Translations under genes and position numbers: made by a program
The notes under the pieces: generated by a model
Told to the model about the DNA's origin: nothing
Databases searched by the model: none
What the model saw: only the letters and a program-made list of their open reading frames with translations
In this document: one piece after another, positions 1 through 50,234 of the stretch
How the letters are laid out: every line of letters begins with the position of its first letter
Position numbering within the stretch: position 1 is the stretch's first letter
DNA from: a virus
IMG/VR virus record: IMGVR_UViG_3300042317_001400
Span: 1 to 50,234 of that record
DNA: 50,234 nt
Direction: 5' to 3' (one strand)

Positions 1-98
1 GTTGTATGCGAGGTGCGCCCCTTCCACAGATCGCCCGGAAAGAAAAGTGCTGCTTGATGAGTGTTTGCAGCGCCAGCAGAGAGATTTGGTTGTTTCAT
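1..98 (-). CDS. Hypothetical early protein, N-terminal part only
   Basis: This reading frame starts at an ATG at 98 and stays open to the left edge, giving 32 complete codons (begins MKQPNLSAGAANTHQ). The start is chosen because a near-consensus promoter ends 8 nt upstream, which would make the transcript almost leaderless. The visible residues show no domain. It lies just downstream of uvsW on the same strand. Confidence 0.6.
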   Translation of the reverse strand, partial: MKQPNLSAGAANTHQAALFFPGDLWKGRTSHT

Positions 99-106
99 AG
101 ACGAGC

Positions 107-135
107 ACCTTAGCACCGAAGCGAGCGCCTGTCAA
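107..135 (-). promoter_or_regulatory. Sigma70-type promoter, nearly leaderless
   Basis: Read on the minus strand: TTGACA (135-130), 17 bp, TAAGGT (112-107), then 8 nt to the ATG at 98. The -10 is preceded by TGC. The uvsW stop codon TGA lies inside the -35 hexamer. Confidence 0.8.
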
Positions 136-1784
136 GTCTTAGGTATCAACATAATCGGCGCACTCTCGTCGTCATAATGTTGGGTATGTATCTTGTGTCC
201 GGACCGTCGCCAGTAGTTCAACGTTGAACCGGTTACGCGGTTCAAAGCGGCATGCTGGCTATCACGAGGCACGTGAATCACCCCGTAAGGCTTCCCGTTG
301 AACACGCGCATGACCCGCCCGGCCTGCTGCTCCAGCACCTGTTCGCCAGAGTCACCGTCCGCCTTGATCAGGTGGATGAGCTGCGGGATGTCAGTTCCCT
401 CGGACACTGTGGACGCCGTGGCCACCAGCCCGGCAAGCTTCCCGGCCTTGAAGTCATCCAGCTGCTCCACTCCGCCAACGTTCAGCTTGGCCTCTCGGCA
501 CAGGCGCAACATGCGTTCCAGATGTTTGCGGCGCTTGACCGTAATGATGAACGGCTGGTGCTTCCGGGCGGCAGCCGTGGCTACGCGCACCGCCCATCGA
601 TTGCGACGTGTGTTTGCGACGATGGCCATGTCGTGCCGCGTGTAGTATACGATGTTGGCTGAGTCCAACTCGATGCGGTCTGTGGAGTCTGCGTCTGCGT
701 AGACGCCGTACATATCTCGATCTACGACCCATCGCTCCGTGTTCTTGTTCCACTTCAGCATGAAGTCCGGAGCCTTGCCGTCGTCATCCAGTCCACGGTA
801 TACGCCATGCACCCATTCACCATTTTCCTTGTAGAGCACGGGCAGCATGTCCGTCACTGAACCAGCTAGCTCGTACTGATCGTACTCACCGTCCCATTGG
901 TGGTAGTGGTGGCAGATCACGTGAACCGGACAGGTGCGGAGGTCGGAACGTCCGGTCAGCACTGGTGGACCAAATACCTCCTCCAGCCGCATCTGATCGA
1001 GAATGTGATCCTTGCTAAAGAATGTTACCTTCCCACTCACCGCCCACAGGCGCTGCTTGGCCGTACAGGCAGCGATAATGCCCGTCCAGCGTTCTGAAGC
1101 GGAATGGTGGCTCTCGTCCAGGATCAGACAGTCAACCCGGCGAAGCGTAGCCCGAATTTCCTCGGAGTTGGCAAGCCGTTCACTTCCAGAAGCAGAGTCT
1201 GCTACGGCCACGTTGATTGGTTGAACGTCGCAATGGCCGTCGCCAATCAAGCCAATCCGCTGCCCGGTCCGCAGCTCCGCGCGTTCTGCCGTCTGATACA
1301 TTAGGTTCTTGCGCGGGACGATAATGAGGGCGCAAGTGGACTGCCCGGCAGCCTGCAAGCAGAGAATGGCATTTAGGAAAATTTCAGACTTTCCGGAACC
1401 GGTTTTGAACTCAAGGCACGCGATTCGGCGCTCCATGATCGCCTTGGCTGCCGCCACCTGCTGCACATCTAGTTCGGCCTCGATCAACAGCTGCTGGAAC
1501 GGCACTGGCTCTGCCATCGGGCGCTGGTCACATTCGAACATCATGTTGTTGCCCTCGGCGAACGTACGCAGCCTGGACAATAATCCATTCGCCACGGCGA
1601 ACCCGCTACCGTACGGCTTGCAAAACTTAACGAGTCCGTCCCAGTTCGCCAGTCGCGGGTTGCGCTTCTGCAGCATGCGCAACTGCGGGTGCTGAATGTA
1701 CAGTGCTGCCTCGATAGCCATACGCTCTACGACACTGCTGGGCGTTACCAAGTAATGTGTGTCGCTGAGAATAGTAGCTAACAT
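132..1784 (-). CDS. uvsW: UvsW-like SF2 DNA helicase
   Basis: A 550-residue superfamily 2 helicase. It has a P-loop FKTGSGKSE at 126-134, a DESH box at 223-226 and a QQAGRVMR motif VI at 486-493. The first ~60 residues include an NWDG segment typical of the UvsW N-terminal domain. In T4, UvsW drives branch migration and R-loop unwinding in recombination-dependent replication. It is somewhat longer than T4 UvsW, partly because of about 90 residues between the two RecA lobes (around 296-385) that I cannot assign. The start at 1784 overlaps the end of the upstream HNH gene by 7 bp. A shortened copy of its first 26 codons lies at 2500-2580. Confidence 0.85.
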   Translation of the reverse strand: MLATILSDTHYLVTPSSVVERMAIEAALYIQHPQLRMLQKRNPRLANWDGLVKFCKPYGSGFAVANGLLSRLRTFAEGNNMMFECDQRPMAEPVPFQQLLIEAELDVQQVAAAKAIMERRIACLEFKTGSGKSEIFLNAILCLQAAGQSTCALIIVPRKNLMYQTAERAELRTGQRIGLIGDGHCDVQPINVAVADSASGSERLANSEEIRATLRRVDCLILDESHHSASERWTGIIAACTAKQRLWAVSGKVTFFSKDHILDQMRLEEVFGPPVLTGRSDLRTCPVHVICHHYHQWDGEYDQYELAGSVTDMLPVLYKENGEWVHGVYRGLDDDGKAPDFMLKWNKNTERWVVDRDMYGVYADADSTDRIELDSANIVYYTRHDMAIVANTRRNRWAVRVATAAARKHQPFIITVKRRKHLERMLRLCREAKLNVGGVEQLDDFKAGKLAGLVATASTVSEGTDIPQLIHLIKADGDSGEQVLEQQAGRVMRVFNGKPYGVIHVPRDSQHAALNRVTGSTLNYWRRSGHKIHTQHYDDESAPIMLIPKT

Positions 1785-2497
1785 TGGCGACGATTAGGTG
1801 CCGTACAGTTGCAGTTCCAGCAAAGCAACCGGAATCCAGTCGGATAGTTGTGTCGCCGCAACCAACGACATATAAGTGGGACGGATACGACGGTTCGATG
1901 CTCCGCACCGTCTCCGCACGTGTGATCAATCGTCAAAAAGTGCGGGTAAGTTTCAGAGCATAACTCGCACTTGCCTCCGTACGCCACAATTGCCTGCTTC
2001 CGCAGTCTGGTGCGAGCATTGCGACAGTGTACCACCAGTTTTTGGCGACGCGACACGTCTGGTATCTCATCCGTGCGCAAGACATCATCAATTGTTACCG
2101 TACCAGACCTCCACTCCGCAACCGATGCAATGAGGTCTGGCACACGAGTGACGCCATAGTTGCAGTTAAAGCACAGCACACGAAATCCTGCTGGGTATCC
2201 GTGCTGCTGAAGCCACCGTGAAATACGCTGCCCGCCTAGTTGCCTTCGATGCGTTGCACCTCCCCCGTGTTCGTGGTCAATGCACAGCGTATCAACATTG
2301 GAGTTGCCGCAACAGGCGCACGCCCCGCCGTATTTGGTAATTGCATCTATCCGCAGCCGTCGTTTGTATCTTACGCCACTGCCGTTTTTATGCAACTTGT
2401 TATACTCCATCATGCATGCCGAGCACTGTCGGTGCTTTCGATAAAACTTGTCGTCTTCCTTGTCGATGAGACATTTGCTACATGTTTGCATGGTCAT
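1778..2497 (-). CDS. Double-HNH zinc-finger protein (probable homing endonuclease) 1
   Basis: This 239-residue protein has a leading zinc ribbon (CSKC near the N-terminus, CSAC about 22 residues on). Two copies of an HNH-like module follow. Each has the order YGG-C-x2-C, IDH with a nearby H, then RLLC-x2-C or RVLC-x2-C. This layout is common in free-standing phage HNH endonucleases. It sits directly between a 26-codon uvsW fragment (stop codon 2 nt before this ATG) and full-length uvsW (7-bp overlap), so it looks like an insertion into the 5' end of uvsW. A second ATG two codons in is possible. A clear paralogue lies at 9661-10491. Confidence 0.75.
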   Translation of the reverse strand: MTMQTCSKCLIDKEDDKFYRKHRQCSACMMEYNKLHKNGSGVRYKRRLRIDAITKYGGACACCGNSNVDTLCIDHEHGGGATHRRQLGGQRISRWLQQHGYPAGFRVLCFNCNYGVTRVPDLIASVAEWRSGTVTIDDVLRTDEIPDVSRRQKLVVHCRNARTRLRKQAIVAYGGKCELCSETYPHFLTIDHTCGDGAEHRTVVSVPLICRWLRRHNYPTGFRLLCWNCNCTAPNRRQC

Positions 2498-2499
2498 AA

Positions 2500-2580
2500 C
2501 TACTTCTCAATAGACATAGATTCGACAACGGAATCTGGTTCCACCAGGTAGTGTGTGTCGCTTAAGATGGTGGCTCGCAT
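2500..2580 (-). pseudogene. Duplicated 5' fragment of uvsW (26 codons)
   Basis: A 26-codon frame from ATG 2580 to TAG 2500-2502 matches the first 26 residues of UvsW at 20 positions, including the run ATILSDTHYLV. At the DNA level only short blocks are alike, so the copy is not recent. It ends just before the HNH start. It is either the original uvsW start cut off by the insertion or a leader peptide that keeps translation running into the HNH gene. Confidence 0.7.
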
Positions 2581-2646
2581 GATACTCGGTAACGGTTGTT
2601 GATGGAACGCCTGCACAAACCTCGCCCTTGACGGAAGAGTGCTAAC

Positions 2647-2916
2647 ATGCTTTCTTTTGGTATGATTAGCAACATCGCGTACCTGGACCTCAGCACACCT
2701 CGCAGGCGTCACCATAAGGCGTCTCATATCCAGCTTGCCGACCTGAAGCCGGGGCAGCATTACGCGCATGATCACTCAGGGTATCGGACGCCATTCACGG
2801 TGTGGATCGCGCAACTCCGGCAGCGTCTCGGGAAGAATTTTGTTGCTGAGAAGAAGAAGAGCTCCCGTCACACGTACTTTATCTCCGTCGAGGCGACGGC
2901 TAAGGCTGCGGCATAA
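2647..2916 (+). CDS. Small basic hypothetical protein
   Basis: This 89-residue protein is rich in Lys, Arg and His, with a basic tract RRRHH near residue 19 and EKKKSSR near residue 68. A segment around FTVWIAQLRQRLGK could form a DNA-contacting helix, but no family was recognised. GGAAGAG lies 7 nt upstream of the ATG at 2647; a second ATG at 2662 is an alternative. It is an isolated plus-strand gene between two minus-strand genes. Its first third overlaps open minus-strand sequence upstream of the uvsW fragment that I do not consider coding. Confidence 0.55.
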   Translation: MLSFGMISNIAYLDLSTPRRRHHKASHIQLADLKPGQHYAHDHSGYRTPFTVWIAQLRQRLGKNFVAEKKKSSRHTYFISVEATAKAAA

Positions 2917-2962
2917 TGTCGGGTGTGGGGTGCAACAGCCTCCCCGGCCCCAGCCAGTTGTG

Positions 2963-3979
2963 CTAGTGTGACAGCACACTTACATTAACCCCATTTGCTA
3001 GCTGGTGACGCAACCATAGGCTCACACTGAAGGCAGCAAGAATCGTGTTCCGATGCGGCATCTCCGTCGCTAGAATGGATGTACCAAAGTCATCCATGTA
3101 CCGCTGCAGCGCAGCCCATGAGCATCCTTGCGCAGGCCGCTCCGGGTTTGGCAGCAAACTCCGCCACCACTCATCAAGCGGGTTATTCGGGCTGCTGCCC
3201 CATGCTCCAGTATCACCTATCCGCAAGGTCATTGCGAGGTATATGGAAATGTCGAAAACCGTGTCCGCGCTTGGGTTAATGCCGTGGCGAATTGCTTCAT
3301 TACCGCGCGCCAGCTTGCCCACCAGATAAAAGTAGCAACCCGCAATGGCCGCTTTATCTGGTGGGCAGTCATGCGTTCCCGCCATCAGTGTTATTTGCCT
3401 GCCGATTTCTATCATATCTTCTCCGGCAGCGCCGTACACCATTGCCTTGGGGGCCGTTCGCTTAATGTCTGCTTCCACGGTTGCGCGCACCCACGTTGCA
3501 TAATCACTTGCCTCGGCAACAGCCTGCTCTGGAGCTGATCCAGCCCGATCTTGAAACACCAGCTGCATAGGCATTGGCACCTCAGCCAGCTGTGCCAGCG
3601 TCAGTAGGTACCCGGCACGTAATTCGTCGCCAGGTAACAACTCCCAGACCGGAATCTTAAGCATGTCGGCGACCATCACCTCCAACGTCGCCCCGCGCGA
3701 ACGATGCCATCCGGGCAGCAGCACGAAGGACTTGACCAAGGCGCATCGGCTAATACACCAGCGCAGATGCTCCTCCCACGGCGCTGCCGGATCAATGCCG
3801 GAATGCGATGTTGGGTTGATGGTGTACTGCGTGTTACCAGACAACAGTGCGGAAAGATACCCAGGCGCACCAATCAGCTGCTCGACCCGCAGAAACTCTG
3901 CCGCACCGAAGGCTGGCTGATTGGTGCAAGGTCCGCAAATGTACGTTGGAAGTGGTAGTTCGCGCAGTGGGTGCTTCAT
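2963..3979 (-). CDS. DUF4406-type nucleoside-deoxyribosyltransferase-like protein with extra C-terminal domain
   Basis: The first ~110 of 338 residues follow the DUF4406 / nucleoside 2-deoxyribosyltransferase-like pattern: YICGPCTNQPAF near the start, a proline-tryptophan turn (APWEEHLRWC), then LLPGWHRSRGATLEV, where the family has LPGWxxSxGAxxE. The last ~150 residues form a separate region with AADTVFDISIYLAM-like spacing (VFDISIYLAMTLR) reminiscent of nucleotide-modification-associated phage domains. The role is inferred to be in nucleotide metabolism. The start at 3979 is supported by a GCGTTCCT element 6 nt upstream; a frame open further upstream would run through the divergent promoter. 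Confidence 0.65.
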   Translation of the reverse strand: MKHPLRELPLPTYICGPCTNQPAFGAAEFLRVEQLIGAPGYLSALLSGNTQYTINPTSHSGIDPAAPWEEHLRWCISRCALVKSFVLLPGWHRSRGATLEVMVADMLKIPVWELLPGDELRAGYLLTLAQLAEVPMPMQLVFQDRAGSAPEQAVAEASDYATWVRATVEADIKRTAPKAMVYGAAGEDMIEIGRQITLMAGTHDCPPDKAAIAGCYFYLVGKLARGNEAIRHGINPSADTVFDISIYLAMTLRIGDTGAWGSSPNNPLDEWWRSLLPNPERPAQGCSWAALQRYMDDFGTSILATEMPHRNTILAAFSVSLWLRHQLANGVNVSVLSH

Positions 3980-3985
3980 GCAGAC

Positions 3986-3993
3986 AGGAACGC
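3986..3993 (-). promoter_or_regulatory. GCGTTCCT start-associated element
   Basis: GCGTTCCT ends 6 nt before ATG 3979, within TAGCGTTCCT. The same TAGCGTTCCT occurs before the gene starting at 27079. Confidence 0.55.
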
Positions 3994-3998
3994 TAGAC

Positions 3999-4027
3999 TT
4001 GACAGGCGTTCCTGAGTGTGTTATTGT
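3999..4027 (+). promoter_or_regulatory. Sigma70-type promoter, leaderless
   Basis: TTGACA (3999-4004), 17 bp, TATTGT (4022-4027), then 6 nt to ATG 4034. The predicted transcript begins at or next to the start codon. It overlaps the upstream side of the divergent gene ending its leader at 3993. Confidence 0.85.
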
Positions 4028-4033
4028 TCGACT

Positions 4034-4306
4034 ATGATTACTTTTGGACAGCACAAGTTTCCCAATCTTGCCACTGGCGAACAATGTGCGTGGGAGCCCA
4101 CCGTACGATTTGTCTGCCTCGACCGGCGAGTGATGATTGCGGCCCGCACACGCGTCGAGGGCAAATGGGCCGCATACTGCAAGAACGTTCCCGGCATGAA
4201 GCATGAGGTGGAGGTGGAGGTCGTGCTCGAGCACGGAACCAAGGTTTCAGAGGCTGTGGCGCGCGTGCTGTTCCCAGACTTCGAAGAAGTGCCGTACGCC
4301 AAGTAA
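4034..4306 (+). CDS. Hypothetical early protein
   Basis: A 90-residue protein beginning MITFGQHKFPNL. No family was recognised. It has a mixed basic and acidic character with a run of alternating Val and Glu around residues 58-66. The start is fixed by the leaderless promoter 6 nt upstream, although an ATG 18 nt earlier lies inside the promoter. It leads a short plus-strand operon with the next two genes, and the following ATG is 4 nt past its stop codon. Confidence 0.7.
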   Translation: MITFGQHKFPNLATGEQCAWEPTVRFVCLDRRVMIAARTRVEGKWAAYCKNVPGMKHEVEVEVVLEHGTKVSEAVARVLFPDFEEVPYAK

Positions 4307-4309
4307 CTC

Positions 4310-4519
4310 ATGATACCAGAACTATCTGCCATCACGCGGCTTGGAGCCGTCATCAAGCTGGAGCAACCTGCAGACGTTGCACATCACCTCGCCATCATCG
4401 CAGCCGGATTCGATGTGTTGCGCTCTCGTGGTGACATTAACACTGAGCGCCTAATACTGGCCAAAGAATCCATTAACTTTTTACAAACTGCATTTCCTAC
4501 AACACATGACCACCACTGA
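4310..4519 (+). CDS. Hypothetical small protein
   Basis: This 69-residue, mostly helical protein begins MIPELSAITRLG. No domain was recognised. It starts 3 nt after the previous stop codon, and its last 14 bp overlap the next gene, so translation is probably coupled along the three-gene plus-strand operon. Confidence 0.65.
   Translation: MIPELSAITRLGAVIKLEQPADVAHHLAIIAAGFDVLRSRGDINTERLILAKESINFLQTAFPTTHDHH
4493..4498 (+). promoter_or_regulatory. TTTCCT variant of the start-associated element
   Basis: GCATTTCCT, one base longer than the GCATTCCT element, ends 7 nt before ATG 4506. The leader then runs ACAACAC, similar to the CAA-rich leaders at 12905 and 46955. Confidence 0.35.
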
Positions 4520-5195
4520 ACCAACAACCGGCATCATCCTCCCTGACAACCCAAACCAGGTTTACCGCCTGACCAAGATCACAACCGCCTCCGGACAGGT
4601 GCTGCATCAAGGCGGTATCTTCACCCTGATCTTCACCGTCCCCAAAGGCTATGCCCTCTCGGAGGAAGAGGTGCGCATTGCATACGGTGTCACCCCGGCA
4701 GACTCGAAGAAGTTCAAACACTTCTCCATGGCGAACAAACAGGATCGCCTCATTCTGAAGCCTGTGGAGGGGGCCGTGGAAAACAAGCATATCCGTCACG
4801 GCAAGTGTTATGCTCTCTACGAGAGCTATCATGGGTTTCTGCGCCACCTTGGGGATGATAGCGAACCGATTGCCATGGCACCGGTTAAAACCACCCCGCC
4901 GCCGAGTACGGAGCCAACCACTTTCACCCCGTACACCAGCACCGAGAGCGTTGTCGCGATCATGGCGGTCGGCCAGCGCTGGAAAACCAGTATCCGACAT
5001 GGTACTTCTGATGAGGTTGTGCACATCCGCATTGGCACTATGAGTCCAGGAGGTGCAAACGGCGCTGGCACGTGCACCTGCGAGTACGGAGCCATGGTGC
5101 AGGGAGAACTTGCCTGGTGTCCGTCTGATCATCAAGTCACGTACAACGGGTTCGCACTTGTTATCGTGAATGGGAAGGGAGGGATGCTCTCGTGA
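4506..5195 (+). CDS. Hypothetical protein, probably truncated by a tandem duplication
   Basis: A 229-residue protein with a Thr/Pro-rich linker around residues 128-148 between two compact parts. The C-terminal part has clustered Cys (CTC) and a Trp-Cys pair. No family was recognised. It ends at a TGA lying at the junction of two exact 26-bp tandem copies (5164-5189 and 5190-5215). Because 26 is not a multiple of three, removing one copy would open the frame for about 38 more codons into the next gene. The C-terminus is therefore likely a recent truncation, or the duplication is an assembly error. Confidence 0.7.
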   Translation: MTTTEPTTGIILPDNPNQVYRLTKITTASGQVLHQGGIFTLIFTVPKGYALSEEEVRIAYGVTPADSKKFKHFSMANKQDRLILKPVEGAVENKHIRHGKCYALYESYHGFLRHLGDDSEPIAMAPVKTTPPPSTEPTTFTPYTSTESVVAIMAVGQRWKTSIRHGTSDEVVHIRIGTMSPGGANGAGTCTCEYGAMVQGELAWCPSDHQVTYNGFALVIVNGKGGMLS

Positions 5196-5215
5196 ATGGG
5201 AAGGGAGGGATGCTC
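5164..5215 (+). repeat. 26-bp perfect tandem duplication
   Basis: Two identical adjacent units (5164-5189, 5190-5215), each beginning TCGTGAATGGGAAGG. The junction creates the stop codon of the 4506 gene. Confidence 0.9.
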
Positions 5216-5300
5216 ACAGGAGCCCCGTCGCGAACCCGGAATCGTCGAGGGCCATCGGGGTCCCGGCAAGTAACAACCAACAAAGAAAGAACCAAACATT

Positions 5301-5864
5301 GTGGGATTAGACATGTACCTCAAGGCTGACTTTTACGTCAGCGGATGCGATCACTCGAAAGACGACGAGAAGGCGAAATACGCAGCCGTCCTGAAGGCTT
5401 TCGATCTCTCGCCGACAATCTGTGAATCGACACCATCGCTCACCGTGAGCGCGACGGTCGCCTACTGGCGCAAAGCCAACGCGATCCACAAATGGTTCGT
5501 GGACAACGTGCAGGATGGCGTGGATGAATGCCAGCCGTCCGACGTGAGTCGCAAACAACTGGAGGAGCTGGTGCGTCTCTGCAAGGAGGTGGTCTCCGGA
5601 AGCGAGCTAGTCCCGGCGAGGGTCCAGAATGGAACGCTCTACACGAAAGGAAAGGTGGAGCGATTGATGGAGGATGGGTTCGCCGTGAAAGACCCAACCG
5701 TCGCGATGGAGAAGCTGCCAACAACATCCGGCTTCTTCTTCGGAGGAATCCAGTATGACCACTGGTACTTCGATGATCTGAAGAGCACCATCACTCAGAT
5801 CGAAACGCTGCTGAATAATCCGAAGTTCGAACGCGCGGATTTCACGTATCGCGCAAGCTGGTAA
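5301..5864 (+). CDS. Phage protein of the MGLDMYL family
   Basis: This 187-residue protein begins MGLDMYLKADFY, a conserved opening of a family of phage and prophage proteins of unknown function. It continues with the family's YWRKANAIHKWFVDN segment around residues 52-66 and ends with a Phe/Gly-Tyr block and YFDDLKSTI. The start is a GTG at 5301 preceded by AAGAAAGAA. Composition looks somewhat more GC-rich at third positions than its neighbours, which could mean later acquisition. It is the last gene of the plus-strand cluster. Confidence 0.75.
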   Translation: MGLDMYLKADFYVSGCDHSKDDEKAKYAAVLKAFDLSPTICESTPSLTVSATVAYWRKANAIHKWFVDNVQDGVDECQPSDVSRKQLEELVRLCKEVVSGSELVPARVQNGTLYTKGKVERLMEDGFAVKDPTVAMEKLPTTSGFFFGGIQYDHWYFDDLKSTITQIETLLNNPKFERADFTYRASW

Positions 5865-6024
5865 CACAACCCTGAGCCCGGATGGGTCCAAGCCCCTTCC
5901 TGCAACCGACCCGGAGAAGTATACTGCATGGATCACAAGGCATAGGAAGAAGACAAGCGCACGGAACGCCCGGATGGGTGTAAGCTAGAACTTCGGCCTC
6001 GAGTGGTTACGGCATCCCGCGCTG
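5865..6024. other. Gene-free stretch between convergent genes with an imperfect direct repeat
   Basis: There is no convincing gene between the convergent ends of the 5301 gene and dam1. It contains two near-copies of a 17-bp sequence (GCCCGGATGGGT, two variable bases, AAGC) near 5876 and 5962. I see no clear terminator hairpin. Confidence 0.4.
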
Positions 6025-7059
6025 TCAGTCTGCTTGGGCTGTAGCAGTACCCTCGCGGAACCTCGCGTGATCTTCTTCCAACTCAGCCAGCAGTTCTGGA
6101 CTGAGCACCCCGCGCGCATCCGTCGTCCGGGTAATAGCGTCATCATCTTCCACTGCGCGTAGCCGCGCAAACTCAGCTTGCATCTCCGGTGAGAGGTCTG
6201 CAATAAGCTCACCCACTGAAGCGTACTTCTTGCCGGTCGCCTGCGCCTTCGTACGTGCCACTGGCCGCTTAAGGCCCGGAATGGTGCTGATGGGCCGTTC
6301 AATGGGCTTGGCATAGTCCTTTCCCTCGAGGATGAAGATGCACTCGTTTGTTCCGTCCGACCCCTTGCCCTCCCGGTGGCGGTTGACGGTATCCCCAAAG
6401 TTGTGGACAGCCACGAAGTCCTCCGGGGCGATGAACTCGGTCACGAAGACCACGTTATTCTGTGACAGCTGCCGCGCGAAGTTCCAGAAGCCGACGCTGT
6501 CAAAGGCTGCATTGGTTTGCCCGGTGCGATTGGCATATGGCGGGTCGAGGTAAAAGATACCACCCTTCATGTCGGCATACGCACTATACTCGCAGTGAAA
6601 CACGTCGCCTGGTCCGACCCCAGCCTGCTTCAGCATGGCTACACGCTTGGCCAGCAGGTTGCGCAGGTTCTTGGCGAAGTCAGTTTTCCCCTTGGGGTCT
6701 CGAGCATAGGTAGCGAAGAATTTGCCAGCGAAGGCCATACCGAAACCAACAGCTGCTGTCAACGGATCAGCTGGATCTCGCGCACCCTGCTTCAGCGCCG
6801 TGTACATCTCCTCGGTGATCACCTCCGGTGGCAGCCACCCATCAAGACATGCGTGCCACATGTTCACCAGTGCCAGGTTGTTATCACTCAGAACCAACTC
6901 CTGTGGTGCGTTGAGCGTGGTGGCGATAGCTGCAACCTGACATGCACTACCCATGGCTCCGCAGAACGGCTCGATGAACGGCTTTCCCTGCCCAAGATAA
7001 GGTTTGATGTAGCCCGCAATGATTGGACCTTGCCGGTGCTTTCCGCCGAGGTACCTCAT
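6025..7059 (-). CDS. dam: Dam-type N6-adenine DNA methyltransferase 1 with an SSB-like C-terminal tail
   Basis: A 344-residue class D12 methylase. It begins MRYLGGKHRQG, has an AdoMet-binding EPFCGAMGS motif near residue 31 and a catalytic DPPY motif near residue 172. It should methylate adenine in a short DNA target. Beyond the methylase core are about 80 extra residues. Their end carries VLSPELLAELEEDHARF, nearly identical to VLSPELLADLEEDRAKF at the N-terminus of the phage SSB (39711-41009). The start at 7059 has AAAAGGAG upstream and overlaps by 4 nt the stop of a 9-codon leader peptide. A paralogue without the tail lies at 8487-9209. Confidence 0.85.
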   Translation of the reverse strand: MRYLGGKHRQGPIIAGYIKPYLGQGKPFIEPFCGAMGSACQVAAIATTLNAPQELVLSDNNLALVNMWHACLDGWLPPEVITEEMYTALKQGARDPADPLTAAVGFGMAFAGKFFATYARDPKGKTDFAKNLRNLLAKRVAMLKQAGVGPGDVFHCEYSAYADMKGGIFYLDPPYANRTGQTNAAFDSVGFWNFARQLSQNNVVFVTEFIAPEDFVAVHNFGDTVNRHREGKGSDGTNECIFILEGKDYAKPIERPISTIPGLKRPVARTKAQATGKKYASVGELIADLSPEMQAEFARLRAVEDDDAITRTTDARGVLSPELLAELEEDHARFREGTATAQAD

Positions 7060-7085
7060 TGATGATCTCCTTTTAAGTGTGTCAT
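7056..7085 (-). CDS. Nine-residue leader peptide of dam1
   Basis: ATG at 7085 opens MTHLKGDHQ, and its TGA overlaps the dam1 ATG as ATGA. The ATG lies 6 nt after a GCATTCCT element, the same spacing as at full-length genes. The dam1 Shine-Dalgarno lies inside this mini-frame, which suggests translational coupling. Confidence 0.45.
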   Translation of the reverse strand: MTHLKGDHQ

Positions 7086-7091
7086 ACTTGA

Positions 7092-7099
7092 AGGAATGC
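7092..7099 (-). promoter_or_regulatory. GCATTCCT start-associated element
   Basis: Within TAGCATTCCT, it ends 6 nt before ATG 7085, the start of the dam1 leader peptide. Confidence 0.5.
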
Positions 7100-7127
7100 T
7101 AAACCGAGGAAAGTCCGCAGTCGCAAC

Positions 7128-7156
7128 TTGACATGCGTTTGCCGTTGTGTTATTGT
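7128..7156 (+). promoter_or_regulatory. Sigma70-type promoter, leaderless
   Basis: TTGACA (7128-7133), 17 bp, TATTGT (7151-7156), then 6 nt to ATG 7163. It drives the RNA ligase gene. Confidence 0.85.
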
Positions 7157-7162
7157 ACCAGC

Positions 7163-8098
7163 ATGAAACTCGCCACTATTGAAGTTATTGCCGATCTATC
7201 GCCTCACAGCAACGCAGATGCTCTGGAATTCGCCCATGTGCTTGGGTTCAAGTGCATTGTTCGTAAGGAAGACCAATTCCGCGTGGGAGAGAAGGTTATC
7301 TTCATTCAGCCGGACACCGTGCTGCCAGATGCGTCATGGGCAGTGGTGTTCAAGGCCAAGTCTTCGCGTGTCAAGGCCATTAAGCTCCGTGGTCAATGGA
7401 GCGAGGGAATCATTATGCGCCCTGCGGCCATTACCTGCCCCGCTGGGGAGGTTGGCGATGATGTTTCCGCCACCATCGGAGTGACGAAGTATGACCCGCC
7501 GATCCCGCAGGACATGTCGGCCAAGGGGCCGCTACCGTTCGGCATTCCTCAGACTGATGAGGAGCGACACAACAACTACGACAGCCTCCCTTACGGGCAG
7601 CTGGTGGACGTGACGCTCAAGGTCGACGGACAGAGCTTCTCTGCGTATCGAATGGGCGAGGAAACAGGCGTGTGCGGACGGACGCTCGAGTACAAGCCGG
7701 AGTGTGATAACAAGTTCACCCGAAACTTTGTCAAGATTCGGCACGGGCTGGTGGACGGCCTGTGCTTCCGTGGAGAGCAGTACGGACATGGCATTCAGAA
7801 GACTGGGAACAACCCGCACAGCCAACTGCCGGTGGACGTAGCCTTCTTCTCAGTGTGGATTATTGCCGAGCGTCGCTACGCTCGGAAGGGCGAGACACAG
7901 TATGCGCATGCGCTTCTACCTATGCTGGGCCTGCCCACGGTGCCGATACTCGAGCGCGACGTGCTGCTCACCCCGGAGCTGATCAGCAAATACGCGGACA
8001 TGCTCAGCCTGAACGGCAAGCCGTTTGAGGGCGTGGTTATCCAGCACGCTAGCGGGTCATTCAAGGTCATTAACAAGGACTACGATTCGAAGAAATAA
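7163..8098 (+). CDS. RNA ligase, Deinococcus Rnl5-like type
   Basis: A 311-residue nucleotidyltransferase-type RNA ligase. The N-terminal ~100 residues look like an OB-type domain (VGEKVIFIQPDTVLP). The ligase domain follows with motif I TLKVDGQ, catalytic Lys143, then FRGEQYG near 192, motif IV FEGVVI at 288-293 and motif V SFKVINKD near 299. An N-terminal OB domain followed by an Rnl2-like ligase domain is the layout of the DraRnl/Rnl5 group. The role is probably repair of nicked RNA, for example tRNAs cut by host defence. The start at 7163 is fixed by the leaderless promoter; an in-frame ATG 30 nt earlier lies within the promoter. A long hairpin follows the stop codon. Confidence 0.85.
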   Translation: MKLATIEVIADLSPHSNADALEFAHVLGFKCIVRKEDQFRVGEKVIFIQPDTVLPDASWAVVFKAKSSRVKAIKLRGQWSEGIIMRPAAITCPAGEVGDDVSATIGVTKYDPPIPQDMSAKGPLPFGIPQTDEERHNNYDSLPYGQLVDVTLKVDGQSFSAYRMGEETGVCGRTLEYKPECDNKFTRNFVKIRHGLVDGLCFRGEQYGHGIQKTGNNPHSQLPVDVAFFSVWIIAERRYARKGETQYAHALLPMLGLPTVPILERDVLLTPELISKYADMLSLNGKPFEGVVIQHASGSFKVINKDYDSKK

Positions 8099-8108
8099 CT
8101 TCATAACC

Positions 8109-8184
8109 ACCCGCCGCCCGCGAACTACACTGGATCGCATTAGGATCATGGACCAGTGGCTGAAAGGGCGGCGGGTGTTTCTTT
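8109..8184 (+). terminator. Large structured terminator after the RNA ligase gene
   Basis: An 11-bp GC-rich stem, ACCCGCCGCCC (8109-8119) with GGGCGGCGGGT (8166-8176), is followed by GTTTCTTT. The 46-nt loop holds a second stem, CACTGG (8128-8133) with CCAGTG (8153-8158). Stem plus U-rich tail fits an intrinsic terminator; the structured loop is unusual. Confidence 0.7.
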
Positions 8185-8216
8185 ATTGCATGCAGCGTAA
8201 GTATTTAAGTATTTAG

Positions 8217-8480
8217 ATGTCCTATCGATCATCCAATGGAGAGTCTGTGCTGCGCGCGATCAACCAGCTGCTTGAAAAGGACCGAATTCCCGGCGGGAAG
8301 GGTGACGGGCTCCGCACCTCAGACGTAAACCAGCAGGAGCTGGCCATGGGCATCAAGGTGGAAATGGAGCACACATCCAGCCGGGCGATAGCTACGGAAA
8401 TTGCGCTAGACCATTTGTCCGAGGACCCGCATTACTACCGGAGGCTGCGGGGTGCCGGATTAGCTGACGAGCTGAAATGA
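8217..8480 (+). CDS. DUF5661-like protein
   Basis: This 87-residue protein matches the DUF5661 pattern: DVNQQELAMGIKVEMEHT followed by AIATEIALDHLSEDPHYYRRL. The function of that family is unknown. There is no Shine-Dalgarno site; the leader is AT-rich (AAGTATTTAG directly before the ATG). It converges with dam2, whose stop codon is 6 nt beyond. Confidence 0.7.
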   Translation: MSYRSSNGESVLRAINQLLEKDRIPGGKGDGLRTSDVNQQELAMGIKVEMEHTSSRAIATEIALDHLSEDPHYYRRLRGAGLADELK

Positions 8481-8486
8481 GCGTCT

Positions 8487-9209
8487 TTACCGGCGCATGC
8501 GCACCAGATGCTCTGCCGTGCCGTCCGTACCCTTCCCTTGGTGATGGCGGACGACGGTATCTCCGAAGTTGTGGACCGACTCGAAGTCGTCGGGAAAGGT
8601 GAACTCGGATACAAAGACGACATTCTTCATGGAAAGCTCTCGGGCGAAGTTCCAGAATTGCTCATGGTTAAACGCAAACGTGCTCTGCTTAGTGCGTCCT
8701 GCATACGGCGGGTCCAGATAGAACACGGCGTTCTCGGTCCCGGCGTACATTTGAAAATCGCCGTGAATGAGAAAGAGCTGTTCGGTACTGCGGCGTCGAA
8801 GTGCAGCAACCTTGCGCATGACTCCGTTCCGGGACTGGAGGCAGTGATCTCCGCGCGTGGTAGTGCGAGCATAAGAGGAAAAGTATGTTGCCGCAAACGA
8901 GCACCCGAACCCGCAAAATGCCGTCACCGGGTCCTTAGGGTCCTGACGCGTCTTGATGTCCGCGTACTGCTCGGCGGTCATGCTGGACGGCGGTTCCCAT
9001 CCGTGCAGGATGGCCTGCTGCCACATCACCATGAGCGGACCGTGCTGGTCGGACAGCGCCATCGGACCGTCGTAGAGCGCGGCCACCCGGCTGGCCGACC
9101 CCATGGCTCCGCAAAACGGCTCGATGTAAGCCTCTGCATCGGCCAGGTGCGGCTGAATAATCTCGGCAATACGACGTCCTTGCCGGTGCTTTCCGCCGAG
9201 ATAGTTCAT
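8487..9209 (-). CDS. dam: Dam-type N6-adenine DNA methyltransferase 2
   Basis: A 240-residue paralogue of dam1. It opens MNYLGGKHRQGRR, has EPFCGAMGS near residue 33 and DPPY near residue 166, and shares NFARELS and VHNFGDTVVRH segments with dam1. It lacks the ~80-residue SSB-like tail and stops soon after the catalytic domain. The start at 9209 overlaps the stop of the upstream gene (ATGA) and has AAAAAGG just before it; a frame open further upstream belongs to that neighbour. The two Dam copies probably differ in sequence target or timing. Confidence 0.8.
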   Translation of the reverse strand: MNYLGGKHRQGRRIAEIIQPHLADAEAYIEPFCGAMGSASRVAALYDGPMALSDQHGPLMVMWQQAILHGWEPPSSMTAEQYADIKTRQDPKDPVTAFCGFGCSFAATYFSSYARTTTRGDHCLQSRNGVMRKVAALRRRSTEQLFLIHGDFQMYAGTENAVFYLDPPYAGRTKQSTFAFNHEQFWNFARELSMKNVVFVSEFTFPDDFESVHNFGDTVVRHHQGKGTDGTAEHLVRMRR

Positions 9210-9436
9210 ACCTTTTTGCCTTTGGCCTTTTGCTTCTTCATCATTTCGCGCTTGAGCCATGCAACGCCCGCAATCCACCCGGCTGCATGGCCTTGGAGGC
9301 GCTCAACCGTACGCAAGTACTGGCCGTACGCCTTCTGGCCCGGAGTGATCGGCTTCTCGGCCTCCCACTTCTCGCGATGCCTCTGTTCGCTCCGCCAAAA
9401 GGCCTTGGTCTGCTTCCCAGCGCGGTCGACGTTCAT
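9206..9436 (-). CDS. Small basic hypothetical protein
   Basis: A 76-residue protein that is Lys/Arg-rich at the C-terminus (KKQKAKGKKV) with a Trp-containing helical middle (WIAGVAWLK). No family was recognised. It overlaps dam2 by 4 nt downstream and the next gene by 4 nt upstream, so three genes form a tightly coupled operon. Confidence 0.65.
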   Translation of the reverse strand: MNVDRAGKQTKAFWRSEQRHREKWEAEKPITPGQKAYGQYLRTVERLQGHAAGWIAGVAWLKREMMKKQKAKGKKV

Positions 9437-9624
9437 ATCTCCTCGGCCTCCGCCAGTTCTCGAAGCCGCAGCACCTCGCGCAGCCCGTCATCATTGCGCA
9501 TCTTGACGATGTGTTGCTGCTTCCGCGCAATAGCATCATTCGCGGACAGCAGTATGTCGCCTGTCTCCAACCAGTTGGCAAAGGCGTGAAGTGCTAGCCG
9601 CTTCAGTTCTGCGTCGCTTCTCAT
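9433..9624 (-). CDS. Small helical hypothetical protein
   Basis: A 63-residue, mostly charged helical protein ending LRLRELAEAEEI. No family was recognised. It has a strong Shine-Dalgarno, GAGGAGG, 8 nt before ATG 9624; a GTG one codon earlier is an alternative. It is the first gene of the dam2 operon. Confidence 0.65.
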   Translation of the reverse strand: MRSDAELKRLALHAFANWLETGDILLSANDAIARKQQHIVKMRNDDGLREVLRLRELAEAEEI

Positions 9625-9660
9625 CACTTCTTCCTCCTCAATAGGTGGTCCAAGCTAGTT

Positions 9661-10491
9661 ATGCTCATGATCGAGTGTAGCCAATGTCATATCTCAAAGA
9701 ACGATAGCGAATTCAAACGCGGCAGCCGTCAGTGCCGCACCTGCCGGTCCGAGTACGCAAAGCTATGGAAACAAACCAACCAGCTTCATGTCACCAGTTA
9801 TAATGCTCGACGGCATACGGATGCGCCCGGAAAAATGGCAGCAGCGGCGCGACTGTCTCGAGCTGAACTTAAAAAAGTTGCGATTGCTCGCTACGGCGGC
9901 ACATGCGTCTGCTGCGCAACAAGTGATGCACGCGTGCTGTGCATAGACCACGTGAATGGCGACGGCCACAAGCATCGCGAGGATATTGGTGCTGGGGGCA
10001 TTCTGTACTGGCTCAAGGCGCACAATTACCCACCTGCTTTCAGGCTTCTCTGCTTCAACTGCAATATTGGCGTGGAACGTGTACCAGACCTTGTGGCATC
10101 GCTTGCGGCATGGAAGTTAAACCCGCGCATCGAGGATGTGTTGCGCATCGAGCTTGTATGTGGCAACAAGCTGGAGAAAGACCGCATTCGCCAGCGCAAT
10201 GTGAGGGCTACACTTCGACGATCGGTGATTGCGGCTTATGGTGGTTGTTGCGCGCACTGCCTAGAGACATATCCGCACTTTTTAACTGTCGATCACGTGC
10301 GTAATGATGGTGCAGCACACCGCATAACAACACCGGGCAGCCGAGAGTTGCTAAAGCTGGTTCAAGGTGCCGGATTTCCGAACACCTTTCAGTTGCTGTG
10401 TTGGAACTGCAACTTCCTGAAGTGGCTCAGTACACGTCCGTCTGGTTGCCCGATCCTGAACCAGAATCTCGCCGTGGCTGCCGCCGCCTAG
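9661..10491 (+). CDS. Double-HNH zinc-finger protein (probable homing endonuclease) 2
   Basis: A 276-residue paralogue of the protein at 1778-2497 with the same plan: a zinc ribbon (CSQC, then CRTC) and two HNH-like modules. Module 1 has YGGTCVCC, CIDHVNGDGHKH and RLLCFNCN. Module 2 has YGGCCAHC, TVDHVRNDGAAH and QLLCWNCN. The start is ATG 9661 or ATG 9667. It is on the plus strand between minus-strand genes, and its 3' end overlaps the 3' end of the gp41-like gene by 65 bp. This fits a free-standing mobile endonuclease. Confidence 0.75.
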   Translation: MLMIECSQCHISKNDSEFKRGSRQCRTCRSEYAKLWKQTNQLHVTSYNARRHTDAPGKMAAAARLSRAELKKVAIARYGGTCVCCATSDARVLCIDHVNGDGHKHREDIGAGGILYWLKAHNYPPAFRLLCFNCNIGVERVPDLVASLAAWKLNPRIEDVLRIELVCGNKLEKDRIRQRNVRATLRRSVIAAYGGCCAHCLETYPHFLTVDHVRNDGAAHRITTPGSRELLKLVQGAGFPNTFQLLCWNCNFLKWLSTRPSGCPILNQNLAVAAAA

Positions 10492-11857
10492 GTGGTGCGT
10501 CTTCTTCGGAGTCTTCAAAGTCGGGATCAGACGTGTCGACAGATGTCATCGCCATTCTTTGGTAGTCTATACGACAGTTAATAATGCGATCTCCGGCGTC
10601 ATTGCGCATGGCAACTGGCGCTATGCGCATCTCGCCACGGAATTTCTCTTCTTCGGTCTGACAGAGGGCAAGCACCATATCTGCGACACCCACTCTTTCA
10701 AATGCCTTGGACATGTGGCTCATGCTGATCCGGCGGCGACCCACGGCTTCGCGCGTAGCGCGGCAGGCCGTCCAGCATGCAAGGTTATACTCCTGCGGAG
10801 AACACAGGCTGCGCAGGTCTTCGGTAATATCTACGGCCTCGAGGTAGTCCTTCTCCCGCTTCCGAGAGCTCTTCATCAGGTCAAGATAGTCTACGATCAA
10901 CAGGTCAATCTTGATGCCACGCTGCGACCACATCTGATCCAACCACTGACGGATTGTATCACCGGAGCAGGTCTTCGTCTTGAACTGCTTAATAAAGAGG
11001 TCGTTGTCGCCGCAGATGATGTCCATGCGCTTGTGCAGCACGTTACTGAAGTGCTGCGGGTCCTGCAGCATCTCATCCTTGGTCATCATGCTGCACCGCA
11101 GATCGAATCGCGTCCCCACCAGCCGTTCGGACAACTCCAGCGTCACATAAGCCACGTTGCACCCACCAGCCGACTCAGTGAGAGCGTAGTACGCGAAATT
11201 CATCATTGTTCCGCTCTTGAAGTGCTTGGGGAGCGCCAGCAGCACCCCGAGTTCACCTCGCTGGATGCCGCCGCCAATGGCCGCGTCCAGGTGGGAGAGG
11301 CCGGTGGGAATGCGGGGGTTAACCGCCGGGTTGGTCGCCTCCATGATGCGCACGTCCGTGTCCTTCCGCCAGATGTGTCCGACCTCAAAGGTATCCTGTC
11401 CAGTCAGCAGGGCCGTACGAAATTTATCTGGTAGCGTTGGATCATACTCTCCGGATATGAGTCCGTCCCGAGCCTCCATGACGGCGTTTCGAAGGGCCAC
11501 GAACCGCACGAACTCCCGAACCTTGGCTGAAATGTACTCGTGATCTGTAAGCGGGGTCTCCTTCAACTCCTGCAGCTTCTGCAGTAGCGCTCGGCGCTTG
11601 CGCAATTCCACCTCACTGCTGCCGTCCGGGTGGCGGAGCCGAATGTACTCAGCCATGACCGCGTCCGTAGGCAGCACCTTCCACTTGCGCCAGTGGTCCT
11701 GCACCATGGCTGACAAGGTTCCGGATGTTGCGGTGGTCAGGTACTCAGGCTTCCAGTACCCGTCATGAGCAGCCATGGCTCCGGGGTGCAGCCACAAGTA
11801 AGCGACAGCTAGGTCTTGGAACTTATTGTCCCATGGCGTTACAGGCTGATCGGACAT
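10427..11857 (-). CDS. DnaB/gp41-like replicative DNA helicase with a degenerate P-loop
   Basis: This 476-residue protein has an N-terminal helical domain and a RecA-type motor. The Walker A position reads LLALPKHFKSGTM (206-218). Both conserved glycines of GxxxxGKS are replaced (Ala208 and Phe213), while Lys214-Ser215 remain. Walker B is IDLLIVDYLDL (317-327). The C-terminus is Arg/Asp/Gly-rich and disordered. The gene order, with primase and a sigma-like gene upstream, fits the T4 gp41/gp61 pair. The start at 11857 follows the previous stop codon by 2 nt. Confidence 0.75.
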   Translation of the reverse strand: MSDQPVTPWDNKFQDLAVAYLWLHPGAMAAHDGYWKPEYLTTATSGTLSAMVQDHWRKWKVLPTDAVMAEYIRLRHPDGSSEVELRKRRALLQKLQELKETPLTDHEYISAKVREFVRFVALRNAVMEARDGLISGEYDPTLPDKFRTALLTGQDTFEVGHIWRKDTDVRIMEATNPAVNPRIPTGLSHLDAAIGGGIQRGELGVLLALPKHFKSGTMMNFAYYALTESAGGCNVAYVTLELSERLVGTRFDLRCSMMTKDEMLQDPQHFSNVLHKRMDIICGDNDLFIKQFKTKTCSGDTIRQWLDQMWSQRGIKIDLLIVDYLDLMKSSRKREKDYLEAVDITEDLRSLCSPQEYNLACWTACRATREAVGRRRISMSHMSKAFERVGVADMVLALCQTEEEKFRGEMRIAPVAMRNDAGDRIINCRIDYQRMAMTSVDTSDPDFEDSEEDAPPRRRQPRRDSGSGSGNQTDVY

Positions 11858-11860
11858 GCG

Positions 11861-12199
11861 TCAAATGTGCAGCGTAACCTGCTTCTTCAGAAAGGCTTTC
11901 TTGAAGAAATGTCGCCCTAGCTCCAGTGCACCATTCTCCGGCAGGTGCGTAGCCTCATCTGGGGAAGTTACGAGCGTCACCTTGATGCGCCCAGCAGCCG
12001 CGTCGAGGCTGCCTTTCAGATACCTTCCGTCAGGCGTGGAGACGATGTACTGACCGCCGCGCTTCTGCTTCTGCGTCCCATCCAGCAGCGGCTTGAGCGC
12101 TTCCAGAAATCGCAAGGTCACGGCTGGCTCGGCCAGCGTCATAGCCTTCTGATATCGCTTGCCTTCTGCTTCAATTTGCGTCCATGTTGGTGGTTTCAT
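11861..12199 (-). CDS. Hypothetical protein in the helicase-primase operon
   Basis: A 112-residue protein starting MKPPTWTQIEAEG; no family was recognised. It is basic, with a C-terminal FFKKAFLKK run. I chose ATG 12199 rather than a GTG 42 nt upstream because a CGTTCCT element ends exactly 6 nt before it and the GTG would overlap the preceding small gene. The stop codon is 3 nt from the gp41-like start. Confidence 0.65.
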   Translation of the reverse strand: MKPPTWTQIEAEGKRYQKAMTLAEPAVTLRFLEALKPLLDGTQKQKRGGQYIVSTPDGRYLKGSLDAAAGRIKVTLVTSPDEATHLPENGALELGRHFFKKAFLKKQVTLHI

Positions 12200-12205
12200 A
12201 TCTTG

Positions 12206-12213
12206 AGGAACGA
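12206..12213 (-). promoter_or_regulatory. TCGTTCCT start-associated element
   Basis: The element ends 6 nt before ATG 12199. It is flanked by ATC and GAT, which could pair around it. Confidence 0.5.
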
Positions 12214-12219
12214 TTTCTG

Positions 12220-12441
12220 CTAATGGGCGTCCTTCACCCACTCTTCATCTACACCCCATCGGAAGAGAATGCTTTTCCGCAATAATCCTAGCCATGCTTC
12301 CACCGGCTTTGTGCCCGCCCACGCGGCTTGGATATCCTCCTGCCGCAGAAAGACACGGACCCGCGTTCGTCTGGCGATGCCCCGCCGCCGCTCGATGCGG
12401 CCCGCGTGATGACGGTCTGCTTGATGTTTGTCAATTACCAG
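12220..12441 (-). CDS. Small basic protein lacking an obvious start codon
   Basis: This frame of about 73 residues has protein-like composition (RVRVFLRQEDIQAAW, then KPVEAWLGLL and WGVDEEWVKDAH) and ends at TAG 12220-12222, just before the element of the next gene. It has no ATG, GTG or TTG at a sensible place; the marked start is a CTG at 12441. The frame remains open upstream, in the -1 frame of the 12435-12905 gene. It could begin at a rare start codon or be joined to that gene by frameshifting. Confidence 0.4.
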   Translation of the reverse strand: MVIDKHQADRHHAGRIERRRGIARRTRVRVFLRQEDIQAAWAGTKPVEAWLGLLRKSILFRWGVDEEWVKDAH

Positions 12442-12905
12442 CTTTCGACTATTTTCTTGATGAATGCAGCGTCCAGCCCGGCCAGTATCTGGCAGGTTAT
12501 ACGAATGGTGGTGGATGATACGAGGATGCTCGGCTTGTGCACAATCTTCCAGTGTATGAAACGCGGCTTAGCCTCCAGCCCGATCATAAGCGCAGTTGGT
12601 GTCTGTCGGTTTGGCAGTATTACCACCGTCTGCCCGTCTCTATGGATAGAGAATGCAGCGCTACCATTTTCTGAGCCAGATCTTGGCGCAATCTGACAGT
12701 GGTTGAGGAGCTTGGCGCTTGGGAACATACCGTCCATCATTCCCCATACCGGTTCGGGGATGGCAGCGCGTTCTGCCTTGGTCATTCCGGCGAGCGTGTT
12801 TTGTACGGCGGACTGCATACGATCCATGCTGAGATCCGAGGTAAGTTCAAGGCCAAGTGCAGCTCCGATTAGTGATAGGTCAACGGCAGCGAAGGAATCA
12901 GTCAT
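12435..12905 (-). CDS. Hypothetical protein
   Basis: A 156-residue protein starting MTDSFAAVDLSLIG. It has a helical N-terminal half and a beta-rich C-terminal half (TVVILPNRQTP, PRFIHWKIV). No family was recognised. The leader is CAA-rich (CCACAACCACAACAC) without a Shine-Dalgarno, and it overlaps the preceding small gene by 8 nt. The downstream frame at 12220-12441 begins within its last codons. Confidence 0.65.
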   Translation of the reverse strand: MTDSFAAVDLSLIGAALGLELTSDLSMDRMQSAVQNTLAGMTKAERAAIPEPVWGMMDGMFPSAKLLNHCQIAPRSGSENGSAAFSIHRDGQTVVILPNRQTPTALMIGLEAKPRFIHWKIVHKPSILVSSTTIRITCQILAGLDAAFIKKIVESW

Positions 12906-13068
12906 GTGTTGTGGTTGTGGTGTAAAACGGGCTGTCAGGGCAACTGTGATTTGTGCAAACCTCGCCGTACATCACGACGTCGCTCATGCTCTGTCCGCAC
13001 GTCTGACAGGTTTCCGGCTCCTGCACCATCGTGGTGTGGTCGCCAAGCTGAACTTCTATGATTCTCAT
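12898..13068 (-). CDS. Small zinc-binding protein
   Basis: A 56-residue protein starting MRIIEVQLGDHTTMV, with CQTCG and, 19 residues later, CTNHSC, suggesting a single zinc site. ATG 13068 overlaps the stop of the upstream sigma-like gene (ATGA), and its own stop overlaps the start of the next gene. This dense coupling supports it as a real gene. Confidence 0.6.
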   Translation of the reverse strand: MRIIEVQLGDHTTMVQEPETCQTCGQSMSDVVMYGEVCTNHSCPDSPFYTTTTTHD

Positions 13069-14087
13069 ACGGCGGCGACGGTGAGAGCATTGCCCGGACG
13101 ATGCTGTCGCATAGCGTCATAAATATCGGATTTGTGCTTCATCATGAATGATACGGCCTCGGTCCAAAGAATGTCAAAATCCTTGCGTCCTATTTGCAGC
13201 TTGTTGCGCACTCCCACCTTCGGGTCCTTGCCATCGTAATGTCCGTAAATGCTGCAAAGCAGGATGCGCTGCACCATGATGTTGGGTGCCTGACTGACGA
13301 TTGGCATCAAGATGTCGCGCAGGTTCACAGCCCCATCGGCCTCGGCAATGTCCGTGCCGCCGTTATCCTGATCCATTGACGGTGGAGCGGCATTCAGTTC
13401 AATGACGGGAGCGCGAAGAATGTCGCCACGGCACCGAGACTTAACGTGCTTCCGGTAGTGTCCCATGCAAGCATTTTTGCAGCTGATGTACAATGCCTTG
13501 CGGAACGATGCCGTGGAGCCGTAATAAGATGCATTGCGCTTCAGATTCGGCACAAACTTCTTCAGGACCACGGTTTCGAATAGGTGCTGCTCCATGTCCT
13601 TGTCGTCCCATCCGATGCGAGCATAGACGTTGTGGTTGGACGGATAGTACTGACTGACCACGCGCGGCACTACAGCCTTGGAGATTTCGATGATCAGGTT
13701 GTACGTGAGCGTGAACTTTTCCTTTTCGTCCCATGAGATCACCTGCGTGCGTGCCGACTCCAGCAGGTATGCAAGGATACCGTCCCCGTTACCCATACGA
13801 GATGCAACCATGGCAATGGCCTCCCGCCTGGTGCGTGCCGTCACCTGTTCTCGCCGGGTGTCCCCAGCAGTGGTTTTAAACGTTACCGCATACTTGTAGT
13901 ACGTCCGGGCTCCGGTGGTATCACCAATGTGCTGGCTGAACGCGGCGTCCACAGCTTGGATGAAGTCGTTTTGATCGCGCACGTCGCGCGTGGCATCGCG
14001 CCATGCGCGAATCAGGCCGGTGCAGTCTTCGATGTCTGCGTACATGGCGCGCAGATCATGGTGTTCAAGGTTAATGGTGTTGATCAT
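13065..14087 (-). CDS. Sigma-factor-like protein 1 (gp55-type candidate)
   Basis: A 340-residue protein. Around residues 165-225 it has the spacing of sigma region 2: an acidic helix (WDDKDMEQHLFETVVL), then SFRKALYISCKNACMGHYRKHVKSR, comparable to the core-binding and -10-contacting helices of T4 gp55 and other phage sigma factors. The C-terminal third has a short basic segment (VGVRNKLQIGRKDF). The assignment rests on motif spacing only. It lies between the primase and gp41-like helicase genes. A second sigma-like gene is at 17485-18636, and a novel start-associated motif is widespread in this window. Confidence 0.45.
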   Translation of the reverse strand: MINTINLEHHDLRAMYADIEDCTGLIRAWRDATRDVRDQNDFIQAVDAAFSQHIGDTTGARTYYKYAVTFKTTAGDTRREQVTARTRREAIAMVASRMGNGDGILAYLLESARTQVISWDEKEKFTLTYNLIIEISKAVVPRVVSQYYPSNHNVYARIGWDDKDMEQHLFETVVLKKFVPNLKRNASYYGSTASFRKALYISCKNACMGHYRKHVKSRCRGDILRAPVIELNAAPPSMDQDNGGTDIAEADGAVNLRDILMPIVSQAPNIMVQRILLCSIYGHYDGKDPKVGVRNKLQIGRKDFDILWTEAVSFMMKHKSDIYDAMRQHRPGNALTVAAV

Positions 14088-14235
14088 TTAGAGAGTCTTC
14101 GTCTATGTGTGTAAAGCGCGCGTGAGCAGCTAACCGCCGTCTGCCGGTGGGCGGCACGGTCGATGATGCACACGCTTCAGGAACATGCCAGTACCATCCG
14201 GGTTTGGTGAGTGTGAGCTCAGTATACTTGTTCAT
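14071..14235 (-). CDS. Small hypothetical protein
   Basis: A 54-residue protein starting MNKYTELTLTKPGWYWHV. ATG 14235 overlaps the primase stop (ATGA) and its end overlaps the sigma-like gene by 17 bp. No family was recognised. It fills what would otherwise be a 144-bp gap in a tightly packed operon. Confidence 0.55.
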   Translation of the reverse strand: MNKYTELTLTKPGWYWHVPEACASSTVPPTGRRRLAAHARFTHIDEDSLNDQHH

Positions 14236-15272
14236 AATCTGGATGGAACTCCAATGTCAAAGGTGGTGCGGGAACGTTGCATGGCGGAGCGCATCAGGTC
14301 GTCCGAGGCCTCATTGGGGTCGCCGTAGTCTAGCTTGCCAGCGTACGCATTGAGGCCACACTCTTCAAGTTCTGAGGCTACTAGTGCCGCTTTACCATAA
14401 GCGCCCTTATCTGTTGCATGTTTGGGTCCGTCAAACAACACGCAAATTTCAGAAGGTTCCAATGCAATGATCTTACCCAGTTGGCTTTGCAGCCAATGCT
14501 CGTCGGGCTTGGGGTGTCCAACCGAGGTGCCGAGCAGTCCGAGAGCGTAGTGCTGGTCTCCAAACTCCCTGCGAACGAAATCATGGGCAGAAATGCGGTC
14601 CAGCCCACCCTCTACAAGCGTCATGCTACCACCGATGACGGCATCATCCACGCCGTACAACCAGTAGGACTTGCCCATCTCCACCTCGTCCTTGTACGGG
14701 TTCTTCTTCGGTGGTAGGTCATCCCGGACGGCTCGCGCCTGCCAGTACACTAGCTCATCATCCTCGTAGACGGGGAAGATGCAGTACCCGGCCAATCGCC
14801 CCTCTACAGCGTACATGATTCGTGCCTGCAGGATTTGCTCCATGGTCAGGCGCTTGTCGAGCATGTTTTGAATGAACGGGGTGGCGGCGACGTCGTCTTC
14901 CTGGATGAACCGGCACCCGCGTGGCAGCTCAATGCGTTGTTGCTTATACTCTGGCGGCTTCTCCAACGCGTCTCGCTCCGCCCAGAACTCGCGCGGGTTG
15001 GCTCGGATGACCGAGGCGACATACGGGGTCTCGATGTTGCGCCTGGCCAGCCACTGGTGAATGTTTTTTAAACCGGCTCCGCAGCGCACACAGAATCCGA
15101 CATTCTTCTTGAAATTCAGGCCGAGGTGACCAGCAGCTGACTTTCCGCTGCCGTCCGCTCCCATTCCTCGGTGAACACAAAACGGGCAGGCAATTTGTAC
15201 CTCGCCGTTCGGTCCGATGAAGGCTACGCTGAACGTACTGCGTAGCTGCTGGAGGAGCAGGTCGCTAATCAT
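14232..15272 (-). CDS. DNA primase (DnaG/gp61 type)
   Basis: This 346-residue primase has an N-terminal zinc-binding domain, CPFC at 29-32 and CVRC at 61-64. A TOPRIM core follows, with the glutamate motif TLVEGGLDRISA near residue 205 and the Asp motif VLFDGPKHATD near 285. It should make RNA primers for lagging-strand synthesis with the gp41-like helicase. ATG 15272 overlaps the previous stop as ATGA; a longer open frame upstream lies inside that neighbour. Confidence 0.85.
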   Translation of the reverse strand: MISDLLLQQLRSTFSVAFIGPNGEVQIACPFCVHRGMGADGSGKSAAGHLGLNFKKNVGFCVRCGAGLKNIHQWLARRNIETPYVASVIRANPREFWAERDALEKPPEYKQQRIELPRGCRFIQEDDVAATPFIQNMLDKRLTMEQILQARIMYAVEGRLAGYCIFPVYEDDELVYWQARAVRDDLPPKKNPYKDEVEMGKSYWLYGVDDAVIGGSMTLVEGGLDRISAHDFVRREFGDQHYALGLLGTSVGHPKPDEHWLQSQLGKIIALEPSEICVLFDGPKHATDKGAYGKAALVASELEECGLNAYAGKLDYGDPNEASDDLMRSAMQRSRTTFDIGVPSRL

Positions 15273-15481
15273 CGGGCTTTCATAATTTGCCGCTGGATGA
15301 GAGCACATTCGTTGGCGAGGTAGTCCGCAAGGTCTTCGTCCGCGCAGACGGCGTGCGTGATGCCGTATAGGTTGTTTGGCGCGAGCCGGATCGCGTGGCG
15401 TTTCTCACCTTTGTTCTCGGCGATTTGTTGCGCGTAGGCCAGTGCTTCCGCGTCTGTCTTTGGGTATTCGGTGTAGCTCAT
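15269..15481 (-). CDS. Small early protein, first gene of the primase operon
   Basis: A 70-residue protein starting MSYTEYPKTDAEAL, helical and charged, with no family recognised. A promoter lies upstream (15513-15541). The ATG that would give a leaderless start (15506) opens only a four-codon frame, so this gene starts at the next ATG, 15481. It couples by 4 nt to primase. Confidence 0.65.
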   Translation of the reverse strand: MSYTEYPKTDAEALAYAQQIAENKGEKRHAIRLAPNNLYGITHAVCADEDLADYLANECALIQRQIMKAR

Positions 15482-15491
15482 GGGGTCGAAT

Positions 15492-15506
15492 CTAGTGGGC
15501 TGACAT
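15492..15506 (-). other. Four-codon mini-frame at the leaderless start position
   Basis: ATG 15506 lies 6 nt after the -10, exactly where other genes start, but encodes only MSAH then TAG. The true gene starts 11 nt after the stop. It may be a leader that modulates or re-initiates translation. Confidence 0.4.
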
Positions 15507-15512
15507 GTGGGT

Positions 15513-15541
15513 ACGTTAGCACACCGCCGCAAGCTTGTCAA
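15513..15541 (-). promoter_or_regulatory. Sigma70-type promoter of the primase operon
   Basis: TTGACA (15541-15536), 17 bp, TGC then TAACGT (15518-15513). The sequence after the -10, ACCCACATG, is almost the same as after the promoter at 48539-48567 (TCCCACATC). Confidence 0.85.
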
Positions 15542-15565
15542 GTCCTGCCTTTCCACCCGAATACA

Positions 15566-15597
15566 GAAGCGGCGCACCGTCTCTGATGCGCCGCTTC
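15566..15597 (-). terminator. Strong hairpin downstream of virion gene 15632-16240
   Basis: A perfect 11-bp stem, GAAGCGGCGCA (15566-15576) with TGCGCCGCTTC (15587-15597), and a 10-nt loop. It lies between a virion gene and the primase-operon promoter. No U-run follows on either strand, so termination is inferred from strength and position. Confidence 0.5.
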
Positions 15598-15631
15598 CTC
15601 CCCCGCCCAAGGGGCCAACAGTTGTCTGCGA

Positions 15632-16240
15632 TTACGCGCCGAGCACGTACTCGACGAACAGCGTGGCTTTACCAGCTGTGAGGGCCTCAACCGCCACGGT
15701 TGCCGTGATCAAGCGATCTTCAGTGACGCCGATCATGGTGGCAGCGAACAGTGCCGCTACCTCCACCTGCGTGTCATGGGCTGCATCCGCGCCGAGACTT
15801 GGAAATCCGGGCTTGCCTGCATGGATTCCGGCGTCGAACATGTTCGTAGCGTCGGAGATGGCGATGGCTGTGAGCAGGTCGCCCGCACTCTCCACCTTGA
15901 AGGCGATGGTAGCTGCATCGGTCGCCGAGGTGAACGTAGTGTTGACCTGATAGAAGAACCGCGTGACAACGGCGAGCGCCGGGATGGTGACGCCGAGTGT
16001 GTGAGCCGCGATGGTGCGCTTACCGGTGACGGCGGATGGATCGAAGACGGCCTGTGCAAGAAACTTTTCCGCCCCGCCGGAAGCGAGGAATCCAAGATCC
16101 TGTAGCGCCTGCCGCGCCGAGCGCGTACTAGCAGGTTGCAGCCCAGGTGTAGTGCCGAATGCTCCGAGCTTGCCCAGAATGGACTGCCCGAGCTTCGTAC
16201 CATCCTTGGTAGTGCTGATTTTGTTTGCGTTGACTGCCAT
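15632..16240 (-). CDS. Probable virion structural protein
   Basis: A 202-residue protein rich in Ala, Thr and Gly. It starts MAVNANKISTTKDGTK and has beta-rich repeats such as AGDLLTAIAISDATN and ATVAVEALTAGKATLFVEYVL. This composition is typical of phage tail-fibre or head-decoration proteins. I could not identify a family. It is last in a run of three small virion-type genes and is followed by a strong hairpin. Confidence 0.55.
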   Translation of the reverse strand: MAVNANKISTTKDGTKLGQSILGKLGAFGTTPGLQPASTRSARQALQDLGFLASGGAEKFLAQAVFDPSAVTGKRTIAAHTLGVTIPALAVVTRFFYQVNTTFTSATDAATIAFKVESAGDLLTAIAISDATNMFDAGIHAGKPGFPSLGADAAHDTQVEVAALFAATMIGVTEDRLITATVAVEALTAGKATLFVEYVLGA

Positions 16241-16294
16241 ATGATTGGTGCTTTATGCGAGTTCGAAGTTGCTTGTTGATTCGCCGAGGCGACC

Positions 16295-16783
16295 TTATTC
16301 CGGCCAACTTGCCGCAGAGTAGTCTGCAATTCCGTTGTCGTCGGTCGGCGCGGTGCCGTCCTTGCCGAATCCGGACTTGCCGATCTGCTCGATGGTGATG
16401 TTGCCCTGGTACTGCGCACCAGAGTACATGGCATCGAGGCGAAGTGCGCCACTGGACGTGGTGCCGTAGCCGGTGAGCTTGAGGTACTTCTTGGTCGGTG
16501 TGAGCGCGACCGTCTGTTGTCCGCCGGGCGCGACCGCGAGATAGGAACCGCCGGAGATGACAGCCCATGCGTCGGCGACGCCACGGTCGTCAGACGCCCA
16601 GACTTTGAAGTTCAGGATGCTAGCTGCCTTGGCCCCGGCGGGGATGTTGGCGCGCTCCATGAGCGACTGAACGAGGAGGCTGACTTTGCCGACCTTGGGC
16701 TCGACTGCGAGGATGCAAAGGTCTGCGACGTTGGCGACGCCCGAGGGCACCGCGAGTTGTCCGAGTTGGAGTATTCCGGCCAT
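16295..16783 (-). CDS. Probable virion structural protein
   Basis: A 162-residue protein starting MAGILQLGQLAVPSG, Gly/Ala/Val-rich and beta-type, with LRLDAMYSGAQYQGN and a C-terminal GKDGTAPTDDNG turn region. No family was recognised. Its composition and position next to the 15632 and 16796 genes suggest a tail or fibre accessory protein. Confidence 0.5.
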   Translation of the reverse strand: MAGILQLGQLAVPSGVANVADLCILAVEPKVGKVSLLVQSLMERANIPAGAKAASILNFKVWASDDRGVADAWAVISGGSYLAVAPGGQQTVALTPTKKYLKLTGYGTTSSGALRLDAMYSGAQYQGNITIEQIGKSGFGKDGTAPTDDNGIADYSAASWPE

Positions 16784-16795
16784 GTTAGTAGTAGT

Positions 16796-17077
16796 TTAGT
16801 GTTTGATCTGCGGTTTGATTGCGAACACGATGTTGATGGCGTCGCGGACCCTCAGCAACTGATACTGACACGTGATCTTGACCCTTTCGGCTAGTTCACG
16901 AAGCGCATCCATCGCTGCAAGTCCACCTTCCCGCCACTCCATCTGGTTCAGTGGTTGTACTCGGACCAGCAGCGCATCTTCAGCCTTGTTCCAATGCATG
17001 CCCACCACGGAATCCATCAGTCGGATGTCGCTGGTGAGAGCGCCTGTTACTTTGTCTGCGAATGCGTTACGGTCCAT
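16796..17077 (-). CDS. Hypothetical protein in the virion gene run
   Basis: A 93-residue protein from ATG 17077 (MDRNAFADKVTG) to 16796. It has a helical middle (AMDALRELAERVK) and no recognised family. A frame open 36 nt further upstream exists, but that start has no supporting signal. It is 12 nt from the next gene downstream. Confidence 0.55.
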   Translation of the reverse strand: MDRNAFADKVTGALTSDIRLMDSVVGMHWNKAEDALLVRVQPLNQMEWREGGLAAMDALRELAERVKITCQYQLLRVRDAINIVFAIKPQIKH

Positions 17078-17127
17078 TGAAGTAATACGTAACCATTTGT
17101 GCGCACACCACAAAGCCCGCCGAAACG

Positions 17128-17358
17128 TTAGGCGCAGTTTGCCAGCAGACGTTCAACCAACCGCTCCGTCTGCTGCTTCGCAGATGCCACCGTCACCCGG
17201 ATGTTGTTATCAACCGCCGGTTCCACGTTCCACGACCGGCCACCGAGTTTGGTGGTCTTCAGACCCTTGGCCAGCAGTTGGTAAAACCACGAATATGAAC
17301 TGGACGCGGGTGTCAGGACGTTTGGCTGCTTGGTTGAAAGCTGAAGCTTATCTGCCAT
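17128..17358 (-). CDS. Hypothetical small protein
   Basis: A 76-residue protein starting MADKLQLSTKQPN. The start at 17358 has a canonical Shine-Dalgarno (CAGGAG, 5 nt spacing) and overlaps the end of an upstream 35-codon gene. The end is helical (AKQQTERLVERLL). No family was recognised; it is probably part of the virion gene run. Confidence 0.6.
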   Translation of the reverse strand: MADKLQLSTKQPNVLTPASSSYSWFYQLLAKGLKTTKLGGRSWNVEPAVDNNIRVTVASAKQQTERLVERLLANCA

Positions 17359-17455
17359 GATGCTCCTGTTCCGCACTCCATCCGCATTGGTTCATCCGGA
17401 ATAATTGATCCATTTCTTCTGTTTCGGTTAGCACAGTGAAGGTGGATGGTGTCAT
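17348..17455 (-). CDS. Very small protein, 35 residues
   Basis: ATG 17455 opens MTPSTFTVLTETEEMDQLFRM and ends at TAA 17348-17350, overlapping the next gene by 11 bp and carrying its Shine-Dalgarno. Tight overlap and protein-like composition support it, but nothing identifies its function. Confidence 0.4.
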   Translation of the reverse strand: MTPSTFTVLTETEEMDQLFRMNQCGWSAEQEHHGR

Positions 17456-17484
17456 ATGCAGCGTATCGCACGCGTACCGGATAC

Positions 17485-18636
17485 CTACTCGTCGAGTTCG
17501 TCCGTATCCGGTGCGACCCCGTCCGGATACACCGGGCGATCCTCCAGTACCCCGGCGTGCTGGTTGGCACAGGTGTCGTCGTAGATTTCCTGCACACGTG
17601 CTACAGGAATTTTGAGCCGCCGAGACAGGTCTACCAGCCCGTTTGGTGTGACATCCTCCTTCATGTGCTCATGAATGAGCCTGATGGTGGAAATCTGTCG
17701 AACCTGCGTCGGCGATGGGAACTTCACCGTAATTCCAGCCAGTACGGCCATGAGCTTCTGCGTTGCAGCAATGCCAATGGTGTTGACGATGTCCGGCAGG
17801 AAGCTGAACTTGTACGCTGCCCGGAGAACGTCGGCTTCCCCGAGCGGACTGTCGTAGTGGTTGAGCACGCACTGCCGGACCGCGCCGAGGGACCAGTCTA
17901 GCAGGAACCGTGCATCATCTACCTTGACCGGATACGCCGTGACGATGGTGCGTAGCACCTGTTGGCGCTTATCATTGGCTCGACCACGCAGTATGAGGCC
18001 GACGCAATAACGGATGATCTCAATGATGATCGGCTCCTTCCACCTGGCTTCGAGCGCACCAACCTGCTTGCGAATCTCCTCCTTTGTCTCCTTATCAAAC
18101 CGCTCGTTGTAGTGGCACCCGTCGAACGCATCCAGCGGCGTCTGGTGCGCATGCTCGTAAAGGATACGATCTGACACTCGCTTCTCGGCGGTAATGTACG
18201 ACAGGGCCGCATTTCTACAACATGCACTTACGTACGAGTACAACGGTTTGGCCCCCGGTGATGGGTCCCAGTTCATGACCCACCCCTTGAAGTGCAGGAA
18301 CATGTTGTTCCGAATATCAGCAAACGGTGCGGACAGATGAAATTTGTGCGCCCGAATAACCGTGTCGATCAGATTACTGGTGTGTTCAATGATGCGCTGG
18401 TACGTTTTTGCAGTCTGGTGCTGCTGGTAGTGTCTGCACAGTGTGGACACGTAATCATTATCGAAGATGTGGTGTTTCTTCTTTTTGGCAGCGTCAATGT
18501 CGGCAACAGACTGTTCCGGCACGTCTGGGACGTCCTCGATAGATGGCGTACTTCCGGTAATATGCATAAAGGTTACCCGCAGGATCTGGTGTTCCTGAAG
18601 GATGACATCGACAACAGACATAAGGAACGGCAGCAT
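17485..18636 (-). CDS. Sigma-factor-like protein 2 (gp55-type candidate)
   Basis: A 383-residue protein. Residues ~100-165 match the order of sigma region 2: FADIRNNMFLHFKGWVMNWD, PLYSYVSACCRNAALSYI, TAEKRVSDR. Phage late sigma factors such as T4 gp55 show the same aromatic FxxYxxxxxRNA pattern. The remainder is helical, with a possible HTH at LVDLSRRLKIPVARVQEIY near residue 335, where sigma region 4 would be. ATG 18636 or ATG 18621 may be the start. It overlaps the divergent RuvC gene at its 5' end. It is the stronger of two sigma-like candidates. Confidence 0.55.
   Translation of the reverse strand: MLPFLMSVVDVILQEHQILRVTFMHITGSTPSIEDVPDVPEQSVADIDAAKKKKHHIFDNDYVSTLCRHYQQHQTAKTYQRIIEHTSNLIDTVIRAHKFHLSAPFADIRNNMFLHFKGWVMNWDPSPGAKPLYSYVSACCRNAALSYITAEKRVSDRILYEHAHQTPLDAFDGCHYNERFDKETKEEIRKQVGALEARWKEPIIIEIIRYCVGLILRGRANDKRQQVLRTIVTAYPVKVDDARFLLDWSLGAVRQCVLNHYDSPLGEADVLRAAYKFSFLPDIVNTIGIAATQKLMAVLAGITVKFPSPTQVRQISTIRLIHEHMKEDVTPNGLVDLSRRLKIPVARVQEIYDDTCANQHAGVLEDRPVYPDGVAPDTDELDE
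18589..18596 (+). promoter_or_regulatory. GTGTTCCT start-associated element
   Basis: GGTGTTCCT ends 5 nt before ATG 18602. The same GGTGTTCCT with 5-nt spacing is found before 30489. Confidence 0.5.
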
Positions 18637-19405
18637 TCATCCAGAGGTTCTAATAGCCCTCGACACAGCTACTCACACCGGGTGGGCTATCAAGCGGCTG
18701 GCGTCGGCCACTTCCGGGGCGGCAGACTTCTCCATCCGCACCAAGGCCACCAAAACCATGCACGCGGATCATCCGGGTCGCAGGTTCGCAATGTTCCATA
18801 GCTGGCTGAACGATCAGGTATCCGATCTGCTCGGAGCACGTTGCGTCATTGCGTATGAGGCTGTCGTGGGAGGTAGTTCTGCCGGTGGGAAGGTGTCATT
18901 GGTGCAGAAGGGGCTGGAGGCCATCCTGCTCATGATAGCTAGTGAACGCGGCATTCCCGTAATTTCTTTCGCACCAGCCACCATCAAAAAATTTGCTACC
19001 GGTGACGGAACGCTTAGCAAGGAAAGCAAGGCTATGGTTATTGAGCAGGTTCGCCAGCGGTTTCCGGAGCAGGAGTTCCTGCCACATGCGTGGACCAAGA
19101 ATGAACCATGGAACTGGAATGATAACCAGTGCGATGCACTTGCCCTGCTGGACTTGGCCTCGGCGGTGCTTGGACAGTCGAAGTCATTGGACCCGGCGGA
19201 GCTACTCGACACAGCCCACGAGCTAACCAAGCTCCGTTGGAATGAATACTGGAAGCAGCGCAAGAAGCTGCTCAAGCAGGCAAAGTTAACGAACCAAGGT
19301 GTAGCAGTCCAGAAGCTCACCGCTCTTGGCGGCTTCTTGGATGCGGGCCTCAGCCTGCGCAGTGGTCCACTGTCCGATGGCGTCGTAGCCAGCCTCGCTC
19401 CATAG
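18602..19405 (+). CDS. RuvC-like Holliday junction resolvase
   Basis: This 267-residue protein has the RNase H-type fold pattern of RuvC. It begins with strand one VLIALDTATHTGWAI with an acidic Asp near residue 21. IAYEAV carries the second acid, then FAPATIKKFATGDG and SKESKAMV. The last acid is in NQCDALALLDLA. It probably resolves branched replication intermediates before packaging, the job done by endonuclease VII in T4. It is a lone plus-strand gene. Its start overlaps the sigma-like gene and its last 120 bp overlap the convergent 19286 gene, suggesting the C-terminal ~40 residues are a late extension. Confidence 0.75.
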   Translation: MTSTTDIRNGSIHPEVLIALDTATHTGWAIKRLASATSGAADFSIRTKATKTMHADHPGRRFAMFHSWLNDQVSDLLGARCVIAYEAVVGGSSAGGKVSLVQKGLEAILLMIASERGIPVISFAPATIKKFATGDGTLSKESKAMVIEQVRQRFPEQEFLPHAWTKNEPWNWNDNQCDALALLDLASAVLGQSKSLDPAELLDTAHELTKLRWNEYWKQRKKLLKQAKLTNQGVAVQKLTALGGFLDAGLSLRSGPLSDGVVASLAP

Positions 19406-19522
19406 CACCAGCTGCTTTAGCATACCCTTACTGGTCATGCAAACGGTTTTCTTAGCCTCGTCATCCACGATGATCGGGGAGATGTTGGTGATGGTGATGA
19501 CGACAGGTGTTGTGAGTTTCAT
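19286..19522 (-). CDS. Hypothetical small protein
   Basis: A 78-residue protein starting MKLTTPVVITITNISPI, beta-strand rich then helical (TTAQAEARIQEAAK). No family was recognised. It is separated by 3 nt from the upstream collar gene and probably co-transcribed with it. It overlaps the 3' end of the RuvC-like gene on the other strand by 120 bp. Confidence 0.5.
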   Translation of the reverse strand: MKLTTPVVITITNISPIIVDDEAKKTVCMTSKGMLKQLVLWSEAGYDAIGQWTTAQAEARIQEAAKSGELLDCYTLVR

Positions 19523-19525
19523 AGT

Positions 19526-20281
19526 TTACCAGTGCCAGATTCTGGCGGTGCGAATGATGAAGAATACGCCCTTGGCTGGCGGCAGATTCTCGTGACCGTT
19601 TGAAAGCGTGGTGGCATCTGGAAGATTGACGCCCGTATCTACACCCGTATCTCCGAGGCTGTTGCCACCAAACCCTGCAAGGGCTGATCCGCCAAAGACG
19701 TAGTTAGATGGCGCACCCGTAGCGTCACCACCGCCTAGACCTATTCCGTAACACTGCTCCATGTGGACGTGCGCCGCAATATCGTTGGTGGTGAGCGTCA
19801 CTCGACCATTGCCGATGCTATCAGCACAGACAATGGTGCGCGGGCTTGCACCGTCGTTTGGTACGGTTCCAACGCCAATGAGCGTGCGACCAGCAGCATT
19901 TGGCGTTACCATGCCGTTCTGCGTCGACCCATCGCATAATAGGTAAAACGGCCCGGCGGAGTCCGTCACTGTAACATCCGATCCACCGTCCAATAGCTTG
20001 ATGAAGGCCTTGACTGCCGCCGAGTTGGTGGGGTTCGGGGTGCCGCCATAAACGGTTGGGTCGAACGGCAGGATGAGTCCGGGCGGGTGCGGGTGCCTGC
20101 GTGTCTTATTGATCAGCATGGCGATGGCCTTCTGCAAGGTATCTCCATCCACCGGCTTCTCTGCAAAGTCACCACCTGTGGCCTCCGTGGAAAACACCGG
20201 GAGGGTCGTCGTCTGCCCCATGAAGGCGCGGATCAAGGTTGCCAATCCTTCGGTTGCTAGTTTGTCTGATGTTGCTGGCAT
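19526..20281 (-). CDS. Tail-collar-domain fibre protein (gp12-like)
   Basis: A 251-residue protein. The middle has a tail-collar pattern: a proline turn LPFDPTVYGG, then FYLLCDGSTQNGMV and AGRTLIGVGT. A HVH metal-site-like motif (AAHVHMEQ) follows. The end, HENLPPAKGVFFIIRT, is the usual C-terminal strand of collar-domain fibres. Such proteins form short or side tail fibres that bind the host surface. The leader ACTAAGTATTACAC before the ATG is shared almost exactly with 31738. Confidence 0.7.
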   Translation of the reverse strand: MPATSDKLATEGLATLIRAFMGQTTTLPVFSTEATGGDFAEKPVDGDTLQKAIAMLINKTRRHPHPPGLILPFDPTVYGGTPNPTNSAAVKAFIKLLDGGSDVTVTDSAGPFYLLCDGSTQNGMVTPNAAGRTLIGVGTVPNDGASPRTIVCADSIGNGRVTLTTNDIAAHVHMEQCYGIGLGGGDATGAPSNYVFGGSALAGFGGNSLGDTGVDTGVNLPDATTLSNGHENLPPAKGVFFIIRTARIWHW

Positions 20282-20296
20282 GTGTAATACTTAGTT

Positions 20297-20659
20297 TCAG
20301 ACCATACGCCAATCGGGGCGGTGTTTATCGAGCCACGACTTGTGAAAGTGGACCCGCCAGACGTACCGCTCACCGACAATGTGAATCGGCACCTCTTCCT
20401 TGGGGAGGCGTTTCTTCTGCAGGTTATATCGGATGGCCTGTGGTGACTTGCGCTTTGCCACCAGCTTCATGAACCCAAGGTCCACCGGCTCCCCGTGCTG
20501 CATCAGACAGCTCTGCAGAACTTCCATAACGCCCCGGACCGCATCATTCGCCTGCTGGGCCGTAAACCCACTCGCTCGCAGGTGGGTAACGAACGGTTTG
20601 AAGTATCCGCGTCGACACTCAGAATGTGGAAGGTCTGCAATGGCGGAACGGCTAAACAT
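20297..20659 (-). CDS. HU/IHF-like DNA-binding protein candidate
   Basis: A 120-residue protein. Residues ~30-80 resemble the HU/IHF helical body and first strand: QQANDAVRGVMEVLQSCLMQ, then GEPVDLGFMKLVAKRK, with the basic arm at KRKSPQAIRYNL. The C-terminus adds a strand (RYVWRVHFHKSWL). The match is by pattern only. Phage HU-like proteins can be packaging or nucleoid proteins; here it lies beside the spike gene. A GCGTTCTT element ends 6 nt before the ATG. Confidence 0.45.
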   Translation of the reverse strand: MFSRSAIADLPHSECRRGYFKPFVTHLRASGFTAQQANDAVRGVMEVLQSCLMQHGEPVDLGFMKLVAKRKSPQAIRYNLQKKRLPKEEVPIHIVGERYVWRVHFHKSWLDKHRPDWRMV

Positions 20660-20665
20660 TGCAGT

Positions 20666-20673
20666 AAGAACGC
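20666..20673 (-). promoter_or_regulatory. GCGTTCTT variant start-associated element
   Basis: It ends 6 nt before ATG 20659. The same GCGTTCTT variant is at 26552-26559. Confidence 0.4.
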
Positions 20674-20688
20674 TCGAGCACCTGTCGA

Positions 20689-21852
20689 TTACGTTGATAC
20701 CGGGGTGGCAGTGGACTTGTCATCTCCACCGACCAGTTTGCTGGCTTCCCATGCCTTTACTGTGGCCGGAAGCCGTTGCGGGTTGGCCGGACCGCTGCCA
20801 ATAGTACCTGCATTAGTTACTGCCGTGGCCTCGCTGTTCCAATGAAGTTGGGAACCCTCGAATCGTCCCTTGCCTCCGGATATAACGTCAAGGATACCGG
20901 TGACGCGAATATCAAGCTTTCCGACCACGTCCAGAATAACGTGCTGTGGCTCCATGTGTAGCATTGACGACCCATCGGTTAAATGAACCACCTGCGCCGC
21001 TTGATCCAGCAGCAGGCGTTGACCACCGTACGTGGCAACATCTACCTGCTGGGTTGCATCATTCAGAGATGCATAGTGCCCAGCTGCCGTCCATGCTTGG
21101 ATCGCTCGTGCTCCAGAGGCATCTGATATGCGAAACTTGGCTCCACTAGGAGCAGCCACCTCGAATACCATTTGTTTATCATCAAATGTTAACCGCCACC
21201 CGTAATGCGTGTAAATCTGCACCTGTTCGTCCCGGCGGCTAATTGTGAGGCCGCGTGGCTTAGAGTCATTGATTCGGACGCCCAGCAGCGTTTCCAGGGT
21301 AAGCACGCCGACCTCACTGTTCAGCCACGTCGTGTTTTCGAACTGGTCGCCAATGCGGATGCGCTCCAGCCCCTTGCGATCATCCAACAGCATGTGCTTT
21401 TGAATAGGCGTGACGATGCCGAAGCAGTTTGGCGCATCATCCGGGTTAACATTCTTGTCGAGGCGGAGGCTGTCGGTGCTGCTGGTACGTTTCTCGCCAC
21501 CGAACCAGTTCGGCTTCTTGCCAGTGCCGCGCACAGTTTCATCGGTACCCCACCAGCCTCCGCTCCAGACGGGATATTCTGGATCACCGGCTTCGAATTC
21601 CACCCACACTGTCGCGTCCAGCGGTGGGATAGCAAACAGCCCACCCTGCTTCCACGATGAGGTTTTAGGAAGTGCCCACGGGAGGTTATCAACCGACACC
21701 CCGTCGTGGATGCTTACCACCCGGACACGCAGGCGTCCGCGCCGGGTGGCGTCGGTGCGCTGTTCCACGGTGCCCTTATACAGGCCGTAATACAGGTGCT
21801 TTTGCGGGTCGCGCAGCCAGTGCTCCGGACTTTGCTCTGGAGCTCCATCCAT
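20689..21852 (-). CDS. gp5-like baseplate spike protein
   Basis: A 387-residue protein. The N-terminal ~110 residues fit the gp5/VgrG OB-fold: YYGLYKGTVEQ, RGRLRVRVVSI, LPWALP and VWVEFEAGDPEYPVWSGGWWG, the last a highly typical signature. The middle and C-terminal part is beta-repeat rich (LTFDDKQMVFEVAAPSG, LLLDQAAQVVHLTDGSS, HVILDVVGKLDIRV) and probably forms the spike prism. The lysozyme domain of T4 gp5 is absent. The start at 21852 overlaps the previous stop region by one codon's length; longer open sequence upstream belongs to the neighbour. Confidence 0.75.
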   Translation of the reverse strand: MDGAPEQSPEHWLRDPQKHLYYGLYKGTVEQRTDATRRGRLRVRVVSIHDGVSVDNLPWALPKTSSWKQGGLFAIPPLDATVWVEFEAGDPEYPVWSGGWWGTDETVRGTGKKPNWFGGEKRTSSTDSLRLDKNVNPDDAPNCFGIVTPIQKHMLLDDRKGLERIRIGDQFENTTWLNSEVGVLTLETLLGVRINDSKPRGLTISRRDEQVQIYTHYGWRLTFDDKQMVFEVAAPSGAKFRISDASGARAIQAWTAAGHYASLNDATQQVDVATYGGQRLLLDQAAQVVHLTDGSSMLHMEPQHVILDVVGKLDIRVTGILDVISGGKGRFEGSQLHWNSEATAVTNAGTIGSGPANPQRLPATVKAWEASKLVGGDDKSTATPVST

Positions 21853-21853
21853 G

Positions 21854-22627
21854 TTATTGGTGCTCGGTAACGGCAGCTCGATAGAATCGCTGCCGCGCGC
21901 CAGGCAGGTCGTACGCCGCCCCAACTTCGTAGCCAGAGGCGTAGGAGGATGTAGATGGCAGTAAGATGCGCACAACGCCAACGCTGGGCATCCACGCATC
22001 GTCCACGGCGGCCCCGCGACTGGAGCCAATCATAACCGGGCGATAACGCCATATAGACGTCGGTGACGGCACCATTATAGTGGGGACCGAGGTATCTAGC
22101 TTCTCCGTAAGCTGGATGGAAATGACGCGATCCAGGCTGCCGACCGATTCAGTCAGCGGGAGGTCAAGGTAGTGCTTCACTCCGGCGGTCCATGTGTGCT
22201 CAACCCAGTCACTATACCGAACGATTGGCAATGCCTCAAGGGCGGTGACACGCACCTCCACATCGTCGATGGTAGAAGACAAGCTACCAATAAGGGCAGC
22301 GGCGATCGCGGCAGCACCGGCTCGCGTCGTCAGATTGGCACCGGCTGCGCCTTCCACACCACTGATGACGCCACTAAATGGCTTGGTGCCGTCAGTAAGC
22401 GTATATCCGGTAAGGTCATGCGTGAGCTCTGCTGCAGAAATGAGCTCATTGATCTTCTGCTCAATTATCTGCGACCGCCAACCAAGATCACCAAAGACGC
22501 GGCTAATGGCTTCCAGCGTGCGTGGGTCGGCGGCAGTTAGCCAGCGAACGATGGCGGCGGTGTTCGCTGCCCTGGACGTGTCTGTATCCGGAAGGGTAGT
22601 GTCGAGGTTGAGCGGAGCAACTGGCAT
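21854..22627 (-). CDS. Probable tail/baseplate structural protein
   Basis: A 257-residue protein starting MPVAPLNLDTTLPDTD, with a helical N-terminal part (RVFGDLGWRSQIIEQKINELI), an Ala-rich middle and a beta-rich C-terminal domain with SDWVEHTWTAGVKHYLDLP. No family was recognised. It is directly upstream of the spike gene, so a baseplate or fibre role is likely. Confidence 0.5.
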   Translation of the reverse strand: MPVAPLNLDTTLPDTDTSRAANTAAIVRWLTAADPRTLEAISRVFGDLGWRSQIIEQKINELISAAELTHDLTGYTLTDGTKPFSGVISGVEGAAGANLTTRAGAAAIAAALIGSLSSTIDDVEVRVTALEALPIVRYSDWVEHTWTAGVKHYLDLPLTESVGSLDRVISIQLTEKLDTSVPTIMVPSPTSIWRYRPVMIGSSRGAAVDDAWMPSVGVVRILLPSTSSYASGYEVGAAYDLPGARQRFYRAAVTEHQ

Positions 22628-22635
22628 GCCGATAA

Positions 22636-23550
22636 TTACTTCTTACCGCCAGCAAACTCCTGCCAGTGCCTGTGGGCATTCTCAATGAGTCGCGCGGCGG
22701 TGAGTTCGCCAAACCTCGCCAACTCATCTCTCAGCGTGCATCGGCATTGCACCGGATCATCTGCACCAACCGTAACCAACATATCATTATCGGCCATCCA
22801 TCCCGCCGGGTGGCGGTTTGGGTCGCCCCAAGCGCCAGTCCAGTAGTTGCTGCTTGGAGCCATATGGAACCAACTGCCGGTATCACGCATGGCGTCCATG
22901 ACCTCCAACACACTATCCCAGTACGCAGTAGTTGCCTGCCCGTGCTCCGGTGGTGCGAAGGCACGCACGCCGTGGCAGATATTGCGCACCCCGGCAGAGG
23001 CAAGCATGCGAATGCGCCAGAGTGTATCTTCTTGCGTCAGCGTCTCACCAACATGCGCAAAAACCACAACGCCTTTATTAACCGCCGTGCGCGCCGCGTC
23101 ACAGACGGATGGTGCGCAGAATTTGTGTTCGTTGCCTACGAAGTCTAACCCGTGTACTGCGGGGTGGTTGAGCAAACCAAGCCGCCACTCCGGTTGCTCG
23201 TATCGGAAGGCTAGCACAATCCGGGCGTTTGGCAGCCCGTCCGCAATCTGGCTAAGCACTTCGGACGGCATCATACCAGAATGGGCGTACTTATCTACCG
23301 ACACCCGCATCCAGCACCCATGCAAGTCCTCGGTTTGCTCGCGCACGGAGGCAATGGCGGCGGCTAGCTTGCTATCATCCCACACCACGCGATCTAGCAG
23401 GTTAAACCTGGAGATTAGGCTGAGCAGGGTTTTATGGGCATCGTCCGTTGGAACCAGTTGCGCCTCGGCTTCGGCCAGTGATACATTAGCCAACTCCGCC
23501 GCGCATGATGGGCTTATCGCGCCGCTAAAGTGGAGATGGCAGTCGATCAT
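22636..23550 (-). CDS. Adenosine-deaminase-family metal-dependent hydrolase
   Basis: This 304-residue protein carries the full adenosine deaminase motif set in order: DCHLHFSGA (metal His5, His7), LDFVGNE (135-141), FAHVGE with His166 and Glu169 (HAGE in ADA), ICHGVR with His193, SSNYWTGA and a later HP, then GADDP with Asp254-Asp255 (TDDP in ADA). The catalytic residues thus appear intact. Length is close to bacterial ADA (~330). The true substrate cannot be told from sequence: adenosine, deoxyadenosine, a modified base or a nucleotide signal are all possible. It sits among virion genes, 8 nt from the next gene and overlapping the 23547 gene by 4 bp. Confidence 0.8.
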   Translation of the reverse strand: MIDCHLHFSGAISPSCAAELANVSLAEAEAQLVPTDDAHKTLLSLISRFNLLDRVVWDDSKLAAAIASVREQTEDLHGCWMRVSVDKYAHSGMMPSEVLSQIADGLPNARIVLAFRYEQPEWRLGLLNHPAVHGLDFVGNEHKFCAPSVCDAARTAVNKGVVVFAHVGETLTQEDTLWRIRMLASAGVRNICHGVRAFAPPEHGQATTAYWDSVLEVMDAMRDTGSWFHMAPSSNYWTGAWGDPNRHPAGWMADNDMLVTVGADDPVQCRCTLRDELARFGELTAARLIENAHRHWQEFAGGKK

Positions 23551-23924
23551 TCCTGGCGCTTGCCTTTTCCCTTGTCCCTATCCCGATCTTCAAACCGCGT
23601 CTTGTCCACGCGCCCGTCCCTCGGCAAAACCTGTTCGTCTGGCAGTACAACAACGGCTTTGACGGCTTTGACATCCTCAACCTGCGCAGGTTGTTGAATA
23701 ATGGGCTCGGCCAGTGATACACCAGCTAACCGTACGATGCTAATGCGTCGTGCCGTGTGATGACGGGTGGCTTCCGGGCCAAGATCTGCCGGTTCGTCCG
23801 CAATGTCGACGTGGCCGACACCACTCGTAGTGGAAACAGGAATCGCAATATGCTGCATCTTGCCATCCGTTCCGCGTATGGACATTGGTAGCAGCTGCCG
23901 TGTAAGGTTAGTAATACGTCTCAT
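23547..23924 (-). CDS. Hypothetical basic protein
   Basis: A 125-residue protein starting MRRITNLTRQLLPMS with a central beta segment and a highly charged Lys/Arg/Asp C-terminal tail (RFEDRDRDKGKGKRQE). No family was recognised. It overlaps the ADA-like gene by 4 bp and lies just downstream of the GIY-YIG gene. A GCATTCCT element ends 7 nt before the ATG and shares bases with the upstream TAG stop. Confidence 0.6.
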   Translation of the reverse strand: MRRITNLTRQLLPMSIRGTDGKMQHIAIPVSTTSGVGHVDIADEPADLGPEATRHHTARRISIVRLAGVSLAEPIIQQPAQVEDVKAVKAVVVLPDEQVLPRDGRVDKTRFEDRDRDKGKGKRQE

Positions 23925-23931
23925 TGATTGG

Positions 23932-23939
23932 AGGAATGC
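23932..23939 (-). promoter_or_regulatory. GCATTCCT start-associated element
   Basis: TAGCATTCCT, with the TAG being the stop codon of the GIY-YIG gene, ends 7 nt before ATG 23924. Confidence 0.5.
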
Positions 23940-25204
23940 TAAGCTATCACAAGATGGTTTCGGGCGTCACGCTCTTTGCGCAGGCGGCGCTTGCGCGCCT
24001 TGGCAGCTTCTGCTTCATCTGGAGACATACGCTGCAACGATAACGGCGTACCAAATACGGCTTTACCAATCTCCGGGAGCCAGCCTTTGCGGCGCGCGGT
24101 CGTCCACGACCCATCATGGCAGTTCACCTGCCAGTCCGCACGGCTCTTAAACATCTGGGCGCGAGCCTGACATGACTCAGTAGTCCACTTGGCGGGTTTG
24201 CGACTGTAGACGCGCTGGGGTCCGAAACACTCGGAACGAATTTTGGCAAGCCATCCACGATCAAAGGCTGCACCGTATGCAAGCTTGTCGCCTTCCACCC
24301 ACTCGATCATGAGTTTGAATCGGCGGGCGGATGAGAGGCATGTCTCATAAGACCAGCGAGCTAATGCATGCTTGGGCCACCCACGATCTGCGACAATGCG
24401 ACCAATCCACTTGTGCTTGCAAGCGAAGAAGTACTCCCGGTAAAACCGGGTGGCGAAGTCCTTGCGTGTTTCGCACCGCCGTGCTGCCGCCAATGATCGC
24501 TCAAAAGTGTGCGTGAACCGCGACATGCCAAGTGACCCGCCACGCTGTGTGTTCAGCATCCGCCACCCAATGTTCTGCCAGAGGCCGATAATAACCGGTT
24601 CGAGTGCTGCTGCTGCAGAAGCCGGAAGACGATCCGAGATGATACAAAGGCGATGGGATACGCCTGCCTTGATTTTCGCTGCCACGGGACCGGCTTTGGT
24701 GTGCGCGACGTGGCGCTTGTGCGGTACGCACGTGAGGCCGACATAGGCTGTGTTGTCCTCAAATTCATAACAATACACTTGGTAACCACGCAGGATCGGT
24801 CCATCCGGCAAGCCCATATGGGCGGTACAAGCGGGAAGAAGATGCGGTCGTTTCTGATGGACGTGATTGTACGTTCCAGATGCCTGCTTCCACTCGTTGC
24901 GCGTCTTGTACTTTTTGGCATCGGCAACAATGCTAGCGTCGGAAAGACGCCAGTGTTTGTTCGGGTCGCACGCAGGAGTCCAACTCGCAAAGTCATCAAG
25001 CGCGGTGCCGATATGCTGCAATGCGGCAATAGTGGTGCGCCCAGAGGTGGCGAAACGCCCGTTTCGCACCGTACCGCACGTTACACCGACCGTAGCTTCC
25101 ACGGCGATTTTAAGGGCCGTCAATTCTGCGTCAGTGCCGCAAATAACCGCCGTTGGGAGCGGTGGGCGACTTTTGCTGCGTAACCAGCATCTCTGAATTT
25201 TCAT
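23939..25204 (-). CDS. GIY-YIG endonuclease with repeated DNA-recognition modules
   Basis: A 421-residue protein. The GIY-YIG core is at YQVYCYEFEDNTAYVGLT with a following H and R (PHKRHVAHT) and a Glu in AAALEPVII. On both sides are repeated ~45-residue units with a Trp/Phe-rich plan (EWKQASGTYNHVHQK, DFATRFYREYFFACKHKW, MIEWVEGDKLAYGAAFDRGWLAKI, DWQVNCHDGSWTTARRKGWLPEI), like the tandem DNA-binding repeats of homing endonucleases. It overlaps the 3' end of the upstream tail gene by 74 bp, and its TAG stop forms part of the next gene's start element. It is probably a free-standing mobile endonuclease. Confidence 0.75.
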   Translation of the reverse strand: MKIQRCWLRSKSRPPLPTAVICGTDAELTALKIAVEATVGVTCGTVRNGRFATSGRTTIAALQHIGTALDDFASWTPACDPNKHWRLSDASIVADAKKYKTRNEWKQASGTYNHVHQKRPHLLPACTAHMGLPDGPILRGYQVYCYEFEDNTAYVGLTCVPHKRHVAHTKAGPVAAKIKAGVSHRLCIISDRLPASAAAALEPVIIGLWQNIGWRMLNTQRGGSLGMSRFTHTFERSLAAARRCETRKDFATRFYREYFFACKHKWIGRIVADRGWPKHALARWSYETCLSSARRFKLMIEWVEGDKLAYGAAFDRGWLAKIRSECFGPQRVYSRKPAKWTTESCQARAQMFKSRADWQVNCHDGSWTTARRKGWLPEIGKAVFGTPLSLQRMSPDEAEAAKARKRRLRKERDARNHLVIA

Positions 25205-25925
25205 GCTGAATAACTAGCTTATGCACGCTTGCTGCCCACCTACCTATCATGAATGCTAGTCCGATGCACGAGATCGTGGCAACGGTGACTATTGTACGTA
25301 TGCATGCGGCGGCTCGGACCCTCCACAGGTACGACAACCCAATATCTGCCGTTTTCGACACGGGCACGATTACCTTTCTGCATGCCAAGGTGTTGTTACC
25401 GCTCCAGAGGCCCAGCTCTCGAATAAGAACACCATTGGCCTCGTCCGGTAGCAGTATGCACTCGAAGCGAACGATGAACGGCTGCGGAAAGTCGACGGAG
25501 TTTATCAGCTTCTTGTAGACCCCGGTTGTGATTTCGATTTCGTTTTCTCCACCTACCAACCCAAGACCAACGTCCGGCTGCGGAGACAGCGTAACATCCG
25601 TATACCTTGCCACTTGGTCGCCGGTACCAAAGCTGACCTTAGATATGATCCAGTCGATGACCGGTGTAACATTACTGTACCCGCGCCCGCCGAGCAGGTT
25701 GGCAATGATTTGTCTGCCACCGTCCACCACGAGGTTGTCGCCGCAGACGATGTACCCCGGTTCCTCCTTGGATGGGCGCGGCAGGAAGCTACCACCGTTA
25801 TCCACGAATGGGACGATGGCGGGTGAGCCATCACGGTGGAAGGCGCGAACGAGCACCTCTCCGTGGAGTGGCGGCTTATCAGGCGGAAATGTGTCATCGG
25901 CGAGATCCTGAGGCATGCGTTGCAT
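25131..25925 (-). CDS. Tail fibre/baseplate protein with an unusual membrane-like C-terminal extension
   Basis: A 264-residue protein. Residues ~20-205 look like a phage tail protein: NLVVDGGRQIIANLLGG near the start of the core and a C-terminal ELGLWSGNNTLACRKVI, where such proteins often end after one more strand. Here about 55 residues follow, with a hydrophobic segment (IVTVATISCIGLAFMIG) that could span a membrane. The extension overlaps the start of the GIY-YIG gene. It may be sequence added when that gene inserted next to it, or an alternative C-terminus. Confidence 0.55.
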   Translation of the reverse strand: MQRMPQDLADDTFPPDKPPLHGEVLVRAFHRDGSPAIVPFVDNGGSFLPRPSKEEPGYIVCGDNLVVDGGRQIIANLLGGRGYSNVTPVIDWIISKVSFGTGDQVARYTDVTLSPQPDVGLGLVGGENEIEITTGVYKKLINSVDFPQPFIVRFECILLPDEANGVLIRELGLWSGNNTLACRKVIVPVSKTADIGLSYLWRVRAAACIRTIVTVATISCIGLAFMIGRWAASVHKLVIQHENSEMLVTQQKSPTAPNGGYLRH

Positions 25926-25933
25926 AGTGATAA

Positions 25934-26512
25934 TTAGGGCTTGGGATCAAGTAACTCTGGCAGCAGCCAGTCAAATTCGGTTTTGGCGGCTGGGTTCTCT
26001 TTATCAAAGCTGATCCAGCAATGACTCCAAGAACTACGCTTACCATTCACCTTGATGCACGGTGTTAGCACCCGAATGGCGTTGGGGCGCACCCCACCTG
26101 CCCCTGTCCATTGGCGGGAGCGGCGCAGCTGCCCCAAGTTCTGCAATGAATATAAAAAGACAACCTTGCGCCGGGCGATTCTGAGAGCCTTGGCTAGAAA
26201 GGCATCAAACAGCGCATACGGCGGATTGGTAACGACATTATCAACAGCGTGGTCGTCCGGGTACTCGAGAAAGTTGGCAATTGGGTAACCACCGCCGTAG
26301 TCGCGAATGTCTGCGCCAGTGGTAGTGAACCCATGGGTTGCAAACACCTGCAGAATGGCACCGTCCCCGGCGCATGGGTCAAAGATATCTCCTGTGAAAC
26401 GTTCCACGGCCAACAGCTTGAGCGTGGCTACCGGGTCGGTTGGAAAGAAGTCGTTTGTCTCCTTGAATTCCGTAGACCTTCCGGAAATTTTGGCAAGGCC
26501 AGGAAATAACAT
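25934..26512 (-). CDS. N6-adenine DNA methyltransferase (NPPY type)
   Basis: A 192-residue protein with AdoMet motif I IFDPCAGDGAIL (43-54) and catalytic TNPPYALF at 95-102. The spacing fits small adenine methylases found in phages. There is no restriction partner nearby. Start ATG 26512 is 7 nt from a GCATTCCT element in a divergent pair with the SWIB gene. Confidence 0.8.
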   Translation of the reverse strand: MLFPGLAKISGRSTEFKETNDFFPTDPVATLKLLAVERFTGDIFDPCAGDGAILQVFATHGFTTTGADIRDYGGGYPIANFLEYPDDHAVDNVVTNPPYALFDAFLAKALRIARRKVVFLYSLQNLGQLRRSRQWTGAGGVRPNAIRVLTPCIKVNGKRSSWSHCWISFDKENPAAKTEFDWLLPELLDPKP

Positions 26513-26519
26513 GGGTCAA

Positions 26520-26527
26520 AGGAATGC
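26520..26527 (-). promoter_or_regulatory. GCATTCCT start-associated element (divergent pair)
   Basis: It ends 7 nt before ATG 26512. Its divergent partner for the SWIB gene lies 25 bp away at 26552. Confidence 0.55.
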
Positions 26528-26551
26528 AGGCTCAGTATCTGCATCTGCACA

Positions 26552-26559
26552 GCGTTCTT
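26552..26559 (+). promoter_or_regulatory. GCGTTCTT variant start-associated element
   Basis: It ends 7 nt before ATG 26567, facing away from the element at 26520-26527. Confidence 0.4.
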
Positions 26560-26566
26560 CCGTGTT

Positions 26567-26842
26567 ATGAGCACACCAAAGAAACCATCCGCGTTTAGCG
26601 CTACCGTCACCACATCTCCCGAATTGCAGAAAGTGGTTGGCTCCGAGCCAATTACGCGAGCCGAGCTTACCAAACGGCTATGGGAGTACATCAAGTCCAA
26701 AGGACTGCAGAACCCGGCCAAGAAATCAGAAATCCGCCCTGACGCGGTGCTTGCAGCCGTGTTTGGTAGCGGAGCCGTCGTCGGCATGATGCAGCTCCCC
26801 GGTCTCGTTAACAAGCACGTCATCAAGACGCCAGTCGCTTAG
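26567..26842 (+). CDS. SWIB/MDM2-domain protein
   Basis: A 91-residue protein. After a ~25-residue tail, the SWIB pattern begins: ITRAELTKRLWEYIKSKGLQ, NPAKKSEIRPDAVLAAVFG, then MMQLPGLVNKHV, matching the Leu-Trp-Tyr-Ile-Lys core, the LQ(N/D)P turn and the final LxxH(V/L) helix. SWIB domains occur in eukaryotic chromatin-remodelling complexes and in some bacteria, where they accompany topoisomerases. A role in phage DNA topology or transcription is an inference. It is a monocistronic plus-strand gene with a strong terminator. Confidence 0.75.
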   Translation: MSTPKKPSAFSATVTTSPELQKVVGSEPITRAELTKRLWEYIKSKGLQNPAKKSEIRPDAVLAAVFGSGAVVGMMQLPGLVNKHVIKTPVA

Positions 26843-26857
26843 TTGACCACGCGAACT

Positions 26858-26891
26858 GCGCCGGGAGCCCGCGTCCCGGCGCTGTCTTTAT
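26858..26891 (+). terminator. Intrinsic terminator of the SWIB gene
   Basis: A 9-bp stem, GCGCCGGGA (26858-26866) with TCCCGGCGC (26874-26882), a 7-nt loop, then TGTCTTTATTT. It also lies at the 3' end of the convergent zinc-ribbon gene. Confidence 0.85.
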
Positions 26892-27079
26892 TTCTGCTGC
26901 ACGCCACCACCAACCCACCGGCTGACCGGGGCATCGCCAGGTGCAAAGGTGCGATTGCACGTCTCACACAGGTATCTCGGCACTGGAGCGTTTGCAAAGT
27001 GAGGGTCTGGCTGCACCTCCTGGTTGCCACACTGCGGACATGTTGGTGGCTGTTCCTTGGGTCGTGGCTTTTCAGTCAT
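26888..27079 (-). CDS. Small zinc-ribbon protein
   Basis: A 63-residue protein with CPQCG at residue ~14 and CETC about 24 residues later, a classic two-knuckle zinc ribbon, flanked by Pro-rich ends. It could bind nucleic acid. The start is supported by TAGCGTTCCT ending 6 nt upstream. The gene ends at the bidirectional hairpin of the SWIB terminator. Confidence 0.65.
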   Translation of the reverse strand: MTEKPRPKEQPPTCPQCGNQEVQPDPHFANAPVPRYLCETCNRTFAPGDAPVSRWVGGGVQQK

Positions 27080-27085
27080 GCAGCA

Positions 27086-27093
27086 AGGAACGC
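27086..27093 (-). promoter_or_regulatory. GCGTTCCT start-associated element
   Basis: TAGCGTTCCT ends 6 nt before ATG 27079. Short arms AGC and GCT flank GTTCCTT and could pair. Confidence 0.55.
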
Positions 27094-27224
27094 TAGATGC
27101 ACCGGTACCCGTGCTTCAGCCGTTTGTACACGCGGCCTTGCCATATCACATCCTGCTTCAGCTCCCACGGCGTTCCGGTGTGCGTGTGCGCGGGTGAATC
27201 GTGGCAAGTGCGGCGTGGTGCGGC
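27093..27224 (-). other. In-frame open sequence after the TGA of the 27225 gene
   Basis: After the TGA at 27225-27227 the same frame stays open for 43 codons, ending at a TAG that overlaps the next gene's start element. The end has protein-like composition (PWELKQDVIWQGRVYKRLKHG). It has no start codon at a useful position. Stop readthrough, a lost start or a decayed gene are possible. Confidence 0.35.
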
Positions 27225-27920
27225 TCACTTGACCCCTTCAAGCAGGCGCGTAAAGATCATGTCCCGGCTGGCAATCGGGAAGCACTTGATCGCGCACCTA
27301 GCTTGCCGTTCAGAGAGCGGTCCATGACGAAGCTGCGATGCCAAAGACCGGAAGAACTCGGTGCCGCCGTCCAGCACTGGTAGCACGTCCGCAAGCATTA
27401 ACTCGCGTGCCTGCGCAGCTGTTGTTCGCATCATGACAGCCTCCTGCATCTCCTCGTCCCTGCGTGCGTTGAACTGGCGGTTTGTCTCCCCGGCTTGTGC
27501 CCGTGTGTGCGTGCTCGGTTGATCGAGCCAGGTCTGTCGCTGCGCTTCACGCTTGATCGCGTTCCGACTGCGCACCATCTTTGCACGGCGCTTGGCAACC
27601 GCCACCTTAGCAGTACTGCATAGGGCGGCATCGCCAATCTTCTCAATACAGTCGCTGCCAACGCCCCAGCGGTCTCCCGCACCATCGCGCACGACGCAAA
27701 TAACGGTGATGGCCATGCCGCAACATGCACAGGTCCCAGCTCCGGCCTTCAGCTTCAGCGACTGAACCTCTGCGTATGGGTTCGCGCTACCGAAGCTGGT
27801 CGCCGAATTCTCCGACAGGTTCGGCATCTCTACGATGCCACAGAAGGAATACGGGCCGGTACCCATTCCGGCAAGTTCATATGCATGTGCTGCTAGCGTC
27901 TTGGAACTTGATTTGATCAT
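27225..27920 (-). CDS. Hypothetical early protein with a zinc-like CxxCG site
   Basis: A 231-residue protein. Residues ~60-95 read GTCACCGMAITVICVVRDG then WGVGSDCIEK, a segment found in many phage proteins of unknown function; the three Cys and nearby residues could bind zinc. The C-terminal half is basic and helical. The start at 27920 is set by a leaderless promoter 6 nt upstream. The frame continues after its TGA (27093-27224). Confidence 0.7.
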   Translation of the reverse strand: MIKSSSKTLAAHAYELAGMGTGPYSFCGIVEMPNLSENSATSFGSANPYAEVQSLKLKAGAGTCACCGMAITVICVVRDGAGDRWGVGSDCIEKIGDAALCSTAKVAVAKRRAKMVRSRNAIKREAQRQTWLDQPSTHTRAQAGETNRQFNARRDEEMQEAVMMRTTAAQARELMLADVLPVLDGGTEFFRSLASQLRHGPLSERQARCAIKCFPIASRDMIFTRLLEGVK

Positions 27921-27926
27921 GCGTAG

Positions 27927-27955
27927 ACGTTAGCACAGACACGAACGCCTGTCAA
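27927..27955 (-). promoter_or_regulatory. Sigma70-type promoter, leaderless
   Basis: TTGACA (27955-27950), 17 bp ending TGC, TAACGT (27932-27927), 6 nt to ATG 27920. The TAA stop of the upstream gene is one base before the -35. Confidence 0.85.
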
Positions 27956-27956
27956 G

Positions 27957-28187
27957 TTACTTCATGTTCGCATTGCGCTTGCGAATGAACTCCGCCCACT
28001 GGTTGTACCAGAACCTAACCCGCTGGATTGGTTCCTGGAACAGGTCCGACCGGACGTGATTCGCGTGCTGCACCAGTTGTCCCACCATTTTCAGGTGTTC
28101 CAGGTGCTGGTCGAGCATCTCCGATGTTGGCGTTCGCCCATCCTGGGCGGTTGCGACGAAAAAAGTCGTTCTGGATTGGGAATACAC
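27957..28187 (-). CDS. Frameshifted C-terminal part of the gp26-like hub protein (or separate overlapping gene)
   Basis: This frame overlaps the 3' part of the 28015-28920 gene in the +1 register and ends at TAA 27957. Its 63 residues downstream of the T6 run are strongly protein-like: helices EMLDQHLEHLKMVGQLVQH and FWYNQWAEFIRKRN. By contrast, the zero-frame tail is a Pro/Gly-rich low-complexity string. A +1 or -2 shift at TTTTTT (28164-28159) would fuse this segment to the hub domain. The nominal start at 28187 is a GTG and may not be used. Confidence 0.5.
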   Translation of the reverse strand: MYSQSRTTFFVATAQDGRTPTSEMLDQHLEHLKMVGQLVQHANHVRSDLFQEPIQRVRFWYNQWAEFIRKRNANMK

Positions 28188-28920
28188 GTTCGAAGACGTG
28201 GGCGCACTTCTCGCAGGTGATGGTGTACTCGTAACGAATACCGCACGCTGAGTTGGCCAGGTGCTCCTGTAGCGCTATCATGTCCGGGCCCGGCAGGATG
28301 CGAAGGTACTCTTCCGCCTCTTCTACCGTGTCGGCCACCCCACCGTTGACGCTAACAATCTGCAGCGCCTTGTCCCGGATGTACGAGATCGTATCCTGCG
28401 GTTGGTTGGGGTTGAGGCTTTTGATGCTGTTCAGCCATTTGGAAGTGCGCACCTCATCGTCAATGCGGAGCATGCGTGTAACCACCACATCTTTGGAAAC
28501 CGGCAGTGTCACGGACATTGACGGTCGGTTATTACGATCCCAACGTTTAACCGGCAGCTCCTCCGGCACGCGACAGGATATGATGCTTTGGTGGCCGCAG
28601 GATGGACATGTTGCGGAAAACTGGTAAACTTCACCATATGTCTGCCCACGGGCGATGGCAATGATGGCCATCTCGTCGGCAATGATCAGCTTCTCCACCG
28701 GGAACCCTTTTGGAAGCTTGGCCACGCGACCGATGATATAGCGGAACTTGTCCACCGCCGTGCCGTTGCTGACCAGCACTGCTTCCGTCTCAATGGTGTA
28801 ACTGCCGATTTCGATCTCCTCTGGGAAGTCTGGAAACTCGTCAAGGTACGGAATCCCAGCAGATGGTAACCAGTACCCTTTAGATGCAATTGGGACGGCC
28901 TCTCGCGGTTTGAGTGCCAT
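28015..28920 (-). CDS. gp26-like baseplate hub / tail assembly protein
   Basis: A 301-residue frame. Residues ~75-270 fit the T4 gp26 baseplate protein family: a helix ADEMAIIAIARGQTYGE, FSATCPSCGHQS zinc-type knuckle, VTLPVSKDVVVTRML, a long helical middle, then YTITCEKCAHVFERVF and NDFF, the usual end of the conserved domain. The following ~45 zero-frame residues are low complexity. A T6 run right after NDFF could allow shifting into the frame ending at 27957, which looks more genuine. T4-like phages use gp26 in the baseplate hub, and other phages make tail chaperones by frameshifting. Confidence 0.65.
   Translation of the reverse strand: MALKPREAVPIASKGYWLPSAGIPYLDEFPDFPEEIEIGSYTIETEAVLVSNGTAVDKFRYIIGRVAKLPKGFPVEKLIIADEMAIIAIARGQTYGEVYQFSATCPSCGHQSIISCRVPEELPVKRWDRNNRPSMSVTLPVSKDVVVTRMLRIDDEVRTSKWLNSIKSLNPNQPQDTISYIRDKALQIVSVNGGVADTVEEAEEYLRILPGPDMIALQEHLANSACGIRYEYTITCEKCAHVFERVFPIQNDFFRRNRPGWANANIGDARPAPGTPENGGTTGAARESRPVGPVPGTNPAG
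28159..28164 (-). promoter_or_regulatory. Candidate slippery site (T6) for translational frameshift
   Basis: GAC TTT TTT CGT in the hub gene. Moving to the +1 (or -2) frame here replaces a low-complexity tail with a helical 63-residue one. Confidence 0.45.
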
Positions 28921-29990
28921 TACGCTGTCACCTCCTGCTGCTTCTGCACGTACACCAGCAGCGCATTTTTGCTCTTAAACTCGTGACCGTCATAGACGTA
29001 GATGTTGTTGCCCTTCATCGCGATGCTGCCTTCTGCCTTGCCCTGCGTGATGAAGTCATCAATGCCAATCTCCTGCACGTCCTCCACGGGCGGCAGCACG
29101 TTGCTGGCCTTCTTCGGGTCTTCTACCAGCACGGTGGATGCAGCTGGCAGTACGTTGCTGGCCGGAGCGGGGTCGGACACCACCACATCCTTCGGCGATT
29201 CGGCAGCGCCAACCTGCGCAGCGACCACCCGCTTCTGCTTCTGCGGGGCACGGGATGCAACTTCGCGAGCCTCATCGAACCCGGACGGGAAGCCGTCCAA
29301 CTGCTTGGACGAGATGATGACGGTTTCGGCCTGTGCAGCGCGACCATTGAACGTGTTGAATCGCTTGTCGTTCGACAGGCAATGCTTGATGGTGCCGAGC
29401 TTAACCTCTGCCTCCAGGTCGATGTCGTGAGGGATCAGGTTGCCCTTTGGATCAACGATGGGCTGCCCTGGCATCAGTTCGATGCTGGCACCACGGACTG
29501 GGAAGAGTACCGGGTGGCCGTTATGGTTGTAATAGCCGATTCGGGTGACGTTGGACATATTTGAGGTGAGTTGGTAAAGCAAAAGGAACGACAGCCTGGC
29601 ATCTCGAAGTGTATGATATAGGTTCAGACGCTTTAAAATACGTCCGCTCGCGCCGCAGTACGTCCCGTCTGTGAGCAGTTCCATGGACGCCCAATGTTCG
29701 TCTCTCTGCCAAACCTGCTCGTCATGTATCAATGCGTACCTCACCGGTTGCAGCCGACATCCCGGCATTGCGGAGAGGATAACGTCGCAAACACGCTGCG
29801 TCCATGTTGCGCGACCGAGTTCGTGGCAGTGCCTTACCCACCCGCGCAGGCTTCCGCGCACTTCTTCAAATGAAGTAATCGCCGTCTGGCGGTTCGGTGC
29901 AAGCTGCAGTACGGCTGCGAATGCCGTCTGCTCCGACCACGGACAACCATATAAGCGCAGCACGGCGTACCACGCTGGCCGGGCGATCAT
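28920..29990 (-). CDS. Two-module hypothetical protein with an internal start
   Basis: A continuous 356-residue frame from ATG 29990, which overlaps the previous stop as ATGA. The first ~140 residues (SFEEVRGSLRGWVRHCHELGR) look like one small globular protein. From Met at codon 145 (ATG 29558) begins a second module: MSNVTRIGYYNHNGHPVLF, a PGQPIVDPKGNLIP turn, a low-complexity Ala/Pro/Val linker and a C-terminal YVYDGHEFKSKNALL unit. The second module looks like a complete phage protein, so the gene may be a stop-loss fusion or may make both a long and a 212-residue short product. Confidence 0.6.
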   Translation of the reverse strand: MIARPAWYAVLRLYGCPWSEQTAFAAVLQLAPNRQTAITSFEEVRGSLRGWVRHCHELGRATWTQRVCDVILSAMPGCRLQPVRYALIHDEQVWQRDEHWASMELLTDGTYCGASGRILKRLNLYHTLRDARLSFLLLYQLTSNMSNVTRIGYYNHNGHPVLFPVRGASIELMPGQPIVDPKGNLIPHDIDLEAEVKLGTIKHCLSNDKRFNTFNGRAAQAETVIISSKQLDGFPSGFDEAREVASRAPQKQKRVVAAQVGAAESPKDVVVSDPAPASNVLPAASTVLVEDPKKASNVLPPVEDVQEIGIDDFITQGKAEGSIAMKGNNIYVYDGHEFKSKNALLVYVQKQQEVTA

Positions 29991-30247
29991 TCAGCTAGTG
30001 CCGCTTCACAGTCGAAGGCGCGATCCTCATCGGGCGTCATGAACAACGCCCCACTCGTGCGCAGCCTTGCCACGGATGGGTCGTTTTCAGCAAGGACGGC
30101 CAACAGCGCAGCACCATCGCCGCGCGCATTCAGAAAGAGAATATGCGCATCAATGTCGGGCTGAGAGGCAAACGGCCCCACCACACCATCAACAAGATCT
30201 TGCAGGTGAAGGAAGGCAGGGAAGGACGGGGCAAGTTTGGTAATCAT
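29987..30247 (-). CDS. Small early hypothetical protein
   Basis: An 86-residue protein starting MITKLAPSFPAFLHLQ. No family was recognised. ATG 30247 is 7 nt after a promoter -10; an earlier in-frame ATG lies in the promoter itself. Its stop overlaps the next gene (ATGA), so the promoter probably also serves the 28920-29990 gene. Confidence 0.65.
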   Translation of the reverse strand: MITKLAPSFPAFLHLQDLVDGVVGPFASQPDIDAHILFLNARGDGAALLAVLAENDPSVARLRTSGALFMTPDEDRAFDCEAALAE

Positions 30248-30254
30248 AGACCGT

Positions 30255-30283
30255 ACCATAGCAAGTCGCTCGCTACCCGTCAA
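30255..30283 (-). promoter_or_regulatory. Sigma70-type promoter, leaderless
   Basis: TTGACG (30283-30278), 17 bp, TATGGT (30260-30255), 7 nt to ATG 30247. The stop of the upstream 30288 gene is 4 nt away. Confidence 0.75.
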
Positions 30284-30287
30284 GTTT

Positions 30288-30455
30288 CTAGCCCTCCTGC
30301 AGAAGCTGAGCGACTTCCAGTTCCGGCTTGGTAGGTCCAGTGGACTCGGTCAGAATCCTGGAAACGGCCTCTTTGGCCTTGTCGGCGGACTCAAAAACCT
30401 CCGGGGAAACGCGGCGGCGGGTTGTTTTTTCGCGAATATAGTACTTAGCACTCAT
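30288..30455 (-). CDS. Small charged protein
   Basis: A 55-residue protein starting MSAKYYIREKTTRRRV, basic at the N-terminus then helical (FESADKAKEAVSRIL). No family was recognised. ATG 30455 lies 6 nt from a GCATTCCT element, divergent to the 30489 gene. Its TAG is 4 nt from the -35 of the next promoter. Confidence 0.6.
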   Translation of the reverse strand: MSAKYYIREKTTRRRVSPEVFESADKAKEAVSRILTESTGPTKPELEVAQLLQEG

Positions 30456-30461
30456 AATATT

Positions 30462-30469
30462 AGGAATGC
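30462..30469 (-). promoter_or_regulatory. GCATTCCT start-associated element (divergent pair)
   Basis: It ends 6 nt before ATG 30455. The plus-strand partner at 30476-30483 is only 6 bp away. Confidence 0.55.
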
Positions 30470-30475
30470 AGACCG

Positions 30476-30483
30476 GTGTTCCT
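30476..30483 (+). promoter_or_regulatory. GTGTTCCT start-associated element (divergent pair)
   Basis: It ends 5 nt before ATG 30489. GGT and ACC flank the element and could pair. Confidence 0.5.
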
Positions 30484-30488
30484 TAACC

Positions 30489-30662
30489 ATGATCTTCAAA
30501 GAGACCGTGGCGGAAGCGATTTACGAAGCGTATTGCGCTGCCGTAGGGGGCGTTGCCTTCAACGGTGATGTACTACCTGACTGGGCGGCGTTCGTCAGTG
30601 ATCCGTCGAAAGCTGACGCATGGCTGGCGGCAGCCGACCGCGCGATACAATTTCTCGATTAA
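30489..30662 (+). CDS. Small hypothetical protein
   Basis: A 57-residue protein starting MIFKETVAEAIYEAYC, helical and acidic, with a LPDWAAFVSDP turn. No family was recognised. It is first in a plus-strand run of virion-type genes; its stop is 1 nt before the next ATG. Confidence 0.6.
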   Translation: MIFKETVAEAIYEAYCAAVGGVAFNGDVLPDWAAFVSDPSKADAWLAAADRAIQFLD

Positions 30663-30663
30663 C

Positions 30664-31383
30664 ATGGCGGATCAGACATCAGAGTTCAAGCAAGCGATTC
30701 CGCCAACAGGTGCGGAGACTGGGCGGTTGCGACAGGCTGCTTCCGTCACGCTAGAGGAGCGGGTTGTGCAGCCGGAAAACTTCCCGGCGAATCCGTCAGC
30801 CTCCATGGCCATGTTGCAGCAGGGGCTGCAGTTCGTCGCGGATGGAGCAGATGTAACCCCGGAGTTCTTGCAGCAGCTGCAACGCATGCTGTCACAGTGG
30901 CAGGCTCGAACGGACTTGGCTGGGGTGGTTATGCGCCACCACTCCATGTCCCGCTACCACAAGCTGGCGCTGGCTATCGAACGCGGGGAGACCATCATGT
31001 TCGACCCGAACCAGCTGCTGGCGCTGACACCAGACCAGATGATTAAGGTGCTCGGAATGATGTACGGTGAGTCGCACGCGCTACGTAAGATGCTTGACCC
31101 CGGCGAGCCAGACCAGCCGCCGGTGGCCGAACCGATCCTGCAAAGCGCTGACCCGGCACTGCTGGCTGCACGAAGCTCTGCTATGTCTGATGCCCGTGGA
31201 GCCAGTATGCAGACGAGGCAGATGGTACGAGCAGTATTAGCCAAGGTTCTTGCGAACGCCGGTTTGCAGGCGGAACCGGCACCGGCACCAACGCAGGAGG
31301 CTGTGCTGATCAAGGATGCACCGGCGAAGCCTAAGGCAAAGGCCAAAATCCGTGTGGTGGCCAAGACATCTCCAAAGAAGTGA
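30664..31383 (+). CDS. Hypothetical protein, possible virion assembly factor
   Basis: A 239-residue protein starting MADQTSEFKQAIPP. The middle is helical (FLQQLQRMLSQWQARTDLAG, SRYHKLALAIERGE) and the C-terminal ~40 residues are a Lys/Ala/Pro-rich tail (AKPKAKAKIRVVAK) that could bind DNA. No family was recognised. The order upstream of connector-type genes makes a packaging or head-assembly role possible but unproven. Confidence 0.55.
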   Translation: MADQTSEFKQAIPPTGAETGRLRQAASVTLEERVVQPENFPANPSASMAMLQQGLQFVADGADVTPEFLQQLQRMLSQWQARTDLAGVVMRHHSMSRYHKLALAIERGETIMFDPNQLLALTPDQMIKVLGMMYGESHALRKMLDPGEPDQPPVAEPILQSADPALLAARSSAMSDARGASMQTRQMVRAVLAKVLANAGLQAEPAPAPTQEAVLIKDAPAKPKAKAKIRVVAKTSPKK

Positions 31384-31386
31384 TGT

Positions 31387-31408
31387 TCTAGATGCTTGCG
31401 CATCTAGA
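31387..31408 (-). repeat. 9-bp hairpin at the end of the TnpB relic
   Basis: Perfect stem TCTAGATGC (31387-31395) with GCATCTAGA (31400-31408), 4-nt loop. It covers the TnpB stop codon. Such a hairpin fits a transposon-end structure of the IS200/IS605 group. Confidence 0.6.
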
Positions 31409-31717
31409 TTCCTGCTTCGATGATCTCCTACTGGAGATGCGGAAAAAACACTGGTAGGCTGCATCTAGCTGATTAACAGCGGACTGCAAGCTTTGGGAGT
31501 TAACCCCGGAGAGCCACGCGGTTTCTTCAGCACGTTTTAGGCCCGGAAGCATAGCACTCAGCTGGAAGCGTGTAATGTTCTCTTTGCGGTCCGTCCATGC
31601 CGAAGATTTATGGTGTAACCCGAAGTTGTAAACCCACCGCGTGCACCCAAAGTGCTGTGCAAGCAGTTCCTGTTGTTCCTTGCTCGGATAGAGACGGTAT
31701 TTGCGGGCTATGCGCAC
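31388..31717 (-). pseudogene. Truncated TnpB (IS200/IS605 OrfB) relic
   Basis: A 109-residue frame from GTG 31717. It begins with the TnpB N-terminal pattern RKYRLYPSKEQQELLAQHFG, then CTRWVYNFGL and ending SLQSAVNQLDAAYQCFFR, the N-terminal helical domain of OrfB/TnpB. The RuvC and zinc-finger parts of the ~370-400-residue family are missing; the frame ends in a hairpin. It is probably an internally deleted element, lying antisense between two virion-type genes. Its possible guide-RNA region cannot be judged here. Confidence 0.75.
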
Positions 31718-31737
31718 AGAAATAACTAAGTATTAGC

Positions 31738-31992
31738 ATGAAGCCATCACAATTTCATGCACTGACCGAGAACCTGCCTGAACTGGAAGTGCGGCTGCGG
31801 CAACTTCGTCAGCGGGTGTTCGATCACGATGAGGGCACCCCGGAGTACGATGCGATTCAGTCGGAAATTGGTGAGGTCAAGGCTGAACTGTTGAAATCCC
31901 GTACCAGCGGCGGTGGGGCTCGTGGCCCGTTTTCAGGTTTGTCGCGCGGTGAACTGGCCGCATCTGGCACAAGTGAACCGGACTGGTACTAA
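31738..31992 (+). CDS. Small helical protein
   Basis: An 84-residue protein starting MKPSQFHALTENLPE with coiled-coil-like heptads (LEVRLRQLRQRVFDHD, YDAIQSEIGEVKAELL) and a Gly/Ser-rich end. No family was recognised. The leader ACTAAGTATTAGC is shared with the collar gene at 20281. It starts just beyond the TnpB relic. Confidence 0.55.
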   Translation: MKPSQFHALTENLPELEVRLRQLRQRVFDHDEGTPEYDAIQSEIGEVKAELLKSRTSGGGARGPFSGLSRGELAASGTSEPDWY

Positions 31993-31995
31993 CCA

Positions 31996-32724
31996 ATGGC
32001 ACTTTTAAACGAGTCGTACAGCCTGGATGAGCTCAGGGCTTACATCCGTACCAGCCTTGGTGGTGGCACCTGGAGAATAGAGGGTTTCGAGCAGGACAGT
32101 TCCAACCTTCTCGACCAAGGTATATCAGAAGCATTGCACGCCTACTCGCGCCGCTGCCCACGGATTCTGTACACGCGCATCAACACGTCGAGCACCAACA
32201 CTGTTTACAAGCTGCCCGCAGATATGGGGCCGATTTACAGCGTGTGGCGCGTGGACTTCGTATACGCCAGCATGACGGTCAGCCCGTTTATGGCAAACCT
32301 GGTTGGTGTGTCGCCAATCATCGACGTTCAGGCGCAGGACTTCGCCAGCTTCCTGACATGGCGCAAGACCTTCATGCGAGTAACCGGAGTGGACGCCAAG
32401 TACTGGTGGGATGAAGAAAATCAGGCGCTTCGAATTTACAATCCAGTCAATGGAGCCATTGCTGGTGTTTGGGTGTTCGCTCCTCGATCTTTTGAACAGG
32501 TGCGGCTCGTCCACAAGGACTGGATTCGCCGGGCGTCACTCGCTAACGCCAAGGAGAAGTTGGGGATCACTCGTCGGAAGTTCGGTAACACGCTGCCGGG
32601 TCCGGGAGGTAATTCGTTGACGCTAGACGGTGATGCTCTGATCTCTGAAGCTCGGGAGGATCAAACGAAGTTGCAGGATGAGCTGATGAAGTTCCAACAG
32701 CGGGTACCCCCGTTCTTCGACTGA
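31996..32724 (+). CDS. Probable head-tail connector/neck protein
   Basis: A 242-residue protein starting MALLNESYSLDELRAYI. It has a helical first part with LLDQGISEALHAYSRRCPR, then beta-rich segments (TVYKLPADMGPIYSVWRVDF, ALRIYNPVNGAIAGVWVF) and a helical C-terminal region. This arrangement resembles head-completion/neck proteins, but I have no firm family match. It is 3 nt downstream of the preceding gene. Confidence 0.5.
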   Translation: MALLNESYSLDELRAYIRTSLGGGTWRIEGFEQDSSNLLDQGISEALHAYSRRCPRILYTRINTSSTNTVYKLPADMGPIYSVWRVDFVYASMTVSPFMANLVGVSPIIDVQAQDFASFLTWRKTFMRVTGVDAKYWWDEENQALRIYNPVNGAIAGVWVFAPRSFEQVRLVHKDWIRRASLANAKEKLGITRRKFGNTLPGPGGNSLTLDGDALISEAREDQTKLQDELMKFQQRVPPFFD

Positions 32725-32916
32725 TCAGTATTCCAGCCCAGGGTCTTCGTTGCCCTCCGGTGCGTCCGGTATCGCCCAAAGCTTACGCGGCTTTGTGGTA
32801 CTGTGGTCCATGCACCAGATGGAGCAGAATCGCCACGTCACAACTGCCTTCGTTTGCCCGCAGTATGGGCAGCGCGCAGCCGGGTGCGGATTCGGTTCAC
32901 CATCACTCAAAGGCAC
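32725..32916 (-). CDS. Small zinc-finger protein
   Basis: A 63-residue protein from GTG 32916 with CPYCGQTKAVVTWRFCSIWC, a four-Cys zinc site, ending in a Pro/Glu-rich tail. The start overlaps the stop region of the upstream membrane-protein gene by 10 bp. Longer open sequence upstream lies in that neighbour. Its stop meets that of the convergent 31996 gene. Confidence 0.55.
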   Translation of the reverse strand: MPLSDGEPNPHPAARCPYCGQTKAVVTWRFCSIWCMDHSTTKPRKLWAIPDAPEGNEDPGLEY

Positions 32917-33242
32917 TTGTAATAAACGTACGCGACGTATGCAATAACAACCGGTACAGCGATGAACAGCGTTGGTACCCACCATGGCAAGCGTTGCGCA
33001 ATTGGCGTAACATCCATGGCACCCTTGACCATCTGCCACGTTATTGCCGTATAAACCGTGCCACCGACCATCAGCACCGGCACCCACCACGGGCAAATTA
33101 GGCAAATGGCGATAAACCACGCCAACGACTGGCACAGGTGGTCTGAGTACGGAGCATTGTCCGGGAGCGGTTGCATGCCAGCGGCTTTGCGCCAGCCTTC
33201 GGCCATAATCAAGCCATTTTTAGGGTCGTCGTTTGGGTTCAT
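32907..33242 (-). CDS. Early membrane protein
   Basis: A 111-residue protein with two to three hydrophobic segments: SLAWFIAICLICPWWVPVLM (about 40-59), possibly GGTVYTAITW just after, and PTLFIAVPVVIAYVAYVYY near the C-terminus. There is no signal peptide. The gene has its own leaderless promoter, so it is probably expressed early at the host membrane. A role in exclusion, host takeover or lysis timing is only a guess. Confidence 0.65.
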   Translation of the reverse strand: MNPNDDPKNGLIMAEGWRKAAGMQPLPDNAPYSDHLCQSLAWFIAICLICPWWVPVLMVGGTVYTAITWQMVKGAMDVTPIAQRLPWWVPTLFIAVPVVIAYVAYVYYKCL

Positions 33243-33248
33243 GATACT

Positions 33249-33277
33249 ATTTTAGCATGCTGGCAAGTTGTTGTCAA
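33249..33277 (-). promoter_or_regulatory. Sigma70-type promoter, leaderless
   Basis: TTGACA (33277-33272), 17 bp ending TGC, TAAAAT (33254-33249), 6 nt to ATG 33242. The tape-measure stop TAA is one base before the -35. Confidence 0.85.
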
Positions 33278-33278
33278 G

Positions 33279-35456
33279 TTATACACGGGACCCACCAGAG
33301 AGCAGCGGGCTAAACCCGTCTATGCCAAGGTTCAGAATGGCTGCTAACATTTGCTCGTTCAGATCACGTGTTGCTGCCAGTGAGTCCAGCTGCCGGGCGG
33401 CAACCGTGTTTCCCTGAGCAAGCAGACGCTCGTGCTGCTCAGGATCAATGCTTTGAGGTGTTCCGTCCCCGTAGCTGGTCTCATCAATGGCGGCTGAGCG
33501 TGGTGTAACAAGGTCGATGTTGTCCGGGTTGTAATCATCTGGGAGGTATCCCCCTGGGCGCTTGCTTACATCAAAGTCCGGAATGGCAGACTGATCTTTG
33601 CTTATGTCTCTGGCAGCCAGCCCAGCATCAAGTGCAATTGATGCTGCGGTACCAGGCCCCGGAATCATGCTTGCGGCCCCGGAAAGCACCTCGCCGCCAG
33701 CTCCGATAAAGTCTCCTTCCATCAAGCGCTGAAGCCCAAACCCAAGACCCGCGATAAGCCCAAGCACCGGAACTTTTTTGATAAGACTTTTGCCTATAGC
33801 TTTGCCTGCAACTTTGCCTGCAGCTTTGCCTGCAGCTTTGCCTACAGCTTTTTCCGTTGCCTTAGTTCCAACCTTGGTTAGTGTTGAGGCACCTTTGATG
33901 GCGAGAACGGCATCTGTTAGGGACTTGAGTGCCCCGCCAAGCGTAGTAGCCGCATCAGCAGCAATAGACACTCCGGCAACAAATGTACTGGTTGCTTCGA
34001 TGCTGGCCTTGTTCGCACCTGCAACAACTCCAGCAAGATCTGCCTGCATTGCGGCCTTCCTATCCTCTGTCGTCATGCTTGAGCTCGTTAACCCAGTTGC
34101 TGCCTTTTTCGTATCCTCAATGCTTCCAGCTTTCACCTCCTTCTGCGGTGTAGTGGAAAGCCTGTTTTCCTTTTCAAGGCGTGCTATAATTTCGCCAACG
34201 GTTCCTTCACCAATCGAGTTACCAGTGGCCTCATTAGCCACTTTAATTGCCTGTTCGGTTTTCTTCTTCAGGTTTTCAAAGTCCGCCGCCGCCTGGCTGC
34301 TTGAACCGCCTGCGGCGGCAGCTGCCTTAGCTTTATTGAATTCCTCGGGGGACGCCCCGCCAAGCAACTTAATACTTTTAGACTGTGCCTTCGCTATATC
34401 AATGCGGTCCTGAATGGCTCCCTCCCCGCCGTTTTCGATATTGGTTCGCTTCCGAGCAATTTCATCGGCGCTGAACATGTTACCAGACAACGATGATAAC
34501 CCGGCGTCGCGGATCATGCGGTCGGTCCCCTCCTTCTTTGGGGCAGCCGCCTTCATGTCGACACCAGCTGCCTTCATGGTGGCAGCCGCCCCAAGCATGC
34601 GCCGCATGTACTCATGTTTGGCCGCATCGTCCATGCCGAGTTCCATGTCGGCGTGCTTCGTCATCTCCTCAAACGCCTCTTTGCCGGTTAGACCGGCTTT
34701 TTGCGCCTCTACGCTAAGGTTGGCAATGGCAGCGGCACCGTTGCTGCTTGCGCCAGCCACGCGAAGTTGAGCATCGTAGAACTCCAGCACGGCTGCAGAC
34801 CCAACGCCGCTGAGTCGACCAACCGCACCAATGCCTACGGCTAGCCCCTCCATGTCCGTTGAGCGCTTGCCTGCCGCCATGCCAATTTGGTTTAAACCAA
34901 CCACCAGGCTAGCTGACTCCTCGACACCAAGCCCGAGCGCCTGGTCTAGCTTAATGCCCTGCCACATCATGTGCTGCATGCTCAGTCCGGCCATGTGGGT
35001 GCCACGGGCTGCCTTGACGGCTGCATCCGCATATCCAACACCACCAACCTTGGCAATGGTTGCAATTGCCGTACCCGCCTGCATGATCCCATTGAACACC
35101 TTCATGCCCCTCCCGGTAGCCATGGTGACACGCTCGGTTTCCTGTAGGTCCGCTTGTTTTTGATCCTCCAAATCCGATGACCTTTGCATTTGGCGAATGG
35201 TGGTTCGCTTAATTCGTTCGCTAACGGCATCAAGGTCCGCCTGCAGCGTGGCCGGGTTGAGCTTAAGCTTAGCAGCCTCGATGCGTAATTCTTTAAGTCG
35301 CTTTTCAATAGCAGCCATGTCTGCTACCTGCGTGGCAGAGTTTGCTTTCTGGCGTTTGGCTAGTCCGTCTAGTGCTTTCTGGCTACTACCAAGGCTGATC
35401 TTCAATGCATCTATCCCCTTTGTAAGGCCACCAATAATGTTGCTGAGAATTGCCAT
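33279..35456 (-). CDS. Tail tape-measure-like protein
   Basis: A 725-residue protein. The N-terminal ~120 residues are coiled-coil rich. The long Ala/Gly-rich helical middle ends in a KAAGKAAGKVAGKAIGK repeat near residue 555, then a hydrophobic stretch (VPVLGLIAGLGFGLQRLMEG) and GAASMIPGPGTAASIALD. This hydrophobic Gly-rich region is common in tape-measure and DNA-ejection proteins. The assignment rests on length, composition and context, not on a firm family match. It lies on the minus strand between two plus-strand virion clusters. Confidence 0.6.
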   Translation of the reverse strand: MAILSNIIGGLTKGIDALKISLGSSQKALDGLAKRQKANSATQVADMAAIEKRLKELRIEAAKLKLNPATLQADLDAVSERIKRTTIRQMQRSSDLEDQKQADLQETERVTMATGRGMKVFNGIMQAGTAIATIAKVGGVGYADAAVKAARGTHMAGLSMQHMMWQGIKLDQALGLGVEESASLVVGLNQIGMAAGKRSTDMEGLAVGIGAVGRLSGVGSAAVLEFYDAQLRVAGASSNGAAAIANLSVEAQKAGLTGKEAFEEMTKHADMELGMDDAAKHEYMRRMLGAAATMKAAGVDMKAAAPKKEGTDRMIRDAGLSSLSGNMFSADEIARKRTNIENGGEGAIQDRIDIAKAQSKSIKLLGGASPEEFNKAKAAAAAGGSSSQAAADFENLKKKTEQAIKVANEATGNSIGEGTVGEIIARLEKENRLSTTPQKEVKAGSIEDTKKAATGLTSSSMTTEDRKAAMQADLAGVVAGANKASIEATSTFVAGVSIAADAATTLGGALKSLTDAVLAIKGASTLTKVGTKATEKAVGKAAGKAAGKVAGKAIGKSLIKKVPVLGLIAGLGFGLQRLMEGDFIGAGGEVLSGAASMIPGPGTAASIALDAGLAARDISKDQSAIPDFDVSKRPGGYLPDDYNPDNIDLVTPRSAAIDETSYGDGTPQSIDPEQHERLLAQGNTVAARQLDSLAATRDLNEQMLAAILNLGIDGFSPLLSGGSRV
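33792..33851 (-). repeat. Five 12-bp tandem repeats in the tape-measure gene
   Basis: Units of the form GCCTGCAGCTTT on the plus strand encode the AGKA-type four-residue repeat. Outer units differ by one or two bases. Confidence 0.8.
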
Positions 35457-35491
35457 TCCAATATGTAGCCAACAAAGGCTAATTATAAGGA

Positions 35492-35842
35492 ATGGTGACC
35501 TGCGACATGGACTTTAAGCAGCTAACGCCCGAACTCCGCGAGGCGCTGATACCCGTGTGTGCACGTTTGCAGGTTCGATTGCTGCACGCACCAGCTGAGC
35601 TGCTGTTGGCAATTGCGGAGTTGCCACAAGCAGTTGAACTAAACGAGACCGGGCAGTTATGTCTGCCAGAGCGAACCCTGCTCGCCCTTCGGCAGCTGGA
35701 GTTCGGTGCAGCCAACGTTCCGCGTGTCCGGCTGCTGCCAGCCATCATTGCAGCGGTATCCAAACGCGCCGAAGATGTCCTGTCCTCCGCGCTTGATTCC
35801 ACGGTTGTGCCGTCTGCCCTCCGCATCGACCTTGCCGTATGA
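35492..35842 (+). CDS. Hypothetical protein, probable virion component
   Basis: A 116-residue Leu/Ala-rich helical protein starting MVTCDMDFKQLTPELRE. No family was recognised. It leads a three-gene plus-strand cluster and overlaps the next gene by 4 bp. AAGG lies immediately before the start. Confidence 0.55.
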   Translation: MVTCDMDFKQLTPELREALIPVCARLQVRLLHAPAELLLAIAELPQAVELNETGQLCLPERTLLALRQLEFGAANVPRVRLLPAIIAAVSKRAEDVLSSALDSTVVPSALRIDLAV

Positions 35843-36348
35843 TCGCAATGACTCCACGCCGGTTTATATCTCTGATTGAGTCTGAGTTACGCTGCATATG
35901 GTTAACACCGTCCGGTGATGCATGGGAGGTTAACGATCACACGGATCAACAAGTCGTGAAATTTCTGGAAAAGAATGGTGCCGACATGATCATGGACAAT
36001 CGCAAGCGGAAGCGGTACGGATGGTTAGCTGGGCAGTACCGCGATAAAAGCAAGGTGTACCCGGAGATGTATGCACGTGGGTACGCCAGAGTTAAGGTTG
36101 CGACAAAGTCTCGATATCAGGCAGCAGGGGTTTATGTGCAGGCTCGCACGCTTTCACGGAGGCAACTGTCAGCGTTAACGGACATAGCTATTGAGAACCA
36201 GTGTCGTCTGGTACAGGAATTCCTACCTGCTCAGGCTGTCGAGCAGAACGATGAGAAAAAACTGCGACCAGAGTACTACTCTCAGAACACGAGAGTGTAC
36301 GGTGACGGTGCATGCAAGATTTTGTTTGACCCATCAGATCACATATGA
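35839..36348 (+). CDS. Hypothetical protein
   Basis: A 169-residue basic protein starting MIAMTPRRFISLIES. It has a Lys/Arg tract NRKRKRYGWLAGQYRDK around residues 52-70 and many Tyr. No family was recognised. It overlaps both neighbours by 4 bp, so the three genes are coupled. Confidence 0.6.
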   Translation: MIAMTPRRFISLIESELRCIWLTPSGDAWEVNDHTDQQVVKFLEKNGADMIMDNRKRKRYGWLAGQYRDKSKVYPEMYARGYARVKVATKSRYQAAGVYVQARTLSRRQLSALTDIAIENQCRLVQEFLPAQAVEQNDEKKLRPEYYSQNTRVYGDGACKILFDPSDHI

Positions 36349-36986
36349 AGTTTGACGCCAAGCGACTGTTTCCTCATGATGCTGCCATCCTTGCCAGGTC
36401 TGGAATGACGCTGGATGCCTTGATGAATGCCGCTGCCGATGTTTCCCGAACGCGGCAGGCTCTCTCTGGACTGGAGGACATTGTGGAGGCACAGCGCATC
36501 TGCCTTGAATACGCAACCACATCTTACGCCCTGATGACGTTCAAGGAACTGGCGCGAGCTTCAACTGGAGCCGAGATCGATGACTTGTACAATGAACCGG
36601 TGACGGCCCAGCGCACCTTCACGCGATCTGTTTTCCTACACCCCGGCTGCACCTACGCAGACCCGGACCTGAAGTTCCAAAAGACCGGGTGGGACTTTTC
36701 ACAGCCGGTCAAGATGGGTCTCTCCGTGCTGGAACTGCGCATGCAGGACTACTATCCGGAAGCAGGCGACGAGCTGCTGCTGTACGGGCGGGTTTACCAG
36801 CTCGGCAAGGTGTACGTGTCCGTGGATAAGTTCTTTGCCCAGACCGGCATTCCGCTATGGGTGACGGCTGAGGCGGAGATTTTGCGACAGGGCGATGCTC
36901 GTCCTGAAGCTACGATCCACGCGGCTCCGGCGTCTGCCTTCCAGTCCCCGCTACAGGCAGCGATGCTCAGCCGACTGCAGGGGTAG
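36345..36986 (+). CDS. Probable tail/neck structural protein
   Basis: A 213-residue protein starting MKFDAKRLFPHDAAIL. It has an alpha-helical first third and a beta-rich second part with VKMGLSVLELRMQDYYPE and LLLYGRVYQLGKVYVSVD. Composition and context suggest a virion protein, but no family was recognised. It converges with the 36991 gene, 4 bp apart. Confidence 0.5.
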   Translation: MKFDAKRLFPHDAAILARSGMTLDALMNAAADVSRTRQALSGLEDIVEAQRICLEYATTSYALMTFKELARASTGAEIDDLYNEPVTAQRTFTRSVFLHPGCTYADPDLKFQKTGWDFSQPVKMGLSVLELRMQDYYPEAGDELLLYGRVYQLGKVYVSVDKFFAQTGIPLWVTAEAEILRQGDARPEATIHAAPASAFQSPLQAAMLSRLQG

Positions 36987-36990
36987 TTTG

Positions 36991-37374
36991 TTACAGCGCC
37001 TCATCTTCGATGCGCTGCGCCCAGAATTCCATCGATTGAGCGGAAGCGTCGCGCAGCGGTTGCAGGTCTGGTCTTGCGAATGCGTCCGGGTTCCTCAGCC
37101 CTGTCGCGTTGGTTCGCATCGCCTGAATCATCTCCTTGAGTCGGTCTCTTTTCTCCTCCAGCTTCTTGATCCGCTCGCGACACGCTTCCAAGTCTGCCGA
37201 TTGCGCCGTTTCGGGCACGAGGTTACTTGTACAGCGCGGGCACGACGAGGTGCAGTGTGTCAGGCAGCCGCACGTCCAGCACTCGTTTAGGTTAGGCATT
37301 GGTTCACGCTTGTCCTCCTCCAGCTTCTCAATGCGCCGGTAGAGCGCGCCGATTTGGTCAGCTGTCTTCTTCAT
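36991..37374 (-). CDS. Coiled-coil zinc-finger early protein
   Basis: A 127-residue protein starting MKKTADQIGALYRRI. Two coiled-coil stretches (LYRRIEKLEEDKRE and LEACRERIKKLEEKRDRLKEM) flank a cysteine cluster CWTCGCLTHCTSSCPRC that should bind zinc. The start at 37374 has AAAGGA upstream and lies 16 nt after the promoter -10, giving a ~10-nt leader with a Shine-Dalgarno. Longer open sequence upstream runs through the promoter and is rejected. Confidence 0.65.
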   Translation of the reverse strand: MKKTADQIGALYRRIEKLEEDKREPMPNLNECWTCGCLTHCTSSCPRCTSNLVPETAQSADLEACRERIKKLEEKRDRLKEMIQAMRTNATGLRNPDAFARPDLQPLRDASAQSMEFWAQRIEDEAL

Positions 37375-37390
37375 GTTGGTATCCTTTCTA

Positions 37391-37419
37391 AGGGTAGCAC
37401 CAAGCCGAGCATTTGTCAA
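37391..37419 (-). promoter_or_regulatory. Sigma70-type promoter with a very short leader
   Basis: TTGACA (37419-37414), 17 bp ending TGC, TACCCT (37396-37391). Unlike the leaderless group, the ATG is 16 nt beyond and has AAAGGA. The methylase stop TAA is one base before the -35. Confidence 0.8.
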
Positions 37420-37420
37420 G

Positions 37421-37966
37421 TTACAGCAAACTGGGGCGCGTCCACTGCGTATGGTGATCGCCCTGTGAGTACTCCACGAAGCACTGTTGGAACCCGGAGG
37501 CAGGCCACACGGCTGGTGGTGGCAACTGCTCCACGATGTGAATCCGGCTAAAGGAGTACCCTGCATCGAAGGTGTCGCGGAGGCGCTTCTTTGTGACAAG
37601 GTTGGTGAGCGGTGCTAGCAGCACCATGCGGGTTGGCCGGGTCACGTTCAGCATGTGCGGAATGAATCTCCCAAGCAATGAATACGGTGGGTTGGTAATG
37701 ACTAGGTCAACCTGTCCCGGATCGTGTTCGAACATGTCGCGTCCGAGCGTGATCTCGGCCCACTCGACGAGCATACGCTCCTTGCCGCTTGCAATGTACT
37801 GCACGCTCTGCCCCAACAGCGCCTCCGTAAACCCACTGTCGACTCCACAGCATGGTTCGTAAACGCGCATTCCGGGCTCGGTACCAGCCCACTCTATGCA
37901 CTCTTGGGCGAGCCACAACGGTGTCATCACGGCATCGTTGCCGGAGTTTGTGGAGAGGCCGGGCAT
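37421..37966 (-). CDS. N6-adenine DNA methyltransferase (NPPY type)
   Basis: A 181-residue protein with AdoMet motif I YEPCCGVDSG (36-45) and catalytic TNPPYSLLGR (91-100). It begins MPGLSTNSGNDAVMT. A 35-bp stretch covering this start is repeated with three mismatches at 38424-38458, where it opens a 20-codon fragment. The gene between the two copies (37966-38373) overlaps this start by 1 bp. Confidence 0.8.
   Translation of the reverse strand: MPGLSTNSGNDAVMTPLWLAQECIEWAGTEPGMRVYEPCCGVDSGFTEALLGQSVQYIASGKERMLVEWAEITLGRDMFEHDPGQVDLVITNPPYSLLGRFIPHMLNVTRPTRMVLLAPLTNLVTKKRLRDTFDAGYSFSRIHIVEQLPPPAVWPASGFQQCFVEYSQGDHHTQWTRPSLL
37923..37957 (-). repeat. 35-bp direct repeat, copy in the methylase start
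   Basis: It matches 38424-38458 at 32 of 35 positions. The copies are 501 bp apart and flank the gene at 37966-38373. Confidence 0.85.
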
Positions 37967-38373
37967 CAGATCAGCGCCCTGTGTATGAAGTTATCTCCCA
38001 CCTTCTTGTAGTGAGCATTTTCCTTTGCCCGAGGGTCTCCATGAGCAAAGTGACACAGACCCGGATCAGCGCCGCCACTGAATCCGCAGTTATATCCGTG
38101 CGTTGCTCCAACCCGATGTGCCTCAGCGGCAGCCTGTGCAATGGTGATAGCCACTTCTGCGCAGCCTTGCAGGTTGACCCACGGACAGATCGTGGTGGGT
38201 TTGTTCTTGCAAATGTTGAGCAGCTTGCGGATTGGGATGCTCGGCATTGTGCTGATGCCATGGGTATCAAGCGTGGTTGCGCAATCACCGTCACTGACGC
38301 CGGTCAGTCGCGCGACCACCACAAATGGCCCAGCGTTGCGATTAATGAACAGAATTGGTGACTTTGTTATCAT
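37966..38373 (-). CDS. Cys/His-rich early protein of unknown function, probably inserted
   Basis: A 135-residue protein starting MITKSPILFINRNAG. It carries many Cys and His: CKNKPTTICPWVNLQGC, then HGYNCGF and LCHFAHGDPRAKENAHYKK. These could hold one or two metal ions, but no known nuclease motif is clear. It has its own leaderless promoter and lies between two 35-bp direct repeats that duplicate the methylase start. That layout resembles the HNH insertion at uvsW, so it may be a mobile or recombination-acquired gene. Confidence 0.65.
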   Translation of the reverse strand: MITKSPILFINRNAGPFVVVARLTGVSDGDCATTLDTHGISTMPSIPIRKLLNICKNKPTTICPWVNLQGCAEVAITIAQAAAEAHRVGATHGYNCGFSGGADPGLCHFAHGDPRAKENAHYKKVGDNFIHRALI

Positions 38374-38379
38374 GCGCGA

Positions 38380-38408
38380 ACAATAGCGCAGCGATCGCCA
38401 CTTGTCAA
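38380..38408 (-). promoter_or_regulatory. Sigma70-type promoter, leaderless
   Basis: TTGACA (38408-38403), 17 bp, TATTGT (38385-38380), 6 nt to ATG 38373. The stop of the methylase fragment lies inside the -35 hexamer. Confidence 0.85.
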
Positions 38409-38467
38409 GCCCATGCCACCCACGTCATCACAGCACCATTGCCGGAGTTTGTGGAGAGCGCTCTCAT
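38405..38467 (-). pseudogene. Duplicated 5' fragment of the adenine methylase (20 codons)
   Basis: ATG 38467, overlapping the previous TAA, opens MRALSTNSGNGAVMTWVAWA and stops at TGA. Residues 4-10 and 12-15 match the methylase start exactly. It appears to be the original methylase start cut off by the inserted promoter and gene. Confidence 0.75.
38424..38458 (-). repeat. 35-bp direct repeat, upstream copy
   Basis: This is the partner of 37923-37957, with three mismatches. It lies within the 20-codon methylase fragment. Confidence 0.85.
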
Positions 38468-38559
38468 TATCTCCATGGGCCGATTCTGTTCATGGCGATA
38501 ATGAACACGACCAGCATCGTAACTGCACCGGCAACGAAGCCACTGATGAATGCAGTCAT
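38467..38559 (-). CDS. 30-residue single-span membrane peptide
   Basis: MTAFISGFVAGAVTMLVVFII is a clear transmembrane segment, followed by AMNRIGPWR with a positive end. ATG 38559 is 3 nt past the uvsX stop. Small one-span phage peptides can act on host membrane proteins or lysis; the role is not known. Confidence 0.5.
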   Translation of the reverse strand: MTAFISGFVAGAVTMLVVFIIAMNRIGPWR

Positions 38560-38562
38560 TTC

Positions 38563-39711
38563 TCAGTCCTCATCGTCATCTTCATCTACCGACACCACGC
38601 CATCGCGTTGCATGATGCGGTTCTGCCATTTTACAAGGGCCGCGTCGATAACTGGCATGACCACGTCGCTATTCCAAAATTCCGGCCACTGCGTCATATC
38701 AAATGTCTCACCGAGGCCATCCAGCGTATATCGACCGCCGGAGACCTTGAGCAGCTTGCTGCGCTTGAGCTGGTAGAAGACTGACCACATGTCGGAGAAC
38801 CCGGACCGTTCGCCTCCCGTGCCACGGAAGAGCAACGGCATCTCCACGACCCGCAGCGGCATGTCAAGCTTATTCTTGATGGTCTTGAACCCAACAAGCA
38901 GGCCGTCCGGTGCTGCCTTGTCCGCACCCTTGCCACTGTCGGCCTTGAACCGGAACTGCCCCTTGTTCATGGTGCGGATGCGATAGTCAGCAGCGAACTT
39001 CAACGCCCGACCTCCGGGACTTTCTGGCTCGGCTCCTGCCATTGCGTTTGGCTTGTCGCGGATCTGGTTCAGAACCACGAGATGTGCGTTTGACATGGTC
39101 AGCGGGTTGCGAATCTTCTTCATGGCGCGGGAGAGGATGCGGGCTATTCCCATCATCGTGTGCTCCTCCAGCGTTTTGTCGGCCTCCTCATCCGTTTCCA
39201 GGGCGGCAAGCGAGTCTATGCCAATCAGAATCGGCGTGGTCTCGCCAGACTCATGAATCTCGGTGACCATTTTTTCGATGGAGCGGAACAGCGACTCCGC
39301 CGTACGACTCCACATGATCGACATTCGACCACACGAGAATATCGGCACTGATGCCAGTTTCTTTTCATCGAACGCCTGCTCCTGATCAAACACAAGGCAG
39401 ATACCGTCCTCGTACTGTGTAAGGAAGCGCTCGCAGATCTTCTGCAGGAGCTCGGATTTGCCCGTGCGCTCTGGACCATAAATCTCCGTGATGCGCCCGC
39501 TTCCGAACCCTCCACGTTCAGCACCTCGCCCACCGAGGATCGTATCCAGCAGGCGCAGGCCCGTAGAATAGAAGTGCTTGGGTGTATAGAATCGGTCCAC
39601 GGCCTTTCCCTCGCCGAGAATGTGGCTATACTGCGTGTCATCATCATGCTTGTCCAATATGCGACGAAGCGTGTCCTGCGGCGAAGCTGCCGTGGCTTTA
39701 GTCTTGGCCAT
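38563..39711 (-). CDS. uvsX: UvsX-like RecA-family recombinase
   Basis: A 382-residue protein. Walker A is GPERTGKS (79-86), a Walker B-type strand ILIGIDSLAAL lies near 162, and LVVLNQIRDKPNA near 212 corresponds to the DNA-binding loop 1 region. The C-terminus is acidic (DEDDDED), as in UvsX/RecA, where it modulates DNA access. It catalyses strand exchange with SSB and a UvsY-type mediator, both found upstream in the same run. Its start overlaps the SSB stop by 1 bp. Confidence 0.9.
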   Translation of the reverse strand: MAKTKATAASPQDTLRRILDKHDDDTQYSHILGEGKAVDRFYTPKHFYSTGLRLLDTILGGRGAERGGFGSGRITEIYGPERTGKSELLQKICERFLTQYEDGICLVFDQEQAFDEKKLASVPIFSCGRMSIMWSRTAESLFRSIEKMVTEIHESGETTPILIGIDSLAALETDEEADKTLEEHTMMGIARILSRAMKKIRNPLTMSNAHLVVLNQIRDKPNAMAGAEPESPGGRALKFAADYRIRTMNKGQFRFKADSGKGADKAAPDGLLVGFKTIKNKLDMPLRVVEMPLLFRGTGGERSGFSDMWSVFYQLKRSKLLKVSGGRYTLDGLGETFDMTQWPEFWNSDVVMPVIDAALVKWQNRIMQRDGVVSVDEDDDED

Positions 39712-41009
39712 TACTCAGCGGGTTCGGGTTCCAGTTCCTGAGATGCTTCACCACCACCTTCTGCCGGGGTGGCGTCTTCCTGCGCCTGCAATGCCTTCAG
39801 GCGTTGCATCAGTGCCGGGGCCGCTGCTTTGGTAGTGCCCACGGGGCGCGTAGCGGGTGCTGCGGCTGGCGTTGCGGCTGGACGGGTGGTCGGAGGTCCA
39901 GCGGGACGGGCTGCGGCAGGACGGGCAACCGCTGCGGGTCCAGCAGGACGGGGTCGCGCGGCTGGTGATTGGGCCGCTGGTTCGACATTGTCCATTGGCA
40001 CGTCGTCCTCGACACCATCAGGCACGTCGTCGCCACCCGACTCAGGGGCTTGGGCGGGAACAGGGGCGGGACGGGCAGCGGGACGCGGGGCGGCAGCTGC
40101 TGCCGTGGCGGCGGGACGTGGGGCAGGGCGGGCCGCTCCTGCGGCTGGACGGGCACCACCTGTCGGAGGTCCAGCGGGGCGGGTACCAGCGACTGGCTTC
40201 TGCTGTGACTTATGTGCCTCATCGTTCCGCATATCGGCGTCTTCGGCACCGGCTTGAACCGCGTCCACCATGGCGTTGTAGCAGTTCACCATCTCATCAT
40301 AATCCGGGAGGCGGATGTTGTCGAGCTTGATGCGCTTTTCCATTAGATCGTTGATGGTGGACTCGTCGATCTGCTCGCCATCCGTGTACCAGAGTGCCAC
40401 CGGCTGCAGCAGGGCGATGGTGCTGTACGATGCTCGACCGCCCTTTTTGGACTTGGTGATAGAGAAGTCAATACCGGTGTACGGGTCAAGGATGTCCGGA
40501 CCGTTGTTAATGAAGTTATTCTCGATCACGCTGAAGACCGTGCTCGGTGCCGAATATGGTCGGACGATGGGGCTGGCATCATCACGGGCCATGATGTTCA
40601 TTGAATAGCTGATGCGGGGCAGGGAGTTGCTGATGATGCGACCGATGCGCTTGAGGGCCATCTGGTCCACGCCACCACTGCTGCGAACGTTGCTGCGCAG
40701 CTCCGTCTCGTATTCGCGCCACCCGGCGAGACCGTCACAGAACGGGCACGGCGCACCTGTCGTAATCTTGGCCGGACATTCCATGGGCAGCCGCCGCCCC
40801 TCCACCACCACCCAATGCTGGGCGTGAGCCACGTAAAATTTCTGCTTGCTCTTTCCGAACATGCCGGGCAGGATGCGGATGGCATGTGGGCGGTTATCGT
40901 CCGGGATCTTGTAGTTATCACCAGCAGATGTGCTGAATTTGGCGCGATCTTCTTCGAGATCGGCGAGGAGTTCTGGGCTGAGGACGGGGCGTTGGGTTGG
41001 AGGAGGCAT
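39711..41009 (-). CDS. gp32-like single-stranded DNA-binding protein with a long Ala/Pro linker
   Basis: A 432-residue protein. The zinc ligands His65, Cys78, Cys88 and Cys91 have exactly the spacing of T4 gp32 (64, 77, 87, 90), and the core runs to about residue 270. It is followed by a ~140-residue Ala/Pro/Arg/Gly-rich linker and an acidic C-terminal tip (QELEPEPAE), as expected for protein recruitment. The N-terminal VLSPELLADLEEDRAKF recurs at the C-terminus of dam1. The leader contains ACAACAACAC and no Shine-Dalgarno. Confidence 0.85.
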   Translation of the reverse strand: MPPPTQRPVLSPELLADLEEDRAKFSTSAGDNYKIPDDNRPHAIRILPGMFGKSKQKFYVAHAQHWVVVEGRRLPMECPAKITTGAPCPFCDGLAGWREYETELRSNVRSSGGVDQMALKRIGRIISNSLPRISYSMNIMARDDASPIVRPYSAPSTVFSVIENNFINNGPDILDPYTGIDFSITKSKKGGRASYSTIALLQPVALWYTDGEQIDESTINDLMEKRIKLDNIRLPDYDEMVNCYNAMVDAVQAGAEDADMRNDEAHKSQQKPVAGTRPAGPPTGGARPAAGAARPAPRPAATAAAAAPRPAARPAPVPAQAPESGGDDVPDGVEDDVPMDNVEPAAQSPAARPRPAGPAAVARPAAARPAGPPTTRPAATPAAAPATRPVGTTKAAAPALMQRLKALQAQEDATPAEGGGEASQELEPEPAE

Positions 41010-41088
41010 ATGACGGGCTGGTATGTGGTTGGTGTGTTGTTGTAAGGCGACCTTTGGTCGAATAACTAGGAACGCCCAAATTCTGCAG

Positions 41089-41943
41089 TTACCTCTGAAC
41101 TATCACGAAGGCCTGCGGACAGCGTTTGCGGATAATATCAAGGTTTTTATCGTTGATCTCGCACAGCACGGACGCTCGGTTATTGTTCGAGGCTACCATG
41201 CCTGTAATACCACTACCGGCGAACGGGTCTAGTACCGTACCATCAGGTGGACATCCGGCTAGTATGCAGGGTTCAACCAGTGCAGGCGGGAACATAGCAA
41301 AGTGCGCAGCCTTGTCGGCGTACACCGGAATGGTCCACACGGATCGCCTGCGTCGCATGCCGCCAACCTTGTCTGGCTCCATAATGGCTACGTGGTCGAA
41401 GTAATACTGCTCAGACTTGGAGAACATGAACATGTACTCATGCCCCTTTGTACATCGATCGTTTACGCTTTCCGGTGGTGGGTTGGGTTTGTGCCAGATG
41501 TTGTCCTGCCTCAGATACCACCCTGCGGCCTGCAGCGCAAATGTCATCCTCCATGGTGCTCCAATCATATCCTTAGGCTTAATAGTCGGATGATCACCTA
41601 TCATACCTGAGGCCGAAACGAACCCATATTTGCCACCGTCCTTGCTGGATGCTAGAGCTCCTCGCTGCGCAATTACGGTGCGGCGGTTACCTCGCGAGTA
41701 AGTGTCGCCTAGGTTAACCCATAGGGTCCCATCCGGGCGAAGCACTCGCCACACCTCCGCGAACACAGAAACCAAGGACTGAATGTACTCCTCCGGCGTC
41801 CTTTCTATTCCCAGCTGTCCAGCGTGTCCGTAATTACGCTGACCGTAATACGGCGGCGACGTAACGCAGCAGTTGATGCTGGCATCCGGCAGGACGCGCA
41901 GGCCGGTTCGGCAATCTCCATGAATGATGCAGACGTCAGTCAC
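41089..41943 (-). CDS. DNA methyltransferase, SPPY type (N4-cytosine or N6-adenine)
   Basis: A 284-residue beta-class enzyme. The catalytic motif TSPPYYGQRNYG is near the N-terminus (28-39) and AdoMet motif LDPFAGSGITG is near 243. SPPY suggests N4-cytosine, though adenine enzymes with this motif exist. Segments VWRVLRP and DNIWHKPNP are typical. It starts at a GTG (41943) overlapping the previous gene by 8 bp. Confidence 0.8.
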   Translation of the reverse strand: MTDVCIIHGDCRTGLRVLPDASINCCVTSPPYYGQRNYGHAGQLGIERTPEEYIQSLVSVFAEVWRVLRPDGTLWVNLGDTYSRGNRRTVIAQRGALASSKDGGKYGFVSASGMIGDHPTIKPKDMIGAPWRMTFALQAAGWYLRQDNIWHKPNPPPESVNDRCTKGHEYMFMFSKSEQYYFDHVAIMEPDKVGGMRRRRSVWTIPVYADKAAHFAMFPPALVEPCILAGCPPDGTVLDPFAGSGITGMVASNNNRASVLCEINDKNLDIIRKRCPQAFVIVQR

Positions 41944-42181
41944 GTGGAAAGTGCTGCGGGCAGTTGCGGTCCCGACATTCCGTTATCGTGCGACCGTCCC
42001 GGCCATCGGTAAGCCAATGTGTGGTAAGTCCGAGGCACTCGTACTTCTGTACCCACTCTGTTATATACCTGCGGCAATCTTGCCTGTGTATGTCAGCAGA
42101 CTCGTACTCCTCGCGCTGTGGGGCACCGTCTGGAAAGGACGGCGTCGGCTGCAGACAGAACTTGGCAACTTTAAGCTTCAT
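41936..42181 (-). CDS. Small Cys-containing hypothetical protein
   Basis: An 81-residue protein starting MKLKVAKFCLQPTPSF, with Cys at five positions and a helical RRYITEWVQKYECLG middle; the end has CRDRNC. No family was recognised. ATG 42181 overlaps the upstream gene by 11 bp. Longer open sequence upstream lies inside that neighbour. Confidence 0.6.
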   Translation of the reverse strand: MKLKVAKFCLQPTPSFPDGAPQREEYESADIHRQDCRRYITEWVQKYECLGLTTHWLTDGRDGRTITECRDRNCPQHFPRD

Positions 42182-42557
42182 ACACGGCAATTCGACTATC
42201 TCCGTCCACGGCTTTAAAGTGTTTCTTGGCATGCTTTCCCTCTCCGAATTCTAGCATCATCAGGTTGGCAACGTCTACCAGCAGCTCGTCGTTGCCGGTC
42301 TCCCGGTATAACTCCAGCCGCTTAATGGCACTTTGCAGCCGATCGTACTGCGGCTTTCCTGCAGCATTGCAAAAATTGAGTCCGTAGCGCAGCGCCCCCA
42401 TTTGAAGCCTATTGCGCATCATGGTCTCGAACAGGTCATGCCACTGTCCCTGCAGCTGCTCCATGGTGTACTTTGCTGCTGCTCGTGCTGGTGGCTTGCC
42501 GTGAGCGTCAATGCGGGCGTGCAACCGTGCTCGAAGAATGTCGTGAGCGTGCTTCAT
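42171..42557 (-). CDS. Phage protein with EGKHxxKHFKAVD motif
   Basis: A 128-residue helical protein starting MKHAHDILRARLH. The end, VDVANLMMLEFGEGKHAKKHFKAVDG, follows a pattern seen in many phage proteins of unknown function, where His and Asp residues cluster after an acidic helix. It starts 4 nt beyond the stop of the UvsY-like gene; a longer reading overlaps that gene and is less likely. Confidence 0.6.
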   Translation of the reverse strand: MKHAHDILRARLHARIDAHGKPPARAAAKYTMEQLQGQWHDLFETMMRNRLQMGALRYGLNFCNAAGKPQYDRLQSAIKRLELYRETGNDELLVDVANLMMLEFGEGKHAKKHFKAVDGDSRIAVYEA

Positions 42558-42561
42558 GTCG

Positions 42562-43044
42562 CTAATCTTCTGAAGACCCAACGGGCCGGTATACTCGTAC
42601 TTGCTCGGCGCGTGCGTTCGCGCCAATTCCGACCAGCATGTCCTTCCGGGCGATGAAGGACTTCAGTGCAGCGTTCAGAATGGCTGCTCGTTCATCCGCC
42701 GCCGCTGCCGCATCCTCCAGTTCAACAACATCTGGATCGAGACATATAGCATTGGCAATCATGTCGTTAGTAGGCTTCGACCCAGCAGCTGCAAGTGATT
42801 GCTTCTTTTCGAAGAATTTCTTGGCGCGCAGCCGCTCCAACACGCGGTTTGCCGTGGCCGCGTCTGCCTGCGCCCGTGCCTCGGCATACGAAATCGTTGC
42901 CTGCCATGCCGCATGACTCTCGTACTCCGCCTCAAGGTTCATCGGGTCGATGCCGATGATGAGGGCGAACGGAATCGGCTGGCCCTCTGCCGTTTGCAGC
43001 TGCGGTAGGTCCTCCGGACGCGGAAGGAAATGCTTGTTAATCAC
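42562..43044 (-). CDS. UvsY-like recombination mediator candidate
   Basis: A 160-residue, highly helical protein. The middle (LEAEYESHAAWQATISYAEARAQ) and later ATANRVLERLRAKKF and ERAAILNAALKSFIARKDML have the charge pattern and length of T4 UvsY, which loads UvsX onto SSB-coated DNA. Similarity is in pattern only. Its place in a run with uvsX and ssb supports the idea. It starts at GTG 43044 with a GCGTTCCT element 6 nt upstream, flanked by a 5-bp inverted repeat. Confidence 0.45.
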   Translation of the reverse strand: MINKHFLPRPEDLPQLQTAEGQPIPFALIIGIDPMNLEAEYESHAAWQATISYAEARAQADAATANRVLERLRAKKFFEKKQSLAAAGSKPTNDMIANAICLDPDVVELEDAAAAADERAAILNAALKSFIARKDMLVGIGANARAEQVRVYRPVGSSED

Positions 43045-43050
43045 ACGGCA

Positions 43051-43058
43051 AGGAACGC
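43051..43058 (-). promoter_or_regulatory. GCGTTCCT start-associated element
   Basis: It ends 6 nt before GTG 43044. ACGGC and GCCGT flank GTTCCTT and could form a 5-bp hairpin. Confidence 0.55.
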
Positions 43059-43060
43059 CG

Positions 43061-44563
43061 TTACATGATCACGCTGTCTGCGAACCACTTTGGGGCAAGG
43101 TAGCCCCACTTGTTCCAAAACTTACCAAATCCGCTGTCGATGAGATAACAGTCCGCGTAATCATCAACGTTGCGAATGGATCGGCCCGTACCCTGAATCA
43201 GTGTCTGCATTGTCATCCACCCGTACCATTCCGGATCTTCTTTCATGCGCGCAGCAACCCAACTGTCGCCAAGGTACGCGTATGGTACCTTGGCGAAGAT
43301 GGTGAATCGGCTAAGGTCGTCGAACAAGTCCAGCCCCTCCGTAATAGATGGACTCATTAGCACCGTTGGTTCCGAACTCCGGAGATGGTGATCGATGAGG
43401 TTTTGCCGATCCGTGTCGCGAGCATGAACGAGAACTCGCCCGGTGTGGTGGCGCAGCATGGTGGAAAGCTGCTCCGTGAGCTTAAACGAGTGTGAGTGGA
43501 TGATGCCCTTGTGCCCCTTGTACGCATCCAGCAGCTTCACGATCCTGTTCGCGATTGCAGGCAGCGAGGCCGTTGACGCACTTCTGGACATGTCTCCGGC
43601 TGGTGCGAACCTCACCGTTCGGTTTGCTGTATCAAATGGTGACGGTAAGTCAATGCGCTCGGCATCGGCAATGCCGACCCACCTCTCCAGCAGCCGTGGC
43701 TCTGGAAGCGTTGCACTGGCGAGCAGGATGCGGCGTCCCAGCGGTTCCATATATGTGCTGTAAAGCCGTTGTGCGGTTAACGGTCGGAGCGTGAAGGTCA
43801 TGAGGTCGCCATCCTCTGAGAATACCCACGTCTCCTGCTCGTGCGACTCGAGGAAGTACTCAATGGACTGCGACAACATCCTTAGCTTGACCAGGTTGTG
43901 CGCCATGTCCGGGTCCACGGCGTCTCCGCCAACGCTGCACTCCTGTGACATTTGTACAATGCGCACGCTGACCACGGTGAGCATACGCTCCATGAATGGT
44001 ACGGAGGTAGTCACATCCGTAGGCCACGTCTCGCGAAATTCCAGCAGCTTGATGATATCGAGGGTGACCTTGACGGCAGCAGCACCAATTAGGTTGGCCT
44101 CAAGCGCGTGTCCTTCATCGCAACACAACCATTCCCCGCTTGGCAGTTCAAACTCAGCCTGTCGCATGGCCGCAAATAACCACGCGTAGTTGGTGACGGC
44201 GGCTCGCGCGCCGAAGAATGTGCCGCGCGCAGATCGATACGGACATGCTTCTGCGTTGCAGCCAGCCGCAGCTCCGGACTGACAGTCCGCTCCGCTGAAG
44301 TGGTCGCATGGGTAGTTCTGCCGCCCCTTGAGAAGAGGCATGTCCGGCCAGTCTCGACGATATTGGTCCTGCAGCTGCTTGAGCGGCGTAAGAATAATGC
44401 CTCCGTCTGCTTCGGCGACGGTGACAATGATGGGTGACTTGCCAACGCCAGTTGGGGCATTAACCAGCAACGTACGCGCTTCAGACCGTTCAGCCCACTC
44501 AAGTACCTCGGCCTGCTGTGGGCGCGGAGGTGACTGCATTACCCAATGATCAAGGTAACTCAT
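43061..44563 (-). CDS. DinG/XPD-like SF2 DNA helicase
   Basis: A 500-residue protein. The P-loop is APTGVGKS (36-43), four cysteines at 86, 94, 102 and 107 fit an iron-sulfur cluster, DEGH box is at 149-152 and QGTGRSIR motif VI lies near 467. These are marks of the XPD/DinG family of 5'-3' helicases, which unwind DNA or R-loops. The start at 44563 overlaps the stop of a 42-residue gene (ATGA); longer open sequence upstream belongs there. Confidence 0.8.
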   Translation of the reverse strand: MSYLDHWVMQSPPRPQQAEVLEWAERSEARTLLVNAPTGVGKSPIIVTVAEADGGIILTPLKQLQDQYRRDWPDMPLLKGRQNYPCDHFSGADCQSGAAAGCNAEACPYRSARGTFFGARAAVTNYAWLFAAMRQAEFELPSGEWLCCDEGHALEANLIGAAAVKVTLDIIKLLEFRETWPTDVTTSVPFMERMLTVVSVRIVQMSQECSVGGDAVDPDMAHNLVKLRMLSQSIEYFLESHEQETWVFSEDGDLMTFTLRPLTAQRLYSTYMEPLGRRILLASATLPEPRLLERWVGIADAERIDLPSPFDTANRTVRFAPAGDMSRSASTASLPAIANRIVKLLDAYKGHKGIIHSHSFKLTEQLSTMLRHHTGRVLVHARDTDRQNLIDHHLRSSEPTVLMSPSITEGLDLFDDLSRFTIFAKVPYAYLGDSWVAARMKEDPEWYGWMTMQTLIQGTGRSIRNVDDYADCYLIDSGFGKFWNKWGYLAPKWFADSVIM

Positions 44564-44688
44564 AGCTGTATTATTAGGTGAACCATGGCTAGCTTCAGCC
44601 CATCTGCAGGTGTCGCCTCCAGCAGCCGCAGAGGGGCATCGTTGGCCGCAACCTTGAAGTCGCGCTCTACCCATGGTGCGGGGTTCAT
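44560..44688 (-). CDS. 42-residue hypothetical protein
   Basis: MNPAPWVERDFKVAAND, then APLRLLEATPADGLKLAMV. ATG 44688 overlaps the stop of the upstream membrane-protein gene (TGATG), and its own stop overlaps the DinG-like start. Double overlap supports it; the function is unknown. Confidence 0.5.
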   Translation of the reverse strand: MNPAPWVERDFKVAANDAPLRLLEATPADGLKLAMVHLIIQL

Positions 44689-45056
44689 CAAATGGTGTCT
44701 GGATTCTTCGGCTTAAACGGTGCAGGTTTTCCGGCTCCAGGTTTGGAGAACAACGACAGCATCACAAGGCGCGTTGCATCCAGCAACTCCGCCATCTGGG
44801 CGAATGCTATCGTGTAACTTATTAGCCGCGTCATCATCATGAAGGCGGTCAGACCAAACCCGAACAGCATGACCAGGACGGCGATGACTCCCCACGCTAT
44901 CCACGCCCCGGTGAGCGCGCCAACGAAGCAGGCAACGCCTGACAGGACGACGTGCGTAATGAAGATGAAGATCTCCAGCCCTACGAACAGTCGCATGTTT
45001 TCAACGTTGGTGGAGTTTGCGCCGATATCGGCAATTTGGGCTTCTTCTTCAGGCAT
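44688..45056 (-). CDS. Two-span membrane protein
   Basis: A 122-residue protein with hydrophobic segments at about 23-50 (FVGLEIFIFITHVVLSGVAC) and 54-75 (AWGVIAVLVMLFGFGLTAF), an amphipathic helix after that and a Lys/Pro-rich C-terminal tail. The start is set by GCGTTCCT 6 nt upstream. No family was recognised. Confidence 0.65.
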   Translation of the reverse strand: MPEEEAQIADIGANSTNVENMRLFVGLEIFIFITHVVLSGVACFVGALTGAWIAWGVIAVLVMLFGFGLTAFMMMTRLISYTIAFAQMAELLDATRLVMLSLFSKPGAGKPAPFKPKNPDTI

Positions 45057-45062
45057 GTGCGG

Positions 45063-45070
45063 AGGAACGC
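45063..45070 (-). promoter_or_regulatory. GCGTTCCT start-associated element
   Basis: It ends 6 nt before ATG 45056. GCG and CGC flank TTCCTC. Confidence 0.55.
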
Positions 45071-45081
45071 TTATAGTCGGT

Positions 45082-46836
45082 TCAGGTTGCCAGATACTCC
45101 ATTGTGTCTAGCATTTCCTTTGCTGATGGCTTGCTGATCCCCTGTCTGGCGATAAGGCGTAGCAGGTTCTTTATGGTGCGACCACTGATTTGCGGGTGAC
45201 CATCCGCAGCAAATTCCTTCAGTGTTGGACGCTGGGCCATGCTGGTTAGAAATTGCTTGATCACGGATGCAGGAATGGTGAGCTTGAACAGTGTTGCAAA
45301 CTGATCAAAGATAGCCAGTGCGTGTGCGGCAGACGGGTAATCATAACGGATGACGGCGCTGCATCTGGACATGATGGCGTCGTCAATTTCCGTGGCGCGG
45401 TTGGTGGTCATGAAAATCACTCCGTTGAAGTACTCCAAAGTGCGCAGGAGTGTGCCCACTATCGCATTCTGTTTGATATCTGTGCCGCGTGCGCGAACGT
45501 AAATATCACACTCATCGATGAGCAGGACGGCGTTCCATCGCAAAGCGCGGGCGAATACTTCCTTGAGGTTTTTCTCGATGGCGTCAGGGCTCAGACCAAG
45601 CTGGTCGCTCTGCACCTTGTAAAGGATGGTCTGGCTACCCTCCGAGTAAGCTTCTGCCGACATAGTCTTACCCAATCCGGGGTTGCCGGTTGCCATGATA
45701 ATGGTACCGGCAGATTTGCCGCGCACGAAGTCTGCAGCGAGGGTGTCCGGGTTGCTGGTGAGCAACCGGATCAGCTGCTTGTGCGGATCGGGCAGGATGA
45801 GGCGCTCCACCAATCCGGTGTCGTACACGTATGCCTTAACCTTGTGCGGGGCCACCCACATGTGGCTGTGCGTCTCCAGATTGAATACGTACAGCCACGG
45901 GTGAATTGGAATGTGAAAGATGTCGGTATCATCCTCGGTACCCTCCTCGATGCTGCGCTTGAGAGCCGGAATGCGGAGGGTGGTCTCTTCGCCCCTGAGC
46001 CTGAGCGTTGGAACGTCGTTCACCACTTTGTACTCCGATGCGCCTAGTGTGGCATCGGCTACGGCCTTTTGCCGCTGAAGTGTGGTATCATCCTCATCCT
46101 CAGACTCAGACTCATCTATGACGCGCGTCACATATGTGAACTGCTGAAAGTGCTGCTTCCATAGCACCTCCCACTCCGCCACGTACTTGTCGTAGTTAGC
46201 CTTGAGCTCCGGCGCTTCAAAGACGAAGCCCTCGCGCGCCAGTATGTCTTCCACGGTTACCCCATACTTGGCCAGCTTCGCACTCGTTTCTTCAACCTGC
46301 GTGTTGCGAAGTGCTTCTGCTCGCCGAGCTGCATCGCGTTCACCCGCGCTGATCATTAGGTCATCCTGGTGAAAAGTCAGGTGCTTGTGTGTCTTACTGC
46401 CGCGTACGCTGGCAGCCAGTGACAGGGTTACCCGTGCCGGTTCTTCCCGATCACGTGTACAATTGGCAGGCGTATACGCGCACCCGGTTACCAACCATGG
46501 GGACGGCACCTCAGACTCAATGTCGAACAGCCACCGATTTGGTGATTGCACCAAGCAGGACTGCAGAATAGCTTCGCTCAACGTGTCGAGGCGCGTGCAC
46601 TTGTGCGTCTTTGGAGCCTTCATCACGCGTTCAAGCTGTGCCAGCTTTTGCAGGATGCCGTTGTACGCTTTGGGGTTGGCGCGTGCATGCTTGGCTAGTC
46701 GCACAATGTAATCCGGCGGCACCTCGTAGCTTTCGAAGACGGTATCATTATCCCATCGGGCAATTTCGACGGCAGCAGCCGTAATTCCCAGCTTGGTGAG
46801 TTCCTTGATTTGCTCGGATGTAAGTTTAAGTTGCAT
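45082..46836 (-). CDS. AAA+ ATPase
   Basis: A 584-residue protein with one AAA+ module in its C-terminal half: Walker A ATGNPGLGKT (382-391), Walker B VLLIDECD (437-444), sensor-1 FMTTNRATEIDD and an arginine-finger type SRC. The N-terminal ~350 residues contain a Cys/His-containing region and an acidic patch (ESESEDEDD) and are not recognised. AAA+ proteins of this sort remodel protein complexes. It lies in the replication-recombination run, but no direct partner is evident. ATG 46836 overlaps the previous stop (TAATG). Confidence 0.75.
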   Translation of the reverse strand: MQLKLTSEQIKELTKLGITAAAVEIARWDNDTVFESYEVPPDYIVRLAKHARANPKAYNGILQKLAQLERVMKAPKTHKCTRLDTLSEAILQSCLVQSPNRWLFDIESEVPSPWLVTGCAYTPANCTRDREEPARVTLSLAASVRGSKTHKHLTFHQDDLMISAGERDAARRAEALRNTQVEETSAKLAKYGVTVEDILAREGFVFEAPELKANYDKYVAEWEVLWKQHFQQFTYVTRVIDESESEDEDDTTLQRQKAVADATLGASEYKVVNDVPTLRLRGEETTLRIPALKRSIEEGTEDDTDIFHIPIHPWLYVFNLETHSHMWVAPHKVKAYVYDTGLVERLILPDPHKQLIRLLTSNPDTLAADFVRGKSAGTIIMATGNPGLGKTMSAEAYSEGSQTILYKVQSDQLGLSPDAIEKNLKEVFARALRWNAVLLIDECDIYVRARGTDIKQNAIVGTLLRTLEYFNGVIFMTTNRATEIDDAIMSRCSAVIRYDYPSAAHALAIFDQFATLFKLTIPASVIKQFLTSMAQRPTLKEFAADGHPQISGRTIKNLLRLIARQGISKPSAKEMLDTMEYLAT

Positions 46837-46955
46837 TAGTTGCTGGTGTTGGTGAATGAATCGGATAGGAGGCGCACCAGCTTTCTGGCTTGGCTGTGGG
46901 TGGCGCACGTGCCAACCACTACCTCGTCGCGCAGGAACGTGCGGGTGGTGGTCAT
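46836..46955 (-). CDS. 39-residue hypothetical protein
   Basis: It starts MTTTRTFLRDEVVVGTCAT and has a helical end (QARKLVRLLSDSF). ATG 46955 follows a CAA-rich leader (CCACAACAACA). Its stop overlaps the AAA+ start. Longer open sequence upstream lacks support. Confidence 0.5.
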   Translation of the reverse strand: MTTTRTFLRDEVVVGTCATHSQARKLVRLLSDSFTNTSN

Positions 46956-47191
46956 TGTTGTTGTGGTGTGTTGCGAAGGACTATCTGGTGGGTGCCCCGT
47001 TGCGCTTGCGCGGCAGTGGTGCAATTCCCGTTCGGCCATGACAATGCAGCCTACTTGGTACTTACTCGCGGTTCTCTGTCGGTCCCCGTTTGCAGGCGTG
47101 CTTCGCCTCTACCCACCAGATAACCCTTCGTTACCGGCATTCGCGTGGAGCGAGCCGATCTCGCTCCCCGCGTCTTGCCAGTTAGGGTGGA
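46956..47191. other. Gene-free region bounded by an inverted repeat
   Basis: There is no convincing gene in 236 bp. TATCTGGTGGGT (46982-46993) and ACCCACCAGATA (47111-47122) are perfect 12-bp inverted repeats enclosing 117 nt. Smaller hairpins occur inside (AGGCG with CGCCT near 47094) and outside (GGAGCGAG with CTCGCTCC near 47151-47171, just beyond the DUF932-like gene stop). Confidence 0.5.
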
Positions 47192-48454
47192 CTAGTTGGC
47201 AGATGCGATTTCGGGCAGGGCACCGGCCACGCCGGAGTTCGCGCCGACGATGTGCTTGAGGTAGAAGGCCTCAGGCGTCTCCTCGGGGCGGAGCATGTTC
47301 TCCAGATCGAAGCCGCCGGTGGCTGCGAGCAGCGGGCCGACGAACAGCGCGAGGCGGCGGCGGGAGCCTTCGTGAGCGTAGTGTGTGGCCACCTCGGTCG
47401 CGAAGTTGATCAGGCGATAGACGCTCATCTTTGTGGGCATCGAGCGGCGCACCTTGGCGGGCACCTGATCGAGGTTCGCGCTGCCATAGACACCCTCGAT
47501 GTCTCCGGCGAGCTTGTCGAGTGCGACCCGCACTTCCCATTCGGAGCATCCGCGCGTCCCGGAGTTCTCGGTGTCGAGGAATCCGTTCAGCGTCTTGCGC
47601 AGGCCGAAGTACTCATCCACGGAGGCCGGGCACTTGTTCGCCGCCACGAAGCGGTCGCTCAGTGCCTTGTAGCCTTCCTCGTGGTTGAAGCTGTTCAGGA
47701 AGCGGCGGAGGACGCCACCGGGGTTGAATCCCTCCTTATCGGCATCACCGAGCGGAATGCTGGTGCGGAACGCCGGAGCCATGGCGACCGCGCCATTGCT
47801 GCAAATCTGCCGCAGGATCGAGAGGAAGCTCGAGAGCTGGCCGTATCCGTCGAGCGGGGCGGAGAGCGTGAACTTGTTCTCCATGACGTCACTGCCGACC
47901 ATGAAGCTCGAAGCGAGCGACGGGGTGTGTGGTGAGTGGAGCTCACCGTCCGCATAGCGCACGTGCTGGAGGTTCACTCCGGCATCAGCCATGATGGTCA
48001 TGTAATCGTCGAGTGGCACGGCCACGGCCTTGGGGCCGGTGGCTGCGAGAACCTGCCGGGTGCCGTCCTTGAGCGTGGTGAGCGTGACGCGGCAGGCCGC
48101 ACGATGACCGCGTTCAAGGGCGCGGCTGATGACTTCGTCCGGTTCGAAGAGGCGGAAGATGGACTTGGACTGTCCGATCAGGCCGCTGAGGCTGTTGCCG
48201 AAGCGATCGCTGTAGCGGACGACCTGTCCGGCGATCTTGAGCTCCTTCACGTGGCGGCGGGCGCTGCTGCCCGCCTCGGTGAGGTCGAGCTTGATGTCTG
48301 CGAGGTCGATGTTGAGCTGCTCGATCTGCGGAATCATCGTGCCGGGGTGGCAGATGAGGTTGCTCGCCGGGGCCATGGGGTGGCTGCGGACGCGCATTTC
48401 GACTTCGGCGGCGATGGTGGCGGATTCGGTGCTGGTGTTTTCGGCGGTTGTCAT
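47192..48454 (-). CDS. DUF932-like protein
   Basis: A 420-residue protein. Segments GNSLSGLIGQSKSIFRLFEPDEVISRALE, ICSNGAVAMA, and a helical C-terminus resemble DUF932-type phage/plasmid proteins of unknown function. GC content is visibly higher than in neighbours, which suggests separate origin. The promoter at 48539-48567 lies ~85 bp upstream. The frame is open all the way to the promoter, where an ATC sits at the leaderless position. ATG 48454 is the first standard start. Confidence 0.6.
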   Translation of the reverse strand: MTTAENTSTESATIAAEVEMRVRSHPMAPASNLICHPGTMIPQIEQLNIDLADIKLDLTEAGSSARRHVKELKIAGQVVRYSDRFGNSLSGLIGQSKSIFRLFEPDEVISRALERGHRAACRVTLTTLKDGTRQVLAATGPKAVAVPLDDYMTIMADAGVNLQHVRYADGELHSPHTPSLASSFMVGSDVMENKFTLSAPLDGYGQLSSFLSILRQICSNGAVAMAPAFRTSIPLGDADKEGFNPGGVLRRFLNSFNHEEGYKALSDRFVAANKCPASVDEYFGLRKTLNGFLDTENSGTRGCSEWEVRVALDKLAGDIEGVYGSANLDQVPAKVRRSMPTKMSVYRLINFATEVATHYAHEGSRRRLALFVGPLLAATGGFDLENMLRPEETPEAFYLKHIVGANSGVAGALPEIASAN

Positions 48455-48483
48455 AGTGGGTTTCGCGAATTTCGCGTGATTTG

Positions 48484-48642
48484 CTATTGGTTGTTTGTCT
48501 GATTCCGGTTCTGCCGGGTGAAAGCTGCTGATGTGGGAACGTTAGCACAGGAACGCGAGGCTGTCAAGTCCGTGGTCTGTTGTGCGAAGAAGGCATTCAT
48601 TGAGGCTTGGTAATCGGCTTCGTGTGAGTATATCGTGTTCAT
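48484..48642 (-). CDS. 52-residue hypothetical protein containing an internal promoter
   Basis: MNTIYSHEADYQASMNAFFAQ, then a Thr/Asn/Gln-rich end. ATG 48642 overlaps the preceding stop (ATGA). The coding sequence includes the complete promoter at 48539-48567, whose hexamers are read as codons. No family was recognised. Confidence 0.5.
   Translation of the reverse strand: MNTIYSHEADYQASMNAFFAQQTTDLTASRSCANVPTSAAFTRQNRNQTNNQ
48539..48567 (-). promoter_or_regulatory. Sigma70-type promoter with leader
   Basis: TTGACA (48567-48562), 17 bp ending TGC, TAACGT (48544-48539). Six nt on is ATC instead of ATG. The nearest standard start is 84 nt downstream at 48454. Confidence 0.75.
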
Positions 48643-48860
48643 TGCCTGTTCGCGGTTGCGAGGAACTGTGCTGCGGTCTTCGGTGAATCAGCATCCTCAA
48701 TGCCGCAATCGGCATCGCATATCTGCACCTGTGCACATTGTACCTCAATGGAGCACCCCTCGCCAATTCCGGCACACGCTGCTGCGTCTCCGTAGGCTGC
48801 GACCAGTGCGGACTGGAGCGTGTCGATGGCTTGCTGGATTTGTTTGGCTGTTGGTCTCAT
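48639..48860 (-). CDS. Small Cys-rich protein
   Basis: A 73-residue protein starting MRPTAKQIQQAIDTLQ. After a helix it has five Cys (CAGIGEGC, CAQVQICDADC), a possible metal site. ATG 48860 is directly after the helicase stop codon. No family was recognised. Confidence 0.6.
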   Translation of the reverse strand: MRPTAKQIQQAIDTLQSALVAAYGDAAACAGIGEGCSIEVQCAQVQICDADCGIEDADSPKTAAQFLATANRQ

Positions 48861-50120
48861 TTACTCGGCTCCCGGATCGGCATTGCCCTGCTCCTGTGCC
48901 CGCTCGCGCTGCGCCGCCAGATCCTCATTGCGGCTGTCGCTGCTGGGCTTGAGGCGCACCGCTGGCTTCTTGATTACGCCGTTGGTGCTATCCCATTCCA
49001 CGCCCCGGCTGTAAGTGAGCATGTAGGCGTTGGGTTTGATGTCTCCACGCGCGTAAGCCTCGACCCGGCGTCCGCTGACCAGCGCGTATGCATGCCATGC
49101 TTTGTCGTTCGCGCCGATGGAGCGCCACTTGCCGTCCACCTGCAGATACTGCATGCGGGCCGAGGCCACGCGGGTGAATGGGTATCCGGCCTCGATAGAT
49201 TGCACGACGTTCTTCGCGATCCGCACACCATCCACTTCGAATAGGCGGAGCGCCCGCCCGCTCATCTGCGTGATGACGCTGCGGTGCTTGGAATCGCGCA
49301 CCCACACGGTCTGCAACTGCGGGCAATCGAATCCCTCGGTGAGCACGGCCATGGAGATCATCACATCGACCTTGCCATCTTCGAAGTCCTGCTGCTGCTG
49401 CTCGCGATTAGAAGATCCGGTCACCACCTCGGCGCGAATGCCTGCGGTTCGGAGGATTGCGGCGCAGTCTTCACATTCCTTGCGAGTTAAGAAGAAGATG
49501 ACGGACTGTCCCCATCGCTTCGGCTCGGCGAGGTATGTCTCGGCCACGGATTGCGGCGTCCATCTGCCGGAGATCGAGTAGTGATCGAACTGAGAGAGCC
49601 AGCCCTCTTGGATGAGGCGGTGATATCCGGCATCCTGCACGGTGACCTGAAAGCATAGGTCCATGCGGTCCGTGCGCAGCGGCGTAGCCGAGAGGCCGAT
49701 GCTCAAGTGTGGATTAATCGCAGAATGGAGACCTACAGCTGTGGAGCAGGCATTGTGCTGACACTCATCATGACACAGTACTCTCACCTTATACTTGGCG
49801 AGGAGCTGCTTCGGGTCCGCATCGAACATCGAGATGGTGTGCAAGTCGGGAACTTGAAACATCTCGGCATTGGTCTTCTCGACCATGGTCAGCAGATTGC
49901 GACGATGAGCAACCCACCCGAACCCCACCTCCTCCGGCGCGCAGCCGAACAGTTCCTGCGAATTCGCCTTGATGTCGGCCAGCGCCTGGATGCCTAAGAC
50001 TGACTTTCCGGCCCCTGTCGGAGCAACCACTAACTGGCTATTAACTCCTTTCCCCCAGTTGGCGTTAAGCTTCTCGCGGATTCGCTGCTGATAAGGCCTG
50101 TGCTGAAGTGTTTTAATCAT
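48861..50120 (-). CDS. SF2 DEAD/DEAH-type helicase
   Basis: A 419-residue protein with RecA-type lobes: P-loop APTGAGKS (33-40), DECQ box (118-121), motif III GLSATPLR near 138, VVTGSS and LTEGFD in lobe 2, and motif VI QMSGRALR near 285. The gene order RPYQQ at the start is the Q-like motif of restriction-type and UvsW-like helicases. It differs from the UvsW homologue at 132-1784. The start is fixed by a leaderless promoter. The C-terminal ~120 residues are unassigned. Confidence 0.8.
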   Translation of the reverse strand: MIKTLQHRPYQQRIREKLNANWGKGVNSQLVVAPTGAGKSVLGIQALADIKANSQELFGCAPEEVGFGWVAHRRNLLTMVEKTNAEMFQVPDLHTISMFDADPKQLLAKYKVRVLCHDECQHNACSTAVGLHSAINPHLSIGLSATPLRTDRMDLCFQVTVQDAGYHRLIQEGWLSQFDHYSISGRWTPQSVAETYLAEPKRWGQSVIFFLTRKECEDCAAILRTAGIRAEVVTGSSNREQQQQDFEDGKVDVMISMAVLTEGFDCPQLQTVWVRDSKHRSVITQMSGRALRLFEVDGVRIAKNVVQSIEAGYPFTRVASARMQYLQVDGKWRSIGANDKAWHAYALVSGRRVEAYARGDIKPNAYMLTYSRGVEWDSTNGVIKKPAVRLKPSSDSRNEDLAAQRERAQEQGNADPGAE

Positions 50121-50126
50121 GAACGA

Positions 50127-50155
50127 ATAATAGCAGGAGGCGTGACGCCTGTCAA
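50127..50155 (-). promoter_or_regulatory. Sigma70-type promoter, leaderless
   Basis: TTGACA (50155-50150), 17 bp ending TGC, TATTAT (50132-50127), 6 nt to ATG 50120. The stop TAA of the upstream gene is one base before the -35. Confidence 0.85.
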
Positions 50156-50156
50156 G

Positions 50157-50234
50157 TTACCCAAGGAACGCCTCTGCTGGTTGTTGACTGCGTCGTTTGC
50201 GCGGACGACGTTGCCCATTCGCGTCCGGGTAGCC
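50157..50234 (-). CDS. C-terminal end of an upstream gene
   Basis: An open frame of 25 codons then TAA at 50157-50159. Visible residues are basic (GQRRPRKRRSQQ) and end PAEAFLG. The stop lies one base before the promoter, as at other junctions, which supports it as a real gene end. Function cannot be judged. Confidence 0.55.
   Translation of the reverse strand, partial: GYPDANGQRRPRKRRSQQPAEAFLG

Follow-up and report, generated by a model that had tools for sequence, protein, structure and literature searches.

GCRTTCCT as a probable leaderless-promoter element, one of three start-linked classes, in an uncultured T4-like phage

The octamer GCRTTCCT most probably serves as the -10 of a promoter class that is specific to the phage and makes leaderless mRNA, a reading to which we give a probability of roughly 0.8. 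It was studied in the window, the whole 50,234-nucleotide stretch of DNA analyzed here, which represents part of the genome of an uncultured T4-like phage. Three classes of start-linked elements occur in this phage, all in a common register: the sigma70-like class 1 (consensus TTGACA-N17-TAWNNT), class 2 (GCRTTCCT), which has no -35 element, and class 3 (CTANNTA), which is T4-late-like and precedes virion and lysis genes. Over a union of ~164 kb, the register held 23 of 74 copies of TGCTANNNT (p = 3.5e-21), 15 of 60 copies of CTANNTA (p = 9e-13) and 14 of 92 copies of GTTCCT (p = 6e-9), the top-ranked hexamer; these and all later enrichment p values are nominal, being drawn from many k-mers, and the top rank recurs in independent DNA. 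Shine-Dalgarno sequences are barely above background frequency in this phage, and the genes of the group are apparently largely leaderless.

A preliminary description of this DNA had listed 13 starts preceded by the class 2 motif on both strands. Each was read individually and all were present as described, 10 on the minus strand and 3 on the plus strand, with a spacing to the start codon of 5 nt (N5) at two sites, N6 at eight and N7 at three. Exact GCRTTCCT occurs at eight of the 13 starts, all on the minus strand. GCGTTCCT with N6 is found at 3986..3993 (start 3979; gene 2963-3979, nucleoside 2-deoxyribosyltransferase-like), 27086..27093 (gene 26888-27079), 43051..43058 (gene 42562-43044, GTG start) and 45063..45070 (gene 44688-45056, by eye a small membrane protein). 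GCATTCCT is found with N6 at 7092..7099 (start 7085) and 30462..30469 (gene 30288-30455), and with N7 at 23932..23939 (gene 23547-23924) and 26520..26527 (gene 25934-26512, DNA methyltransferase). The remaining listed starts carry variants: GTGTTCCT on the plus strand with N5 at 18589..18596 (gene 18602-19405, RuvC-like resolvase) and 30476..30483 (ORF 30489-30662), GCGTTCTT at 20666..20673 (minus strand, N6; gene 20297-20659) and 26552..26559 (plus strand, N7; gene 26567-26842), and TCGTTCCT at 12206..12213 (minus strand, N6; gene 11861-12199, with the DnaB-like helicase gene 10427-11857 next). The divergent pairs 26520/26552 and 30462/30476 were likewise found as reported. The start at 7085 has the motif but opens merely a 9-codon ORF, which lies ahead of and overlaps the D12 methyltransferase gene 6025-7059; that gene carries its own AAGGAG before its start at 7059. 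One variant absent from the list, GCATTTCCT, stands on the plus strand at 4490..4498, N7 from gene 4506-5195. The gene 44688-45056 sits ahead of a DinG-like helicase gene (43061-44674).

The motif is overrepresented as well as positioned. The window contains 13 copies of GCRTTCCT where 3.57 are expected, a count reached in none of 100 shuffles. When the window was taken together with 15 kb from a sister contig, TTCCT ranked first among the 1,024 pentamers for ending 5 to 7 nt before the ATG or GTG of ORFs of at least 50 amino acids (18 of 118 copies, nominal p = 4e-6). A search over gene starts of the wider lineage also found enrichment over background, including in an independent 114 kb of related DNA non-homologous to the window, where GCGTTCCT was the top octamer of 55,283 (6 of 12 copies, nominal p = 9e-6). 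Reversed and reverse-complement control patterns gave no peak at N6. Exact copies at 41068, 48549, 50164, 4006 and 7542 do not have the listed spacing from any gene start.

Class 2 occupies about -14 to -7. TA at -12/-11 is present in most bacterial -10 elements; class 2 has T at -10 and -7, without that TA. Promoter sites 6 to 8 nt from a start codon are diagnostic of leaderless genes (PMC3160421), and class 2, as a -10-type element, stops about 6 nt short of the start codon. The earlier observation that GTTCCT stands in the place of a leaderless -10 with no consistent -35 thus held, since the N6 register is the same and no conserved element lies at -20 to -40. Pairs of phage variants had none in that interval and no TANNNT at -10. 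Between such variants, the sequence farther out than about -17 to -20 has been replaced, and the motif, spacer and gene are nearly or fully identical. In contigs G8 and G9 (at 21526) and G5 and G6 (at 13607), the motif and spacer up to the start are fully identical and the DNA farther upstream is unrelated; the same pair G5/G6 shares an identical motif with unrelated DNA farther upstream at 11940. At the window start 43044, the sister contig (G1) carries replaced DNA upstream of the motif, and at the site 23932..23939 its upstream DNA is non-homologous beyond about -30. Because upstream DNA is exchanged while motif, spacer and gene are kept, class 2 needs no -35 element.

The element recurs in a diverged relative. 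In G11, a phage with a 72% identical capsid protein, AGCRTTCNT stands at N6 or N7 before starts, and the ortholog of the window gene 26567-26842 is preceded by GCATTCAT-N6. The seventh base of the motif, C in the lineage of the window, is T, A or G in G11. Over three relative contigs, 7 of 46 copies of GCRTTCNT were at N6 or N7 before starts, as against 0 for reversed controls; two of the three, G12 and G13, showed no class 2. Contigs G3, G7 (67% GC) and G10 (39% GC) match the class 1 pattern and were rejected as relatives, being unrelated at the DNA level and having no class 2 sites.

The two other classes show what the shared register means. Class 1 reads unmistakably as a leaderless promoter because 29 of 33 TTGAC-N18-TANNNT sites lie 6 to 8 nt from a start codon. 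Examples are TTGACA-N17-TATTGT at 3999..4027 (plus strand, N6 to start 4034), which has GCGTTCCT inside its spacer, and the minus-strand site with the consensus spacer GGCGTTCGT at 27927..27955 (gene 27225-27920). TTGACA-N17-TAACGT at 48539..48567 (minus strand), also with GCGTTCCT inside the spacer, belongs to the leadered gene 47192-48454. When 84,980 genomes were scanned for the host with the class 1 pattern, the sole matches were five unrelated operators of Clostridia that carry GCATTC/GAATGC dyads. Class 3 precedes endolysin, tail and connector genes: CTAAGTA at 31726..31732 (plus strand, N5; gene 31738-31992, ahead of the head-tail connector gene 31996-32724), CTACATA at 35462..35468 (minus strand, N5; gene 33279-35456, peptidase/endolysin-like domain) and CTAATTA at 25931..25937 (minus strand, N5; gene 25131-25925, tail collar fibre-like). 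CTAAGTA also occurs at 20288..20294 (minus strand, N6; gene 19526-20281).

The preliminary description had suggested a middle or late phage-specific promoter making leaderless mRNA. The promoter part stands on the leaderless -10 register, the lack of a -35, the exchangeable upstream DNA and the recurrence in a diverged relative; "late" does not, and middle is likelier, because the separate T4-late-like CTANNTA marks virion and lysis genes. Annotated genes behind class 2 (nucleoside deoxyribosyltransferase, RuvC, methyltransferases, GroES-like, DnaB and helicase operons) belong to DNA metabolism and not to the virion, and the remainder have no known function. On these gene functions, class 2 is probably the middle class. 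Motif, spacing, enrichment, exchange of upstream DNA and recurrence are read directly from the sequence; the start site, the middle timing and the kind of factor that reads class 2 are inferred. Transcription would start at the start codon or within 1 to 2 nt of it, giving leaderless mRNA, and a few copies would give leadered mRNA. On this scheme, class 1 would be the early set, recognized by host sigma70. Middle genes, for DNA and nucleotide metabolism or for small proteins without known function, would depend on class 2, and the late genes for virion and lysis on class 3.

Several known systems resemble class 2 in part. T4 late promoters involve gp55, gp33 and gp45 and have the consensus TATAAATA. 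Their box spans 8 bp, from -13 to -6, and is not accompanied by a -35 (PMC1524935; PMC2988020). Class 2 is likewise an 8-bp element at the -10 position with no -35 in a T4-like phage, and the window holds a gp55-like candidate, albeit a weak match. However, GCRTTCCT does not resemble TATAAATA, being neither AT-rich nor equipped with TA at -12/-11; its genes look middle, its mRNA would be leaderless, and the T4 late consensus is nearer to class 3. T4 middle promoters (MotA box plus TATAAT) also serve DNA-metabolism genes between early and late, as class 2 likely does, but class 2 has neither a host-type -10 nor a Mot box at -30, and its specificity lies in the -10 itself. In Actinobacteria and Deinococcus-Thermus, TA-led leaderless genes have TANNNT about 10 to 12 bp before the start; they share with class 2 the -10 distance, the absence of a leader and the scarcity of Shine-Dalgarno sites, whereas the class 2 element is not a Pribnow box. 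AR9 late promoters (AACA-6N-T(A/G)) are similarly short, phage-specific and without a -35, with the start ~6 to 7 nt downstream; their reader, in contrast, is a multisubunit RNA polymerase of the phage, for which the fragments here gave no gene, and AR9 mRNAs carry leaders of 26 to 491 nt (PMC5312081).

Since class 2 has no -35 element, its specificity would most likely come from some factor different from the sigma70 of the host, much as gp55 reads the 8-bp TATAAATA. A candidate divergent phage sigma factor is encoded at 17485..18621 (minus strand), with a weak gp55-like region 2 match at residues about 117 to 154 (best gp55-family E values, 0.036 in PHROGs and 0.026 in a local search). Late-sigma-like matches were confined to this gene and its copy in the sister contig. 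The fragments gave no match to Sigma70 region 2. The gene 13065-14087, sigma-like by eye, was set aside, as no profile backs it. AlphaFold2 models of two sigma-like proteins were unusable (pLDDT, 47 and 41); a Foldseek search with the first modelled protein returned nothing at E <= 0.001, with sigma subunits among the weak hits.

It is possible, though on balance we doubt it, that the reader of class 2 is instead an alternative sigma factor of the host, or the host's RNA polymerase aided by a phage activator or anti-sigma factor. In the fragments, which come from an incomplete genome, neither a sigma gene nor an RNA polymerase gene of the phage was found with confidence, and T4 middle promoters do use host sigma70 with MotA (PMC1524935). 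However, a MotA-type scheme retains the TATAAT -10, whereas class 2 has the -10 itself replaced, and the host sigma70 signature (TTGACA -35 and TANNNT -10) was found in class 1 only. Conservation of class 2 also follows the phage lineage, in which a T4-late-like element is present as well, and a gp55-like candidate, weak as the match is, exists.

We consider it improbable that class 2 is an asymmetric, stoperator-like operator for a phage repressor, placed in early promoters and at gene starts. Stoperators are described as asymmetric sites spread over a phage genome (PMC9283540); set beside those of cluster A mycobacteriophages, class 2 copies are repeated and orientated, but they keep a promoter register, exact to the -10, that a repressor site has no need of. 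GCGTTC lies in an operator-like fashion at a fixed position, -28 to -23, in 11 of 29 class 1 spacers. Gaps between divergent copies vary (3, 6, 12 and 24 bp), which fits no dimer geometry and led us to reject a palindromic operator; moreover, apart from the motif, class 2 genes show no promoter of their own. Within the promoter reading, we entertain as a speculative and rather unlikely extension that one phage protein reads (A)GCRTTC both in the class 1 spacer, where it would shut off or re-use early promoters, and at the class 2 -10, where it would initiate middle transcription. If true, a single element would run the early-to-middle switch, and a sigma-like protein would have no need for TA at -12/-11.

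A signal in the mRNA fixed at -14 to -7, as a Shine-Dalgarno substitute or a translational regulator site, is very improbable. The tight spacing to the start and the near-background frequency of Shine-Dalgarno sites would suit it, but the two other, plainly promoter-like classes share the spacing. Some copies of the three elements lie 12 to 90 nt upstream of leadered genes, and therefore we take the elements to be promoters and not translation signals. An overlapping class 2/class 3 copy, GCGTTCCT/CTAGTTA at 41063..41075 (minus strand), lies more than 50 nt upstream of the single-stranded DNA-binding (SSB) protein gene 39711-41009; GCGTTCCT is 58 nt upstream of this gene, and GCGTTCTT is 82 nt upstream of the SSB gene of G11. 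The genes for sheath, tube and wedge have class 3 copies 12 to 26 nt ahead of them. The proposal of a new type of translation initiation site is thus not supported, with copies far upstream of leadered genes and a register common to true promoters. Flanking arms, said to be able to pair, are not conserved: they are perfect at 43044 in the window, and the sister contig lacks them at that gene. A non-regulatory junction or target for mobile gene cassettes or recombination is hardly credible: exchange between variants does stop just upstream of several copies, but copies occur also without exchange, their spacing relates to the start codon, class 3 sites display a like pattern, and selection keeping gene and promoter together explains the breakpoints.

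Class 2 retains little of a typical -10 (it has T at -10 and at -7, not TA at -12/-11), so the factor reading it would have a promoter specificity of a new kind. A published survey states that leaderless genes whose signals are not Pribnow boxes can escape it (PMC3160421); surveys restricted to Pribnow boxes overlook such genes, as class 2 shows. For this group of uncultured T4-like phages, the promoters can now be read as a code of three classes, apparently for early, middle and late genes, which may be used to predict the timing of genes without known function.

The 50,234-base window, a virus record, encodes UvsX-like and DnaB-like proteins, a gp32-like SSB, a baseplate hub, a connector and UvsW-like helicases, and because of this gene set we regard it as a piece of a T4-like myovirus. 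No near match to the tested stretch of the window was found among 50,697 phage records. A sister contig (G1, IMGVR_UViG_3300021519_000015) is ~95% identical to the window and extends 15 kb beyond it. Scanning with the early-promoter pattern yielded further pieces of the lineage (G002, G004, G005, G006, G008 and G009), with about 90-100% identity where they overlap each other or the window. These pieces code for tail sheath, capsid, head protease, portal and baseplate proteins. A capsid-protein scan gave the more distant relatives G11, G12 and G13 (72%, 65% and 54% capsid identity). All records in the analysis are fragments. The window also contains two D12-type methyltransferase genes (6025-7059 and 8487-9209), whose DNA is ~75% identical over part of the length.

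An unbiased scan of ~164 kb revealed three classes of element, each ending 5-7 nt before ATG: TGCTANNNT (nominal p, 3.5e-21), CTANNTA (9e-13) and GTTCCT (6e-9; class 2). TGCTANNNT forms the -10 of full TTGACA-N17-TAWNNT promoters (class 1); 29 of 33 such promoters lie 6-8 nt from a start codon, a placement accepted as diagnostic of leaderless genes (PMC3160421). CTANNTA (class 3; window 20288-20294, 25931-25937, 31726-31732 and 35462-35468, and contigs G8, G6 and G11-G13) is similar to the late box of T4, TATAAATA, which spans -13 to -6 (PMC1524935), and would be a T4-late-like promoter, also leaderless, before virion and lysis genes. In an unrelated phage contig of 39% GC (G010), a long gene array at about 32.8-43.7 kb has a TTGACA...TATATT promoter ~6 nt before each ATG; this phage too would have early-type genes that are mostly leaderless.

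All 13 start sites of the preliminary description were confirmed by reading the window, with 5 to 7 nt, most commonly 6, between motif and start codon. The class 2 motif, GCRTTCCT, occurs 13 times in the window (3.6 copies expected) and has no -35 partner. TTCCT was the most enriched of all pentamers at 5-7 nt ahead of ATG/GTG starts (ORFs of 50 aa or more; window plus the 15 kb of G1). GCGTTCCT was again the top octamer in 114 kb non-homologous to the window (6 of 12 copies; nominal p, 9e-6), and reversed and reverse-complement control patterns were flat. At window 7056-7099, a class 2 element lies ahead of an ORF of nine codons whose stop overlaps the start of a D12 methyltransferase gene with an AAGGAG site; leaderless and Shine-Dalgarno initiation are possibly coupled there.

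Orthologous starts from different variants were aligned pairwise. At several class 2 genes, the variants differ in the DNA upstream of about -17 to -20 but retain the motif at the same distance from the gene; the functional unit therefore ends near -17. Identity runs through the spacer at G8/G9 21526 and G5/G6 13607, and at G5/G6 11940 the motif is identical with two spacer changes, the upstream DNA differing in each case. Window/G1 23924 and 27079 show the pattern in part, and when window 43044 is compared with G1 the difference lies right at the motif. Class 1 is conserved through -37, a contrast that is only suggestive because upstream replacement is not seen in any class 1 pair.

The motif recurs in G11 as AGCRTTCNT. 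Out of 46 GCRTTCNT copies in G11, G12 and G13, five have ATG at 6 nt and two at 7 nt, all seven in G11, as opposed to none for reversed controls; class 2 was not evident in G12 or G13. One G11 site stands before a gene orthologous to window 26567 (53% identity) and another before the DinG-like helicase ortholog, the window helicase operon being headed by a class 2 site. Upstream of the SSB gene lie GCGTTCCT at 58 nt in the window and GCGTTCTT at 82 nt in G11. Class 3 is present in all three relatives, before head protease, connector and tail genes. At the sequence level it is firmly established that the class 2 motif exists, keeps its register, does not depend on upstream DNA and recurs in a relative.

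A nearly identical element, RGCGTTCGT, occupies -29 to -21 in the class 1 spacer (29 sites in the window and related contigs, including window 3999-4027, 27927-27955 and 50127-50155); 11 of the 29 have GCRTTC at precisely that position. Such a sequence directly after TTGACA is unusual in a sigma70 spacer. This likeness may mean that one DNA-binding protein recognizes both elements or that a second start is embedded there. Clostridia MAGs unrelated to the phage (L068-L072) share a promoter, TTGACANGCATTC-N4-GAATGCTATAAT, whose spacer holds an inverted repeat, probably a repressor operator.

The motif had been proposed to be either a promoter or a new type of initiation or regulatory site. Sheath, tube and wedge genes have class 3 elements 12-26 nt upstream, and SSB has class 2 elements far upstream; elements of both classes therefore seem functional without adjoining a start codon. 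This favours promoter action at the DNA level over a translation signal. Genes whose products are probably abundant (SSB, capsid and others; window 16295-16783, 39711-41009 and 47192-48454, and 11705-13150 of locus L049) have leaders that are rich in A/C, seem unstructured and lack a Shine-Dalgarno sequence.

No multisubunit RNA polymerase gene was seen in the record fragments. The ORF at 17485-18621 was the best of 2,622 against the gp55 profile (E, 0.026; next unrelated ORF, 8.4) and alone matched phrog_234, weakly suggesting it as the sole candidate offered by the phage as reader of the -10-only classes; should it be a gp55, its target might be class 3 instead of class 2. A small early-type gene in G11 (locus L079 4787-5080; G11 24787-25080, minus strand) encodes a sigma region 4-like helix-turn-helix (PF04545, above cut-off), possibly a transcription switch protein.

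Class 2 precedes genes for a nucleoside deoxyribosyltransferase, a RuvC-like resolvase, methyltransferases and a GroES-like protein, and the DnaB and helicase operons; class 3 precedes endolysin, tail collar, connector and head protease genes. From these functions we infer middle timing for class 2 and late timing for class 3; the transcription start sites and the reading factor are inferred as well.

Follow-up and report, generated by a model that had tools for sequence, protein, structure and literature searches.

A Cys/His-rich orphan gene with its own promoter between two copies of a methylase start in an uncultured phage

Overview

The DNA analysed here is the IMG/VR record of an uncultured phage (the window, taken at its whole length of 50,234 bases), in which a one-gene unit has probably entered the start of a small DNA methyltransferase gene and left about 35 bp of its target in duplicate. 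The gene between the duplicates, P0001, has a promoter of its own; the methylase start stands upstream of it as a short relict and downstream of it as the beginning of an intact gene. Direct evidence consists of the repeat, the class of the promoter, the division of conserved start residues between the two copies, and the sharing of this state by two phages. The original prediction for this locus had proposed a recent insertion of a one-gene cassette and had suggested that its product may be a mobile or homing protein of a new type. A single gene that has its own promoter and is flanked by a severed and a rebuilt start of the methylase is still the preferred picture, but neither the recency nor the mobile or homing role is upheld by the results below.

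The locus and its repeat

The gene order on the minus strand is SSB, UvsX, a 30-codon orf, the relict start, P0001 and the methylase (Table 1). The 30-codon orf is doubtful as a gene because a 5-nt deletion breaks its frame in the related phage described below. The elements first predicted at the locus were all found again: the direct repeat (91% identity), the 135-codon Cys/His-rich gene between its copies, the upstream copy that opens only 20 codons before a stop, and the complete promoter that follows.

Table 1. Features of the P0001 locus (window coordinates)
Feature	Position	Strand	Remarks
UvsX/RecA-like recombinase, upstream neighbour	38563..39711	-	PHROG 97, E 5.1e-53
30-codon orf between UvsX and relict	38467..38559	-	doubtful; frame not kept in relative
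Relict orf, 20 codons, MRALSTNSGNGAVMTWVAWA then stop	38405..38467	-	stop in -35 box; 35-bp core unchanged in relative
Upstream copy of 35-bp repeat, codons 4-15 of the putative severed original methylase start	38424..38458	-	32/35 identical; keeps RAL, conserved D and P lost
Promoter TTGACA-17-TATTGT, then 6 nt to ATG	38374..38408	-	predicted leaderless; one of a phage-wide set
P0001, 135-aa Cys/His-rich orphan protein, putatively inserted gene	37966..38373	-	orthologue in one near relative, with in-frame 12-nt expansions
Downstream copy of 35-bp repeat, start region of intact methylase	37923..37957	-	keeps D-x-V-M-T-P
Intact small DNA methyltransferase, 181 aa	37421..37966	-	PHROG 799, E 3.8e-21; TGATG overlap with P0001

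The repeat is well above chance: no other near-by direct repeat of the window reaches its score of 26 (+1/-2 scoring), the maximum in ten first-order random sequences is 17, and the self-BLAST E value is 4e-6. It lies inside coding sequence, corresponding to codons 4-15 of the methylase, and an ATG precedes it in the same register in both copies, although codons 2-3 differ (AGA GCG versus CCC GGC). No extension of the repeat on either side was detectable in local alignments of the flanks against shuffles, the score of the 60-nt left flank being reached by 36% of shuffles and that of the right flank by 76%. A suspected match of the P0001 tail CACAGGGCGCT to ATGAGAGCGCT of the relict was dropped, as the flank alignments are no better than shuffles. 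The insert is not bounded by terminal inverted repeats of the kind that mark an insertion sequence or transposon; neither of the two inverted pairs that were detected frames it.

The two methylase starts

Homologues of the methylase are found in cyanophages and others. The catalytic motif of NPP[YFW] type is present, with TNPP invariant in an alignment of eight sequences. The PHROG 799 DNA methyltransferases of P-RSM4, J2-1 and P-HM1 are of the same family as the downstream gene of the window, but their start is uninterrupted, whereas in the window P0001 stands between two copies of it. A methylase profile scan of IMG/VR gave at least 79 further loci, all distant homologues with identity of no more than 36%. 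Start motifs were counted over all 79 listed loci, while companion comparisons of starts took 77, without L062 and L093, whose matches begin at query residue 68.

Among the matches listed, D-x-[VIL]-x-TP is present at the start in 74 of the 79 loci (the D-x-V-x-TP pattern was picked after the alignment had been seen), and RA[FL] occurs within 14 residues before the D in 39 of those 74. When only distinct stretches among these matches are considered, RA[FL] is present in 21 of 53, while 1000 shuffles gave 0.26 on average and 3 at most; this signal comes mostly from cyanophage-like relatives. RA[LF]-x6-D in the exact register of the window and in one unbroken start, the uninserted state available for comparison, occurs in 5 of the 79 distant homologues listed (L028, L029, L033, L035 and L054, of which the first two are the same in that stretch).

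These features are divided between the two copies in the window. Upstream, RAL is intact, whereas G replaces D and W replaces P; downstream, D and P are intact, whereas RA is replaced by PG. Because the copies hold complementary halves of RA[LF]...D-x-V-x-TP, the most plausible reading makes the upstream copy the original 5′ end, severed from its gene, and the downstream copy the working start, rebuilt after the event. The distant homologues thereby indicate which copy is the original end, in agreement with the earlier proposal that the methylase start was restored downstream. No P0001-like stretch at E ≤ 1 came to light when 85 loci with methylase homologues were scanned (the 79 listed from IMG/VR and 6 from phage records), which is weak evidence as several of the loci are short; a single match among them at E 2.0 looks like chance.

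The promoter of P0001

The promoter of P0001 consists of TTGACA at 38408-38403, to which the TGA stop of the relict belongs, a 17-nt spacer, TATTGT at 38385-38380, and 6 nt before the ATG at 38373. This ATG is located where transcription should begin; therefore, given the usual start point, the P0001 mRNA is expected to be leaderless, without a Shine-Dalgarno site. The same class of promoter recurs across the genome: TTGACA-N17-TANNNT has 10 sites in the window and 11 in the related phage, and an ATG follows exactly 6 nt past the -10 hexamer at 7 of the former and 8 of the latter. A relaxed module (at most one mismatch in TTGACA, ATG at 6 nt, 11 open codons) was counted 6 times in the window and 9 times in the relative, but did not occur in any of 30 random sequences.

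In the window, TTGACA-N17-TANNNT-N6-ATG leads to starts at 4034, 7163, 50120, 38373, 33242 and 27920, with further promoters at 15541, 48567 and 135. The genes downstream of module promoters include an RNA ligase and a helicase, and some of the promoters also share their spacers (43 bp at 88-91% identity between sites). Such a rigid phage-wide module predicts leaderless mRNAs, and its recurrence in the window and the relative identifies the P0001 promoter as the phage's own kind.

Origin of the arrangement

The preferred explanation is that a one-gene transcription unit, comprising a leaderless promoter of sigma-70 type and P0001, would have entered the methylase gene after about codon 15, with duplication of about 35 bp of the target. 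The old start would have been left upstream as the 20-codon relict, and the methylase would now start at the ATG that overlaps the stop of P0001. From this overlap it follows that P0001 and the methylase are probably co-transcribed and translationally coupled, and thus probably co-expressed; no terminator-like site was found on the minus strand at the 3′ end of P0001.

The probable agent of the insertion is recombination in the course of phage replication, not P0001 itself, and two routes may be envisaged. The first is local duplication of the target, which explains the sharp ends of the repeat. The second is import of a donor segment carrying P0001 and the donor's methylase start, whose right end would have been joined by crossing over within the methylase and whose left end by illegitimate joining; this route explains why the ATG is in register in both copies.

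Alternatively, the shared register of the ATG may mean that an entire second gene start was inherited. Tandem duplication and decay would have doubled the methylase, with P0001 between or beside the copies, and then deleted the upstream copy past its first 20 codons. The position of the repeat within the gene suits such a history, as do the other paralogous methylases of the genome (6025-7059 and 8487-9278), but the similarity ends sharply after codon 15 with no degraded extension, and self-comparison and a repeat scan found no other remnant of a methylase upstream. Tandem duplication is accordingly considered unlikely, and insertion with target duplication is retained as the working explanation.

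The same arrangement in a related phage

The phage IMGVR_UViG_3300021519_000015 (50,560 bases) shares long blocks of 91-98% identity with the window, separated by unrelated stretches, and is about 97% identical around the P0001 locus. Its version of P0001 aligns at 94-96% identity and has additional 12-nt units, in frame, after the start, and the promoter is kept, with one base more before the ATG. Both copies of the repeat are present; the three differences that separate them in the window recur, the relative's downstream copy has one more, and the upstream 35 bp are identical in the two phages. As both phages have the same arrangement, the insertion would have preceded their split, which speaks against calling it recent. 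Expansions of 12-nt units in the relative are located both upstream of P0001 and inside it (L003 3778-3829 and 3962-4010).

The original prediction had proposed a comparison with phages that lack P0001, and had counted it against insertion if relatives all carried the gene and the duplicated start. Formally that is the outcome, but from a single phage: IMG/VR scans with the methylase, P0001, UvsX and degenerate methylase and P0001 patterns yielded one close relative, which has P0001, and no empty site.

The identity of the upstream 35 bp in the two phages, together with its position abutting the promoter, might mean that the two copies are kept as functional elements of DNA or RNA (an operator, a translational decoy or a leader peptide) and are not the relict of an insertion. 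However, at about 3% divergence 35 unchanged bp are often expected by chance, the RNA structure of the two copies does not exceed that of shuffles (z 0.30 and -0.19), no Rfam family was found in the window, and the repeat encodes the conserved start motif of the methylase. A functional element is therefore judged improbable as the explanation of the repeat.

The P0001 gene and its product

The predicted product of P0001 contains 6 Cys and 7 His. Pfam, PHROGs, NCBIfam and PADLOC contain no family that matches it at E ≤ 1, and PDB sequences match it only at chance level. Neither a search by DNA nor one by P0001 protein gave a match in phage records; scans with P0001 and with a pattern revealed no relative in GTDB genomes, and those of IMG/VR with P0001 and with a degenerate P0001 pattern revealed only the one in IMGVR_UViG_3300021519_000015. 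The structure prediction that had been suggested as a check was carried out; built with two sequences, the model was uninformative (mean pLDDT 36.7) and was not used for a fold search.

Between the window and the relative there are 9 substitutions in P0001, distributed 4/1/4 over codon positions 1/2/3 (4 synonymous, 5 not), compared with 0/3/7 in the methylase. The substitutions do not prove that P0001 is coding, but the in-frame repeat expansions and the kept promoter and start favour it. The GC3 of P0001 is 0.58, close to that of the two HNH genes (0.56 and 0.58) and the TnpB fragment (0.59), while most, though not all, of the other genes measured alongside have values of 0.64-0.85. GC3 is nevertheless weak evidence for insertion, because a clearly structural gene (33279-35456) has a value of 0.54 and because values of 0.58 or less occur in 18% of 51 orfs of at least 100 aa, some of which are non-genes. 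As a working guess held with low confidence, P0001 may be an accessory early protein co-expressed with the methylase.

The high content of Cys and His, and the presence of mobile genes (HNH genes and a TnpB fragment) in the genome, would suit a P0001 that acts in homing or mobilisation and brought its own gene to this site. A homing endonuclease would be expected to match a recognisable nuclease family (HNH, GIY-YIG, LAGLIDADG or other), whereas the searches above matched P0001 to no nuclease, recombinase or transposase family, and the structure model offers no help. By the scans used, P0001 was found in one copy in each of two phages and nowhere else, which is odd for a mobile gene; self-insertion by P0001 is thus very improbable. 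As regards the putative parallel with an HNH insertion at uvsW, a search of the relative found no uvsW-like match, and self-comparison of the window revealed no duplicated start at the HNH gene beside uvsW. The HNH-type gene that adjoins uvsW (1778-2497, PHROG 2255) has an internal repeat of 62% identity over 124 nt.

Both genomes are metagenomic contigs, but an assembly artefact, which the original prediction had named as a hazard for the repeat, is scarcely credible because a second contig about 3% different shows the same gene and structure and both diverged copies with the same differences.

Comparison with known systems

As defined in the account of phage morons consulted (PMC3029335), a moron is a single gene with its own promoter between genes that are elsewhere adjacent, and P0001 shares these traits. 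In contrast, there is no terminator between P0001 and the methylase, and the target, which is duplicated, lies within a gene start. A moron would also be expected to be present in one genome and absent from a close relative; the one close relative found has P0001. The term therefore fits the P0001 unit in part. The footprint is unusually clear, and the event itself is probably a phage gene insertion of an ordinary type; it is classed here as a moron-type insertion in a variant form, with a long duplication of the target.

Insertion with long target duplication has been described in Helicobacter pylori chromosomes, often involving restriction-modification genes (Nobusato et al. 2000, as cited in PMC1643837). 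In that description, as in the window, the insert is flanked by a long direct repeat of the target, and the P0001 unit likewise adjoins a methylase gene. It differs from the H. pylori case as summarised there in belonging to a phage, in having a 35-bp repeat, in having no recognised restriction gene and in that no empty allele was found.

Start-associated sequences of cluster K mycobacteriophages resemble the module of the window in that a short sequence recurs at numerous gene starts within one phage. They are located upstream of starts, and the portion of PMC3203893 on which this comparison draws leaves their role open, whereas in this phage the dispersed element is a promoter from which leaderless mRNAs are predicted, and the 35-bp repeat is part of a coding sequence. 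A narrow search of the open-access literature yielded no description of a phage gene inserted in a duplicated gene start. The locus is an unusually readable footprint of how a phage may gain a single gene inside an operon while the interrupted gene is not lost.

A second candidate footprint and other accessory genes

Gene X of the relative (139 codons, 35230-34811 on the minus strand; L007 15811-16230) is situated between two 30-bp repeats of 90% identity, each consisting of the stop of the preceding gene, a short spacer, an ATG and the codons after it. From the downstream copy only 33 codons are open, beginning MKLAQFHKLTHN, and the geometry differs from that of P0001 in that the upstream copy serves the long gene. 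X has no significant family match. In its place the window has a TnpB fragment (31388-31717; NCBIfam NF038281, E 2.7e-24) with a hairpin-like end, not seen at the corresponding place in the relative, followed by an 84-codon gene (31738-31992) with a similar start, MKPSQFHALTEN.

It is conceivable, if rather doubtful, that this lineage gains genes as small self-contained units by recombination that duplicates 30-35 bp of a neighbour's start, so that P0001 and X would be two footprints of one unrecognised route, some units bringing along a leaderless promoter of their own that functions at any landing site. A common process cannot be established from two cases, but the idea is testable, and if the X site and the leaderless module do share one process, it would be a route by which added genes are expressed at once anywhere.

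Two other pairs of repeats in the relative were rejected as further cases: those at 14676 and 14973 are an internal protein repeat, and those at 43040 and 43914, which border a gene absent from the window, are both present in the window too (15 bp shared) and so are no mark of that gene. A 182-codon gene of the relative (43211-43759; L008 6211-6756), without a family match, is absent from the window, which at that place has an ATGA junction in front of gene 22636-23550. In the window, the 3′ end of the Dam-like methylase gene 6025-7059 (positions 6055-6108) resembles the first codons of SSB (40932-40985) at 41 of 54 nt, the corresponding peptides being VLSPELLAELEEDHARF and VLSPELLADLEEDRAKF; the likeness is due either to another gene-start fragment or to a shared peptide motif.
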